A stretch of 64,000 nt of DNA from Dacryopinax spathularia (taxonomy: Eukaryota > Basidiomycota > Dacrymycetes > Dacrymycetales > Dacrymycetaceae). The stretch covers positions 372,001 through 436,000 of the forward strand of contig JBBPFI010000013.1 in NCBI GenBank assembly GCA_037974965.1, in the 5' to 3' direction. The position numbers and the translations under genes were made by a program. The number at the start of each line of letters is the position of its first letter. Position 1 is the stretch's first letter. Below the pieces are notes generated by a model, which was not told the DNA's origin, did not search any database, and saw nothing but the letters and a program-made list of their open reading frames with translations. Positions 1 through 64,000 of this stretch are shown in pieces.

Positions 1-173
1 CTGCGAACCATATGCGCATACCGTTGCGGTCTTTCAACACGCTCGCGGGATGGACTTTCGGGGTAAGTACATTCCATTACCCCTCTGTGGGTCGATCACT
101 GAGTACGGATCTCGTCCAGCATTCGGCTTCTCGCGCGGTCTCGCTCTGTCCACGCTTGTGCTGCTCGCGATGG

Positions 174-179
174 TATAAG
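174..179 (+). promoter_or_regulatory. TATA-like box of first GH16 gene
   Basis: TATAAG lies about 70 bases before the ATG at 246. The paralogous gene at 3086 has a TATA box at nearly the same distance, which supports this as the core promoter. Confidence 0.55.
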
Positions 180-245
180 TAGTGGTTATTCTGGACGTTC
201 ATCCACGGCAGGAGCAACTGCAGCTTCATCCTCATCGTGTTCAAC

Positions 246-1493
246 ATGCTCGCCTCGTCAGCCGCTGTCCTACTAGGTGTCGCCGGCACGGCCGTCGCGA
301 CGACCTACAACATCGCAGACACCTTCATTGGTACCGACTTCCTCTCTGGATTTGCCTGTCAGACTCGCTGTTATTGCCAACCAACCTGATACTGACCTCT
401 GAGCAGGGCAAGCGATCGCGGATCCTACTCATGGACGGGTCAACTACGTCGACCAGTCTACCGCTCTCGCTGACAACCTCTCGTACGCCTCGGGGGATAC
501 GTTTATCATGCGTGCGGACTACACTACAACCCTGACCGCTTCTGGCCCGGGTCGTAACTCAGTTCGTATCCAGTCTAACAACGCATATACGAATGCAAGT
601 GACTATTTCCCATCTACGTCTGGGTCTAACGAGGGATATCTAGGCTCTGATGGTTCTGGACTTGAGGCACATGCCAGAGGTACGCTGTCGGAATCCCCGT
701 GTCACATCGCCGGTGCCAATCGAATGCAGGGCTGCTCTACCTGGCCGGCGTTCTGGACCACTGGCGCTACGGATTGGCCCAACTGCGGAGAGATCGATAT
801 CATTGAGGGTGAGCACCCTTATCTCGAGTCGATATATTTGACATCTGATTTATGGAAAGGTGTCAACGACGAAACGCCAAACTTGACCTCGCTGCATACC
901 AGTGCGAACTGCACGATGCCAGCTACCGGCCGTGCCATGATGGGGTGAGATCGCGCCTTTCATGTCTCTCATGCTCGTCTCAACCCATATGCCACAGAAC
1001 GTCTGCCTCGACCGACTGCGATGCCAACGATAACGGCAACCAAGGCTGCGGCGTTCACTCGAGCTTCAGCAACTCCTTTGGCCCGCCTTTTAACGCCAAC
1101 GGAGGTGGGATCTACGCAATGGAGCGGACCTCAACTTCCATCTCCGTCTGGTTCTGGCCGCGCAACTCTGGCCTCGCACCGACTAGCGTTTCCTCCGGCG
1201 CGTCGACACTCGATACGAGCACCTTTGGGGAGCCGGACGCGTTGTTCGTCAATACTGACTGCGATATCACGACCCACTTCACAGCGCATAACATCATCTT
1301 CGATCTCACGCTTTGCGGTGATTGGGCTGGCAATGCGTACCCGAGCACATGCCCGAGTGACTGCATCGGTGAGTGGATGATCGTCCTGCCTGCCTACATG
1401 TGCTCACTGGAGTGATTAGACTACGTCAATAACAACCCAAGCGACTTTGTTAACGCGTACTGGGATGTCGCTTCTCTTCGTGTCTACGAGTAG
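246..1493 (+). CDS. Secreted GH16 endo-1,3(4)-beta-glucanase, copy 1
   Basis: Glycoside hydrolase family 16 enzyme that cleaves beta-1,3/1,4-glucan outside the cell. It resembles fungal laminarinases of the Lam16A type. The protein starts with a signal peptide (MLASSAAVLLGVAGTAVA) and then TTYNIADTFIGTDFLSGFAW. The catalytic motif GEIDIIEG (nucleophile Glu, Asp, acid/base Glu) is intact at about 775-810. Downstream are [15 protein letters not shown] and the terminal exon ending in LRVYE. Comparison with the neighbour copy gives introns at about 359-407, 595-643, 680-729, 811-860, 947-998 and 1371-1418. The second needs a GC donor (GCAAGT) to keep frame. About 310 residues, a usual length for the family. 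No inactivating change was seen. The gene is a tandem paralogue of 3086-4337. Family assignment is firm; natural substrate is inferred. Confidence 0.93.
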
Positions 1494-3011
1494 AGCTATC
1501 GAATCTCCGCACGTTTCCACCGTGTGGCAAAGGTACCTCTGTATCTTTAGGTACGTAGGTCCGAAATGCAGCTGCGTGAACGTCATGCGTTGCTGGCTTC
1601 ATCTTGAATTCTGCGACGATGCGAGACGCCCAACAATGGATAACGCGCCTAAAACCTGGCCGGGACGCTTAGTCATGAGAGGCCCGACAACGATACAGCA
1701 CTGGTGTCGACGTGGCTTTCGAAGGCGTACACAGGAGTCGTCCAGAAGCGAAGCTGAAGCACACGCTGGACGATCCTCCGGCAACATGCGGGACGTGCTT
1801 CCGGAAGCCGGACCAGAATATGCTGCCGAACCTAATCAGGCGATATCGGCGGATCCAAAAGACACTAGAGGACGACAACGATGCTCTTTTCCGTCCCTGG
1901 ACATGTCGGCCACGTCCTTGCCATGCTGTTTGCGGGACGACTTGCTCTGTTGCTTGCTGTTCGCCGTCACTGTAACTTTTGCCTATGTGACTGCTTTTGC
2001 TACGGGCGTCCGCTTTGTCATCAGCCGCTGATCAGCGGATGCTCATGATCATCTTCGCCTCGATACCGACTGTTTGTGTTCACCGGCTATTTCAAGCACA
2101 ACGCAGATATCGGCGGCGAATCTCCATGCAGCCGCATGCTATTGTCTCATTGTGAGGATTGGCTTGGTTGCTGCTCCCCTGTCCTTGTGCTGTCGTCCGA
2201 CATACCGAACGACCGTTGCACCCCCTATCTCCCGTTCGAGACTCGCTGCAGCTTGGTAACTATTTGTGGACCGGCTACCACATCGAACTGGCTCGACTCG
2301 ATGCTGCCTGGATGCTTTGTCCGTGAGCCAACAACGAGGGATTGGGTCAGCTCCATTGATGCGCGCGATCATCGTGCTCCTTCGCGACGACCACACGACT
2401 GGGAGGACACCTGATCCAGCGTATCTCTGGTCCAAACCCCAATTAATTGGCACGAGTTCCGTTCTCTTAGCATGCCACAGCCATCTGGGCGTTTTGCTCG
2501 CTTGCCATGCCATGCTGCTGGACTCTGTGAACCGACCCCGGATTTCTTGGTTGCTTCCGGAAGACTGGTAGGACTTGCGGCAGTTGGGCGGCTCGCATGC
2601 TCCAGCCTTCCACCACCATGCTGCTCGCCTCTGAGCGGTTGCTTGTCGGAGGAGCGTATGTTCGTGAACAAACCGATCTGGGGCGGTTGCCCTGCAGTCG
2701 AGAGCAGGCTGCAATCACTGAGCATGCTGAATGCTGTCACGTTGACCTGGTCGGCGCGCCTCGGAAGCTGGAGTCGGGCGTTGTCAACGAGGAGAAGCAC
2801 ATTGTTCATCTTGAAAGATCGTCGATCGTGGTCAAGTGACTTATGAAGCACATCTGCTAGGCGCTGTGCGGTACATACTTGGACGTCGGCCTGGTTTTTC
2901 GCAGTCCTCCGGCGTACTTCCCACGTTCGTTCGTCTCGCAAGTGCTCTGCTCCCTTCCATCCAGCGATTCCCACTCTATCGGGAACCACGCGGTGTCATT
3001 ACCTTTTAACG
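1494..3011. other. Intergenic region between the two GH16 genes
   Basis: Open frames exist on both strands here but none has a recognisable motif, a conserved splice pattern or similarity to other parts of the window. I see nothing beyond the promoter of the next gene. Confidence 0.5.
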
Positions 3012-3019
3012 TATATAAA
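3012..3019 (+). promoter_or_regulatory. TATA box of second GH16 gene
   Basis: TATATAAA lies 67-74 bases before the ATG at 3086, as expected for a core promoter in a highly expressed secreted enzyme gene. Confidence 0.65.
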
Positions 3020-3085
3020 GCGCCTGTAAGGTGACCGAGCACGTCAGAGGTCGCATTCCCTCGCAGCTACCTCCCTGGTCTTATC

Positions 3086-4337
3086 ATGCTTTCCGTTCTT
3101 TCTGCTGCTGTGCTAGCCCTCGCGGGCACCGCCTTTGCTAAGACTTACAATATCCATGACACCTTCATCGGGACGGAATTTTTATCTGGATTCTCCTGTA
3201 CGTCTTCAATGTCTTCACATGATCTCCATCACTCATATCATGACAGGGCAGACCATCAGCGACCCCACCCACGGCAGGGTCAACTATGTCTCTCAGAGCA
3301 CCGCGCTAGCCAACAACCTTACGTACGCGTCTGGTAATACGTTCATCATGCGGGCGGATCATACCACGACGCTGTCGTCCTCCGGACCGGGTCGTAACTC
3401 TGTTCGCATCCAGTCAAACAATGTCTACTCTTATGTACGTATCCTCTCTTGCGCATCATGTTTATGACTGATCTGTTTCGCGCAGGTTCTGATGGTGCTG
3501 GACTTGAGGCACATGCCTGAGGTGAGGTCGATGCTGGGTTTTGTCAGTGTTCCTGCTCACATGTCGATCAGGGCTGTGCCACTTGGCCCGCCTTCTGGAC
3601 CACTGCAACTAGCGGATGGCCCAACTGCGGGGAGGTCGACATCATCGAAGGTTAGCCAGTTCCTGAAACGCAACGTTGACGTTCAACTTTACGTACCGAA
3701 TCAGGCGTGAACAACGAAACTCCCAACCTCAGCTCGCTGCATACCGGCCCGGGATGCACGATGCCCGCAACGGGCCGAGCGATGATGGGGTGAGGTCTAC
3801 AGTGCACAGTCTGCACTTTGCATACTAACGCTTTGGGGCAGTACCGTCGCCTCCACCGACTGCAACGCCAACGACAACAACAACCAAGGCTGCGGCGTCC
3901 ATTCGAGCTTCAGCAACTCCTTCGGCCCTCCCTTCAACGCGAACGGCGGTGGGATCTACGCGATGGAACGCACGACCACCTCCATATCCGTCTGGTTCTG
4001 GCCCCGCAACTCCGGGCTCGCACCCTCTGCAGTGGCGAACGGCGCGTCGACCCTCGACACCAGCACGTTCGGCGAGCCCGACGCGCTGTTTACAAACTCG
4101 CAATGCGATATTCCGAGCCATTTCCAGCCGCATAATATTATATTTGATTTGACGCTGTGTGGGGATTGGGCGGGGAATGCCTATCCTAGTAGCTGTCCGT
4201 CGGACTGTGTTGGTGAGTGCTTTGACCTGCGCAGAGCGGAAGAGGTCGCTGATAGTGGTGTAGACTATGTGAACAACAACCCGTCGGCGTTTACGAATGC
4301 TTATTGGGACGTCGCTGCGCTGCGCGTGTATGAGTAA
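3086..4337 (+). CDS. Secreted GH16 endo-1,3(4)-beta-glucanase, copy 2
   Basis: Tandem paralogue of 246-1493 with the same exon layout. The signal peptide ([18 protein letters not shown]) is followed by [20 protein letters not shown]. The conserved strand [10 protein letters not shown] follows, then CATWPAFW and the catalytic GEVDIIEG, split by an intron after its last Glu (about 3652). The last exons hold the [17 protein letters not shown] stretch and end in [11 protein letters not shown]. All introns that can be traced are GT...AG, including the one at the position where copy 1 uses GC. Predicted role is hydrolysis of beta-glucans in plant or fungal walls; about 310 residues. The two genes are probably a local duplication, each with its own TATA box. 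Confidence 0.94.
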
Positions 4338-5344
4338 TAGCTACCAACAGCGATCTCCCGTACGGGAAAGACCAGTGCGGACGCGTTTCAGTTGGTTGAG
4401 TAGGCTGGTAAACGTGATCGGTTGTAAACCCTATGCAGTCTGATGAATCTCAATGGTCGATAACTGTATCAAGCCTCCTTACGGAGACGCGGCAGAGCTT
4501 GTTTGCCGTTGAAAGAAAGGCGAGAGTGAGGACAAGCAGCCTTAGCCCCTAAGCAGTCCGTTCCCGTCGGACAGTCGGCGGTCCGGCAGAGTCTGCATTT
4601 GGCAGAGCACTGACCAGCTGAGGCCGCTCCAGCGGCTTTAACTCTGTACAGGCGAGCGCTCAGGTATCAGCCTGCTCATGTCAGTCGAGAGTGAGACAAC
4701 ACCGGCTACATTGCTCAACGGCAACCTTAAAGGCGTGCCCTCCTACCCCAGCATACCGGGGCTTCCCCTAGCACTTCACGCATCCTCTCCCTGTCCAACT
4801 GTTCCAGTTCCACCGTCAGTCAACCCCGGCTCGGGTCAAGCACCGTCGGGAAAGACCAGAAAGAGCTAGGCTCTGGCTGACGTGTGTTGGTGTGTGGTGG
4901 AGGGAGATCGGGGAGTTGAGATATCGGGGACGGGACCGCTGTACTGTATTGGCAGACGCTGAGAAGGTCGAATTTTGAGGGCCGAGCAGCCCAGCCTCAC
5001 TGACCAACCCATGGGCTCAGCTCATACAGTATCCATCACATTACTGGAGCATCGATGACGTTGACGACGTGGTCAGGCAGAAAGGGAGATCGAACACGCC
5101 CGCTAGATCGGTCGAGCGCATGAGGCGTTCATCCCGGTTGTAGAACAGGATTTCCTGTCTCGGCGTTAACCCGCCTGCCGTGCTCGGAGATTAGGGTATT
5201 CGGACTTTGTTCGTAGACGGCGATAAGCAGTCCCTTGATTTTCATGCGCCCTCCCTCCCCTCCCTCTCTCTGAAGAAGAAGTGGTCGCGCAACAGACCGG
5301 TCTCACTCGCTCGATCCAACCTCGGCGATCACGATCCCCTAACC
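4338..5344. other. Intergenic region, GH16 copy 2 to SLX9
   Basis: 3' flank of the GH16 gene and 5' flank of SLX9. Pyrimidine-rich tracts lie at about 5240-5270, before the SLX9 start. No gene is recognised. Confidence 0.5.
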
Positions 5345-6186
5345 ATGGTACGCACTCCCCTCCCCTTCAGAACACGTCACTCACCCTCTACCGATGACAG
5401 CCCAAAGCGCCCCGCCGATCCCGCCTCGCAGCACATGCACCTCCCATCCGCCCCTCCTCGACCACGGGCAAGGGCACCTTAAGCGCCCAGCGGGACTTCT
5501 CGATCCCCGAAAAGGCGGAAAAGGTCGAGGAGGGGAGTAAAGCCCATCTTCCTGTACGTCCCCCCTTTCCTCCCGTCCTCCTCCTCCGCCCCCCCGTGCT
5601 CGTCCTCTCAAGTTGGTAGTGCAGCCGGGCTGATCGTTGGTCGGGAAGTAGGCCTCCGCCATACTAGCCCAAAATACCGACCCACCTCCGCAGCACAAAA
5701 AAGACCGCCTCACCGCAAAACACGAAGCCCTTCTCTCCAAGCTCTCCCTCTCCTCCTCCTCCTCTCACCCAACAGCACCGTACGCACTATCAAAATCCGC
5801 CCTAAAGCGCTACAAACGCAAACTCCGAGATTCCCAAACCCTACCGCTCTCCACGCTAGAAGCAGCTTTAGCAGAAGTGGGGGAGGAGGTCGAGAGGGAC
5901 GAAGAGAAGAGGGAAGAAGAGCGGAGCCGGGTGGGCAAGATAGGTGAGGGTGCGGGGAAGGGGTTAGGGGAGAGGGAGAGGCGGAGGGTTTTGTACGTCT
6001 GCTTATTTTGGTTCTGGTTTGAGGCCGAGGCCGAGAGTTGGGCTGATCTGTTCGTGTAGGGAGAAGGAGGCTAAGCAGGTTAAGGCTGTCCTAAATGATC
6101 CGATCTTTCGAGCGAATCCGTTTGCTGCTATTAGGCAACATGCGGCTAATACCCTGCTCAAGCGGGAACGGGAGGACGCTACATGA
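5345..6186 (+). CDS. SLX9: Ribosome biogenesis protein SLX9
   Basis: SLX9-family protein, a small basic factor of pre-40S/ITS1 processing in the nucleolus. The start codon is alone in exon 1 (5345-5347) and is followed by a 53-base intron. Exon 2 (5401-5553) gives a basic N-terminus beginning PKAPRRSRLAAHAPP. Exon 3 (5694-5992) gives KKDRLTAKHEALLSKL, a serine run, then ALKRYKRKLRD and a charged helical stretch. Exon 4 (6060-6186) carries the C-terminal signature of the family: a hydrophobic/NPF core (FRANPFAAIRQHAANTLL) and a basic end. All splice phases agree and give about 193 residues. Assignment rests on the C-terminal NPFAAIRQH-NTL motif, the basic composition and the length. It converges with the ABC transporter gene. 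Confidence 0.83.
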
Positions 6187-6598
6187 CGTCTGCTCCTCGA
6201 GCTGTCCTGCACTGCAGCACGCGGGTGGGGGGGCAGTGGGACTACCCTACGGTCCGACCCGTCCACTGCTCACTGGTCACTGGTGGACGCTCGACGCTGG
6301 CGCCGGATGGATCCCCGCATGGAGCTTTGGCGAGCTTCACTACAAGATCGGTGCTTTTGTCGGGCAGGGGAATGTGCTGTATGGCAGTGGACCAACTCGT
6401 TGATACGAATTCGCGCGCTCGTCGACCCCCTAGGAGCGTGGGTTTAGTGTATCAGCCGCGATACTGGCCTCATGTATACTAGTTTACAGTACAAAATGTC
6501 TATAACTAATGCCCCAACATGAGCCAGTCCACACGCACACGCCCCCCTTCAGGTCCATACCCCTGCTGTCCCCATCAGACCTCCAATCCGCCAAAGTA
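6187..6598. other. Convergent 3' flanks of SLX9 and the ABC gene
   Basis: Short region between two convergent genes that should hold both polyadenylation zones. No gene is seen. Confidence 0.5.
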
Positions 6599-9500
6599 TC
6601 ACGAATGATGATTAAACCCCTGCAGCTGAACCATCTCATAGCTACCCCCACGCGTCAGCGCCAACTCCTAATTGCACGAAGGAAGGAAAGGAAGGAAAGA
6701 TGCACGTACTATCCGCCCCTCTTCTCGAGCAGCTCATCATGCGTCCCTTGTTCTGCTACTACGCCGTCTCGCATGAAGTAGATGCGGTCGCAGTTCTGGA
6801 TCGTGCTGAGTCGGTGGGCGATGGCGATTGTCGTTCGGCCGCGGGACGCTTTGTCCAGTGCCTGGGTACGCAGAAACGGGTTAGCGGCGAAGCTGAGAGA
6901 ACTGGGCGGAGGGAAGGAAGGAAGGAAAGACGCACTTCTTGAACGACCTTCTCGGACTGCGAATCCAGCGCAGAGGTCGCTTCGTCCAACAAGAGCACTT
7001 TGGGATTCCGGATGAGCGCGCGCGCGATTGCGATCCGCTGTTTTTGCCCGCCGGAGAGAGCGGTGCCTTTGTTTCCTACTTCGGTGTCGAATCCCTGCGG
7101 GAGGGAGCGGATGAAGTCGAGAATGTTGGCGTTCCGGCATGCTTCTTCTAGTTCTTCTTGGGTTACTTCCTCGGGGGGCTTGGTCGCGCCCAGGAGGATG
7201 TTGAACTTGATTGTGCCGGTGTATAGCGTCTGACGAGCGCAGGTTAGGACAGAGATCCTGTGTGTTGACCAAGACTTACAGGTTCTTGGGACACAATGGC
7301 AAGGTGTTTTCGGTAGTCTTTCAGATCAAGCTTCTTCAGGGAGACACCGTCTATCTGCAAGCCGGGCACGGCTTAGTGATGGAGAACTAGGGGGCGCGGG
7401 AAGACATACCGTGATCTCGCCCCAGAGAGGGTCATAAAATCTCTCGATTAACTGGATCCTGCCAGGATATAAGAGCAGGCTTGGATTGGTAGCGACGTTG
7501 TGACTCACATGGTACTCTTGCCGCATCCGCTCGCACCGCAGATAGCCACACTCTCACCCGGCTCAATAGATAGGTTGACTCCCCGCAGGACGGGAATCCT
7601 GCTTTGAAGTCAAATCTGGACATCAGATCTGGAGATGCTAAAGCTCACTTTGGCCTTGTGGGGTAACGGAAATGCACGCCGCGGAACTCGAGCTTTCCTC
7701 GGACATCAGGCGGCAGTTTCTGTGCATCGGGCTCGGACACAATGGTCGGTCTGGAGTCCAGTAGAGTGACGGTGCTAGCTGCACCACCTTTGGCAAGGGA
7801 GATATCCGGGACGAGCGCGAATCTGGAAGCCGTCAGCAGGGAAATGCAGCGTCAGAAGAGACACGTACACGTTTCCAGCAGTCATGGATCCGAATACGAC
7901 GCTCTATGTACATATGGTCAGAAGCCCCGCACCGGTGGGTGGCCCATCGATCTCACCATCATGGTGATGAAGAAGTTTTTGACGGAGTAACCTTCACTAC
8001 CAAGAAGCCCAGACCCGTACCAGAAGAGCTGTTTATTTGTCACGCGACTGCCATTATAAAACAAGGGTGAGGGGCATGCTGCGTACCAGGGCAATGGTGC
8101 CAAACGAGGCCGCCTGACTAAACGCATACAAGCCCGTGCTCCACATGGCGGTCTGTTGCGAATGCCGCATTGGACCCTCTAAGCTCTTGCTATATTCGGC
8201 ACAGGCCGACCGTTCGCGCTTGAGAGCTGCGACTGTTCGGATCGCACCTGCCACTTCACAGGCCAGTTTTGATGACTCCTCATATGCCAAGGCATTGCGT
8301 CTATCCTTCAGGACTACGACTTGCTGCGCAGAGGTTAAGCATATATCCGGGATACTCGAGCAAAGTCACATACCAGCCGAACGATACCGGCGCTAAGCGT
8401 CAAGGGGAGGCAAGCTGATCTCTTTGTCAGTCTTCGAGGTGCTATCTGCGCAAGATGGGAGCATACCAATGCCGACGAGCGCGATCTTCCAGCCGAAGCA
8501 TAGAGCAACAATAGCTCCACCAACCAACGTGGTCAAGCTCTGAATGATAGCACCCAATGTAGCACCGCCAAGCCCGTTGACCTTCTGCGGATTCTCGGAA
8601 AGGCTTGAAGTTAGGACACCCGTCGAATGACGCTCCTCATCGAACCAGGATACTTGAGAGCTGTAAGTTTCGGAGTTCTCCACCATAGCATGCAACGTAC
8701 CATCTTGTTGAAGAAGCGTATCAAAGCTACGGTTGCGAATGCTCGTCGTCAGGATTGCCGAAGCCCGTCCGAAGAAGTAGCTCTGTAGCGCCAAGCAGAA
8801 GGAGGCAACGACGGCGATGATGAAGAATCTGTTGCGCAATCAGTTCGTGACCCGCAACTGGCTCATGTCACACGTACAGCAGTGCGTTATGGTTCCCTGC
8901 GTTGCGCAAAGTAGTTCCTGTGCTTTCGAATCCTTCGATAGCTCCGCCTAGAAAAGGTGTAAGAGAGTTGATTTCGTGAGGTGCGATCAACCTTACCGTA
9001 TACAATACCGAAGATGGGGTAGACCATGCCCGTTACTGATCAAAGTTAGTAATGGGATGATGCACAGTAGGTAGAGCCATACCCATGGCGAAGACGGTTC
9101 CAATGGCATAATACGGCAGCGACGCCTTCGAGAGCTTGCCCATTCGGTAGAACAGATACCAAATAGAGTAGTTTTTGTCCGGCGGCAGAGTGTTATCCGG
9201 AATTCCTTTGGCATCCTTGCTCGTCGCAACGCTTGCGATAGAACGAATCGTCACCGCCCTTGCCAACTCGCGCGACGGGCGGACTTCAGCCTCCGGCTTG
9301 GTGGTCTCGATGGACTCGGCATCTGTGGCGGTCGTACGAGTGTCCACGCCCATGAGGGGAACTTCTTCAGGCTCGTGATGCTTCTCTTCTCGCAGCTTCT
9401 GCGCATTGACGAGTCTGCTATATGCGCCGCCTTGGGCAACGAGTTCGTCATGTGTTCCATGTTCGATGACGGCGCCCTGGTCCATCACGTAGATCTGATC

Positions 9501-12036
9501 GGCATCTGCACGGTCCCGTTCAAGCGGCTGTGATATGATAAAGTTAGTTTATACATACCCTTGATGGTCGTCAACCGATGAGCAATGGCAATGGTCGTGC
9601 GACCTCGAGATGCCCTATCCAGCGCCTCCTGTACAACACCCTCTGACTGCGTGTCGAGTGCAGAAGTCTATAAACGCCCTTGAGCAAGCACGCAATTAGG
9701 GCTGGTGGGAGATGTCACATACGGCTTCGTCAAGGAGAAGTATCCTGGGATTGGATACGCTAGAGGGACGTCAGGTCGGACAATAAGACGACAGGAGTCG
9801 AACGCGGCTTACATAGCACGAGCAATCGCAATCCGTTCTGCATTTCAAATCAGTACCGGCATTACTGGGAGGCAAAATCAGACTCACGTTTCTGCCCTCC
9901 ACTCATCATCAGCCCAGCCTGACCAACATTCGTATCATACCCCTCAGGCAGATTACGAATGAAGCTATCGGCATTCGCCTCGACCGCAGCGGTCTTGATG
10001 AGCGCGAACTTCTCCTCGGGAGTTGCGTTCTCGTATGGCGTGCCGAGCAAACCGTAGGCGATGTTCTCCTTGACCGTGGTACCAAAAAGTGTAGGTTCCT
10101 ATACCCGAGTTAGAGCGAGGTGTATGGTGAATTAAAGGCTGGCGCACCTGGGAGACCAGCCCGATCTGACTCCTCAACCACTGCAAATTCAGCTCCCTCA
10201 GATCCACACCGTCCAGCTTCACCGACCCCTTGAGCGGGTCATAAAACCGTTCGACCATACTAACGATCGTGCTCTTCCCGCTTCCGCTAGCGCCGACCAA
10301 AGCCGCCGTCTTCCCAGGCTCGAACTCGATCGAGAGACCCTTGAGGACCTTGACGTCCGGACGAGATGGGTAGCGAAAGTGGACGTTCTCGAATGTAATT
10401 CTGCCTTCGCACGTCTCGGGTTTTAGGCCGGCGGGGGAGAGGGAGTCGATCGTCGGGACGCGGTCGATTGTGGCCCAGATCTTGCTGGCGGCAGTCTGGG
10501 CGGCGGCGATAGCTACACATCGATATGAGGGAGAACAAGTAGGAGGAAGGCGAGCAGTACGCACCCATCGCCTCTGGCGCCATTTGGGCAAGCGAGAACG
10601 AGCCCATCACAATCGCCATGAATACGTTGACGATCACCCCCACGTCGCCGATCCCATCCAAGACGAGTATCGTCCCATAGTAGAAGGCCAATGCATACGC
10701 GCTCCAGAGGACGAAGAAGAATACCCACATGAGCAGCGACTGGGCGAGCGTATTCGTCATCTGCGCATGGTACGCGATGTCGACGTGGATCTTGTACAGG
10801 CGGGAAAGGACGTCTTGAATGTCGAACGCCTTGGTTGTGCGGATGGTGCTGATCACTCCTTCGGCCAAGCTCCCGCTCGCGGCGATCGCATCCTGGTTCG
10901 TGCGGAGCGCTTTGCCGACGAAGTAGGAGACGATAGATACGGAGATACCAATGCATGGGAGGATGGAGGTGAGGGCGAGTGCGAGTCGCCAGCTCCGGAT
11001 GTAGGCGATGATGTAGCCTGCAACGAAGGAGGCAAGGTAGGTCATCACGATGGGCACTTTCTCACCGATACCGGACTGGATCATTTGCGTGTTGGACTGG
11101 ATACGAGTGGCGACCTCGCCAGCACCGAGCGTGTCGAAGAAGGCGATATCTTGACGGAGGACGGCTTCCAGATATCGCTCGCGGATCTGGGGAGCATGAG
11201 CATAGGTGAAGTCTCAAGCAACGGGCGAAGTGACTTACTCGCTTGGCGGATTGCTCACCGGTGTAGGACCAGATCATCATGTAGATATGGGTGGTGACGT
11301 ACATCCCAGCAGCGATAATAGCGATATACATCGCGTCCTGCTTGGCGGTATTCAAGAAGTCCCCTTGCATAGAAGAGAAGTCTCCCGCTCCACCAGCGCT
11401 CAGTGTCGCCGCGCCAAAAGCGACGAATCCCTGTGTGAGCTTGCCAAACATGAGCGACATGCATGGTTGTGCTGCGCCCGCGCCGCATGCGCAGATGAGG
11501 CCGATGAAGTTGAGGAAATGCTCGTAGGGGGTGGAGAACCGGAAGAGGGAGGTGAATGATACGGGCCCTTCGGGCTCCTCGACTACTGGTTTGATGGGGA
11601 CACCATCGTCGTCCGTCCGGGGGGATTCGTCTTTGGCCGGCTGTTCTTCCTTGGCTGGTTTGGGCTGCCTGTGGAAGAACGGGGACTTCTTTTCCGGGTC
11701 GGATGACGGCATCTGCTCGGAGAGGGTCGTAGTAGCTGGCTGGGAGTGTAGATTCGGGGCTTTCTCGTTGTACTCATTACTGGTCTGCGGGAATGTCGCA
11801 AGCGCGGCATTTTCAGCTCTAACTTGAGGAGCAGAGACTACCATTTCAGGGGTAGTGCTATCGGAAGCGTCCTTTGTTGCCGGCTCATCGACCAAAAGAG
11901 GGGAGGACTGGACCGCCGCGCCAGCATGTTGCTCGACCGGTCGTTCGTCGACGGATTGAGAGGATGTGCTGCCAAGTACGACCGCCTCACCAGCGTCGAC
12001 CATCTCCTTAGATGCCGGACCAGTGGTCAACTCCAT
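6599..12036 (-). CDS. ABCB-type full-size multidrug transporter (Pmd1/Mdr1-like)
   Basis: Full-size ATP-binding cassette exporter of the B subfamily with layout (TMD-NBD)x2, roughly 1,300-1,400 residues over many short introns. The N-terminal tail is about 150 residues, Ser/Pro/Glu-rich. TMD1 spans about 11,600-10,500. NBD1 has Walker [10 protein letters not shown] (about 10,290), signature MSGGQKR (about 9,900), Walker B LLLDEA and the D-loop SALD (about 9,640-9,760), and the H-loop AHRLTTI. A charged linker follows. NBD2 has Walker [10 protein letters not shown] (about 7,540), signature LSGGQKQR (about 7,060), [15 protein letters not shown] and AHRLSTI. The last exon (6599-6641) supplies YYEMVQLQG before TGA. 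Both ATP sites look complete, so it should be active. It sits in the plasma membrane and probably exports drugs or hydrophobic peptides. A pheromone (Ste6-like) role is a weaker alternative. Confidence 0.94.
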
Positions 12037-13995
12037 GTCCGCGCCTGCAAGCTAACGAGCAGCAAGAGAAGAAGAGAGGACGAAGAGGACTGCTCTCCTT
12101 ATCGTCGCGCACAGCAGTATTATAACCAAGTTGAGCCGGCACGGCGTGGAATGAAAGGTGGATGAGCGACCGAAATCTAGAGAGTTCGACAGTCCTCAGG
12201 TGCGGGAGGCGGGAAGCAGCGCGTGAGGCGGCCGCGTCAGGGGCGACCGGATAGGGCAAGTGAGGGAAGGTACCGACGGATCGTCGCGCCACTTGGCGGT
12301 GCTGTTGGATGGAGTGAGGCGGAGCTTGAAGAAGCCGTTTCTTCAACTGGCTGCAATAGCAGATAGGAGGCGGAGAATACAGAGCAGTTGAGGATACGAG
12401 CACAGGCAATTAGAACAGCTTCTGCGCAACTTGTCGAAGCGTTATCGACCGTCAATCGCGTTCATAGGGCATTTGGAAGTTGGAGAAGCAGCCGCTCCAA
12501 GCGCCAGAGATCCGTTCGCCGGTGCCTTACCAACGCGCGTGTACCTGATTGATCCTCGGGCGATGACGGCTAAGACCGTGACCACGGCGCATGATACGGC
12601 GCATCAGCAAACAAGCTCGAGCAGGCAGGTGCCTTCCACGTATAGCGGCTTTGCGGATTAGCCGCGCTCGCGGGACCGCAGATGCAGCGCTAGGGTTTTT
12701 TCTGTTCGCTGGCTGAGGCTGAGGGAAGCATTTTCCCTCAGCCTCAGCCCGCGAGTAGGCTAGGAAGGGCCGGAGCCGAGACGCAGGCGACTCCGAGGAG
12801 TGGGGTCGGGCCGACTGCCGAGGAGAAGGAGAAAGGAGACGAGAGACGAACGAGTCGGCTTTGTTGATTGCTCCATCTGACAGCGAGAAAGGAAAGGGAG
12901 TTTAGATAAAGGTCGGCGGAGGGAGCTGTCAGTTGAAGAAGCGAGAAGCAGAAGGGAGGAGGAGGCGATGAAGCTGGGATGATCTTGACCGATGGTTAAT
13001 GATGACCTCAGCGGGACTTGTTGCCCCTTGAAAGGTCCCGCCGCGCAAGACAAAAACAAACGCGTCGTTAGGGTGAGACCATTCAGACACATCCCCCGCT
13101 CTCTGCTCCAACATTCCTGGCTTGATCATCCCATCCACTCCTCATCTGCGTTTATAATCGGCATCTGCATCGGTGATCGTCCCTTTCCAAACCGAAGGCG
13201 GCAGTGCCAAAGCGGCCAGAGCGCGCCTCTTCTGCTCCCCCCGTTGCTACGGCCGAACCCACGAAGGTCGCCTCAGGGCCTGCAGGCGGCGCAGCGCGGC
13301 ATGATCTCATTTCGCGTGTCTTCGCGGAGTGAATTACGACGTCTCACCAAGTTCCTGCAGACTGTCTCTCGCCTCTCTCCGTCATGGTCGGGGAACGCAT
13401 AGTACAGTACTTCCTACCTCGCTGAGACCGGCGGCGACCATTCCAACGCGATCAACGCTATGCTCAGAAGACAGCTCTCTGCATCGACTCAGAAGGAACG
13501 CGTTCCAGGTCGCGATCCTCACGAAGAATAGACGCCGTTCACTTCATATTTTTGGCCATCAAAACTCGAGTCAATGTCTGTGATCGGGCATGCTTCTGGC
13601 TTCTTTTCCCCTACTTCATCTGGCACCGTCTGGCGACCCAGGCCCAAAATCGGGCGAAGCAGCAACTCGCCCTGTCGCGGCCTCATCGGCTCGGCGGGTA
13701 TATGCTGCTTCTGAGATGTTATTGAGCTGATGAAACCGAGGAACATGGCGAATAGACTGCTGCGCTCGATCCCAGTCATTCTGTCTTGGGCGCAGGGTTG
13801 GCGTCTCGAACAGGGCCATAAAAACCTGTCGTTTTGCCGCACAACGACGCGTTATCCCTCTTCCTTTCCTCTCCTCGTCCGCTCTGCTCCAAAACCGCGC
13901 ACCCCCTCTGCGCCTGTCACTCTCTCACCCAGTCGTTCTTTCCCTCCTCTACCTTGCAAAACACCCCCTCTACCCGCCCTTTCGTATTCTGCATC
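12037..13995. other. Divergent promoter region of ABC and CPL1-like genes
   Basis: Upstream of both neighbours. A TATA-like TATAAT on the minus strand at about 12,117-12,124 lies some 85 bases before the ABC start. A perfect hairpin at 12712-12748 is listed separately. A pyrimidine-rich tract (about 13,860-13,990) precedes the CPL1-like ATG. No additional gene was recognised in this 2-kb stretch. Confidence 0.5.
12712..12748. repeat. Perfect 16-bp inverted repeat (hairpin)
   Basis: Arms GCTGAGGCTGAGGGAA (12712-12727) and TTCCCTCAGCCTCAGC (12733-12748) are exact reverse complements around a 5-base loop. The left arm itself holds a CTGAGG repeat. It could be a terminator-like structure, a binding site or a remnant of a short inverted-repeat element. 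No gene end lies close enough to need it. Confidence 0.85.
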
Positions 13996-15070
13996 ATGCG
14001 TGCTGCCTCTGCCCTCGTTGCCTTCCTGGCTCTTCCCGCCCTCGCCTTTGGCGCGCTTGTCCCGCGCAGCCTTCTCGACGTCTGCGCTCATGTTGAGCTC
14101 AACCTGCTCCTCGGCCTGGGCCTTGTTACCGACATCCTGGATATCCTGAACATCCACCTGCCCATCGAGGCAAACGGTGATATCGACGTCTGCCTTTGTC
14201 TCAGTGCCCTCCCCGGTATGTTCCCCATCAACCTGCATATATGCGCGTTGCTGACTACCAAAAGTCTTCTTAACCGCAAACGTCAATGCCGCCGCGGCCG
14301 TTCAGCTCGCCGGTGAGAATGCGGTCTCTGCCTTCCTCGCTGCTACGGTACGTTCTGTCGTTATCCTTCTGGACATGCCATCTGACGAGTACAACTCAGA
14401 TCAACGACCTCGCCGGTGGCCAGAAGTGCCAGTACCCCGCCCACTCGACCGCGGTTTGCACCGACGCTACCCCATGTGGCTGGACTTGCGACGTATGCAA
14501 CACCCTCACAGCAGCCTGCATATACTCACTTCTCCCAGACCGGGTACTACAAATCCGGCACCGAATGTCTTCCCGTCGTCACCGGTCCCTCCGCCCGCGC
14601 TGCCCGCTCTCTGGCCGTTCCCAGCTGTGCTAGGGCTGGTGAGCGCGTCTGCGGCACTGCGAACGGCAAGAGCCAATGGGAATGCGTGAACGTCCTTTCC
14701 GAGCTTGAGAGCTGTAAGCACGCTGTGCCTTCCTCGCAGCAGACAACGCTAATAATGCTCTTCTCTAGGCGGCGGTTGCACTTTCGCTCCTCCTTTCCCT
14801 GTGCTCGCCTCCACCACCCCGCTCGGCACCGACTGCACCGCCATCCCCGACGTCTCCGACGTGCGCTGCTCGATGGGCGCCTGCATTGTGCAGAAGTGCA
14901 ACGACGGCTTCGTCCCCTCGAGCGATCGTTCCACCTGCTTGCCCGCCGTCTCCATCTCCGTATCTGGGAACAAGAGCCTGATCAAAGGCGGCAAGCATGC
15001 CCACGCTTATGGAAACCACGCCGTGGCCGACATCCTCGGCCAGATGGTCGGCATCGTCACGGGCAACTAA
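13996..15070 (+). CDS. Secreted cysteine-rich protein with CPL1-like domain (priA-like)
   Basis: Begins with a clear signal peptide (MRAASALVAFLALPALAFGA). A short Cys-containing segment follows, then a region with paired cysteines (QKCQYPAHSTAVC, CGWTCD, GTECLP). The C-terminal CPL1-like domain starts at RVCGTANGKSQWECVN and includes ESCGGCTFAPPFP, then DCTAIPDVSDVRCSMGACI and CNDGFVPS. Four introns (after 14215, and near 14350, 14500 and 14720) keep frame. About 270 residues, a normal size for the basidiomycete priA/CPL1 group. Proteins of this group are extracellular and often expressed in fruiting or during host contact. The biochemical role is unknown. The final 40 residues contain a Gly/His/Lys-rich stretch. 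Confidence 0.88.
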
Positions 15071-15524
15071 ACCATCCTTCTCCTTCGACTCTTCGACTCC
15101 TGTTGTTGGCACTACTTCATTGTTGTTGCATGGCACTGGACTCTGATACCCGCCTCCCCGGCACCGCATGACCGTTTCCACCTTCGCTTCTTGCAGTTCT
15201 CGCTGCTGCGTCTACTGCTACTCTGCTAGTATACTTCGCTTTTGTCCCCGCTTTTGACCCATGACGACATCCAAAACCGCTACTCTTATCGGTGGGGTGG
15301 CCGGACTGGCTCGACGTTGGTCGGGAGTGGGCGATTCGTTTCTGCTCGGCTGGTGGGCGGGCTTGATGGCTCCTTAACTGCGCTGATATAGGGTAGAATA
15401 GGTAGTGGATTGTTGCTACATTTGAATACATGGAGAGCGGACTGCATTACAGTTCGATCGGACGATCTAGTGTGAGTCCTTGCTCGTCAACCCAGCTTCT
15501 AGGCCGGATTCTAGACCAATACGT
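15071..15524. other. Intergenic 3' region
   Basis: 3' flanks of the convergent CPL1-like gene and kinase K1. No gene or repeat recognised. Confidence 0.45.
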
Positions 15525-16661
15525 TCAGCAAACAGGTAGACCAGCTGCCTCACGCATGTCCCGCTCATGCAAGGACCCCTTCTCCTTCAACCTCAAAAGA
15601 GCCAGTCGAAGCAGCCGACCCCATGGAGGATTCTCCGGCAGTCGCTTCTGGAGCCAGCGCGCTACGGCAGGGCACTCGTCGATCAAAGTCAAACAGTCTA
15701 CCACGCCCCCGACCTCTCTTTGCCACGAGTAACGAAATATTGTACCTCGTTGCGGATGATATAGTGGACCGGCTAGGCCGAAGTCGATTACTACAAGGCT
15801 TTCCGGATCTCCGGGAAGGCAAAGCACGTTCCCGCCGCGCAGATCGCGGTGCGCGACACCGTACCGGTGAAACTCCTGAACGATGGCCATGAAGTATTCC
15901 ATCTGTGTTATACACTTCAGCGTGCAATGTGACGAGTTTTCAAGGACGTAGCGTACTCGTTCTTCTCGTTTCGCAACCTCTTCCGGCGAATACCACCGAG
16001 GAGCGTCCTGCATCGCTTGCCAATCCCTCGCCAGTGGACGACCTTGGATGAACTCCATGACATGACCACAAACGGTCAGCCCGCTGGGAAGGACGAACTA
16101 GGACTCTGTCAGCTGGCTCGCTCTGGGTGGATGTAGGAAAGATAGACGCACGTCGTAAAACCCATACGAGTACGGGATAACAGAGCCTTGCAGAGGCTTC
16201 AGGGTGTTATACGCCCACGATTCGGCTCCGGCCATTTCCGTATGAGTCCAGTAGTGGCCATCGTTGTAGTTATCCCACTTTGGTTCTGGGAACAACCCGA
16301 TTTGATACAGCTTGATGGCCATTTCGGTTCCGTCCTGGAGCTGCACCAGCCATACCTCGCACCAGCTGTCGCTCGGCCCGCTCAACTTCCTCAGCAAAGT
16401 GACGCCGTTACTGAAGATCGACTCCGCATCGAAGATGGGTTTGCGCCTTTGGGGCTCTTCGCATATGAAGGAGGGAGGGTATTCCTCAGATGGACGGTAG
16501 TTGGCAGGTGCAAAGCCTATGGCTTGTTGATAGTCGAAAGACGTGACGGCCGAAGGACGAAGGTGCAAGCCTGCGCACAGCGGAGCACTGGTAGCTTTCG
16601 GATGGGCATATTCCCACTCAGCATGGATGCGCTCGAAGCATTCATATGAAACTGGGTTCAT
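15525..16661 (-). CDS. Kinase-like protein K1 (HRD type)
   Basis: First member of a repeated family of about 340-residue kinase-fold proteins. The N-terminal 110 residues are variable. The N-lobe reads SWCEVWLVQ (in place of a Gly loop) and then the Lys motif MAIKLYQIGLFPEP. A conserved hinge-side block reads SWAYNTLKPLQGSVIPYSYG, and exon 2 reads LPSGLTVCGHVMEFIQG. The catalytic loop is AHRDLRGGNVL and the metal site IDFGLAG, so the classical Lys, HRD Asp, Asn and DFG are all present. The C-lobe is short. There are two introns, after YGFYD and after KREER. The start was chosen at 16661 (MNPVSYECFERIHAEW) because paralogues begin with similar E/Y/W-rich residues. K5 is its closest relative here. 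Substrate unknown. Confidence 0.86.
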
Positions 16662-18057
16662 TCGAGTGGGTTGCGGGAAGATGTAGTCGTGGGAAAGTGT
16701 GAGGCGGTTAAGAGACAACGATGTATGTTCGACGCTGGCATTGTCGCGCAAGGGTAGACAGAAGTCGCTAATAATTGATACGCGAACAATGTGAGCGCGC
16801 ACGAAGCCAAGCAGTCCTACGTACGTGCCGGCTTCTACTCACCATGATGTCGCCTGTAAAATGCGCGTTGCCTCAGCATGTCCGAGCGAGATGACCGACC
16901 GCGGGCAACTGGCAGACGCGTGGAGGGGAACGACCACGTCGATTGATGTGCACCGAGTGTCAACTTCCCTCAATTGCGCAGACAGAAGCTGCCGACTCAG
17001 ACGGGTTGTCCGAACGTTGTGTTCACTATCCTATCGGCTCTCTCATTACTATTACTAAAGCTATCAATGCGCGCACACCTGCCCCCCGTACGATCTGTAA
17101 CCATAACGCAGCCGGGGCAATCCGCCCATATGCAGCATATCCTCACCATCCAGACCAACACATTAGGCCCAGCAGGAAGTATATGGTTGGGATTCGGTGC
17201 CGGGCATCAGCAGCCGAATGGACGCGCGTATCCTTAGTAACGTCGCCGTGGAAGGATCTCCGTGACTGCCGGTACCGCACAATCAGGTCGGCACTACCAT
17301 CATTATTAGAATAGTGAGGACACGAAGCATGTGCAGCAGCGCACCATCAGTGTATCTCCGTCATTTTCCCAGAAACATCTCCTAATATTCCTGTACGCCG
17401 TCTAACTCATCGTATTCACGTTTGACAGGAAGGGTTATCTGGGGAGAGCGATCAGAACGACGTTCAAGCAGGGGTCTGAAGAATGGGGGGAAAGGATCAG
17501 GGCGGCTCTGCGTATTTGAGCGGCCTGGTATTGTTCACCACTGCCATTGCTCTCCGTAGAGAACGGGCTCGGACTGGTGCACAGCTTGGAGTTCATCTTG
17601 GAATATGAAGTGCGAACACGAGTAGTGCGAATACGAGTAGCGGAGAGAGGACGTACGAAAGGAGCGGTGAGGCGCAACGCATTCTAGTACGGCCTCGAGC
17701 ATTCTTAGAAGTAGAATATGTTCAGAAGAGCTTAGTAGTGCAAACGGACAAGGGATCTAAAGCAGGAGAGGATAAGTGAAGTGTAGAAAGGCTCGAGACC
17801 ATCTGAGAGCATGGTGGATGATGCTGAGGAGAGGACACGACGCGACTTTTAGGAGACAAATTTGCTGGGTCGGCTCCGCAACTCCGACTGGCGCTCCCAC
17901 AGACCGAGCCACTTCTTCGTACGTTTTGTATGGGTTCGATGGAAACAAGGTATTTCTGCTCGAAACAGATCTTACAGCGCTTACGGGTTAATCGCATTCT
18001 ATGGCAGAAAGTCGATCGACTGTTAACCCAGCAACCTCCATGCCAGCGGACTTTGGT
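16662..18057. other. Intergenic region K1-K2 with duplicated K2 3' flank
   Basis: No gene recognised. The part at about 17,780-17,960 is visibly similar to the 3' flank of K6 at about 45,300-45,460, so it belongs to a segmental duplication. The remainder shows nothing clear. Confidence 0.55.
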
Positions 18058-19244
18058 TCAGGAGGAGCCCGACTCGTCCGAATCCGTTGCCGTGGGTACG
18101 TGAGTTAGGTTTCGCTGCCGAAGTTGCTCCACGTATTCCTCCCCTTGCCTCTCATAGAAGTTCGCGCGCTCTTGTAAGTCCTTCCACCCAGGCGGCCCAC
18201 CCCACTCCTCGAAAAGCCATGGGTGTTCCTGGCACTGTCGGACAAAGAAAGAGTGGACATCGCGGCAGTCATGTAGCTCGCGCAGAAGGCGGAGCAGACC
18301 GAACAAGTCGGTCTGGGTGTGGGCCTTAACTGCATCCAGAGGGCTGGCGAGGCCGAAATCAAGGAAGACGAAACAATCGGGATTACTTCGCAATTGGAGG
18401 ACATTGCGCTGAAAGATGTCGCCATGGTGTACGTCATAACGGCGGAAGGTCATAATTGCATCAAAAAGGTATTTCATCTGGCTCTGTCTGTTAAGCGGCA
18501 AGAGAAGCCAGAATAGAAAGCGTGAGTGCCCACCCAACGCGACCTCCGCTCGTGCGCTTCGGTCGAGTACCACGAGCCATCTAGCATCGCATTGTAGTCT
18601 CGCTCAATCCTTGTCCCGTCGATGAACTCCATCAGATGACCGCATACAGTCTCACCACAAGGAAGTAGAAACTGAAATACAGTCAGAGGACGCTTGTTAT
18701 AGCGAGGTCAGAGTCTACTTACATCGTAGAACCCGTACGAGCGCGGTAGCAGTGTGCCCTGTAACGGTAATAGCCGCCGGTATGCCCATGCCTCTCGCGC
18801 GCTCTGCATGTGGGCGGACCATTCGTCATACTCCGTCTCTTGAAGCTTGCTTGGGTGAGGGAAGAGCGATTCCTGGAAGAGCTTGAGGATCACTTGGGGA
18901 CACGGACTGGTCGGCTGCGTGGTTATTGTTGGGCTTAACCGTGCCACCCATACTTGCGACCAATAACCCCGGCCAGTGCGCAGAGGGACCTCCAATTTGA
19001 TAGCCGCGTCCATGGATAACGACGTCGAAGCGTGAAGCGATGGTCGTGGAGGAGGGAAAGACATGGTTGGCAGCTCAGACGTGAGACGTCTCTCAGTGGT
19101 GGAAGGATAGGGCTCAGGTAAAGAGCTGTTGCCGATGGGAAAGAGGATATCCGAAGGTCGCAGAGGATTGTGCAGAGCGGCAGTATGCTTAATCTCCCAT
19201 CTCGAGATGTAGTCCTGGCCAACGTAATCGCAGTTCGCAGACAT
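18058..19244 (-). CDS. Kinase-like protein K2 (HGD type)
   Basis: Member of the local kinase-like family, closest to K6. The N-terminal part reads DYISRWEIKHTAALHNPLRP. The N-lobe has GYWSQVWVAR and the Lys motif VILKLFQESLFPHP. Then come REAWAYRRLLPLQGTLLPRS and the exon 2 block LPCGETVCGHLMEFIDGT. The catalytic loop is VHHGDIFQRNVLQL, with Gly in place of the Arg of HRD, as in aminoglycoside-phosphotransferase/Bud32-like kinases. The metal site is LDFGLAS. Introns follow YGFYD and RRSRW. The C-terminus ends TDSDESGSS. ATG 19244 aligns with K6; an in-frame ATG further up is possible. About 350 residues, apparently intact. Confidence 0.85.
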
Positions 19245-19709
19245 AGCACCGGTATGTCCAACCATCAGGTGGCGTCCTGGACGTGATGGGGAGTCGATAA
19301 CGCATCGAGGGCCTCGCAAACGTCTCCAGTATTAGACATTCCGGGCCGAAGGGAAATGTGATTGGTGAACATTGCGCGAGCGCGAGGAAGAGTTTAGTTA
19401 GGGCGAAGCGTGTGAGCAGCGTGCTGTGTGGTCGTCGTGATAGAAGAGTTCTTGATCTGGTGGCGGTGCATTGTGCAGTTCATCAGTTCATACATCAGTG
19501 TGCGTCGACCTAACCAGGTTGCGATTCTGATGTCATTCGATGAAAAGCATTATATCGATGGAGACATCATTTGGTACTAGCAGCACTCAAATCGCAACGG
19601 CATTCTACATGGTGTCGCGTCGCTAAGCAAAAGAGGTGCGGGAGTTCAGTTATAGAGCTCTGAAACTCCACTCAGCTTCGATGATGCTGACTGCCGCGCC
19701 CTGGTCAGT
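19245..19709. other. K2 upstream region, duplicated before K6
   Basis: Most of 19,290-19,545 is nearly the same as 46,850-47,095, including a long shared block around GTGAGCAGCGTGCTGTGTGG. It is the duplicated promoter of K2/K6. Nothing else seen. Confidence 0.7.
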
Positions 19710-20844
19710 TCAACCCCACTTCTGAGGGGTTATCACCGTACTCCTGCTTATATTTGGCCATGTCGCATCTCAATAACTCGTGCCGCTCTATATCGTCACG
19801 CATGGCCTGCAGCGCTTCGGGATCGTCGAACTCCTTCGCCCAGGGTACTCCTTCCGCCAACTTCGCGTCGAGCCAGTCAAAGACGAATCATCCTCCATCT
19901 CTTCCAGGCAATGTATCAGTCCGATCCAGTCTGGTATGTCGAGTCGTCGGATCCCATCGTATGGGCGCGCACGGCCGAAGTCGATGAGGACGAATCCGGT
20001 TTCATCCCGAAGTTGAAGCACGTTCGTTGGATCTAGGTCGCCATGGTGAACGCCAAGAAGATGGATTGAATACACTTCTTCGGCCAAGCAATCGAGCTGG
20101 ATAGCATTCAGACAAATGAGCCACATTACCACCAAAGTCGCCGGGATACTTACCCAGTCACGCCTTCTAGCATGATTCTTGGCAGAGTACCACGAACCAT
20201 CCAGCATACCTCCGTAGTCCCGCTTGAGAGGCTCACCGTCAATGGCTTCCATGACATGCCCGCACACAATCTGGCCGCAAGGAAGGTTGAACTGTTAAGT
20301 GACTGGCCTCAATACCGTACATACTGTATAACATCGGACTCACGTCGAAGAAGCCGTAGGAATGAGGCAACACGGAACCTTGCAGAGCGACGAGCTGCTG
20401 AAACGCCCACGCCTCTTTGGCCGCTGTGGTGTCGGCGCACCAATCCTTGTACATCGGAACCTCCTCGTAGTCGGGTAGAGGGAACAGGGCTTCATGAAAG
20501 AGCTTGATGACTACCTGTCGAACCTCGCTGTCGTTGGCAGGATTCAAGAGCTCGGCCAGCCAAACTTGAGACCATCGGTCTGGTCCAGTACGCAAGCCAC
20601 GTTTGAGACGCATAGTAATGTTTGTAGGCATCTCCAACTGATATCGTGGTCGTCTGACGCCCATGGATGGACGGCTGTTGTCTGAGGACAGGTTGCTGAG
20701 ACCATAAAGGGCGGGGAGGGCGGAGGGAGGGGTGCTCCCGAGTACGGTGCCGTCGGCTAGTTGACTGTTGGGATCGAGTGCTGAATAACGCTTCTTCTTC
20801 CATTCCCCCATGAAGGCCATGTACGTCTCATCGGCGGCTTGCAT
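19710..20844 (-). pseudogene. Kinase-like K3, C-terminal frameshift
   Basis: Close sister of K4. The N-terminus and kinase core are intact: TGPDRWSQVWLAEL, VVIKLFHEALFPLPDYEE, LVALQGSVLPHSYGFFDV and CGQIVCGHVMEAIDGEPL. The catalytic loop is VHHGDLDPTNVLQLRD and the metal site IDFGRARPYDG. After HCLEEMEDDSS the reading frame slips by one base. In the present frame translation stops at 19788 after a Ser/Arg-rich tail. The adjacent frame continues FDWLDAKLAEGVPWAKEF... and matches the K4 C-terminus up to a TGA at 19710. No intron with proper ends repairs this. The catalytic residues lie before the break, so a shortened active protein cannot be excluded. Confidence 0.78.
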
Positions 20845-21179
20845 GATGGATCAAAGGCTTGGCAAGATTGACACCCCAAGAGAGGAATAGAACACGGTTA
20901 AACCGGCTGCGGAAGGACAAAGGGTGCTTTGGGGATTTTCGGGTGACTGTCTCGGTCCTGTGGACCTTCTAGATGTTGCTCGGATGATCTCAAGTATTGC
21001 AAGGTGTGCGGGGAGCGATCTCTCACTCGGCCTTTATCTAGCGACTTCAGGAGGAGGTGTAAGTAAAGAACAGTCTGCAGACCACCACCCCGCCGCAATT
21101 TCAGCCCTAAAGAATCCAGTGTGATGTACAGTTATCCTTCTGGCTGCCTTCACCGTTCCTAGGTACCTCACACCATACC
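20845..21179. other. K3 upstream flank, up to the transposon
   Basis: Promoter region of K3. The terminal inverted repeat of the large element begins at about 21,180, some 335 bases from the K3 start. Nothing else recognised. Confidence 0.5.
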
Positions 21180-21335
21180 AAACTTTCAGCCACCTCAGTC
21201 GATTTGGATCATCTAAGTCGCTCTGAGAGCGTCGATCTGGATTATCTGAGGCGCTTTCAGAGCGAGAGTAGAGCGATAATCTTAAGAACCAGGTAGGATA
21301 ATCGAAGGATTATCCTGGATAATCGAAGGATTATC
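21180..21335 (+). repeat. Left terminal inverted repeat and subterminal repeats
   Basis: Starts AAACTTTCAGCCACCTCAGT and ends near CGCTTTCAGAGCG at 21264. It matches the reverse complement of the right end at about three quarters of positions. From 21,270 to 21,335 there are five copies of GATAATC or its complement, two of them inside the repeated unit GGATAATCGAAGGATTATC. Such subterminal arrays usually bind the transposase. Confidence 0.82.
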
Positions 21336-21461
21336 TCGGCATAGGGGAAACCATCATAGCATTCACAATCCGAGCAATATCGTACAAGGAGGGCAGACAG
21401 GAAACGCAGGCTATCGATATTGAGAGCGAGAAAAGGAGCCTGACAATCCATTTGCGCAGCT

Positions 21462-24241
21462 TCAATCTTCCACCGGTTCGTAAGAGGCTCCTTCGTTTTC
21501 CTCTTCGCTATCTTCGGGAGTCTCTTCCTCTTCATCGCCACCTTCTTCCTCGTCTTCATCGTCCTTGCGTTGCGCGGCGATGACATGGTACTGAACCTCG
21601 GAGCGATTCCAGCCATTCTTCGTCTACCGTTAGCGTGTCAGAATGCGTATCATAGCAACGGAGACGGGCTTACCGTCCAGTGTCGTGTGCGCGCTTGAAC
21701 TGTGATCCTCCAGACAGTCTTGGAAGCGATCAATCCCTTGAGACGTTCCTCATAGACTCCGAAGCGGGAATTCTACAAAACGTTTTGAGCCCGGGGAAAG
21801 AGCAGAAGAAGCTTCCATACCTTCTCCTTCACCAGCTACTCGGGCGCCTCCCCGATGGTCTCGTCGGCAACAGGGGAGAAAGCGATGAGATCCATGATCT
21901 CGCCCTTCTTCAGACCCATGTTGAGCTTTAGCTTGTAGCTGGGTTGATACTTAATCTTCCGCCACTCAAGACAATGTGATTGCTTACCACCAGCGCTTTT
22001 CACCATCGTGGTCCTCCGGAGGAGTCCGATGAGCCTCAATAGGACAAACACCTCCGGAATTGGCCACACTCTTGTTGCAGTCAGGATGAACACAGGCTTC
22101 GTAGACAGTGTCCTCGTGGATGCCGGTAAAAGGACCTTCCATGTAGAAAGTGTCCACCCTCGAGCCATGTCCAAGATCTGAATTGAGCACCTCCCAGGTG
22201 GTGAGGGCAGTGGGGAAACGAGGTTTCTCGCCAGCAGTCAAACCACTAGAAGCGCTATAACCAGAGGAGATATGAACAAAGCCAGCTTGCTTCGGCAGGT
22301 GCCTAAACCTGTTTGACTTTGGTAAGAGTGCGTACGTCAGATAAGAGGACATTGAAACGAACCATCTCAGGAGAGCCTGCATGCCATCGATCTTCGGTTT
22401 CAGGTCGATCTCCGTGAAGTCATACACATTCAGGCTGACGCCGCCAAATGATGATACGACAGCCTTCTTTAAAAGCAGAGCGTTTCCAGGTTGGCCCTGA
22501 AAAGAAGCGGCTCTGTCCTTCCACAGGACAACGCGGACGACGTGCAAGGATTGGTCGACAAGCTGAAGCTTGAGACGCTTCCGTTCGCTGGTCTCGTCCT
22601 CAGATGAATCGTCGTCGTTATCTCCTTCGCCAGCCACCCGATTCTTGGCGGACATAGAAGACAACTGACCGACGTTGAGGACGACACCTACAACATTCAC
22701 TTTCGACTTTGCTTCCATGCCACGCAAGAGCTTGATGACCGTCAGGGGGGAGGATATGTCTTTGAGGACGTGGTCCTTCGGAGGAGTCAGAACATCTCCT
22801 TCGAAAGAGCGAGTCACGTACGTCTGAGAAGAAAGCTATCCGCGTTTCGCTACTCAGATTGAGCTGCAAAGGCAGCTGTTTCTCCGTTTTAAATCGGTCT
22901 TGCACGGGGCCAACCTTGGCGTTGCTAATCTTCAGAACCTACCAAGCAGTCAGAACGTTGAACAAACAAAGTCGCCGCATATACTTACGGTCCCTACTTT
23001 CCCCTCCCTTCTTATAGCGTTGATACCAGCATCATCGAAGAAAACAGCACGCATGAGGTTCTATGGCGAGTCAGCACGGAAGCCCAAAACCTAAGACGAG
23101 CCTACTGTACGTACGTTTGCTTTGTCACGGAGCTTCAACACGAGGACTCGGGCGCTGCCCCTCTCCCCAGCATAGGCGTAAGGGCCGATCATCTCCTCGA
23201 TCCGGACAACGGCGAACCAGGGGTCATTGACAAGGGTGAGCTGGCTCAAGAAAACTTCTTTATCATCATTGCTCTCCTGCATCTCGCTGGCCCTGATGAA
23301 GCCGTCCGAGATTTTTTTCTTAGAAAAGACGCTAGAGCTCTGCGTGGCAGGTGCCAACTTCGGAGCCGGGGTCGCGGGCGTTTCCACGTTTCCTGGAGGG
23401 ACAACTCCCGACGAGCCGGCGGATGCCTTCTTTTTAGTCAAGTCTGGATAGGTGCATTTAGGCGTGGTCGTACAACTGTGGGCCTGATCTCTCACCTCTG
23501 TCTTTCTTCTTGTCGGTCTTATTCTTGTTCTTGTTATCCCCTTTCTTCGCTTTGGGATCCTCTTTCGAGCCACTGCCCCCGGCGTTCGCTTGAGGAGCGG
23601 CGCCGTTGACGGCGGTGTTGGTAACCTCCTGAAGAGGCACATGTCCCTCATTCGTCGTGCCTTGCGCCCCTGTGGTAGTTCCGGTGGCCGATGCGGAGGG
23701 TAACCCGTTGTCGGGGAGGCCCGACGATCCATGCGCAAGAGGAGGCGCTTCGTGCTTCTCCGTGACCAGCGCGGGGACACGAAGGCTGATCTCGACGGGC
23801 GTCCCCATGATAGATGTCGGCTCGCCGACCGGCTGCGCCTTCATCACGGTGATTATACTGCCTAGATTCAGCAGAGGAAAGAGATGTATGCGCGCTGATA
23901 CGTACCGGAAGCCCCCGGAAACCTTCCTACGGACGGTCTCTATCTTCAGGAACGATCCCTCCGTGATCTCCTTCTTCGCGAGGTAGTGATTGAGCTTGGG
24001 CGACAGCATTACGAGGACGGCGTATTTTCCATCGGAGAGCGTAAGGCTACGAAAGTTGGTCTAGTGTCTGTGGTGAAACAAGGAAGGACGTGACTCACCC
24101 GTACTCATCGCGCTTCGTGACAGCCTGACCGTCTCCCGTCCCAGGGTAGATGTCAAGAACTTGCATCGTGAGGTCTTCATATTCAGTATCATAGGAGTTG
24201 ATGAGAGAAGCACATCCGTCGTTGGTCAGAGAGGGAGACAT
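21462..24241 (-). CDS. RPA1-like ssDNA-binding protein, in-frame stop near C-terminus
   Basis: Divergent homologue of the large subunit of replication protein A. The N-terminal OB fold (MQVLDIYPG; LTLSDGKYAVLVMLSPKLNHY; ITEGSFLKIE) is followed by a low-complexity Lys/Asn linker. Central DBD-A/B-like folds include VRIEEM and VNVVGVVLNVGQLS, then LQLVDQSLHVVRVVLWKD and SLNVYDFTEIDLKP. A DBD-C-like zinc ribbon has C-x4-C (ACVHPDCNK) and GGVCPIEAHR, where the fourth Cys position is Glu. After splicing (RW|CYKLKL) the frame meets TAG at 21836-21838, following ADETIGEAPE. Two more conserved exons (NSRFGVYEERLKGLIASKTV; KNGWNRSEVQYHVIAAQ) lie beyond and end at TGA 21462. Translation as read therefore ends at 21836. 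It is the first gene inside the transposon. RPA1 identity is good; activity is uncertain. Confidence 0.78.
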
Positions 24242-24446
24242 ATTGACGTAGTGCGGGGAGAGAGGAGAGAAGAGAGAAGAGAAGAGTTCGTAGTAGCCCT
24301 CGTTATAAGTAGGTAGGGCCCCTATTGTGACGGAGGCAGATTCGGAAGTATTGACTCACGACGCCTGGCGCCCAGTCTGAAGGAGCGCCCTTGTCGACAT
24401 CGTCCTCGTCCACCTCTCTCTCTGCTTTCTCCTCCTGACGACTGCC

Positions 24447-25085
24447 ATGCCGCCACCGACTACCGAGACCAGATCTCAACATGCTCATGGGACCGTCGAA
24501 GATAGTAAGTTGCTTTCGGCAATGTGCGGGCGTCGCCTGTTGACCCACGTCGCAGCGCATCTCGATTTTCATCAGCGTACTCCGGTCAATGCCAGTCCGA
24601 AGGCGACGCAGCATACAACGTCCTACCAGACTCGACAGGGCCGCTCGATTCCGCTCACGCTCGGCAGGAGCGAAGGTGAAGCATCTCAGCAGTCTTGCTC
24701 TCATTCTCAAGGAGGCGCTGCCAAGAAACGCTCGGCCGACGAGATGGAGATCGATCGTCGCCCGGAAAAGAGGACGAGGCGCGAGGTGATCGACATGACG
24801 GATGACGACGAGAAGGTACGTGAGATGCACTCGCAGCCGTATAACTCTGACCTCTTCTAGATCATTATCAAAGTGGAGCCTGTCGATTTCAGTCTGCCCG
24901 AGGAGGAAGTCCACGACGTGGCGTACTGGCGGCGCGAGGCAGAGGCGTACGAAGAAGAGAGTATTGAGAAGGCGTTCCAGTTGCTGATGCTGAGGCGTCA
25001 GAACGCCGATCTCATCAGGGAGATTGGAAGGCTGCGTGTCGAGCTGGAGAATGCTCGAAGTGGAGGAAGATCTCTGGGTTCGTAG
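24447..25085 (+). CDS. Small nuclear-type protein with SIM-like and SUMO-site-like motifs and coiled coil
   Basis: Three exons (24447-24504, 24556-24815, 24861-25085) with agreeing phases give 180 residues. The middle is basic and Ser/Gln-rich with a likely nuclear signal (KKRSADEMEIDRRPEKRTRR). Then comes REVIDMTDDDEK, which fits a SUMO-interacting motif (hydrophobic V-I-x-M followed by acids). It is followed directly by IIIKVEPVDF, which contains the psi-K-x-E SUMOylation consensus IKVE. The last 60 residues are a charged coiled coil (from EAYEEESIEKAFQLL to LRVELENARS). No enzyme domain was recognised. It is divergent from the RPA1-like gene with about 200 bases between starts, so a shared promoter is possible. 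Function unknown; the SUMO reading is inference from motifs. Confidence 0.68.
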
Positions 25086-25998
25086 GAAGGACTGGTACTC
25101 TCCACTTTTCAACCACGCTATCCCTCGCACTCTCGGACTCACAAAGGACGCGGTACACAGCTCTTGTAATGCGTTATTAGGAACGTTACATACGAGATAC
25201 TACGAGTCTAATCCCAGCTGTAATCGTCTATTCCTTGCACAGTTTCTGTTCAGCAGCTGGGTCGCTCAAGTAAGGTCGCCGAGGTAGAAGAACTAAAAAA
25301 AGACGCTGGTCTCTTGGCAGAGCGTCACAGGGACAGCTACCTACTGGACTAGTAGAGCTCTCCGTAGTCCATCGTGAAGCTCGAAGTTCCAGGTTGAAAA
25401 GTAGCACAAGACGTGCGTTTTCGGCCTTTCGATTGAGTCTCGAAGCAGTTCGATTGAGCCTCGAAGCAATTCGATTGAGCCTCGGAGCAGTCTCTGTGCA
25501 GCGCATGCTTCTTCCTCGGCCATTGTTAGTTTTCCCCGTTGTAGAGACCCTTCGCAGGAAAAAAGAAGCACGGAAGAAGGCAAGTTTGAGCTTTGTGAGT
25601 GCCTCCTGAAAGTTGTGTTTCGAACTTCTGCAGGAGTTCAAGCTGTAGGGGAGTAACCCAAGGTTCAGACCGCTGTCGACTTCCTTCTGTAAAGCATCGC
25701 CTCAAAAATACTGGCCAGCGCTATGCCGTCTACTAATATTTCTGAAGCACTTTGTGAGGATCTGGCTAATTTCTGGAGCCTTTTCTCCTGAGCATGCCTG
25801 GGCATTGTAGAGGCTTAAGATAATCGTTCCTTCTCCGGATTTGCGGGGTTGCTTATGATGTCATCAATCGGAATGTACACTGTTTCGGGAAGATCGGGAG
25901 TGGCTCAGCAAAGCGATGCCGACTGGCATGTGACGCGGTAGCAAACAGCCACCTCCTGAGTTGCCACCTCATCGCTCACGGCTCTGTCTACTACCACC
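25086..25998. other. Intergenic, holds a 21-bp tandem repeat
   Basis: No gene was recognised. It contains the three-copy repeat at 25428-25490 and the upstream region of the RPA70N-like gene. Confidence 0.45.
25428..25490 (+). repeat. Three tandem copies of a 21-bp unit
   Basis: The unit TTCGATTGAGYCTCGAAGCA plus one base occurs at 25428-25448, 25449-25469 and 25470-25490 with one or two changes per copy. Because 21 is divisible by three, it also gives a periodic peptide on the minus strand, but no gene support was found for that. Confidence 0.85.
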
Positions 25999-26758
25999 AT
26001 GCTCGTTACTTTCTGCAAGGGGACCTGCTCGGCTCTCCTGAACGACGCGCTGAAGCCGACTGACAGTCGCTACGTTCAGGTTTACAGCGTTGAGCTTGTA
26101 GAGGAGGATGAAAGGGGTTGTAAGAAGTACCTGTACGTGGTATCAAAATGCAGCTGAGTATGACGCGATGGCTTAGATCTACTCAGCTTGGAGGTTACCG
26201 ACGGCTTCGAAAGCATGCCCGTGATGCTCAGCATGCGCTTGAACCCTCTCGTATCCAGTGGCAAGATAGCCTTGAACTCAGTCCTTGAAGTTGGGGCTTA
26301 CGTTCGTCGGAAGGCCAACGGAGTGCGGTACGCAACCTGCTTTCCTCACTAGTTCCTTCTTCATGCCTCTTCAGGTTCGTCATCATTCAGGCGATCAACA
26401 GCCTTGCGGTAGCTCCGCGTATAGCGCGCGATCCCGTCCCCCTCGATTTGAATGAAGATCCCGAGAAATGTCTCTCCCAGGTCGTGGAATACTTGTCAGC
26501 GAAGCAGCTCATACGGGACAATGAGCAAGTAAGGCCGCATCCGCTTTTCTATGAAATAGTCTCACGTCGACCTAGGACGCTGCTGGTGTAACCTTCGGCG
26601 ACGCTGGCCCTGCACAGCACTGTGACACGTTGTCCCAAGGCTCAACTGATCAAGGGTCTTCGGATATCTCCACAGCCGTCGACTCTGTCGGGACGGCTGC
26701 GCAGAGTGCGGATCTCTGCCAGGACCAACTAAAGGCCCAGCTTCCTTTTGCGGATTGA
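25999..26758 (+). CDS. Stand-alone RPA70N-like OB-fold protein
   Basis: Four exons. After the first intron (gtacgt... to the AG at about 26,187) the core reads TDSRYVQVYSVELVEED, CKKYLLEVTDGFESMPVMLS, LNPLVSSGKIALNSVLEV and VRRKANGVRFVIIQAINSL. This follows the order of the N-terminal domain of RPA1: strand with xVQVxSV, YxLxxxDG, the LNxLV helix, GSVLxV, and the final hydrophobic strand. The C-terminal 100 residues (from PLDLNEDPEK) are acidic and Ser/Asp-rich without a known domain. There are no DNA-binding domains A-C, so it is a single-domain adaptor-like protein of about 200 residues. RPA70N normally binds checkpoint and repair proteins. It lies 2 kb from the RPA1-like gene in the same transposon. 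The match is by pattern only, so moderate confidence. Confidence 0.62.
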
Positions 26759-26878
26759 CGAGAAGGGTACTCAGATATCTGTACAGCCGCAGTTCGATGT
26801 TCTCGTCTTTCAGCGACTCTCATCTCTAAACATCGTCTCCCTCTCAGTATACAGTTTACAGTAGCGCTTATACATCAT

Positions 26879-28691
26879 ATGTACTCAGTGAAATGCGATC
26901 GGCGTTCTGTCTCCCACAGCGATGACCGCTCCCAGGACACCCCGAGGTACCGTCTGGGTCTTGACTTATCGCATCCGCCCCACGAGCCCAAGAGGCACAC
27001 GGATGACGAGTAAGCTGGGACCCTACACAGCTCGAGATCAGAATCTATCGACTCTCCTCATCTTTCGATATCTCTCTGCTTCATATGTCCCAGCAAGCCT
27101 AAGGTGGACCAAATCTCATCTCCAACCCTTCAAACGACACTCAAAGAAAGAAAGAAGGTCATGTACCAAACCTCCGCGTACTCCATAAGGCAAACGCTGG
27201 ACGTCTCGGGACAGACTGTTCCGCCAGCGGGCCTGTTCCCTTCGACTTTGTCCTCCGCACATCCTCGGGAAGATCGCAATTTCGGGTCATGGAGTGAGGA
27301 CACACGACACGGACGAAGGAACGCGTGCATTGCGACCTACGCGCCACCATCCGCTGGTCGCCTCCCTCAAGTATCTCGCCCCAGCGACGCGGTCACCGGC
27401 TTGACTGCGCAAGCATTCCCAGCCTTCGACGTTTCACCCAGCCAAGGTGCGCCTGTCGCACACAGGCTCGCATATACCAGTACGGTGCGCCGCCGCGAAG
27501 TAAGGGAGGTCTTGGAGAGCGTTGTGCACGATTTTCTGGTGACAGTCGATGAGAGACAGGCCGGTGAGTGACAGATGCCTCTGACCCGCCAGAGCTCACC
27601 ATCTATCAGCGCTCTTCCTGATCGAAGCGATTGAGATACTCTATGTTAACGGGACGAGCCGCTTTCTGTACACCGCAGATATGCCGGCCTGGATCACTGA
27701 GCTGTTACACTCCCTCGCTGCTCTGCATACATCCCCATGCAGGGGCTGCTCAACCCATCAAAGCGTGGCACCTCTTCCTAGTCAGAGCAGCTCAGCTCAG
27801 AGCGACGCGACTATCTTCGAGTGGAACTCGGATTACGTTACTAAACAAAGGTTCTTCTCGAAAGCCGATGGTTCGACAGTCTCACTACCCGGGACGGGCA
27901 GCTATCACTTTACGGTCGCCAAAAGCATCCCCGTCGATCCTTCCCCGCCCGCTCGAGCGCTCTGGCCAGAGCGACCATCGTCCTACGTCCCTTTGAAAGC
28001 CAGCAACACACTTCTACGAAACGATTTCAATCATTGGCTTGGTAAGATATTATCACGCTTCAGTTGCGCCGCTCACAAACGTCGCCAGATACACACCTGG
28101 GAGGGCACTGTCTGTGGCGACACCTTCCGAAGGTGTTGAAGATTCAGGAGAAGATGCTCTGCGGCGTGAATCAGTATATTCCGCTTCCCGGTTCCGATGC
28201 GCAACCGTATAGATGGACGACCGAATCTCAGTGGGCGTTTAACGTTGCGATGTGGGACGGAACACTCCAATTCAAGGGCTGGACGCGACGTAAGCTGATA
28301 CACGCAGTTGATGACTTGAGTCTAACTGTTGTCAGAGGAAGCTGCACTCTATGACCCTCCCCTCGTCAAGTGCACAAACGGCGTGCTCTTCCACGTCTCA
28401 GAGATTGCGGCACTCTTCGGCATCGATTTTTCGGAGCCGGTGGACCTGGCTGTGCCAGTCCCCTTGCCTCCCCTTTCCTGGCGAGAGGTTTTAGCTGCCG
28501 CAGAAGCTAACGAGGCTAGGGACGTTGCTGAGATCGATACCGAGCGACGATGTCGGAGGCGAGCTCGGATGCTGCATGACGACACCGTGGAGGGCGGGGA
28601 CTCGGGGGAGTTTAGCGGACAGGAGCACCCTGTACAAAGGAGTCGGCGGGGGACCGATCCAGGCTCTCTCTGGCAGGACGGAAATTCTTAG
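26879..28691 (+). CDS. Unrecognised multi-exon cargo protein
   Basis: Five exons with consistent phases; introns begin at 27010, 27564, about 28041 and about 28291. ATG 26879 is chosen because it gives the phase needed to enter exon 2, whereas ATG 26922 does not. The product is about 470 residues. The basic N-terminus is followed by a Ser/Pro/Thr-rich part, then a helical hydrophobic stretch (ALFLIEAIEILYVNG, WITELLHSLAALH). An aromatic-rich block (HLGGHCLWRHLPKVLK, YRWTTESQWAFNVAMWDG) and a conserved-looking ending (CTNGVLFHVSEIAALFGIDF) follow. The last 60 residues are charged. No domain was recognised. It lies 120 bases after the RPA70N-like gene in the same direction. It is likely a fungal family that travels with the element. 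Confidence 0.6.
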
Positions 28692-29443
28692 ATCACGGCT
28701 ACATCTCCCTATCATCTTTTCTTGTACGGATCGACGCCTCTGTGACATGTACCACTGCTATAGATTTATTTCCATCTCTTCCTTTCCTATCGACGATCCC
28801 GATGTTGAGAGACTAGCACGTTCAGCAACGTTTGTAGGTTCCTGTTTTAGGTGATGAATGGCGAGACCGTCTCGAAGATGTACGAGGAGCAGGGATCCGA
28901 TACGGGCTCCTGTAACGTCCGATCAGACCCGTTCTCGATACGAAGGGAGTGCACACTTCAGCTTGTATGCGTTTCTTTGGATCGCCACTGCTTTCCTCGC
29001 GCTACATGCGGAGGCCGATAATCAGATGGGTTGGCTCGAACTTACGTCGGCGTACTTACCTATTTTGTCTGATCCTCTTACGTGTCTGTTCGCCATTACC
29101 GCTATCGCGATTTGGTGTCAGCTTAGGATGCCCGACAGGGTCGCTGGAATCGACTTCCGAGGTCCCCCATAACGAGGATTGCCTCCTCGAACCCCGATCT
29201 CTTAAGGGCGAAGCTATGAACCAGACATCAGAAACACCTAGATTAGCCTCAGTCACTCACCCGACCCACAACCGAAGTCACTGTGCCCGCTTCCTTCGCC
29301 TTCATCGTCTAGCTCAACATCCGACGTGGGCGGAGGCGATGTCAACGGGCCGTCCAGAAGGTGGGAGTTCCTCAACGGCGGCGAGGAGAAGTCCGACGTC
29401 AACCGGCGGTTAGTAGTGTTGCCCTGTTACTGTGTGAGCTCGT
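28692..29443. other. Intergenic within transposon
   Basis: An open frame of 104 codons at 28858-29172 has a hydrophobic middle, but no start context, homologue or splice pattern supports it. I see no convincing gene. Confidence 0.4.
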
Positions 29444-30856
29444 TCAAAGACAAAGGTGTAAAATACTGACAGTGCTCCTTCGCACGCTGTCTCTATGAGA
29501 TCTCTCCGGCGTTGGTCTCGGCGTGCTAGCTCCGCTGGGACGAGACGTTGCGCAGCGTCCGGCAGCGTCTCCGAAAAACGTGTACTCCTCCTGATACTCG
29601 GATTGCTGCTTGAAGACGTAGTCATAGGTCCGGAGTAGGTCGACGAAGGACAGGTCTTCCGGGTTCTCGAACACGAGTGACGAGGGAAGCCGTCCCGGCT
29701 GGATGATTGCTGACGACCATTGAAACGGTTGTTCTCCTTTTTCATGAGCTGACTTGGAGTCAGCGACGCACGCGCAACAGATCTTACCTTACCATGTAGG
29801 TGGCTGAAGAAAGTAGCCAGTACTGCGGCAATCTCCAGTCGATTCCACGCAGGGTCAAGCGCTGGCAGAATCGGACAGTCATTGCTATATCGTCGCAGTG
29901 TAGGGAGCACCCTTGTAGATGCATCCCGCTCCTCGCAAGGCACTACAAGGGTGAATCAAGGAACTCGAACGCATCTCCGACGGGCGATCGACGTACCTGC
30001 TCCTTTGATGAACTCCTTCCAAAGCTGATGGACCTCTGTCTCATAGCGCGCGTGGAACTCTGAGAAGCACAAACCAGCCGACGTTTTGCCCGAGTCGACG
30101 CTGCTAGAGATTAGCGTACTCTTTCAGAAAGACTTTTTGAACGCACCGAGTCATTGTGCGTGCTCCGGTCGGATCGAGACCACCGGCAAGTGTGAAAAAG
30201 ACCCAGCCCGTGCGAGCGTGCATCGACTTGTGGAAGGCAAGGATAGTGCCATACACTTGTTCAGACGACCTACATAAGCGACATCAGGTTCTAGACCGAA
30301 GAGCAGAGATGCTGCCTACCATCGTGAACCACCCTGTGCTCTCGACGCCGTTCCAGCTTCGATCCGCTCGTTTTCTGCTGACTCCAGATACTGAGCACGT
30401 CGATTTTCCGACAACTGCGAATTCCACTGATGCTTCAGAAACTCTGGACGAGCTTGGAAGGTCGTCTTGTCGACACCGACGGCATACTCCGCTAGTTGCT
30501 CTCGAAAGTTCGGGATGTCGGCCGCCATAAGCTCCCTCGCTCGATTGGTAAGAGGACAAGCCTTTTCTTGCGGACGGGGAAGTTTCAGAACAGGATCGCC
30601 GATATGGCCATGGTTGTTTTTCAGAAACACGTATACCTGCTGTGAAGGTCTGAGCTGAGAAACGGAAGAGGAAACGAGGACGAACTTCCGGGACACTGTC
30701 TCTATCTCGCTTCGGCGTGTACTCAGGAAACCGCGCTTGGAAGGCCGACGCCACCTCTTGAGCGTACTTACGACCTTGTCTCCTGCCCGCGTGCTCACCG
30801 AAGGAAACCAGGCATTCCAGGAGCCAGGCTCTTTGTTCTGGATTGAAGTTAACCAT
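29444..30856 (-). CDS. Unrecognised cargo protein, conserved-looking multi-exon gene
   Basis: Begins MVNFNPEQRAWLLECLVSF and continues with a basic helical part (YAQEVASAFQARFPEYTPKR). After an intron comes LKLPRPQEKACPLTNRA, then FREQLAEYAVGVDKTTFQA and SENRRAQYLESAENERI. Further exons give ILAFHKSMHARTGWVFFTLA, CFSEFHARYETEVHQLWKEF and LEIAAVLATFFSHLHG. The last exon (about 29,444-29,740) gives FENPEDLSFVDLLRTYDYVF. The motif of Trp-Val-Phe-Phe followed by a Gly-Gly turn, and the Phe/Tyr-rich ending, look like a structured domain, but I cannot name it. Exon joints at the 3' end are uncertain. It is the only minus-strand cargo gene besides the RPA1-like gene and diverges from the transposase. 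Confidence 0.5.
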
Positions 30857-31505
30857 TTGACGTTCGTCGAAAGTGCAGCGCGGAGAGCAGAACGTCGGGA
30901 CAGAAACCAGGTTTGGCGAGAGACAGGGCTCGGGGACTGCTCTTTCGAGGTGCACTTTTGCAGTACGGTTCAGGCATCATGGCGAGGAGAATGTCGAAAG
31001 GTGACGTCCGGACGAGTCGCAGGAGGCGAAGAGAGAATTGAGCAATTCTCCTGTTGGCCGTTACGGGAGCAGGGTCGGATGATCGGCCTTCCTCCAGAGT
31101 CTGAGCAAAGAGCACAGCTACTAGCGGACGCAACTTCACGGCGAGGGCTTAGCCGCCTCAAGATGTGATTGCGGGCGGAGTAGATCTTCTTTCGGCGTGC
31201 GCATCAAGAGAAGATGATGTTCTCACCGGCCGCGCATGCGCTCAGGGCAGGGCCTTATCGGGCCATCGGCGAATCGCATTCCTTCAAGCTAAGCATCGGT
31301 TCGCTCATAACCTCGGCATGCCAGACGCTCCGGCGCTCAACGTCATGTTCAACTAGTGTCGTTGGTGGACGAAAGGACTGCAGAACAGCCACGCTAGACA
31401 GACCGGCGAAGCCATCTGGACGGCTCCATTCGCGAATCTCGCAAGCCTAGCTCGTAACGAGGAGTCGTTGAAGACCTGGAGACGTAGCCAAGACACGTAC
31501 CAGCG
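30857..31505. other. Upstream region of KDZ transposase
   Basis: Shared upstream region of two divergent genes. No motif or gene recognised. Confidence 0.4.
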
Positions 31506-34500
31506 ATGGTCGCCTCCAGTCGAAAGCGAAGGCATCCGCACATCTCCCTTGTCGATGAAGGACCTGACCAGCTACAACGGAGGACGTTGCGGCCCACGAC
31601 AGCTCCAACGGTGAACCTGGCAGCGAGCGAGATCATCGAGGAACCCCGACGTCCGATCCCTCCTCTCATCTCAGAGAAAGCCACGCTGCCCCCACAGACG
31701 CCAAGGACGAGCAAGCGCAGGCAGGTAGGGGATGTTACACTGGAGTGTGGGACAGTAGGCTGAGGATACGATTCCAGGTCGCATCCGATTACTCGGAGAA
31801 ATACCTCGCTCGACGTCCGGCGATCCTCGAGGAATGCCTTCGGCACTATGGGCGGTCGCCCTCGCTACTCTGTAATCGCTGTGGAGAGCCGCGAGAACCA
31901 TTGACGCGCTGTAGAGACTGTTTTCGAGCTCCAGAGCTGTGTTCTAGCTGCCAAGTCGGTGTGCATACTCACATTCCCTTCCACTGGGTCGATGTATGGA
32001 CGGGAAGTTTCTTTGGCCGCCATTCGCTCAGCAAACTGGGACTTCTCATCCAGCTCGGCCATTCTGGGCTCGCGTGTCCTCATGCTGGATCGTCGCCATC
32101 CTTGTCTTTCGTCGTTGTGCACGCGAACGGGATTCATAACGTCTCACTCTCTTTCTGTGGCTGCGTCGGTAGGGCGGAACGTTACATCCAGCTCCTACAA
32201 GCTCAACTCTTCCCCGTAACGTTCAACTCGCCGAAGACAGCTTTCACCTTCTCCGTTCTCAAGGACTTTCATTTGCACACGCTCTGTTCCAAGAAGTCCG
32301 CGTACGACTACTTTGCCAAGCTTGTCAGGCAGACCAACGATATCCTGCCGTCTGCCGCGAATGATCGCTACCGGGAGCTCCTCCGCGTCAGTCGTGTCTG
32401 GATGGATCTGGAGAACTGTCGATGCTCTGGGCAAGCTCATGGACTTGGACGTTGGCTTCCTTCCTACGCCGGTAGTCGAATACGCAGTCCTCTCTGCCCA
32501 GCCTGTCCGCAGCCTGGAGTCAACGTAACGTTGCAAGAGCTTCGAGCAAGCGACCCTGCTAAGCCGTACGCCTTAGTCCACCTCATTAATGCCGTACACT
32601 TCTGATGTGAGGTAGGCATCTCGTCGCTTTGTACTTGGGTGGAGACGGGAACTTCAGCCTATCGGCCAAAAAGAAAGCGATCGATCCCGACGATGTCCCA
32701 TTGAATGATGGCGAGGGTTTCTTTCCTAATCTGGGTCAATTCGAGAAGTACATTCTATCTAACGAGGATTTCAAGCTTGTGAGTTGCCACTCTTTCTTAC
32801 TATTCCGCTAACGTCTCCTGGCAGCCTCAGACGTGCAGCGGTTTCAAAACGTCTATGCTATTCCAGGGGAGTTTGGGCTGCCGATCCTCAGGAGTTTACT
32901 CTTGGAGTTGCCTGCGTCATAGTCTCTATCGTCCTGGGGGGACGGTAGACCTCCAAGTAGGAGAGCGGTCAGTCCTCTCGTTTAGATGATTGGATGGACT
33001 CGGACATGCTTACCCCGACGTGCAGCTTTTCAAATGTAGACTACGCATTTGCGGGCGCCATAACCGGCGCCGAGTCACTTCCTGTGCTATTCCTATCTTA
33101 CGATCTCGCCTGTATGTGGTCTCCTCGATGGAGAGAGCGAATGGGCGCCCGCTTCCCGCACCTCGTCTCGCTCTGGGACCGCATAACGTTTGTTGTGCCA
33201 AAAATGCACGAATATGCTCACCGAGAGAAGTGCCGCTACTCTTTCTCTCTGTCATGGAAAAAAGGGGCCGCGCAGGTTGATGGAGAGGGAGTGGAACGGA
33301 CGTGGGCGGAACACAACCAGCTAGGAGGGAGTACGAAGGAGATGAATCCGGGTCATCAACGAGACTGTCTCGAGAGCCATTTCACAGACTGGAATTGGAA
33401 GAAACAAAGAGACATCGGTAAGCGTTGCAATCTCTCCGTTGTTGGCCGCCTGGCGTCTGATCCGTGCAGTTCCCCATCTCTGTCGCAGAATGTTATCAGC
33501 CAAAACTCTACTTGAACAGTGCGCTGCTCACTATGACGCTCTATCTTCGACGTTTGGGCCGCATTGCGTGCAACAATGGCGTTCGCATGAGGAGTACGTC
33601 GAGCAGAGTGATGGAACATTTCGAAGCGCGTATCGATTCCCGGACAGCACTCGTACGGGTCTCTTCAGGCGCTAGCAATCTCCTCTGGGCACTGACATGG
33701 TCTCGCAGTGCCCAGTCAACAACAGGTCGTTGATAGCATGAGGGACGAAGAACACGCTGTGGAGAGGCTGATGATGATCGTGTCTGATAGCGTTGACAGG
33801 GTGAGCTCGGTCACCTTCATTCAGCTGGGTGTCACGTTACAAGAACATCAGTAAGCTGTTTGGGTGGGAAGCGAGGCGCTCGCTCAAGCTTTCTCAGGTT
33901 GTTGGTGCAGAAGAAAATCGAAGGCCTGGAAGAAGCTCGAGGAGATGCGTGTACGCCACGGGAGATTGAAGACCTTCGTGCTACTCTTCTCCCTCAACTG
34001 GAGACGTGGCGAGTTCTTCAACTCCGCGAGATGCCATGCCTGTCTACGGGAAATCTGCTCTGCCTCCTTGACGGCAGTAACGGCTCAGAGCCTGAGCGAG
34101 AACCACTGGGTTTACCTTCTTCGTTTGACCTGCAAGCACGACGTGCTCTGAAGTTGGAACATCTTGGCTCGATCGAACTCACCCTCAGAATGGCGCAAGC
34201 GGACGAAGCGATCAGTAGAATGGTGGAGGCACTCAAGGTTCAGCAGGTCTATCGCGAGAAAGTCCGCAGCAGTGCCTCCGCCTCTGGCATGAAGACCCGC
34301 GCTCGCACCACTATGCAACTTCAGGCTACGATCGTTAAACGATATGCGGATACTTATCGCAGGGCAAGGATTGCTATGCTGTCACTCGGTCTATCCTGCG
34401 ATCACGACAAGTATCGAGACCTACTGGATACCGACCTATTGCTTGGACCCTTCGGCATAGGTGATCGTTTGAGCGGCAGGTCTCGTCCTCAACCATGGTT

Positions 34501-34887
34501 TCATGCACTTCGGGTATCTTCAATGCCGCGAGACGAGCATGTGCGGGCTTCCTGGAGCGAGGCAGGTACGTAGTATCACCCTTCGACGACTATGCATGTG
34601 AACGTTCTGCAGTAGATGCAGTTACTTGGTGGCGAGCGTTCGCTGCGTGGCAACGCGCACAGGAAGAAGTTGAGCTTCTGGAGGCCGAGATGCGTCGCGC
34701 TATACGTTTCTTCGAATTCTATCGTGCTGTTTGGAACGTGGCAGCAGATGAGAAGAACTACGGGACGGACAACACGGGATGGGCGGCTTATGCGTTGAAA
34801 CAAGCCGAGGTCTTTTCCTTGATGGCCGGGCAGGCGCGGGCTTCCTTCTCAATCTTTCTGAAGACCAACCACATTTGTACATCATGA
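31506..34887 (+). CDS. KDZ transposase with CxC2-like cysteine cluster
   Basis: DNA transposase of the Kyakuja-Dileera-Zisupton class, about 950-1,000 residues in about nine exons. The basic N-terminus (MVASSRKRRHPH) is followed by the CxC2-like cluster: LLCNRCGEPREPLTRCRDCF, ELCSSCQ, HIPFHWVDVWTGSFF, then FCGCVG and CPACPQPG. The catalytic RNase H-like region has LGGDGNFSL, YRPGGTVDLQVGER, NVDYAF and LSYDLACMW. It continues with VPKMHEYAHREKCRYSFS, DGEGVERTWAEHNQLGGST and CLESHFTDWNWKK. The acidic residues of these motifs are those expected of the family. A C-terminal coiled-coil part (LLVQKKIEGLEEARGDA) ends at TGA 34885-34887. No stop or frame break was seen, so the protein looks complete and possibly active. 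It lies in the middle of the 20-kb element and should act on the terminal repeats. Confidence 0.92.
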
Positions 34888-36063
34888 ACTAGTACCGTAC
34901 GCACGTTCTTGCTTACATGCCTGAACTCCGAGTGTTTGCACAGTCTGTGCGCTCCGCGAGTCGTCTGCGGAGTATCTCCCGCCCTTCGTTCTCCTGCAGC
35001 TTCCGATTGCCTCGTCTCATCATACGATACGTGGACCGCCAATCAACTGTCGATCAGTCACCGTCGAACACCGGAGACAAGTCAAGATCCGGTGCATCGA
35101 CCGGGCAGCCGTAATGTACGGGCACCGTTATTGCAGTTGTCGCCTCCCGAGTGCGGGCTTGGCCTTCTATCCGTGATCTTCTTCTACTCGTCGTCACTGC
35201 CGAGGGATGGGACATGCCCACGTAACTCGCAGCAACGACCAAGACGTTGATGATCTGTACAGCATGGACTGCCTTGCTCGGGATACAAGTAAAGATATCT
35301 TTCAGAACATTCCCCAAGAAGGCAACGGCCTCAGTTATTGCCGTCTTCGAGGATATCCGTAGCGCTGGGTGAAGAAGGCTTCGCCTTGCCTCGGCCTGGC
35401 GACCGGACAGCGGAGAGCTTCCGCAGCTTTCTTGCTACGTAGTCGTGACTATCAGAGAGTCCGAACGAAGAGTTGAACGCCTCCGCCCCTCCTCCGATTA
35501 GCCGATTTCAGGTTCTGAGAAGGGACGCGGAACAGTTATCGCCGTTATTGCCGTTGTTGCCGTTATCGCAGAAGCTGATCAAGGTGCGGATCCATCATTT
35601 GGGGCAGGGTCTAGCCAGCGTCTGAAGCTGCTAAGCTGGCTTTTCAAGTGCACATAGCTCCCATCAACGTTCTATTTTGCTGTTCGACTCCCTGCCCGCC
35701 AGTCGGATGATCGCCCTCGAGTGGGCCAGACATCGCGGCCAGGCAGGATCAGACTTCCAACGCACTGCGGTTGCCAGGAGTCTTCGATCTCATCTCTTAC
35801 TCTCCCCATCAGCACGACTCGTTCGGCCGAGCGCACGGTGTCACATTTGGATGGCGATGGATGCGTCAGCTTGAGGGCATGAGCACTTGATCGCTCGTCT
35901 CTTTCGTCGTAGACCTGTGAGCCTTTAAAAAGGGGAGGTGCTAACGTGCATGAGTGAGTACTTCATTCCGCTCAGCTCGCAGCCCTCGCTCCACTCGTTT
36001 CCACGTCTGCGCTGCTCAGTCATTCGTTACTCTCCCACGTTCCTTTCACAAGACCTCCGCCAC
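34888..36063. other. Intergenic within transposon with short trinucleotide-type repeats
   Basis: At about 35,535-35,572 is a run of GTTATCGCC/GTTATTGCC units. No gene was recognised; the 3' flank of the transposase and the promoter of the next gene must be here. Confidence 0.45.
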
Positions 36064-37194
36064 ATGTCTCCTGTTCCTCCCGTCCTATATCGAGCTGCTC
36101 GCGAAGACAAAGTATGCAGGACCTGTGGGAGCGGAATCCATCCTAGGATCATGGTAGCGTCATCTCCACTCAATAAGGGACGTTCGTTTCAAGTTGTAAG
36201 TTGCTTCCTCGACGATCGCAGCCGCACGACTGACTGATCACCATATACATGCAGTGTAACGGCGAGATCGGAGGCGTTGCACACTGGGCCAGTTGGAGGG
36301 CCGACGTACCGTGGAGGTGCGCGGCGTCCGCACCTCCTCAGTATCCCCGCTTGGCCGCCGACAACGAGCGCGTTTCAGTCTTGTTTCCTGCGACCGCCGC
36401 TTTTGCTATTCACTGCTCCAACCCATCATGCTTAAAGATGGGGAATCGACACTGCCCTTTCTTGGCATGCATAAATTGCTGTCCTGGTTGCAAACGTCCC
36501 GGCCACGACAAGTTTCGATCATTGACGAGCTCCTCTCCCTTTCCTTCTTCTCCAACCACCTCGCGCGCCCCTTCCCTGTCTCCCCCCCGTATGAGTGTCT
36601 CACAGAAGAGGGAGCTCACACCCCGCCTCAAGAAGGAGGGCCCGGTGATCAAAAGGGGGCTGAGAAGCCCGATCAACTTGACTTCGGCGAATCCTGGGCG
36701 TTTGACCAGAGGAGCCACGGTTATCTTCTGGCTCTCTGTATGAGTTATCATCTACCTGTGTGACGCATCTAACTCTCGAACAGGCGTTTGTGAAGCCAGT
36801 CGAATGGACTGTACCCAGTGACACCGACTTCAATCCGCTCAATGACGAGAAGGTCCTACGCGAGCTGTCTCTACTGGGAGGCACCGAAGTGCAGTATTTT
36901 CAGCGGGACCTGTGCTCTTGGCTCGACGTAGAAAGGGTAGACTCCTTTTCTCTACCGGAGGGTTTGATTCTCCTGCTGAGAGCAGGAGATAACGTAGTCC
37001 GCGATGCTGCCGGGAAGGAGATCTGCCTCGAGTATGAGGGTCTCGTCACGTTTCTGGATAAGCATCCTCAGGACGATTTCGTGGGTTGGCCGAGCCGAAG
37101 TGAACTACAAGGCAAGGTTTTCAGCAGCTCTCCTCTGTGTATTGCTCTTTCTAATCATTCTGTAGAACGGAAATGGAAAGGGGCGAAACGCTAG
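36064..37194 (+). CDS. GRF-like zinc-finger protein
   Basis: Exon 1 (from ATG 36064) gives VCRTCGSGIHPRIM and NKGRSFQV. After an intron comes CNGEIGGVAHWASWRA. This fits the GRF zinc finger layout: Cys-x2-Cys, a GRxF stretch, then Cys and a final Trp. A second Cys-rich patch (HCSNPSCLKMGNRHCPFLAC followed by INCCPGCKRPGH) lies further on. After a Ser/Pro-rich basic region (RELTPRLKKEGPVIKRGL) the next exon begins AFVKPVEWTVPSDTDFNPL and ends KWKGAKR at TAG 37192-37194. GRF fingers bind single-stranded nucleic acid in topoisomerases and nucleases. An open frame at 37,320-37,498 ending in EVIDLTE could be a further exon if splicing avoids the TAG. Cargo of the transposon; role inferred only from the finger. 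Confidence 0.58.
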
Positions 37195-38934
37195 GGACGC
37201 GTGCTGGGACCCAAGAACGAGAACGCCCCGGGAGCTGATCGCGAATGTTCGTCCAGCTCCATTGATGCAGTTGGGATCTCGCTGATTCCTAGATGGTGGA
37301 ATAGCTCCAGTCCTGCGTGACGAAGTCTGTCCTCCGTCTTCACAACTGCGCGCTCTCAGGCAAACGAATGACGTTCAGGAGGACTACACCGTCAGATCCC
37401 TCAAACGCAAGCGTGGTTCTTTCGATCTTGGCGCCCCGCGCCTGAGAAAGAAGATGCTAATTCCGCACGACGTGGAAGTCATCGATCTCACGGAATGAAA
37501 GCTTCTTCGCCAAAAACATCTTCTGCTCGCTTCTCACTTCCCACTTCAGAATGCATCTCGGGGTCCCTGACCCGTTACATGTTCTTCATCTGATGACGAC
37601 ACGTGCTCTACGAGCTGGTCGCTGTTTCTACGCTTCATGCATCTCCGGAACTGTCTCCATTTTGCCCAAGTTCTGTCTGAGCACAGATCTTCCATTCTTT
37701 TACACTTACAGATGATTTTAATAAAATTTGCAGTTTTCCGAAGTCGCTATGTCTTCGCGTACTTTCGCCGTGGCTGTGCGGCCTGCCTGCGGGAGTAGAT
37801 GGCGTGAGCGTTCAGCCACGCGTTTGGGTGGACACGTTCTCTCTGGCCTTTCCTCGTCGTCGAATTCCTTCGACCATCTGCAACTCAAAATCCGACATCG
37901 CACTATTACTGCGCTCCTACTTCCTGCACCAGCTGACGTTGACTGAACCTGCTCGTTTCAATGTGAATTCTGCTGAATCTCCTGCCGACCTACTGGGACC
38001 CCGGTGCAAACGAGTCAGTGCGGAATTGATAACGAACGGAGACTCATGGGCCTCGATGTTACCGTGCGCAGGGCTGAAAGTGGGTGTGGCCGAGGGGTGA
38101 TCCGCAACCTGAATCGGCTGCTGGATGGGCAGAACGCACGAGAAGTCGTAGGAGTCGGCGAGTTCTTCATCGTCCACCTCAGTTGCTACCGTTCTAACCT
38201 GCCTTCTTTCAGGTCATGCCTGGGAGTCTAGAACCTGTCTGTACCCAGATACGAGTATTGCTCGGAATGAGCATCGAATCCATCAAACATCAAACATCCT
38301 TGATTACTGCCGTCCTGTCCGCATCCATCCCACTATCCGCCACTAAGTCTCGCCGGTGGCTTCCACAATCCCATCGCACGGGAAGCCGAACATGCCGAAG
38401 AAGAACGTGCTCAAGCCCGAGCTAGGAGGCTGAGTGCCGAGCTGAATCTTACGTAGGAAGGTCGAGAGACAGAACACTAGAAATGCTGGGCTCGCCTTAA
38501 TCTCCTCGACGGAGTGAACTACTTCACTGAAACTCTGGTAACGTTGTATCCAATGAGCAGGTCACTTCTTACTCAAGCGTTCCCCCTAGAATCCATCGGG
38601 CCAAGATGGAGCGAGGAGGAAGTATCTCACGCTCGATCTGTGAGCTAGAGGAACGTCCCTGTCTCTTGGGCGAACAACCCTAACTCGAGCGAATGGGTCG
38701 ATCGGGTTGGGCAGTTCTTCGAGTGGGTGGCTGTGAAGAAAGTGCGAATGCATCCGCCCGACCGCGCCGACCCTCGTCTCGGCGAGCTCTGTCCCCTCCC
38801 AGCTCTCCGCTCTCTCTCAACGTTTCCACTGCCGCTCGGTCTTCTGTGTTAACCAGGTGAGTTGGCCTTGAAAACAACTGCGAGGTGCTATCTTCGTGCT
38901 GACTTACTTCTCTTCTAGGTCTCGGTCACTCAAG
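37195..38934. other. Intergenic within transposon, possible gene traces
   Basis: An open frame ending in EVIDLTE (37,320-37,498) may belong to the preceding gene. A 98-codon frame at 37804-38100 has no recognisable motif. A 5' UTR intron of the next gene runs from the donor at 38857 to the acceptor at 38918. Nothing else is supported. Confidence 0.4.
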
Positions 38935-39682
38935 ATGTCGAACGCTGTGCCTGCCGCCTTCAATTTCGGTCTCGGTATTGGTTCTAATATGAACAGCTCG
39001 ACCAACGCGACGGCCGCCGTCCCGACCGCCCCGGATAACATTACGGGGATGGACGCTGAGATCAGCGAACTAACGAGGCTGGTCCAGGAACGTCGTGCCG
39101 AACGTCAAGCAGCAGATCGTGCGCTCGCAGCCGCCAAGGCTCGCGTCTCGCATGCGATGGCAGACCTCAACACCTTCAAGCGCGAGAACCTGAACTCGCC
39201 CTCGGACCTCTACGCTACCGCGATCGCAGAGTTGGAAGCGGGGATTATGGGTAATTTCGACGCTCTCGGAGAGGCGCGTGCGATCTGGCTGGAGGCAACG
39301 ACAGCTTTTCGAGATGCGGAGGATGACCTCAGGCAGGCACAAGGTACGCTTTTGTCCGCTTTGACTCGATAGACAAAAACGCCGATACTCGCCTTCCTAG
39401 CTGATCGTCGTGCGACGATGAACAATGCTGCGCCTGCTGGAACGTTTGGTGCGTCCTGACGACCCGTCGAGATAGGCTCGCGCTGACATCTTCGTAGGCA
39501 CTCCCGCTCCGCAAGCCTCGACGTACCCTCCTCCAGCTGTCCCGGGCGTACAAGCTCAGAACTCCTTCAACGGGAATCGGCTGACCATCCATAACCACAA
39601 CAACGCCCCTGCGTCGTCCTTCGACTTCATCGGCCTGATCAAGACGGCGATTCGTATTGTATCGTGCGGTCATTTCTTCTAG
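38935..39682 (+). CDS. Coiled-coil cargo protein, copy 1
   Basis: Three coding exons with matching phases (introns near 39,343-39,400 and 39,450-39,498) and a 5' UTR intron (38857-38918). The protein is about 210 residues. The N-terminus has a Gly-rich segment (FNFGLGIGS) followed by an Asn/Thr/Ala-rich stretch. A long charged coiled coil follows, from DAEISELTRLVQERRAERQA to FRDAEDDLRQAQ. After a Pro-rich linker come NSFNGNRLTIHNHN and SFDFIGLIKTAIRIVSCGHF, a short hydrophobic end that may be an amphipathic helix. The gene at 40082 has the same order of parts, so the two are tandem paralogues. No known family recognised; the conserved Asn-Gly-Asn strand and hydrophobic tail suggest a self-assembly or membrane role, which is speculation. 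Confidence 0.68.
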
Positions 39683-40081
39683 GTTGGGGGAGAAGCGGAG
39701 GACGAATGGTTGAAGCACGGCCTGGTGATAGTCGAGGTACGTTAGCTGCTCTTATGGAACGTTCTTCAGCTAACGTTTCGCCGGATAGTCATAATGAAGA
39801 TACTACGTGAACTAGCTACGACGATAATACGACCGCTTTCCATCCCTTTGTTGACGTTCCATCTCACTGAAAGTGTCCGTCGCCCCCTAATCTAAGATAG
39901 TCTTGTCTCGCCTTCCTCGTCGTTGATCTCCCCAGATTGACAACGCCATTCACAAGTCCTCTCCTGCCAGACCCTGGTTCCAGGTTCACTCGTTCGACTC
40001 GGATCACGAGAGATCAAGTGAGTCGTGCTTCTAAACGTTTGTCTCAAACTCTCTCACTATCCTCTTCAGCTGTAATCGAAG
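39683..40081. other. Spacer between coiled-coil paralogues
   Basis: Holds the 5' UTR intron of the next gene (donor at 40018, acceptor ending 40069). No gene. Confidence 0.5.
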
Positions 40082-40813
40082 ATGTCGAGCAATCCGCCTA
40101 CCGCCCTGAATCTCGTTCTTGGTATCGGGTCGACCATCACCGCAACCACCAACGCCAACGCGAATCCTTCTGCTCTTGGGTCGCTCAGCAACTTGGTGGC
40201 GCTCAATGCTGCCGTAGTACAGAGTCGAGCCATTCTGGATGCTGTTGGTGTCGAACGTCGAGCTGTCGAACACGATCTCGAAGAGGCGAAGGCCAAGCTC
40301 TCATACGCTGTTGAAGACCTCAACCACTTCAAACGATTGAACGACGGCTCCAGGGCCTCTCGTGAACGACTTGCACAAGCGGAGGTGGACCAAGCTGCGG
40401 TGTACAAAGGCATCGTAGAGGCTAGGAGGCGTTGGCTGGAGGTGCAACGCCGTTATAGAGATGCAGAGGACGGGTATAGGATGGCTCGTGGTGCGCCCAT
40501 CCACTCTTCTTATCCGTCAGACACTGACTCCTCCCAGCTGAGCGTCTCGCCGCCACGGCTCAAGTCAACCAGGCCCCGTTTGGTACGCCTGCTCTTCTCA
40601 GGCGCTCGAACCGTGACTGACGATCGCACAGGGGGGCATACATCTCAGCATACAGCCTACCCGCCTCAGCCCCATCCGATCGTACAAGTGCAGGACTCAC
40701 TCAACGGCAATGTCCTCAACGTCAACGTCAATCCGGCACCTTTCGACTTATTAGGGGCGCTCAAGAAGTTCATTAACTTCGTGACCTTGGGACGTTTCTG
40801 CGGGGGGAGTTAG
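40082..40813 (+). CDS. Coiled-coil cargo protein, copy 2
   Basis: Uninterrupted frame of 243 residues, paralogue of 38935-39682. N-terminal LNLVLGIGSTITATTNANAN matches the Gly-rich and Asn/Thr-rich start of copy 1. The coiled coil (SRAILDAVGVERRAVEHDLE through YRDAEDGYRMAR) aligns with it along its length. The C-terminus has VQDSLNGNVLNVNVNPAP and FDLLGALKKFINFVTLGRF, the same Asn-Gly-Asn strand plus hydrophobic tail. A Ser/Arg-rich linker longer than in copy 1 lies between and replaces its intron region. It too has a 5' UTR intron. It is the last gene before the right terminal repeat. Confidence 0.7.
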   Translation: MSSNPPTALNLVLGIGSTITATTNANANPSALGSLSNLVALNAAVVQSRAILDAVGVERRAVEHDLEEAKAKLSYAVEDLNHFKRLNDGSRASRERLAQAEVDQAAVYKGIVEARRRWLEVQRRYRDAEDGYRMARGAPIHSSYPSDTDSSQLSVSPPRLKSTRPRLVRLLFSGARTVTDDRTGGHTSQHTAYPPQPHPIVQVQDSLNGNVLNVNVNPAPFDLLGALKKFINFVTLGRFCGGS

Positions 40814-41027
40814 ATTCGAGGTTGTGAGCGAACGTTGAGGACGAAACGAGCTCCAGGTGCGCAAGCTTGTTCCTCATTAGTGATCTGCGTTCTTATTCGG
40901 TCTTAGATAGTATACATTCCCTGCTTCTCCTCGTGTCAGTTGTGTGCACAGAATCGAACCTCATAATCAGATTATATGCGGGCCGAGAAGGCCTTCCCTC
41001 ACAGCCGACGATTGCTCTGAATGTCCG

Positions 41028-41186
41028 AGATAATCGCGAGATAATCGTGGATTATCTGAAGATAATCGGTTCCTGGACTCGCCGATTATCCTCGACCGTA
41101 CGCTCTAAAGCGGCCTGGGATTATCCGATTCGACGGTCTCAGAGCCGCTCGGATGATCTGAGGCGACTGAAGTATCTGAAACTTTA
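41028..41186 (-). repeat. Right terminal inverted repeat and subterminal repeats
   Basis: The complement of 41186-41101 reads TAAAGTTTCAGATACTTCAG and continues through GCTCTGAGA and CCGTCGA, ending GCTTTAGAGCG. It aligns with the left end almost without gaps. Inside it, 41,028-41,100 has six copies of GATAATC/GATTATC. Spacing and sequence mirror the left end. Confidence 0.82.
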
Positions 41187-41300
41187 GGACTAGTTGGAGC
41201 AGAAACCGTATGTATTCTATGGGAGCAGGCCAGAAGGCAAGAACGAGGAGACGTTCTTTCCGTCCGCCGTACCGCATGCGCCCTGCAAGAGGACAGAGAG

Positions 41301-42443
41301 TCACTCGTCTTCCGCCTCGTCCCCTCTCTGCGCTTCGTTGCACCTGGCCAACTGGCGTTCTCTCTCCTCATACCAGCCACTGTCTGCACGAAGCAGTGCC
41401 AACGAGTCGGGTTCATTGAAAGCTTTTGTCCAGGAGACTCCTGCGGCGAACTTTTCGTCAAGCCAGTCGAAGACGGCGTTCGCATCTTCGACCTCTCTCA
41501 AGCACTGTATCATTCCCATCCAGTCCGGTATATCCAATCTCCGGGAACCATCGAATGGGCGGGCATGACCGAAGTCAATGAACACGAATCCCGTATCGTC
41601 GCGGAGATGAAGCACGTTTCGTGGAGTCAAATCACCGTGGTGAACACCGCCCAGATGGATGGAGTGCAATTCCACTGCAAAGCGTTCGAGCTAGCAATTT
41701 CAATCAGCTCTGGTGGGTTACTAGACAAAGGATGGCTCCTACCCAAATCCGTCTCCGAGCTTGATTCTCAGGCGTGTACCATGACCCGTCACACATTGCC
41801 TCATAATCGCGCCTCAAGTTATCCCCTTCAACCAGTTCCATAGCATGCCCGCGGATGGTCTCCCCACAAGGAAGAGCAAACTGCAGGGAAATTCTGACTG
41901 AGCGGCAAGAATGGAGTGCAGAGAGGACGGACTCACATCGAAGAACCCATAGGAGTGAGGCAAGACCGACCCTTGTAGATTATCCAGCTCCAGAAATGCC
42001 CAGCGCTCATTGGCCGCCAAGGCCTCAGCACACCATGACTCATACTGCCACATGTCTTCGTATTCTGGGAGGGGAAACAAGACTTCGTGGAAGAGCTTGA
42101 TGACAAATACTGCACCCTTGTTTCCGTCCGCATGAATTTCCTCGGCAACCCAGATTTGAGACCAGCGATCAGGACCCGTGCGCAAAGCTTGATTCAAGCG
42201 AACTCCAGCTTGCAGCCCTTCTTCCCGCACCGTACGAGGACGAGCAGGCAAGAACTCAATGAGAAGGGGCTCGTTGCTGAAAAACGGTGTGCTGTCAAAC
42301 TGCTCCGGAACGGCCAGTACCGAAGGACGAAGCGTAGTCAAGAGACCCCCGGTTTGCAGCTTGGCATTAGAGTCAAGAGCAGCATCGCGACACTTCTCCC
42401 AGTCTTCCATGTAGGCATCGTACTCCTCCTCAGTCAGGCGCAT
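41301..42443 (-). CDS. Kinase-like protein K4 (HGD type)
   Basis: Sister of K3 on the other side of the transposon and apparently complete. Begins MRLTEEEYDAYMEDWEKC. The N-lobe has TGPDRWSQIWVAEE and FVIKLFHEVLFPLPEYE. The block LDNLQGSVLPHSYGFFDV precedes the first intron. Exon 2 reads LPCGETIRGHAMELVEGD, and the catalytic loop is VHHGDLTPRNVLHLRD with metal site IDFGHARPFDG. The C-lobe has DWMGMIQCLREVED and VFDWLDEKFAAGVSWTKAF, ending GDEAEDE. The intron after RRRIW ends at a TAG just before LERFAVELHS. About 345 residues. It keeps the C-terminal part that is frameshifted in K3. HGD instead of HRD is shared with K2, K3 and K6. Confidence 0.85.
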
Positions 42444-43987
42444 CGTTGTGGCAAGGGGATAGTGACGACCGGATTCAAAGAGTGTTGGGGCGGGGACAGG
42501 TCTGGTACCGGGACCTAGGTCGCGCGCTCCGGAGTGTTGAGTGACCTGTTCCCCCTATATTTAGGAGTAAAGAGGTATACGAGGTATCGTAGCCAGGGTG
42601 CCGATAAGCAATATCGGTCGCGCCGGTAGTTACGTTTGTAGTAGGGTTGATAGTAGTAGTAATGAAGTTGGTTAAGTAGTAATGAGAGTGAAGACCGATA
42701 CGCGATATCGGACTTAGGCGCCAAGGATAAGGAACGGTAAGAGATGCCTTTCTCACTAGGGCGAAAGCCCTGAACTATTATAGTACAAAAAGTCCGAAGT
42801 CCGATAAGCGGACTCCGGTTATAACGGCGGGTGCATATACGAATATAAGGGACGTTTATTACCTATACTGTACCATCCAGCGTAGGTGCGCAATACCCGA
42901 TTTGGTAGTTGCTTCCGCGGAAGCAAGCGGAAGCGGATTAAGTGCGCACTTTGGCTGCCCGCTTGGTGACCTTGAGCACTTATGGCTGGTCGGAGCACAG
43001 AAATTGAACTTAAAATGGAATTTGAAATGGGATAATCTGCTTCCGTTGAGTTGGTGATCCGCGCACTGCGTTTCAAGGGGTGGTGACAAGGACGAAAGTG
43101 CGCAGTAGAGGCCCACGGTGACCGGTGACCCTGCGCACCTTCGCTGGATGGTACAGTATCGGCTATCGGATGCCGAAAATTACGGCACGCAGCACATGAG
43201 GCGACTGGGTAGAATGTGACATGCAGCTTTCACCATCATGGATGATGTATGGGTCGTCAAGCCAATGCGAGTGTTAGGATCATATATGAGTACGGATATC
43301 AAAAACTATTTTGGTGTATCGTGGCCAGTGCCAGGTGTTGGCGCAGGACGGTGTCTTGACCTGGACCACCCAAGCGAGCTGCCGCGATCGGAGTACTTGA
43401 AGCTGCAGAAGGCCAGGAAGACATCGCCTGGGCTGGTTTGGGTTGAGGAAGGCGTTGGTCGTTTTTATAGAAGGGGCGATCCCACGCCGCCAGCGGAGGG
43501 TCGACCGATCCCGAGACTGCTGTTAAGATGAACGCTGGCGAGAACGCGCAGCTCGAGCTCGAAGGAGAGTTGGACTTAGTCAAGGTTGACGAGTTGGGGG
43601 TAAGAGCATCAGCGTTCTTGGGAAGAAGTGCTTGTACAGAAGAAGAATGCGCAGCTGAAGAAGTGCGAGTAAGGCGTAGGTGACGAGGGGGGATGGTGGT
43701 CGGGACGATGGTTGGGAGGTGGTTGGGCCAAGGGTTGGCGTCCGCAAGTCCCGGGAGCAGCCTCGCAGCCGTTCTGCACGCTCCATTGTTTCAAAAGAGA
43801 CTGTGGTGTCTCAGAGTGTCATTGGCTGGTGTTCAGTTATAACGCATCCAATTGAAGAACCGGGAGGTATGGGGGCGAGCTATTCTACAAGCCTATATGC
43901 GCATGGTATGACAAAGAGTGAAACGAAGGGAGCCGAAGTGGGTATTTGCAGAACGGGAGACAGAGAGGGCTACACCACCTATTTGCG
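42444..43987. other. K4-K5 intergenic region with MITE
   Basis: Contains the MITE at 42868-43156 and, at 42,540-42,740, AT-rich DNA with GTAGTAGTA-type short repeats. A 97-codon open frame at 43238-43531 has no recognisable domain and is not called. Confidence 0.5.
42868..43156. mobile_element. 289-bp MITE with TA target duplication
   Basis: Terminal inverted repeats of 25 bp: CTGTACCATCCAGCGTAGGT continuing GCGCA at the left, and its complement at 43132-43156 with a single mismatch. Both ends are flanked by TA (42866-42867 and 43157-43158), the target site typical of Tc1/mariner-type elements. The interior has no coding capacity, so it is a non-autonomous element. It contains several GTGCGCA-like words. 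Confidence 0.82.
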
Positions 43988-45134
43988 CTAGGCTGGTAAC
44001 CCGGCATACTCTCGCATTTCGCTTTCTTGTCTCCAAGAGGAGCGCTCCAGAACGTACAACGCTGTGAAAGATGATGTGAAGATCTCTGCCCAAGGCGCGT
44101 CCTCTTCCACTCGCTTCTTGACCCATTTAGCGATAGTCGGTACTTCCTCAATCTGTCGGAGGCACTCCATAGTCCCCGAGAGATCATCGAGGACGGTCGC
44201 GTCACTCTCCCAGTCGTCATCTGGCGTTGAAAGCGGAGCTGAGAAGGCAAAGTCGAGGATAACGAAGAACCCTGGGTTGTTTACGGGTCGTAGCACGTTC
44301 TTGCCTCGTAGATCTCTGTGTACCAGGCCGCGGAGATGGAGCTCGTGAACTTCAAGGAGGAGCGTTTCCATCTAGATACCAGCGCTTGATGAATTCCTGA
44401 CCGAGCAGCGCAAATTACAGAACTCACCTCCTGCTCGCGTTTGGCTACCTCGGCGGGCGACTGGCTGCTGGACAGCCGCCCAATCTCTTGCCAGCGGCCG
44501 CCCGTCGATATACTCCATAACATGGCCGCATACCTGCTCTCCGCAGGGAAGCATGAACTGTGTGGCGGACCATCAGCACATACAGAAGAGGGTGATTGAT
44601 GAGACGTACATCGTAAAACCCATATGAATGCGGTATCATCGTGCCCTGCAAGGTAGCGAGCGCCCGATATGCCCAGTGTTCGCCGCTCACCAATCTCTCT
44701 GCCGTCCAGAAATTGCCCTCCTGGTAGTCTTCCCATTTGGGCGCAGGAAACAGGCTCTCTTGAAAGAGCTTCAGGACGATCCTATTCGGGTGTCGAACAG
44801 GTTCTTCCACCCCTACGAGCTCTCCGAGCCATACTTGGCACCAACTCTCGCCTACTCCACTGAGCTGCTCCAGCAGCCTGAGCTGCTCCAGCAGCCTGAG
44901 CTGCCACTCGACTGACGGGTGGAAGGGCGGCAAAGCTGGACGAGGTGGGAATGAGACCCAAGGGAGGTGAGAGTCGGACGAAACATCGGCAGTGACGGCC
45001 GGAAGAGGATGTTCAATCGAAGTTGCATGTAGTGGTGTAAGATAGGTGTCAGGCTTTAGTGGTCGCTCACGAGCTTCGACATTCGAATGCCGCCAAGCGT
45101 CGTAGTAAGTGTCAAAATCTGCCTCAGCTTGCAT
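43988..45134 (-). pseudogene. Kinase-like K5, frameshift and DFA in place of DFG
   Basis: Closest to K1. Begins MQAEADFDTYYDAWRHSN. The N-lobe has ESWCQVWLGELVG and IVLKLFQESLFPAPKWEDYQ, then YRALATLQGTMIPHSYGFYD. Exon 2 reads LPCGEQVCGHVMEYIDGRPL and ARDWAAVQQ. The conserved continuation SPAEVAKREQE is in another frame, so a small indel lies near 44,455-44,475. The splice to METLLLEVHELHLRG uses the second frame. The catalytic loop VHRDLRGKNVL is intact, but the metal site reads LDFAFSA. The Gly-to-Ala change may weaken activity. A doubled peptide LRLLEQ before the N-lobe comes from an 18-bp tandem repeat. The gene is probably non-functional unless the frameshift is a sequencing error. Confidence 0.75.
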
Positions 45135-45611
45135 TGCGGAGGTACAAACGAAAGATGGGAGGACAACGCCTAGGAAGAGATGAAGCCAAAGCCCGGGGTA
45201 GAGCGCCGACCGCGGGCGCCTTTGATAGAACTAACAGATGACCAGAGCACGTATCAATACCCAAGCTCATTAGATCCAGGGTGAGAGCAAGTGAGTGGAG
45301 TGTCGAAAGGTTGGAGGCTATCCCAGAGAGAACATGGTGGACGAGGAGACGGCCATCTGTTCACGACGCGCTTTTCGGGGGACAGATTTGAGCTGTCGGC
45401 TCCGCGACTCCGATGGGGGACGAATGGACGCGACCGGTCCGTATGTCCTCCTCGTCTACATTATCCCCCATGCTCCGCTAAACTCACACATTCATAGCTT
45501 GTGCGGCGAGACGGGGAGAACATCTGCGAATGTATGCAGCCCAATATGGATGAAGTGGCATTTGTCGGTAAGTATCGCGTCTGAGGAATATCTTCGATCT
45601 CCGATATTGCG
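45135..45611. other. K6 3' flank, duplicated at K2
   Basis: The stretch around 45,300-45,460 is similar to 17,780-17,960 downstream of K2. No gene. Confidence 0.6.
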
Positions 45612-46798
45612 CTAGGTGGAAATTTCTTCCTCCACTGTCACATACATACCACCCCCACTCCCCTCCCGCCTGCGTATGCGCTCCGCCTCATTTTCATATC
45701 GCTTTTCGTACTCAGCTGCACGCGCTTCCATGTAAGTCCATCGCTTTATACGGCCCCAAGCTTTCACGACCAAAGGATTTCCGGCTTCGAGCTGCTGAAC
45801 GAAGAAAGCATGTACGCATCGACAGTCGTGTATTGCGCGAAGGCAACCCAATAGGCCTTGTATATCAGTGATCGCGTAGACAGCAACAGCTTCAGGGGGG
45901 CTAGCTCGGCCAAAATCGATAAAGACGAAGCTGTCGGGATCATCACGCAGCTGCAGAATGTTCTGCTTTGAAATGTCGCCGTGATGTACACCATGGAGGT
46001 TGAAGGAAGTAATGGCGTCAAGCAGGTAGGATATCTGTATTCCTGTCAGAAAGGGGGAGAAGACCACATAGAGAGGTTGAATCTTACCCAGCGAGATCTC
46101 CGTTCGTAGGCGTCCGGCCTGTACCACGAGCCATCCAGCATGGCATTGTAGTCTCTCTCTAAGGGCGAACCATTGATAAACTCCATGACATGACCGCACA
46201 CTGTCTGACCGCAGGGCAAGAGAAACTAATGCCGATTAGAGCTCTTTCCGACCTTTTGGACAACCATGGTGCTCACGTTGAAGAACCCGTAAGACCAGGG
46301 CAACAACGTGCCTTGGAAAGCATGCAGTGCCTCATACCCCCACGCCTCGCGAGCACTCTGCATGACCGCCGACCATTCGTCGTACTCAGTATCTCGGAGC
46401 TCGCGCGGATGAGGAAAGAGTGATTCCTGGAAGAGCTTGACGACCACTTGCGGACACCGTGCGGCAGCTGCCTGCTCGTTCGTTCCTGGACGCAACCGCG
46501 CCAGCCATATTTGGGACCAATAGCCCTCACCCGCCCTCAGAGGTGCTTCCAATTTGATGGACGCGTCCATCGAGAACAAAGCCGAAGCGTGAAGTGATGG
46601 CCGTGGCGGAGAGGGAGATGCTGTCGGCAGCGGAGAAGGGTGACGTCTCTCGGTGGCAGGATATAGCTTAGGTAAAGGGCTCTTGTCGATGGGACGAAGG
46701 ACATCCGAGGGTTGCAGAGGAATATGCAGAGCGGCAGCATGGTCAATCTCCCATCTGGATATGTAGTCTTCGTCCACATATTCGTAGTCCACGGTCAT
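45612..46798 (-). CDS. Kinase-like protein K6 (HGD type)
   Basis: Paralogue of K2 within a duplication that includes both flanks. Starts MTVDYEYVDEDYISRWEI. The N-lobe has GYWSQIWLARL and VVVKLFQESLFPHPREL. It continues REAWGYEALHAFQGTLLPWS and LPCGQTVCGHVMEFINGSPL, then RDYNAMLDGSWYRPDAYERR. The catalytic loop is VHHGDISKQNILQLRD and the metal site IDFGRAS. The C-terminal helix is highly charged (AEYEKRYENEAERIRRR), ending in a Gly-rich turn and EEEIST. Introns at YGFFNV and RRSRW are in the same places as in K2. About 350 residues, intact. An ATG further up (46861) is in frame and cannot be ruled out. Confidence 0.85.
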
Positions 46799-47499
46799 CG
46801 CACTGGGATGATCAACCTCCAGGTTATGTCCTAGACGTGATCGGGAGCCTGGATAATTCATCGAGTGCCTCGAACGTCTCCAGTATCAGAGATCCAGGGC
46901 CGAAGGGAAATGTGATTGAAGAACATTGCGCGAGCGTAGGGGAGAGTTTAGGACGAAGCGTGTGAGCAGCGTGCTGTGTGGTCGTCGTGATAGAAGAGTT
47001 CTTGATCCGGTGGCGGTGCATTGTACAATTCACCGGTTTATACATCAGTGTGCATCGACTTGCAGTAACCAGGCTACGATTCTGATGTCATCCAACGGAT
47101 GTAATTCTGATGTCATTCGAAAGATGGGCGGACAACGCCTGGACGCGGACATCAGCCACTAGATTCAGTGGACGTTATGGCAACTACGGCGAGACTGTGC
47201 TTGAATCAGCCGGCAGACGGGAGTCTTCTCGCATCTCGTCCTCTTGCGACCAGGTGCTTTGATCCAGAGTGTGAAGGGAAATGGGGAGTCGTAAAACTCC
47301 TGGTCCAGGGAGGATGCTTAGCAATCCAATGTTTGGGCCCTTTCGCCAGTCTACTCCGGAGAGGTGTTGAAGGATTCGCACGTTATTAGGAGAACGATAT
47401 TGGAGACGACAATTGGGAGCAAAGTATATTTCTGATTACTATTAGTACTTCCGTCCGTCATCCGGCCCTCCGGGTCGGGAGAGGTCGATGATCATCCGA
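46799..47499. other. K6 promoter copy and K7 3' flank
   Basis: The stretch 46,850-47,095 is a near copy of 19,290-19,545 (upstream of K2). The remainder shows no gene. Confidence 0.65.
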
Positions 47500-48678
47500 C
47501 TAAAGGGTGTCACCGTCAACATCCGGAAGGGGTTCCGGGACTATCTCTGCCCAATATCCGCTCACGCTCACTCCTGCCTCTTCCCTGAGTTCCTCCTCAT
47601 TCGACTCAGCCGCCTCCTCGATTTGTTCTAGTACTGCTTCGAATATGTCCATCCAGGGAACATTGTTCCCCCGGCATTCCTTCAGCCATCGAACAACCTC
47701 CGTACATTCTTCAATCTCTTGTAGGCATTCCTTTGCTCCGCGCATGTCGTCGTAAATCGAGCCAGGGCCCGTCGGTGCCATGACCGGATCGTAGATTGCC
47801 GTCGCATTTCCAAAGTCGATGATCACGAAGGCGTCCGGAGAGCTTGTAGAAACGATAACGTTGTTTCGGCTCAGGTCTCGATGTACAACGCCGCGTTCAT
47901 GTAGTGCGTGCACGCATGCCATGAAACACTCCATCTGACACTCATGAGTACCCGAACCCCTTTACGAAGGATATAGATGTAGCATACCCGTTGTGTACGC
48001 TTCTCTTTTTGCTCGGGGGAGCGCCACAAGGGATGCGCCATAGCATCCCAGTCTCTTGACAGGGGCGCACCTTCAATGAACTCCATCACATGCCCGCACA
48101 CGGTTTCTCCACAGGGAAGTACAAACTACGCAGAGGGTCATTTCCCGGTGCCTCGGTTAAAATTGGGAACGTACGTCATAGAAACCATATGAATGCGGCA
48201 ACGGGCCGCCTTGCAAGTCGTACAGGCTAGCATACGCCCAGGACTCCGTGTGAGAGAGCAGCACAGCGCTTGGGCGATTGTCGATAGCGTAGTCCACCCA
48301 CTCTGGAGGGGGAAAGAGGCTCTCTTGGAATACCTTGATGGCGAGTTTGGGGGCAGTGATGGGGGCCTGGCTGCTTTCGGTTACAAGTTCGGCAAGCCAA
48401 ACTTGGCACCAGCTCTGGCCGGGACGGTCTACTCGACCGAGGAGCTTGAAGGAAAAGGTAGAAGGCAGAGACAGGCGTGCACGAGAGACAGGGGGAGGTG
48501 ATAGTAGCACAGGTGACCGGGAGGCATCGATAATGTTGAAGCCGAGAATGTTCGCGTGGTCAAAACGGGTCGGGGTGGATGGGATAAGATGGAAGCCCGA
48601 AACCAGGGGTCTCCGCACAGCCCGCTCGTTTGCAGCAGACCATCTGTTAAGATAGACGTGATACGGAATGTTAGGCAT
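47500..48678 (-). CDS. Kinase-like protein K7 (HRD type)
   Basis: Begins MPNIPYHVYLNRWSAANERA, nearly the same as the K9 start, which fixes ATG 48678. The N-lobe has GQSWCQVWLAELV and LAIKVFQESLFPPPEWVDY. The next block is SWAYASLYDLQGGPLPHSYG. Exon 2 reads LPCGETVCGHVMEFIEGAPL and SRDWDAMAHPLWRSPEQ. The catalytic loop is VVHRDLSRNNVIV and the metal site IDFGNATAIYDP. The C-lobe has GAKECLQEIEECTEVVRWL. All canonical catalytic residues are present. There are two introns, after YGFYDV and after RTQR. About 350 residues. It has the best-preserved active site of the K7/K8/K9 set. Confidence 0.86.
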
Positions 48679-49289
48679 ATTCGCGGTCAAGAGAGCGAGA
48701 AACTGGTGGTTCTGTGGGACGAGGCAGAAAGAGAGTGCGCAGAAGTGCAGAGTCCCTGTGAGTAGTACGTAGGAGGCTGTAGTTGTCTCCAAGAGAGTGT
48801 GACTGTGCCCATCGAGCAACGTTCAGGTTGCAACGCGCTGCTTGTCGCAGCTTCCAGCATAGTAGGAAGATGGCCACATCGCTGAGCAGAGCCGTGTATT
48901 CGATCGACCACACTGCGAAAGAGGACGACAGACGGTTGGGTGTCACCCGGGAGAGACACGTACACGATTGGGCTTACATAATCGTATATGCTGTCCCCAC
49001 CCTACGCTTTGAGCTTTGTCCCTCTCCTGGGTCTTCTACGCCTCTCAATCTAGAACACTACCCGATACGCAGGCGACCATAGCACCGCATTCGCAGAAGT
49101 CCAATGGTGACACGTGCCCGTTCAAGCATGGGGGAGCTGGATGGGGTAATCGCCGCATCGTCCACCGCGACAAAAGAGCAAGCGGAAGGTGCCCCTGCAT
49201 GACCGCATCACAATCGGGCGGAGATTCACGGTGCGCCATTGTCAATGACGCCATACTTGGAATGAGCTCACTGCAAGATCTGGGAAGAC
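48679..49289. other. Region upstream of ALDH remnant, duplicated at 63 kb
   Basis: The stretch 48,985-49,289 resembles 63,075-63,357 in front of the other ALDH copy. The part at 48,790-48,870 resembles 56,330-56,400 near K9. No separate gene recognised. Confidence 0.55.
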
Positions 49290-49930
49290 GGAGTTTGAGG
49301 CTCAAACAGATGACATCGCTTGTGAATTGTCCGAACAAATGGGTCGACGACCCATCAGACGTGCGGCGAGTGAGGTCCGCGGGATTGCGCATTGCTCGAG
49401 CGGGCAGCGTACCTGCTCTCTATCTCCGAAGGGTGCCTGAGAGACGTCGACCTACGCGCGAGCGGCAACCCTGGGTTCCATCGGTACAAACCTTGGGTAT
49501 TGTTGTCATTATCTCACAAGGGAAGTAAGCGCAGTCGCCGCTTGCTGCGCAGGGAGACATGCTCACGCCTGAGCCGCAGTTCTCCCTATCTGGTGATGGC
49601 TAACTCCGTTCTTTCCGCTCTTATCGCTGGAAGTAGCGTTCTTATCAAGGCCGCTCCCCGCCGACCACTCGATCCCTGCTGCCCGATTATACACATCCAT
49701 TCCTCTCTGGCGCTACGCGCGCTCGCCGCGGTGCACATGCTCGTCAATTTCATCGCACGACCTCTCTTCCTAAGGAGAAAGCTGTGCAGAGGCCGCGGGT
49801 TTGCCAAATGAGAGAAATATCGGGACGGATCCGAAGGGCGTAGGTTTGCTGACGGAGGGGAGGACCCGGCAAACATCCGGCGAGACGTGAATTCGGCGTA
49901 CCGAGTCGAGCAGCCCCATGGATGGTGCAC
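49290..49930 (+). pseudogene. Decayed aldehyde dehydrogenase copy
   Basis: Fragments in different frames match the ALDH at 63358-64000. They are TDDIACELSEQMGR, then ERAAYLLSISEGCLRDVDL, then YLVMANSVLSALIAGSSVL and LVNFI near the end. Several stops and shifts separate them. The PWNY region and the FTGS and ELGGK motifs are destroyed. It is a dead copy of a duplicated unit. Confidence 0.78.
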
Positions 49931-50593
49931 TGCTTCATTTCGGTCAGAGCTGTTATGATATGGAGCTACACTGTCCGCATTTCAACCCACCGGTGGCTGG
50001 GAAGCTCTCCCGATAACAGCGACTCACTTTAAGGGGAAAACGGCCCGACTGGCCCAATTTGGACTCGCCCGCGCCGCCCTTCATCCCACGCAGCCTGCAA
50101 GTGGTTCCCAGACGATCTAGCGATGGAAACGGTGATTGGCAACCGGTTAGAATATCTGGATTTGGCATGGGGATGGACAGGGTGGGGGAATCAGGAAGAG
50201 GCGTGACTCTGAGCCGGTTTTTGATACGTGGCCTCATGCCCATTTGTCTGTTCCCCTCTGGAGGACTGTCTGAGGAACCATGCATGTTTCGATGGAGACC
50301 CCTGTTTCCGATGCTGCAGCCTGCGCAGGTAGCCCCTTTGCCTCGCAAAAGTGCAGGGTGTTACAGTAGCCTCCGCCATTATGTGAAGCTGAGCGACGCG
50401 GTCTCAGACGCGGTAACCGGAAATGGATGAGAGATGATTCGTTTTCTCTAAATATATGTCGATGCCATAGCGAACGGATTCCGGAAGACCACACCGATAT
50501 GGAAAGGTTGCTTGTATTAACCCGTACGACACATTGACAGCTCCGACCAGGAGAGCCGCTCAGCAGCTCGTCCCCTGTGAGGCGCCTAGGTAA
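49931..50593. other. Intergenic region before K8
   Basis: No gene or repeat recognised. Confidence 0.4.
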
Positions 50594-51729
50594 CTACAGC
50601 AGTCCTGCCTCCTCCTGCATTTCTTCCTCAGCAACATCAGCCGTAGATTCCCAACGATTGATCCGATATATCGTGCCAAAAGTCGTCTTCCACGGAGCAT
50701 CTTCAAATCGGCGCTGCAACCAGCGGATTACAGCCCCACACTCGTCAATCTCATCTAAACATTCTCGCGCCCCCGGCGCATCGTCAGATGGAACGCCATT
50801 CCCAGAAGGTGACTTGTCCTCATCGTACATCAAAGTAGCGTTTCCGAGGTCCAGAATCACGTAGGAACCCGCGCGCTTGGGAACCACCAGGACATTCACG
50901 GGTCGGAGGTCTCGGTGTACGACGCCGCGAAGATGAAGAGAGTGGACACGGGTCATGAAGAGCTCCATCTGAATCGTATTCAGCTATGAACGCTCCCTAG
51001 ATACTTGGTAGGACGAAAGTGACGTGCCTTCTTTTCGCGTTTTTCTCGAGCCGCGACCGAGCGCCACTTGGGCTCGTCCATGGCGGCCCAATCTCTAGCG
51101 AGGGGTTTGCCGTCGATGAACTCCATGACATGGCCGCAGACTGTTTCACCACAAGGAAGAAGAAACTGCATGAGAGTCAGTGTTCACCATATCCTTCGAC
51201 ATATCTGAACGTAAGTCCTCACATCGAAGAAGCCGTAGGAGTGCGGAATCACGGAACCCTGAAGGTCGTAAAGAGATCGGAACGCCCAGGATTCCCGATG
51301 GGCGAGAACGGCGGCCGTAGGACGTAGACCCAGGATATAGTCAAGTTCTTCAGGAGTGGGGAAAAGGCTTTCTTGATACAGTTTGATGGCCACTGGCACG
51401 TCTGCTTGCTCGGGAGAGCCGGTGGCAACCTTGGCGAGCCAGACTTGGCACCAGCTCCGCCCCTCAATGCTGATGGGACTGATTATCGTGACACCAGTGT
51501 TTGAGATTCGGGCCGGTGTTGCCTGGGCGGCTCGATGAGGCTCGATGGGCTCGAAACGATCTGCAAAGCCAAAGACAGAGAATCCCAGGGTTTCTTGATA
51601 GGAGAACGCTGTTGGAGATGTGGGGGTAAGTGTGGTTCCCTCCTGCAATGGTGTCTCTGTTGCTCGTCGGTTGGCCCGTCGCCATCTGCGCTCGAAAGTG
51701 CTGAAATCTAGTTGTCCCTTATCGGTCAT
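50594..51729 (-). CDS. Kinase-like protein K8 (HRD, DLG)
   Basis: Begins MTDKGQLDFSTFERRWRRAN. The N-lobe has GRSWCQVWLAKVA and VAIKLYQESLFPTPEELDY. Next come SWAFRSLYDLQGSVIPHSYG and LPCGETVCGHVMEFIDGKPL, then ARDWAAMDEPKWRS. The catalytic loop is VVHRDLRPVNVLVV and the metal site LDLGNATLMYDED, where Leu replaces Phe of DFG, a change tolerated in many active kinases. The C-lobe has GARECLDEIDECGAVIRWL. To keep frame, the second intron (50969-51027) needs a GC donor (AAG|GCACGT). The first uses GT. About 345 residues. Related to K7 and K9. The E1 gene follows upstream on the other strand. Confidence 0.85.
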
Positions 51730-52198
51730 GAGGCTCAGTGAATGTTTCGATTGTGCTCAGTAGGGAGAGATATGAAGGAAAAGGCGGGCACGACAGATCC
51801 CTCATGCGGTGTGAAGGTTCCCTGAGAGATGAAGACGGAACCAAAGCTCGTGCAGGGCCGTAACTTGAAGCTCCTTTTCCCTATACGATTTACAGTAAGC
51901 GCCTCTCTCGATTTCATAGCCTTTGACTCCCCTATGAGGCAGTACATCCCAACATCAGGGGGAAGGGCATCACTTCGACCGAGGTATAGAAGTTAATTTC
52001 TCTTGCACTGTGGCATGATGGCGCACCGCCGATTGCCAGCACTACTGCGGAGGAAGTCCTCTCCCTTTTGTGCTCAGCCTGTCGCCTCACTGCATCGCCT
52101 CATGCTGCCGAACATCGGGTCAAAACGGAGGATGGAGGTGTATTGCGAGATTGCTATTGCGTTCTTCAGGAATAAATACACCAACACGAGTCCCCACC
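51730..52198. other. Divergent upstream region of K8 and E1
   Basis: Shared promoter space of K8 (-) and E1 (+), which start 470 bases apart. K9 and E2 are arranged the same way 6 kb further on. Confidence 0.5.
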
Positions 52199-53841
52199 AT
52201 GGACAGCAAGAAGCAAATGGCACCCCTCGCCCCTCAACCAGCGAACCCCAGCCCTTCTCGTCCCGAAGCGGACGGCCCTGAAGAGCGGCACTGGGAGCCT
52301 GGAGACCTCCGCGACTTCCTTGCCCATGACCTCTCACCGGTCAGTGGTACGCTCGATAGAGACCCAGTGTTGAAAGCCGTCGCTCCCGCTCTTGGAAGAT
52401 CGTCCGTCCTGTTCGGCTCTGCTGTTAGTATGGCCATCCCGGACAATGTAACAGCCCGAATCCAGGAGAGTCTTCTTCCGAACAACGCATCTGAGGCCTT
52501 GCTGGTCCCAGCCCGCTGCTTATATCGGGATATGCAATTTGTACCACAGGAGATGGCGAGTGAAGGCGATGCTGTGTAAGTAAAGGTCTCTCTTGACCTT
52601 CCTTATACAGATATCCTGACGTACACATACCACAGTGACTTGATGGCATCAAACGTCTTGCTCAAAATGCTCAAGCCTCTGAATGACATCCTCCGGTACT
52701 CGCACAAACTATCCAAAGGGCTCGGAGAACCTTGGACAGTACAGCTTCGGGCGCAAGTTAATTCTCCAGGAGGTAGGGGAATCGCAGCGCACGTCACACT
52801 GAGGGTCGTATGTTGACTATGATGCAGCCCAAGGGGACCACGTCTATGTCCTTGTTCCACCGCAAGTGGCATATAAGCCGGTGCGCAAGTTTACGACGAC
52901 AACTGCAGAGGCAGGGCCCACTGGGATGGCCAAGTTGGACACTCAGTATGCACTTCTTGTTGTCGAAGAGAAGGTGAGCCCGGCAGCAGTGGTAGCAAAA
53001 GGAGGGATTGGCCGACCACTTCATCCAGAGACGGGGTCATGTTCCCAAACTGCTTAAGAGAGCGAAAACGTCTTGGACAGAGAGCGCAACCATGGTCGAT
53101 CTTGGTACTGTGCAAGGACGAAGGAGTTTCGTCAGGAACACATATGCACAGCTGTTCAAGTCAGTTTCACGCCCGCTTTTGCTTCGATGACAATTGTTGA
53201 CTTATTCTCTTTTGCACAGGTACAGCGAAGCGTACAAATGCACGCGCCTCCTCCTCACAGATTATACCTTCGCCTACGGTATTCAACTCGAGCATGTTGT
53301 CTCACCCAAGACTGAGGAACAATTGAAGGCCAGCGCGAGGCAACGACAGGACGGAGTCCCCAACCCCGAGTTCCTCTTTTATCACTGGCTGTCCTTGAAC
53401 ATACGCAGGGACATCTTATTCCTTTGCGTCGCCGGCTTCTATGAGCTTGGAATCCTTAATAACCACCCGGGAGTATCCAAAGATTGGAGAACACCTGAGG
53501 CGCTTTTGGTCTCCCTTTCAACCCGCATTCTCCCGCGTCTGCATGCACTCGGTGCAGACTCCGAGGAAATACTCCTGCAAAACGTGTGGCACCAGCATCG
53601 TGAAGCGGTGTCTCTCACATATCCTGCAGTGAGCGATGAGGTGACGGAGAAACTGGCCATTGTGACCTCCTTACTTCGCCGTCAGACAACTCGCCAGAAC
53701 GACTCCAGCACAAGCCCATCCCCCAATCAAAGCCCTCCCGGGAGCGGCAGTGACTCCGACTCTTCAACGGAGACTGGGCAAACATCGCTCAAGGTACCCC
53801 GACGCCGGCAGCCGCGCCTCCGAGTGCAAGAATCTCAATGA
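52199..53841 (+). CDS. E1: ExK-motif protein, PD-(D/E)XK nuclease-like candidate
   Basis: Multi-exon gene of about 450 residues. The N-terminal half has SMAIPDNVTARIQESLLP and LLKMLKPLNDILRYSHKL, then VQLRAQVNSPG. A candidate core strand YALLVVEEK ends at a splice site and continues RRGHVPKLLKRA. Next is QLFKYSEAYKCTRLLLTDYT, then FLFYHWLSLNIRRDILFLCV. The tail is Ser/Pro/Asp-rich and basic. A hydrophobic strand ending in E-x-K followed by a helix, an earlier acidic cluster (GSYVDYDAAQGDHVYVLV) and a later LLLTDY strand resemble the PD-(D/E)XK fold in fungal conflict proteins. This is inference from pattern. E2 is its paralogue with the same exon joints. Confidence 0.7.
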
Positions 53842-56687
53842 AGCAGGAGGCCTGGTCATGTGTCCGTGCGCGTTGGTATTGGAGACCAACTCGGTGGAAT
53901 TTGGAAACAGAATCAGAGAAACGGGGGGAGGCGTGAGTAAAAGACAGAAAGAAAAGGAGAAAAAATCCCATCGAACATGTTCAAATCGAACAAAAAGCAG
54001 AACGTGTGGCTTAGACACCTGTTAATGATGATAGCCTTGTATATGAGCGCTTAGATCTGGTAGTGGAAGATGCGTGCAACGGCTATTCGGGTGCTCACTG
54101 ACGGGTCTGGGCGCACAGAGGGACGTGCAGACGGTACACAAGAGTGCGCTCTGCAACAGGCGATTGTCAATGTGGGCGAGGACGTTTTGCAGTCTGATTT
54201 ACCGGCCTCCAGTGCAGCCGTTCCGCGATGTCCAGCACCTACAGAATGAGAAATGGTATTGGTGTACGAGGTGGACTTGGTTGGGATTGATTCGATGAGA
54301 ATTCGATTCGAGCCGGTTCGATTTACTTCTAGAATACATCCCCGCGGGAGGCCCTGTGCCATGAGAGGAAAGGACGACGAAAGAGAAGAACTGACAAAGG
54401 GAGAGAAGAGGAGGGAGTGGAGGGAAGGGGACAGAAACAGAAGAAAGAGAAGTGGGGCAAACGGACTGGCGTCTATAGGGCAGTTGTTCGAGCTGACCGA
54501 GGGAGTGAGTGAGATTGGAGCCTTCTTGTGCTGGAGGTGATTTTGGCCTGACTTGCTCTGATGTATGTTCTCGAGGGTGAATGCAGGGTTCGTCTTGTTC
54601 CAACCGAACGACGAAGGACCGGAGACCGACAGGGCGATGTCCCACAGCTCAGTCCAGTCCGACAGGGCAGAGAGCGGCCTGCTGGGGCCGCAGCAGCATA
54701 GCACACTCCATCCTCCGCCACGACTTCGTGCACCGACAGGACTGCCCGTTGCCAGCCGCGGAGAGGCCGCAGAGAGCCAAGTTAAGCGAAACAGCAGTAG
54801 GTAACATCCTTCTTACTGGACGTCGAGGCGAGAAGCAAACGTCCGCAGGTTGGAGGCGGACGACCAGGTACGGCCAGAGGGGCTGCGTCCTTCCCTCCGG
54901 TGCGGACACTGCGCGTTCTCGCAAGGTAAGACTCGATGCCTCTACCGGTATTGAGGACATACAGCGGAGACAGTCGGATCGAGAAGGGGTTGTGTAGCGC
55001 CTTCAGATCTCCTCCGGGTGGATGATGGTACCCCATGTCTTCGCCACCTCTCGTCCCTTGCCCTTCCATCCTGCACGCCAGAGCCAGCCCCATTCCCACT
55101 CGCTAAAGTCCGCACGTTCGCCCCAACCGGAGACCCCTCCCGCTCCTCGTCTCGTCTCGTATGACAGCGTTCCATGCGGCTTCCTGCCATTTGCCAGTTC
55201 TCATAGCCTCGAGGGGCACACACCCATTCTCCGCGTAGCCTAGCCCATCATGCTCACCATCGTGTTCTACCCTCCGTGGAGGGAAACGAGTTTTCGGGGA
55301 AGACGAGGTTGAATGGGTGCAGTGTGCGCCAGGGGCGAAAGCTGGGAGATACAAGAATGACCTGGATGACAAGCTCTTCCCGATCGACGGCGGTGGCTGG
55401 CGAAACGGGACGTTGCTGACAGAAGTCTGTCGACTGCGAGTCGCTTGAGTGACGAGCTTCTGTGCGCCCAATTTTGAGGTGGTGACCACGGGCAGGCCGG
55501 GGAGGACTTCGTCTGAGCCTGTTCTGGGCTGAGAAAGCGTCGCTCGCATGGTCGATGAAGTGGCCCGACAAGAGAGCGGCGATCTTCGGTTGGTGGAGTT
55601 GGCGGACTCGGGGCTAATGGCAGAAACTGCGGGTCGCAGGGGGGTACGGTGAGCAGGATCAGAGTCTTGACTTCGAACGGATGTGGGTCGACGTTTGCGA
55701 TCCTCTTGAAATGGCCGTGTTGTCCTCAGAGACGGGGAAGCTTGAGTCTATGCGTGTGCCGGAAGTGTGGACATATCTGCCGCGGTTAGGCCGGGTAGAG
55801 AACCGTATGAAAAGCGATGTGTGTTCTCATGCTGGGAAGGTCGTGGCAGAGTGCGAACTCAATGGGGAGAACGTCGGTAGCCAGTGATGAGGTGCCGAAG
55901 CTGGATCGACACAGGTGGGTGGTCCCTTTTGGTGGACCGAGGTACAAGAGAAAACGATCGTTGTCGTGCACATGTCGCAGCATTCTTCGCGAGATTGACG
56001 TTGCTCCGTTTTGTACCGAAGTTGGCGCATGCAAGTGTCAGACAAGTAGCACCGTCATGGGTCATCGGGCGGATGAACAGGCAGTCGATGTCAGCTACGC
56101 GGACGGCCATGAGTGATGTGTCCGGTCGAAGGGGTGTAGCACGCACCGTGTCGTATCGTAGCTTTTATCATCCTTGCACGTGCAGAGCTTGCTGCTCATG
56201 CGCCCCCCTCCCCCTTTCCAACCGAATCCCTCTCTTCCTCTCGCGATCCACGCTGGCGGATGAGAACTGGCGCTTTCTCCCGTTTGGCGCGAGCAGAGCA
56301 GTGGGATTGTCGCGTGAGTCACTAGTATTCTCTTCGAGCGAGTGTGACTGTGCTCGTCGAGCAGCGAACTGGTTGTCGCAGCTCGCAGGCGTGTAGTTCA
56401 CATGGCCGGACGATTGCGCTGATGATAAGAGCGGCTCATACGATGCAAGACACGGCGGAGGACGAGAAAGAAGGATTGAAGGCAGTGACGTGTCAACCGC
56501 GTCAGACATCCACGCGATCGAGCTTATGTAATCGTATATGGTGTGCGTCTACTCCCTCCTCGTATCCGCTTCACAGTAGAAGTCATATAATCGATATCCA
56601 CCATAACTCCGTAAGGTATGTCAGACTGTAGTACTCCTATCCGCTACTTCAGCCCATATCAACGCGTATGGGTGAGAGATCTCATGG
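53842..56687. other. 2.8-kb region without clear gene
   Basis: Holds an AT/CG-degenerate repeat at about 54,295-54,345 that resembles 60,862-60,915 (both contain AGAATTCGA and TTCGATTT). A purine-rich tract lies at 54,360-54,460. At 56,330-56,400 is a block similar to 48,790-48,870. The open frames here lack motifs or splice support. Confidence 0.45.
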
Positions 56688-57882
56688 TCACTCTGAAGGC
56701 GCGACATCACCGTTCACAGGCGCGCGGGGTTCAGTGACCACTCGCGCGCGAGGTTTCCTTCTACCCAGCCCGGCCTCTTCTCTCATTGCCTCCTCGTTGG
56801 ACTCTGCCAATTCCTCGATCTGTCCGACCACGGACTTGAACAGGCTCATCCAGGCGACTTCCTTCATCACGCATTCATTAAGCCACTGAGCAACCTCCGA
56901 GCATTCTGCAATCTCCTGCAGACATTCCTGGGCGCCGGGGGAGTCATCGTGAATAGATCCAGGACCCGCTGGAGCAAAATCTGGGTCGTAGATTGCGGCT
57001 GCGTTCCCAAGATCGATGATGACAAAGGACTGCGGAGGCCCTTTGAGGAGCAAGACGTTGTTCCGGCTGAGGTCTCGGTGAACGACTCCACGCACGTGAA
57101 GCGCGTGGACACAAATCATGAAGGACTCCATCTATGAAGGTTACATCGTCAGTATATGGGGCATGATCTCAGTGACATGAGATTGACGTACGCGTTGCCT
57201 GCGCTTCTCCTTCTGTTCAGCCGAGCGCCAAGAGCGACGCTTCATAGCTCTCCAGTCTCTTGACAAAGGCTCCCCTTCGATGAACTCCATCACATGCGCA
57301 CAGACGGTCTCTCGACAGGGGAGACGGAACTATCTCTTCGGTCAATGAACTTATCTGGCGTGCACTTTAAGAACATACATCATAGAAGCCATATGAATGG
57401 GGCAACACTGTGCCGTGCAAGTCGTACAAAGTCCGATACGCCCAGCACTCCCTGTGCGACAGCGATATTGCGGTCGGGCGATTATCGATGACATAGTCGA
57501 CCCATTCGGGAGCGGGAAATAAGCTCTCTTGGAAGAACTTGATGGCGAATTTGGGTGCAGGGGCGTGCTCCGCTGGGCTGTCGGACGCGAGCTCGGCAAG
57601 CCAAACTTGACACCAACTCTGCCCTGGGCGGCTCAGAGGCCCAAGAAGCTTGAATGCGAAGTTCGAAGGCAGTGACAATCGTGCACGAGCTTCCGTGGTA
57701 GGTGATCGCGGTATTTGTGACTCAGGCGGGCGAACAACGTCAAAACCTAGAATCTTGTTGAAGTCGAAGGAGGTTGGGGCGGAGGGAGCAAGACGCGAGC
57801 CTGGACGGAGAGGTCGCCTCCGAGCTCGTTCATTTGCGGAGGACCATCTCTCAAGGTAGACGTCATAGGGGATATCAGGCAT
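56688..57882 (-). CDS. Kinase-like protein K9 (HRD, DLG)
   Basis: Paralogue of K7. Begins MPDIPYDVYLERWSSANERA. The N-lobe has GQSWCQVWLAELA and FAIKFFQESLFPAPEWVDY. It continues CWAYRTLYDLHGTVLPHSYG and LPCRETVCAHVMEFIEGEPL. The catalytic loop is VVHRDLSRNNVLLL and the metal site IDLGNAAAIYDPDF, with Leu for Phe. The C-lobe has GAQECLQEIAECSEVAQWL and ends NGDVAPSE. Introns lie at the same two places as in K7. About 350 residues, intact. It diverges from E2, which starts 580 bases away. Confidence 0.86.
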
Positions 57883-58463
57883 TCTTCAGCAAAGTCAACC
57901 GGTGGCTCAGTACTTTGGTGGAAAGAAGGAGAAGAACAGGCGCAGAAAGTGTGGAGGCTTATATGCAGAATACCGGCCAGTTCACGGAACCAATTGGCTA
58001 TTCCGCAGCGCTATGTACTGTGCTCTGCTCATTGTCTCCATTTGCCGTCATGAGAGTTTCGACCTTGCGGCGATACAGTGTCTTTCAAATCCACTTTTGT
58101 CTACACAGCCATGAGTATCTGCACTGCTTGCTCTACACTGCTTCATCTTCTCCGGAGCGGGGATAGCGAAATTCGGAACGAGAGCAAAGCATCTTTTCGA
58201 GGGATACTTTTCGCCCAACTGTGTGTGAATCCCTGCAAGCCTCTAATACCGCTTCTTGTTTCATGGTATCACATGGAGGGAAACACAAAGCTGATGTGTC
58301 CTCCCTGGCGGCGTTACAGTGTCTACCTCCCTCCTTTTGACGCCTATTCCTGGCCATGTGAAAGCTCATGGTCGAGTGTGGCACTTTTGCCTTTTTGTTC
58401 AAGGAGTATAAGTGTACAGGCTGAATCGTGCCTTCTGGAGTTCACACACTGCTCTCTGATCCA
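57883..58463. other. Divergent upstream region of K9 and E2
   Basis: A TATA-like GTATAAGTG at about 58,406-58,414 lies some 55 bases before the E2 start. Nothing else recognised. Confidence 0.5.
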
Positions 58464-59969
58464 ATGTCTGACCCTGTCGAAGAGATTGACCATGGCCCCG
58501 GAAATCTCGACGCTTTCCTCTCCCATCCGATTGTACAGTACACTGGCACGCTCGCTGCTCCCTTGTCAGCTCCAACCGCAAGGACTCATACTTCTTCTCG
58601 CAACTGGGACTCTCAGCTTCTGCTAGCAATTCCTGACAATATCCCTATGCGGCTCCGCCATTCCCTTCTTGGCGCCCATCCAACTCTTGCATCCCTGGTC
58701 TCGTCGCAGAAGCGGTACACCGATGCGCAGTTCTGCCCACCCATGTTTGCAACAGAGGGTGATGTTTCGTGAGCCATTCGCGTCGATCCCAGAAGTTATG
58801 GGAGTTCTGATCATCAACAGTGATTCGCTTGTCAGAAATATCCTGCAGAGAATGGTGATGCCTCTTAACGATATCATACGTGCCAGTTCGCCAAATGTTC
58901 CGAAGGAAAACCGATGGAGGATTGAGTTACGTGCGCAAACAGCTTCAACTGGTGGTGCGTACCCTTGGGACGAGGCATGGAATACTCTGGTTGACTCTCT
59001 GCAGCACGGACGGATCATTTCTACGTTGCCATACCACCCGGCTTGTCATACAATCCGGTCCATCAATACATGAAGACAACTGAAGAAGTTGGCAGTTCAC
59101 GGGTTCCGGAGCAATGCCTCCTTTTGATTGTTGAGGAGAAGGTATGTTTGGACCTTTGTCAGCGGGATGATACACTAATACAAGCTTGATAAAGCGCCTT
59201 GGGCACCTACCACGGCTGCTGCAGGACTACGCGTGGAGAGACACCACCGAATTTATCAACATGTCCCGCACACTAAGAAGCACTGAAGCAACGGCAACGT
59301 ATTCCCAGCTTCTGAAGTGCGTAATATTGTGCTTCTGTGTCACTTGCTTGCCGATCCTATTTGATATACAGGTATTCTGCTGCTTACAAGTGCACTCGAC
59401 TTCTTCTTACCGATTATACCAATACCTATGGCCTACATCTGGGTGCACTTCCAGAATCGAAAGCAAGCGCTTCGAACAGGGACCGCCGGGCGCCAGCTGG
59501 ACCCAATCCCATGCCCGACGTCGTCTTCTATCACTGGATGTCCACGAACATGCGCCAAGACATCTTCTTCCTCTGCCTGTCCGGTTTGAAAGAACTGCGT
59601 CTCTGGCGTAGTTCACAGCCAAGTGGATACACACCCCAAGAGCTATTGAACCGCTTGAACGTGGAACTTTCTACAGCCCTAACCCCTCCGCCGAACTGGA
59701 ACGCGGCAAGACTTGTACAGACTGCATGGCAGTTACACCACGCACGTGCGGGACACTATCCGCTAGCGTTCAATCCTCAACCTGCTCTTATCGAGTTTGT
59801 CAACAACATGGGAGGCAACGTGCAGGAAGCACTGCAAGAAATCGAAGAGCAGGGAGATGAAGACGAAGACGAGGACGACGGAGACGGAGACGGAGACGAT
59901 GATGAAGACGATGATGGTCCGACTGGAGGCCGGGGTGGGCCCCGGGGCAGGGGCAGAGGCCACTATTAG
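58464..59969 (+). CDS. E2: ExK-motif protein, paralogue of E1
   Basis: Begins MSDPVEEIDHGPGNLDAFLS. Blocks in common with E1, in order, are LLLAIPDNIPMRLRHSLLG; ILQRMVMPLNDIIRASS; IELRAQTAS; LLLIVEEK at a splice joint, then RLGHLPRLLQDY. These are followed by QLLKYSAAYKCTRLLLTDYT and VVFYHWMSTNMRQDIFFLCL. The C-terminus is a very acidic run of Asp/Glu/Gly followed by GGRGGPRGRGRGHY, an RGG-like tail often found in RNA/DNA-binding proteins and absent from E1. The middle exons near 58,940-59,090 are less certain. About 430 residues. The EEK strand and following helix support the same nuclease-like hypothesis as for E1. Confidence 0.7.
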
Positions 59970-62074
59970 CCTTCCCATACGCGGCGGGCCATAGTATTCT
60001 GTCGCTTGCGTCTCCCACCTTCATGTTTCAGCACGCTCACCAAACGCTCGGTCGTTTGAACCTCTTTTTCTTTCTCCGCTGGTTGGCACTTAGATCCGCA
60101 CAGGCCGTATCTAGCATGTAACCTCTCACACGCTCGTTAATGATGAAAACCCTGTATATGAATGTGCTTGGATGGGAAAAATGGCCGTCGCTGGATCGCT
60201 GTGAAAGCACCCGCATCGATAAATCGCACGGTTGTGCGAAGCCTCCGAAACGTGTCCCTGTTCGACGTCCCGTCGACGCCTCCGAGTCTGGACCCGACAA
60301 GCTAAAGGCCCTCGATATACTCCATGATATCCGCGCATCCCTTATTTCGGCGCGCGGAGTATAATGTGTGCTCCAGCGTGTTGTGAGCCGCCCAAAGCAG
60401 TCAGAGTGCACCGTAGTAATGTGGCAGCCATCGATGCACTCCATAACATGCCCCTGCATAGTCGGTCCACAAGGTAGCGCCCACCCTAGCTTGCCAAAGC
60501 CGCCGCTAAACTAAGGCAGAGAGCATAGGGTGACATCCCCGTCGCAGCCCCTCCGTCGAATCAAGGCCGAAGTCCTCGACGCACACCCTAACAAACCCGC
60601 CTACATTGTCTCCACATGCGCCGAGAGGTCTTGCGCGCTCCGGGTGGCTGAGGGACAACGCCAAGCGAATGGACCGGATCAGTCCAGAGGGTGCTAGGCG
60701 CTGAGTACAGGAAGCTGGCGATTATCGTAGGTACTGTAGATGCGTGATTCGCGGAGTGAGGTGTCCTTGGAGATGTGTACGGATGAGACTCGAGGAAAAG
60801 AAAGCAGGATCCTAGTTCGTAGGGGAGTTGAGTCCGGTTTGAGTCCGGTTTGATTTGACAAAGAATTCGACTCAATTCGATTTGATCCTATTTGCTTCCA
60901 AGATATATCCCTGTGACATACTTGCGCCCAAAAAAAAGAGAAGAAAGGACGCGACGCGACGATACGAACAAGAGAGTGGACGACGGGTTGAGATAAAAGG
61001 AGAGTGACGATATATGGCGAGATCGCCAGATGAAAAAGGACAGGTATGGCCGAAGAGAGGGTGGGGGTGGGGGAGGCAAGGGATTGAGGTGCGTGTGCTG
61101 TAGTGAAGTCCTTGCTGACCGAGAGGTGCGTGCGGGATGCGAGTTGGATAGCTGGAGGAATGGGGTGTTCTTGGGCTGAGCAGCCGGGCCGCATATTCTT
61201 CAGACGGGTCGTCTTCTCCTGAGCGAGGGAACGAAAACGATCGACCGGCCACGCCGAGCGGAGCAGAGGCAGACCACTGCCTTTTCTTACAGGAGCAGCC
61301 TGCCCCACATCCCCATTCGGGCAAGGAGAGCTCAAAACGCCGTTCGACGCATGGTGCTTTCAGCTTCTAGGAAGCAGGGGATAATTTTGTGCGGTACATC
61401 CTTCCCGTCATTCCGTCGAGTTCGGATGATACGAGTGAGACGCAGGGTCTTCATCGCACGATATCGTCAAATGTGGATCCTAGCGCTTTTGGGACCTTGC
61501 CTGCAAGCGGTTTTGGAAAGCATTCCCGCAGACGACATCGCCGGCTCCGACGACAGCGTGCCCATTCTTCGCGAATCTTGCCGCCGGAGACGCAGCTCTT
61601 GCCCAGGAAATGGAAGGGGTTGGCGCGAGGCAGCGTGGGACATAGCAGCGTACCGCCCTTTCGCACCAGATGCCCGCCAGGGAGACGGATACCCTCCCAT
61701 GCTCTTTCCTACCCCCTCCTGTTTGGGGTGTAGTGTGCGCGCCTCTCGGACCTTTCTGGGGAGGAAGTGGGACGACATATATCCGTCTGGGCGGAGTCGG
61801 GCGGATGACGCAGTGATTGTCGCTTGCTACACTCAACGTCTGTCGTTTGTGACCACCACGAGTACATGATCGATGTTTCTTCCTAGGAGGGAAGAGAGAA
61901 GAGACCCAACCGAAGACAAGTGAATGAGGGGACGAAAGTTGAAAGCGATAACTGGAACGATGTCGGGCGATGCCGAGGAGGAGAGGTTTCCACGAAGTCT
62001 TCTCACAACGAAGAATGAGCTGGATAGGAAGAAATTAGCTCGTGGTAAGAATGCACGAGCAACAGAACAGACCT
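59970..62074. other. Region with kinase remnants and degenerate repeats
   Basis: Apart from the remnant at 60330-60472 and the repeat at 60,862-60,915 (similar to 54,295-54,345), no gene is recognised. A 15-base direct repeat of TTGAGTCCGGTT type occurs at about 60,835-60,855. Confidence 0.45.
60330..60472 (-). pseudogene. Kinase-family remnant
   Basis: On the minus strand ALPCGPTMQGHVMECIDG (about 60,425-60,475) matches the exon 2 block LPCGETVCGHVMEFIDG of K1-K9. A second, worn copy of the GHVMEYIDG stretch follows at about 60,310-60,345. The rest of the kinase is missing. Confidence 0.7.
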
Positions 62075-62330
62075 GGTTGAACCCATATGAATGTGGAAAC
62101 TTGATTCGCTGCAGCCCAGAAAGCACCCGATAAGGCCTGTTTTCGTTCTCTGCCCACCCAACTCCGGTCCATAGGCCGCGTTCATAATAGTCGCCAAAAG
62201 GCGAGGTTATGGGAACAAATTCTCCTGGAAAAGCTTGAAGACGGCCTAAGGCCTTGCCAGGTCCACTGGCAGTCGCGGCCCCGAGTACCGAATCCCCAAG
62301 TGGCGCTTGGCACCAGCTCTAGACCTCACC
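62075..62330 (-). pseudogene. Kinase-family remnant (N-lobe end)
   Basis: Broken pieces on the minus strand resemble SWCQ... (about 62,305-62,325), the lysine-region FP and the joint block LQ...PHSYGF (about 62,078-62,130, read SGLQRIKFPHSYGFNQV). The frame is disrupted between them. Confidence 0.6.
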
Positions 62331-63357
62331 ACTCAGCAGTCGGAGCAACGTGACACGCCATTCTCCGGAGGTTCAAGCGAGCTCAAGCGTGGGTGAAGCT
62401 GGTTCGGGAACAGAAGCAGGGCTTGCGCCGGAGTATGATGGGAGGGGGGGAGGGGGAGGAGGGGGATGGCGCTCTCCCAGGACGGTGCGCTCAAAAGTTC
62501 CAGTTGGGAAAGAGGATGCTGACAAGGTTGCATCGAGATGCGCCCATTGCTTGTAGTAGGAACCGATATCGGCAGAATGTCCACAGAAGCTCGCTGGCTG
62601 AATTTGCCCTTGACCTAGCAACCAGCTGCAAGCATCTCGGAGAGCGTGAGGCGAGCTGTAAACGGGTTTCAAAGACACACGGTTGGTTGTGCACGTGGAC
62701 TCTCACCGTACTAGTATCGGCTCTTTTCCCTTGAGAGAGTACATCTAACAGTCTCAGCCGTTGGATCCTGTCAGGAGTCAACGAGGACCCAGCGGCCGAA
62801 GTCGGCGTGGCGTGAGGCGGCCGTTCGGACAAGGGACAAACTCGGCGGCTGGGAAGACGTCGACGATGTGCGAACATAGACAATCGAAGACTTCGCCCGG
62901 ATTATCTGGCCATTATTTGCGGCTCCCCTATGGAACATTGATGATGAAAGTGAGAGTTACATTTTAAAGGAGCAGGACTCGAGTGAGCGCAGGAGGCAGA
63001 GGGCTCATTTTTGGTTGACGCGTATCACAGTCGTATCCGTCCCTGCAGTGACCATCATCTCCTGAGTTATTATCTGCTCGCGTTTGTGTGCCTCTTCGCC
63101 GTCTCCTACGCTTCTCAACCTGGAACACTGCCTGAAACGCAGATAACGATAGCGGACACTCTGAGGAATCCCTGGTAGCGCGTACCTACTCAGGCGTCGA
63201 AACGCTGGATGGGGCGATCACTGTATCGTCCACCGCACAAAAGAGCTGGCGGTAGGTGCCCCTGCAGGAGCGCATCGCGCTCGGACGGAGATTCGTGGTG
63301 CGCCATTGTTAGTGCGGTTGTAGTCGGCAAAGGCTGACTTCAAGATCCGGACAGACG
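62331..63357. other. Region upstream of right-end ALDH copy
   Basis: A G-rich run at 62,440-62,470. The stretch 63,075-63,357 is the paralogue of 48,985-49,289. Earlier ALDH exons, if present, are not recognisable. Confidence 0.45.
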
Positions 63358-64000
63358 GAGTTTAAGGCCCAAGCAGATGACATCGCTCGTGAATTGTCGG
63401 AACAGATGGGTCGACCCCTCCGATATGCGGCGGGTGAGGTCCGCGGATTGCGATTATATGCTCTCTATCGCCGAGGAGTGCCTAAGAGACGTTGATCTGA
63501 GCGCGTGTGACAAACCTGGGTTCCATCGATACATCAAACGAGAACCGCTGGGTGCTGGTCTCGTCGTGGCACCGAGGAAGTACGTCCAGTCGCCGCTAGC
63601 TACGCAAGGAGACATGCTCACGTCTGAGCGGCAGTTACACCTATTTGGTGATGGTTAACTCCGTCCTGCCCGCTCTGATCGCTGGAAATAGCGTGCTTGT
63701 CAAGCCGTCGCCTCAAACCCCGCTCACTGCCGAACGCCTCACCGCCTCGTTCCTCGCTGCCGGACTGCCCACGTCCGTGCTCTCTGTCCTCCATCTATCT
63801 CCGTCGCTAGTCGCGCACGCTGCCGCACACCCACTCGTGAATTTCATCTCATTCACGGGCTCGGTTGCGGGCGGAAAGGCGGTGGAAAAGGCGGCTGTTC
63901 TGGGAAATGAGAGAAATGTCGGCACGGGTCTGAAGGGTGTCGGATTGGAGTTGGGTGGGAAGGACCCCGCATACGTGCGTGAGGATGCGCACCTGGCGTA
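63358..64000 (+). pseudogene. Aldehyde dehydrogenase, partial at window end, probably damaged
   Basis: NAD(P)-dependent aldehyde dehydrogenase fragment. AQADDIARELSEQMGRPLRY precedes AAGEVRG. The next block (YMLSIAEECLRDVDL) is in another frame without a usable intron, which points to a deletion. Then come FHRYIKREPLGAGLVVAP, an intron at about 63,579-63,634, and NYTYLVMVNSVLPALIAGNS. PSPQTPL, HPLVNFISFTGSVAGGKAV and GVGLELGGKDPAY follow. The usual PWNY reads PRNY. The FTGS and ELGGK motifs are intact, but the catalytic Cys lies beyond the window. It is the better-preserved of two copies; the 49-kb copy is more decayed. Confidence 0.72.

Follow-up and report, generated by a model that had tools for sequence, protein, structure and literature searches.

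The 20-kb stretch described here, which lies in a window of 64,000 nucleotides from Dacryopinax spathularia (the whole stretch of DNA analyzed), is almost certainly a mobile multigene unit, judging from its sequence. Very likely it is a complete KDZ-class DNA transposon, with ends nearest to those of Kyakuja, that moves as a conserved set of about nine genes. The element may also be mobile at present. We read it as a fixed multigene KDZ element and not as a transposase with chance passengers because the order of the core genes is kept in five units, and because selection has been purifying even though the three fully read copies are just 57 to 69% identical to one another.

The ends had been annotated initially as an inverted repeat of about 85 bp. 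The inverted pair stands (21180-21264 and 41101-41185, 85 nt, 73% complementary) and tops the repeat list of the window, but its limits are not the true ends. In each arm the outermost 7 bases belong to a target duplication, and thus the element proper runs from 21187 to 41178 (19,992 bp), with the perfect 7-bp duplication on both sides. A duplicated target site, suggested earlier as something to look for in long reads, is visible in the assembly itself. The borders are as follows.

21180..21186, no strand: left copy of the target-site duplication, AAACTTT, read from the sequence
21187..21335, plus strand: left terminal inverted repeat (CAGCCACCTCAGTCG...), with seven GATNATC sites and a 21-bp tandem repeat at its inner end
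41029..41178, minus strand: right terminal inverted repeat (CAGATACTTCAGTCG... on the minus strand), with a mirrored array of seven GATNATC sites
41179..41185, no strand: right copy of the target-site duplication, AAACTTT, read from the sequence

The two termini of the window copy agree at 56 of their first 78 positions, compared with a best of 43 matching positions anywhere in the window when the end was shuffled 200 times. By the same shuffle comparison, a weak inverted match at 17799-17876 was at chance level and was set aside. The matching subterminal arrays that had been noticed as GATAATC were borne out in the form GATNATC. The motif occurs 42 times in the window, seven times within 21187-21335 and seven times within 41029-41158, at offsets mirrored between the ends (20, 53, 88, 110/111, 121/122, 131/132, and 142/143; those on the right were calculated by hand from the site positions). 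The exact pattern of two GATAATC spaced by seven bases gave no match.

A genome search with the ends, proposed in the initial annotation, recovered further paired copies. The 29.2-Mb genome holds the window unit and four more full-length units, each on a different contig: 19,992 bp in the window (contig C13), 20,358 bp on C5, 18,825 bp on C15, 19,056 bp on C8, and 18,874 bp on C9. The C8 and C9 lengths derive from the end positions; the interiors of these two were read in part and are otherwise known through matches. Moreover, all five have paired ends and an exact 7-bp duplication, and the five duplications differ in sequence (AAACTTT, TCTTTGG, CATTCTG, GCGCACA, and TGTTGAC). Every left end starts with CAGCC and every right end with CAGAT, giving CAG..CTG termini throughout, and left and right ends agree at 44 to 61 of the first 78 positions. 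The left end of the window copy and the C5 end at 1638154-1638312 share 92% identity. When A is also permitted at the sixth base, GATNATC sits at offsets 20 and 53 in all 12 ends compared, including the two of a short element on C7. Ends paired at 18.8 to 20.4 kb around a common gene content in five units support the proposal that all 20 kb move together. A search for an empty site in the same genome, made with the two flanks of the window copy joined, matched only their own two places.

A comparative gene finder gave 33 models, of which 11 were used (one each for B, C, D, E, G, H, and I, two for the halves of F, and two for A, whose tail is a piece of its own); the remaining 22 were left out, being mostly short or antisense to a retained model, and some of those kept were recut by hand. 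The element thus contains a transposase and eight other gene models, in keeping with an earlier estimate of at least seven. The genes are listed below.

21462..24241, minus strand: gene A, RPA70-like, with an N-terminal domain, OB folds, and the start of the C domain; exons below 21984 are uncertain
24522..25085, plus strand: gene B, a short protein whose C-terminal 74 codons are conserved, as compared in the three fully read copies
25999..26925, plus strand: gene C, a stand-alone RPA70 N-terminal-domain protein; model reliable to 26528
27161..28615, plus strand: gene D, about 360 aa, no assigned family (gene model)
29155..30856, minus strand: gene E, no assigned family; 3' exons less certain, and cut by hand at 29155, where the model continued into the antisense of D
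31506..34887, plus strand: gene F, KDZ transposase with a CxC2 cluster, 990 aa in 9 exons
36064..37498, plus strand: gene G, a cysteine-rich protein, GRF-like by eye (gene model)
38935..39682, plus strand: gene H, a paralogue of gene I (window repeat family D4, 36%)
40076..40813, plus strand: gene I, a single open frame of 245 aa, preferred to a longer spliced model

The initial annotation called the transposase complete, and indeed the spliced model has no internal stop and matches Pfam KDZ (PF18758, 7e-31) and CxC2 (PF18803, 2e-35) on its two halves. The transposase blocks DGNF, YDLAC, and DGEGVER are found in all five units, with one residue altered in the C5 copy. The RPA-like pair, related to the single-strand-DNA-binding protein that the cell itself has, was likewise confirmed, as gene A matches Pfam Rep-A_N (6e-7) and REPA_OB_2 (6e-12) and the PDB structure of RPA70 8rk2_A (E 1.5e-15), and gene C matches Rep-A_N (7e-8) and, by profile, PDB RPA70N (1.4e-4). 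None of B, D, E, G, H, and I had a significant Pfam hit. A GRF-like finger had been proposed and is visible by eye in gene G, yet none of three copies gave a Pfam match up to E 10, and no PDB match was meaningful. Genes H and I had been described as coiled-coil paralogues; their paralogy holds, and the coiled coil comes down to a nonsignificant Tropomyosin match (E 0.068). For gene D, PDB matches were nonsignificant only, and two of its relatives outside the units gave nothing above the Pfam cutoff. Gene E had no Pfam match in the two copies scanned and no PDB match. Tandem kinase-like paralogues (repeat families D1 to D3 and D5) flank the window copy, outside the element ends.

Genes A, D, E, F, and G keep an identical order and orientation in all five units, and C and I were each detected in three of the five. 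Queries with E and C (35 matches) and with G and I (21 matches) found nothing beyond the five units, where all 56 matches at E 0.01 fall. Genes A to G are under purifying selection in the three fully read copies: pN/pS is 0.23/0.27 for the transposase and lies between 0.22 and 0.46 for the other six (A to E and G). Constraint on H and I is weak (0.41 to 0.61). The gene E alignment leaves out the C5 copy, whose projected model has an in-frame stop, and the gene D projections from C5 and C15 were out of frame and were left out. When projected on the window exons, the C5 copy has four stops in the transposase and one in E, and the C15 copy has one in A and three in I; thus, some copies need not be intact. 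Individual exons sometimes depart from the overall identity ranking of the copies. The genes had been termed cargo, a label that is misleading because a core gene set is shared among deeply diverged copies.

The element has what marks a KDZ transposon, namely, a KDZ domain with an associated CxC cluster and, in all five units, paired termini and a target-site duplication. KDZ elements are described, in the portions of the sources available to us, as a transposase sometimes accompanied by a TET/JBP gene. According to the accessible part of one report, Kyakuja-1_LB and -2_LB have 7-bp target duplications and CA..TG termini, Zisupton and Dileera have an 8-bp duplication instead of the 7 bp of Kyakuja, and the two Laccaria Kyakuja families carry TET/JBP and lack inverted repeats (PMC12730594). 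Our element resembles Kyakuja in its KDZ transposase, 7-bp duplication, and CA..TG ends (here CAG..CTG in five units). It differs in having inverted repeats and a nine-gene set with RPA70 and in showing no TET/JBP match; the four such matches in the genome were all under the cutoff, and none lay within the five units. Lack of inverted repeats may be a trait of the two Laccaria families and not of the Kyakuja class. As inverted repeats are present here, we call the element Kyakuja-like and not a Kyakuja. Cryptococcus KDZ1 to KDZ3, as far as the excerpted source goes, share a KDZ transposase with a cysteine cluster and inverted repeats, and their insertions have been observed; they differ in being about 9 to 11 kb, with inverted repeats of 139 to 241 bp, CxC1 where ours has CxC2, and duplications of 8 bp (KDZ1) or 4 to 8 bp (KDZ2 and KDZ3) (PMC12810828).

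An RPA homologue carried by a DNA transposon recalls the Helitrons. Helitrons use a Rep/helicase and are not known to make a target duplication. In the section consulted of the Mothra paper, plant Helitrons are eukaryotic DNA transposons with an RPA homologue (PMC4683698), but they rely on a recombinase/helicase where our element has a KDZ transposase, inverted repeats, and 7-bp duplications; Pfam found no helicase among the gene models and five further element open reading frames (ORFs). The Starships of Pezizomycotina are also large fungal elements carrying many genes, in the available part of PMC12134995, but have a tyrosine recombinase and reach about 700 kb with accessory genes, in contrast to a KDZ transposase and a shared core here. 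No tyrosine-recombinase captain was matched by Pfam in the gene models and the five ORFs. A comparable multigene KDZ element was not found in the literature searched, a scope that left the founding 2014 KDZ paper outside.

How the element might move can be sketched. The KDZ (RNase H-like) transposase would bind GATNATC sites at both ends and pair a CAGCC left end with a CAGAT right end. It would then cut at the CAG/CTG borders and join the element to a target whose two strands had been cut 7 bases apart, which would give the 7-bp duplication. Three of the element's proteins, the RPA70-like A, the stand-alone RPA70N-like C, and the cysteine-rich G, may work on single-stranded DNA while a unit this large transposes, or may direct the host's repair or replication factors. 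That the accessory genes handle single-stranded DNA is a tentative suggestion. A self-equipped transposon, one that supplies RPA70 itself, along with an RPA70N acting as decoy or recruiter and a zinc protein, and that needs all of these to move through a prolonged single-strand or replication-coupled intermediate instead of ordinary cut-and-paste, seems unlikely.

Other explanations account for the gene set differently. Perhaps the RPA genes and zinc protein replicate an extrachromosomal form and the KDZ transposase serves as its integrase, in a replicative or virus-like element comparable to the Polinton type. Polintons/Mavericks encode a protein-primed DNA polymerase, a capsid, and an ATPase. 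The common core, the 19- to 20-kb size, and the nucleic-acid-binding genes would suit such an element, but no DNA polymerase, capsid, or packaging ATPase was matched by Pfam among the five further ORFs or the models, six of which gave no significant hit of any kind, and we consider it improbable. Alternatively, an ordinary KDZ transposon might have picked up chance host passengers as variable, Starship-style cargo, with only the transposase essential. Genes D and A have weak relatives elsewhere: of 32 matches each, 14 for D and 10 for A fall outside the units, while the other 18 of D lie in the five units and A is matched in each of them. The patchy detection of C and I also fits. Against chance passengers, the transposase and four more genes stand in one order and orientation across five units that have diverged deeply, nothing else in the genome matches E or G at E 0.01, and A to G are under purifying selection, so that this too is improbable. 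Finally, a host gene cluster might have been duplicated near a KDZ element by chance, without being mobile. The tandem kinase-like paralogues around the window copy indicate that local duplication happens here, but they lie beyond the ends, and the shared block is bounded exactly by the ends on five different contigs. As the exact 7-bp duplications also differ in sequence, a nonmobile host cluster is in our view refuted by the target-site duplications and has next to no probability.

A conserved multigene transposon thus remains the preferred reading, and a KDZ unit of about nine genes, with a core that five diverged units share and selection holds, suggests that a large DNA transposon of a fungus can act as a small genome equipped with single-strand-DNA proteins of its own. 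The five-unit family, with its defined ends, target duplications, and gene-less relatives, is ready material that makes the need of such a transposon for its own RPA directly testable. The gene-less relatives bear on the initial annotation as well, which held ends occurring alone, or at other distances without the genes, to speak against a unit. Such ends do occur. The element at C7:452285-452998 is 714 bp long, with one end of each type, no genes, and a duplication matching at only 5 of 7 bases (read by eye); its interior was checked for tRNA-like sequence, and none was found. Perfect end matches at C3:516384 and C7:30437 have no partner end, and on C8 there is also a short relative in which one end is doubled. 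As these exist beside five full units and look like nonautonomous relatives, we do not count them as a refutation.

The transposon of the window is not a solitary copy. The initial annotation had proposed paired inverted ends for a 20-kb unit, and indeed these ends are real, exceed chance, and are flanked on the outside by a perfect 7-bp duplication, AAACTTT, which sets the bounds of the element at 21187-41178 (19,992 bp). The window corresponds to C13:372001-436000 of a 29.2-Mb genome in 24 contigs; gene structure marks the DNA as fungal, probably from a mushroom-forming basidiomycete. When the genome was searched with each end, a second pair was found on contig C5. The DNA of C5 and C15 showed colinear similarity to the window copy across the unit. 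The proteins of the transposase, the RPA70-like gene and gene D, used as queries, added sets on C8 and C9, whose ends were then located by matching the outermost 15 bases. That pattern had 15 perfect matches: nine are ends of the five units, four belong to a pair of short elements, on C7 and C8, and two are unpaired (C3:516384 and C7:30437). The tenth unit end, the left end on C9, departs from the pattern at one base. With up to one mismatch allowed there were 74 matches versus 41 for a reversed control, and thus many one-mismatch matches are due to chance. Moreover, an exact 7-bp target duplication was found at all five units, and among lengths of 1 to 12, 7 alone was exact in each. We conclude that the element is a KDZ transposon carrying several genes, and that the genome contains five full-length units of it.

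Full-length units of the element
C13 (window copy), 19,992 bp
C5:1617955-1638312, 20,358 bp
C15:354585-373409, 18,825 bp
C8:1124573-1143628, 19,056 bp
C9:151564-170437, 18,874 bp

Gene models were built with a comparative gene finder from three copies in full (C13, C5 and C15).

Genes of the element, left to right
Gene A, minus strand, RPA70-like (Pfam Rep-A_N and REPA_OB_2)
Gene B, plus strand
Gene C, plus strand, RPA70N-like (Pfam Rep-A_N)
Gene D, plus strand
Gene E, minus strand
Gene F, plus strand, KDZ transposase (Pfam CxC2 and KDZ on its two halves)
Gene G, plus strand, cysteine-rich
Genes H and I, plus strand, paralogues of each other

The RPA-like pair named in the initial annotation is borne out by genes A and C: besides the Pfam domains, residues 6-540 of gene A match a solved RPA70 structure (E 1.5e-15), and the gene C profile matches the RPA70 N domain (1.4e-4). 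The transposase is complete, as had been claimed, with a model of 990 aa, no stop, and both Pfam domains. Blocks DGNF, YDLAC and DGEGVER, which we take to be the KDZ catalytic motifs, are present in the transposases of all five units, with one residue differing in the C5 copy. The genome contains 52 KDZ domain matches. The window transposase matched each of the other four units with a summed score of at least 899 bits, but of 25 other KDZ loci, 12 matched at no more than 45 bits and 13 did not match. The five transposases are thus set apart from these loci.

A core of the other genes is likewise shared. With genes E and C as query (E 0.01), 35 of 35 genome matches fell inside the five units, as did 21 of 21 with G and I. 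Genes E and G are present in every unit, and C and I were found at that threshold in C13, C5 and C15 only. For gene A, 22 of 32 genome matches lay in units, and for gene D, 18 of 32; the outside matches are weak (about 25 to 37% identity), and among them no A match lies near a D match. By summed F scores, C5 is closest to the window copy overall, then C15, with C8 and C9 last. Projected protein identities to the window for C5/C15 were 0.66/0.55 for A, 0.68/0.52 for C, 0.75/0.63 for D, 0.74/0.66 for E and 0.68/0.59 for G. Single exons break the ranking, examples being a stretch in gene A and some in gene E. On the whole, the ranking fits common descent of the unit and would also be compatible with exchange.

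Outside the units, C9:702701-704300 (locus L061) and C5:1929701-1931400 (L060) are distantly related to gene D, at about 30% identity. A Pfam scan gave neither a match above cut-off, and they constitute a family without assigned function. Gene A matches at C1:1078165, C4:720442 and C7:13383 are equal in score, identity and query range and perhaps mark another repeated element bearing an RPA-like gene.

The lineages of the element are old. Whole-element DNA identity is 69% between window and C5, 57% between window and C15, and 58% between C5 and C15. In most genes, synonymous sites have changed to a high degree or to saturation (gene I against C5 excepted), which argues for the age. The pN/pS ratio was 0.22-0.46 for A, B, C, D, E and G, 0.23/0.27 for F, and 0.41-0.61 for H and I. 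Against the C5 copy, F has identities of 0.83/0.87/0.54 at codon positions 1/2/3, and its introns and three spacers 0.57-0.62. Some stops in the projected C5 and C15 models may reflect decay or alignment error. To judge by the exact target duplications, the insertions now in place are probably younger than the lineages.

The ends stand out. Between window and C5, identity is 92% for the first 159 bases and again for 39829-41178, gene I included, whereas most long aligned blocks between are about 68 to 74% identical. The patches of about 92% identity span 21187-21400 and 39829-41178 of the window, in two units that share about 68% overall. In 50-base windows, the end patches mostly score 0.84-1.00 (minimum 0.80) and their neighbors mostly 0.50-0.86, two gap-filled windows aside. 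The contrast points to recent exchange or conversion of ends between two old lineages, and we read the patches as probable recombination between elements. In all five units, CAGCC opens the left end and CAGAT the right, and so the ends are related yet separate in identity. Each window end carries seven GATNATC sites at mirrored offsets (20, 53, 88, 110/111, 121/122, 131/132 and 142/143), several spacings being near whole helix turns; in the left end, a 33-bp and a 21-bp tandem repeat bear sites. Offsets 20 and 53 recur, with some letter variation, in all 12 ends compared (two from a short element), and the sites are putative transposase sites.

Two short elements have ends of the same family. 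C7:452285-452998 (L015; 714 bp) is gene-less, with one left-type and one right-type family end, a long inverted repeat, and a flanking duplication in which five of seven bases agree by eye; it is likely a non-autonomous relative. The other, related element, at about C8:1107550-1108236 (L018-L019), lies some 16 kb away from the full-length unit on that contig and has two successive family ends in its right part (1108149 and 1108236), as if an end had been duplicated or inserted beside another.

How the element might work is suggested by its genes. Its KDZ transposase, the enzymatic core, is an ordinary one; what is unusual is the equipment of a full RPA70 and a separate RPA70N. In cells, the RPA70 N domain recruits repair and checkpoint proteins. 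Thus, the RPA70-like proteins may coat the element's own single strands or, alternatively, may redirect host factors. The interest lies in the RPA-bearing gene set common to the units, its proposed function being read from sequence.

In published descriptions, Laccaria Kyakuja elements have 7-bp duplications and CA..TG termini, and Zisupton and Dileera have 8-bp duplications (Kojima 2025, PMC12730594); Cryptococcus KDZ1-3 are about 9 to 11 kb (PMC12810828); and in Pleurotus, CxC2 precedes intact KDZ transposons (PMC7641404). A Marasmius genome paper reports KDZ inverted repeats as characterized, with details in its supplement (PMC8290104), and the elements of a Marasmius transposon library, type unstated, reach about 42 kb (PMC9674265). 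Among the publications listed on KDZ cargo, giant transposons and the RPA/OB fold, the portions available describe no multigene RPA-bearing KDZ element; the founding KDZ paper (Iyer et al. 2014) may already mention one.

In the window, the element lies between two paralogues, minus-strand kinase-like genes at 18058-20850 and 41301-42185 that are related by DNA repeats; the right-hand gene has a Pkinase match below cut-off (E 0.004). We note that a sequence of about 300 bp at 42862-43162, with 31-nt inverted ends that are 94% complementary, may be a small element of the foldback or MITE type.
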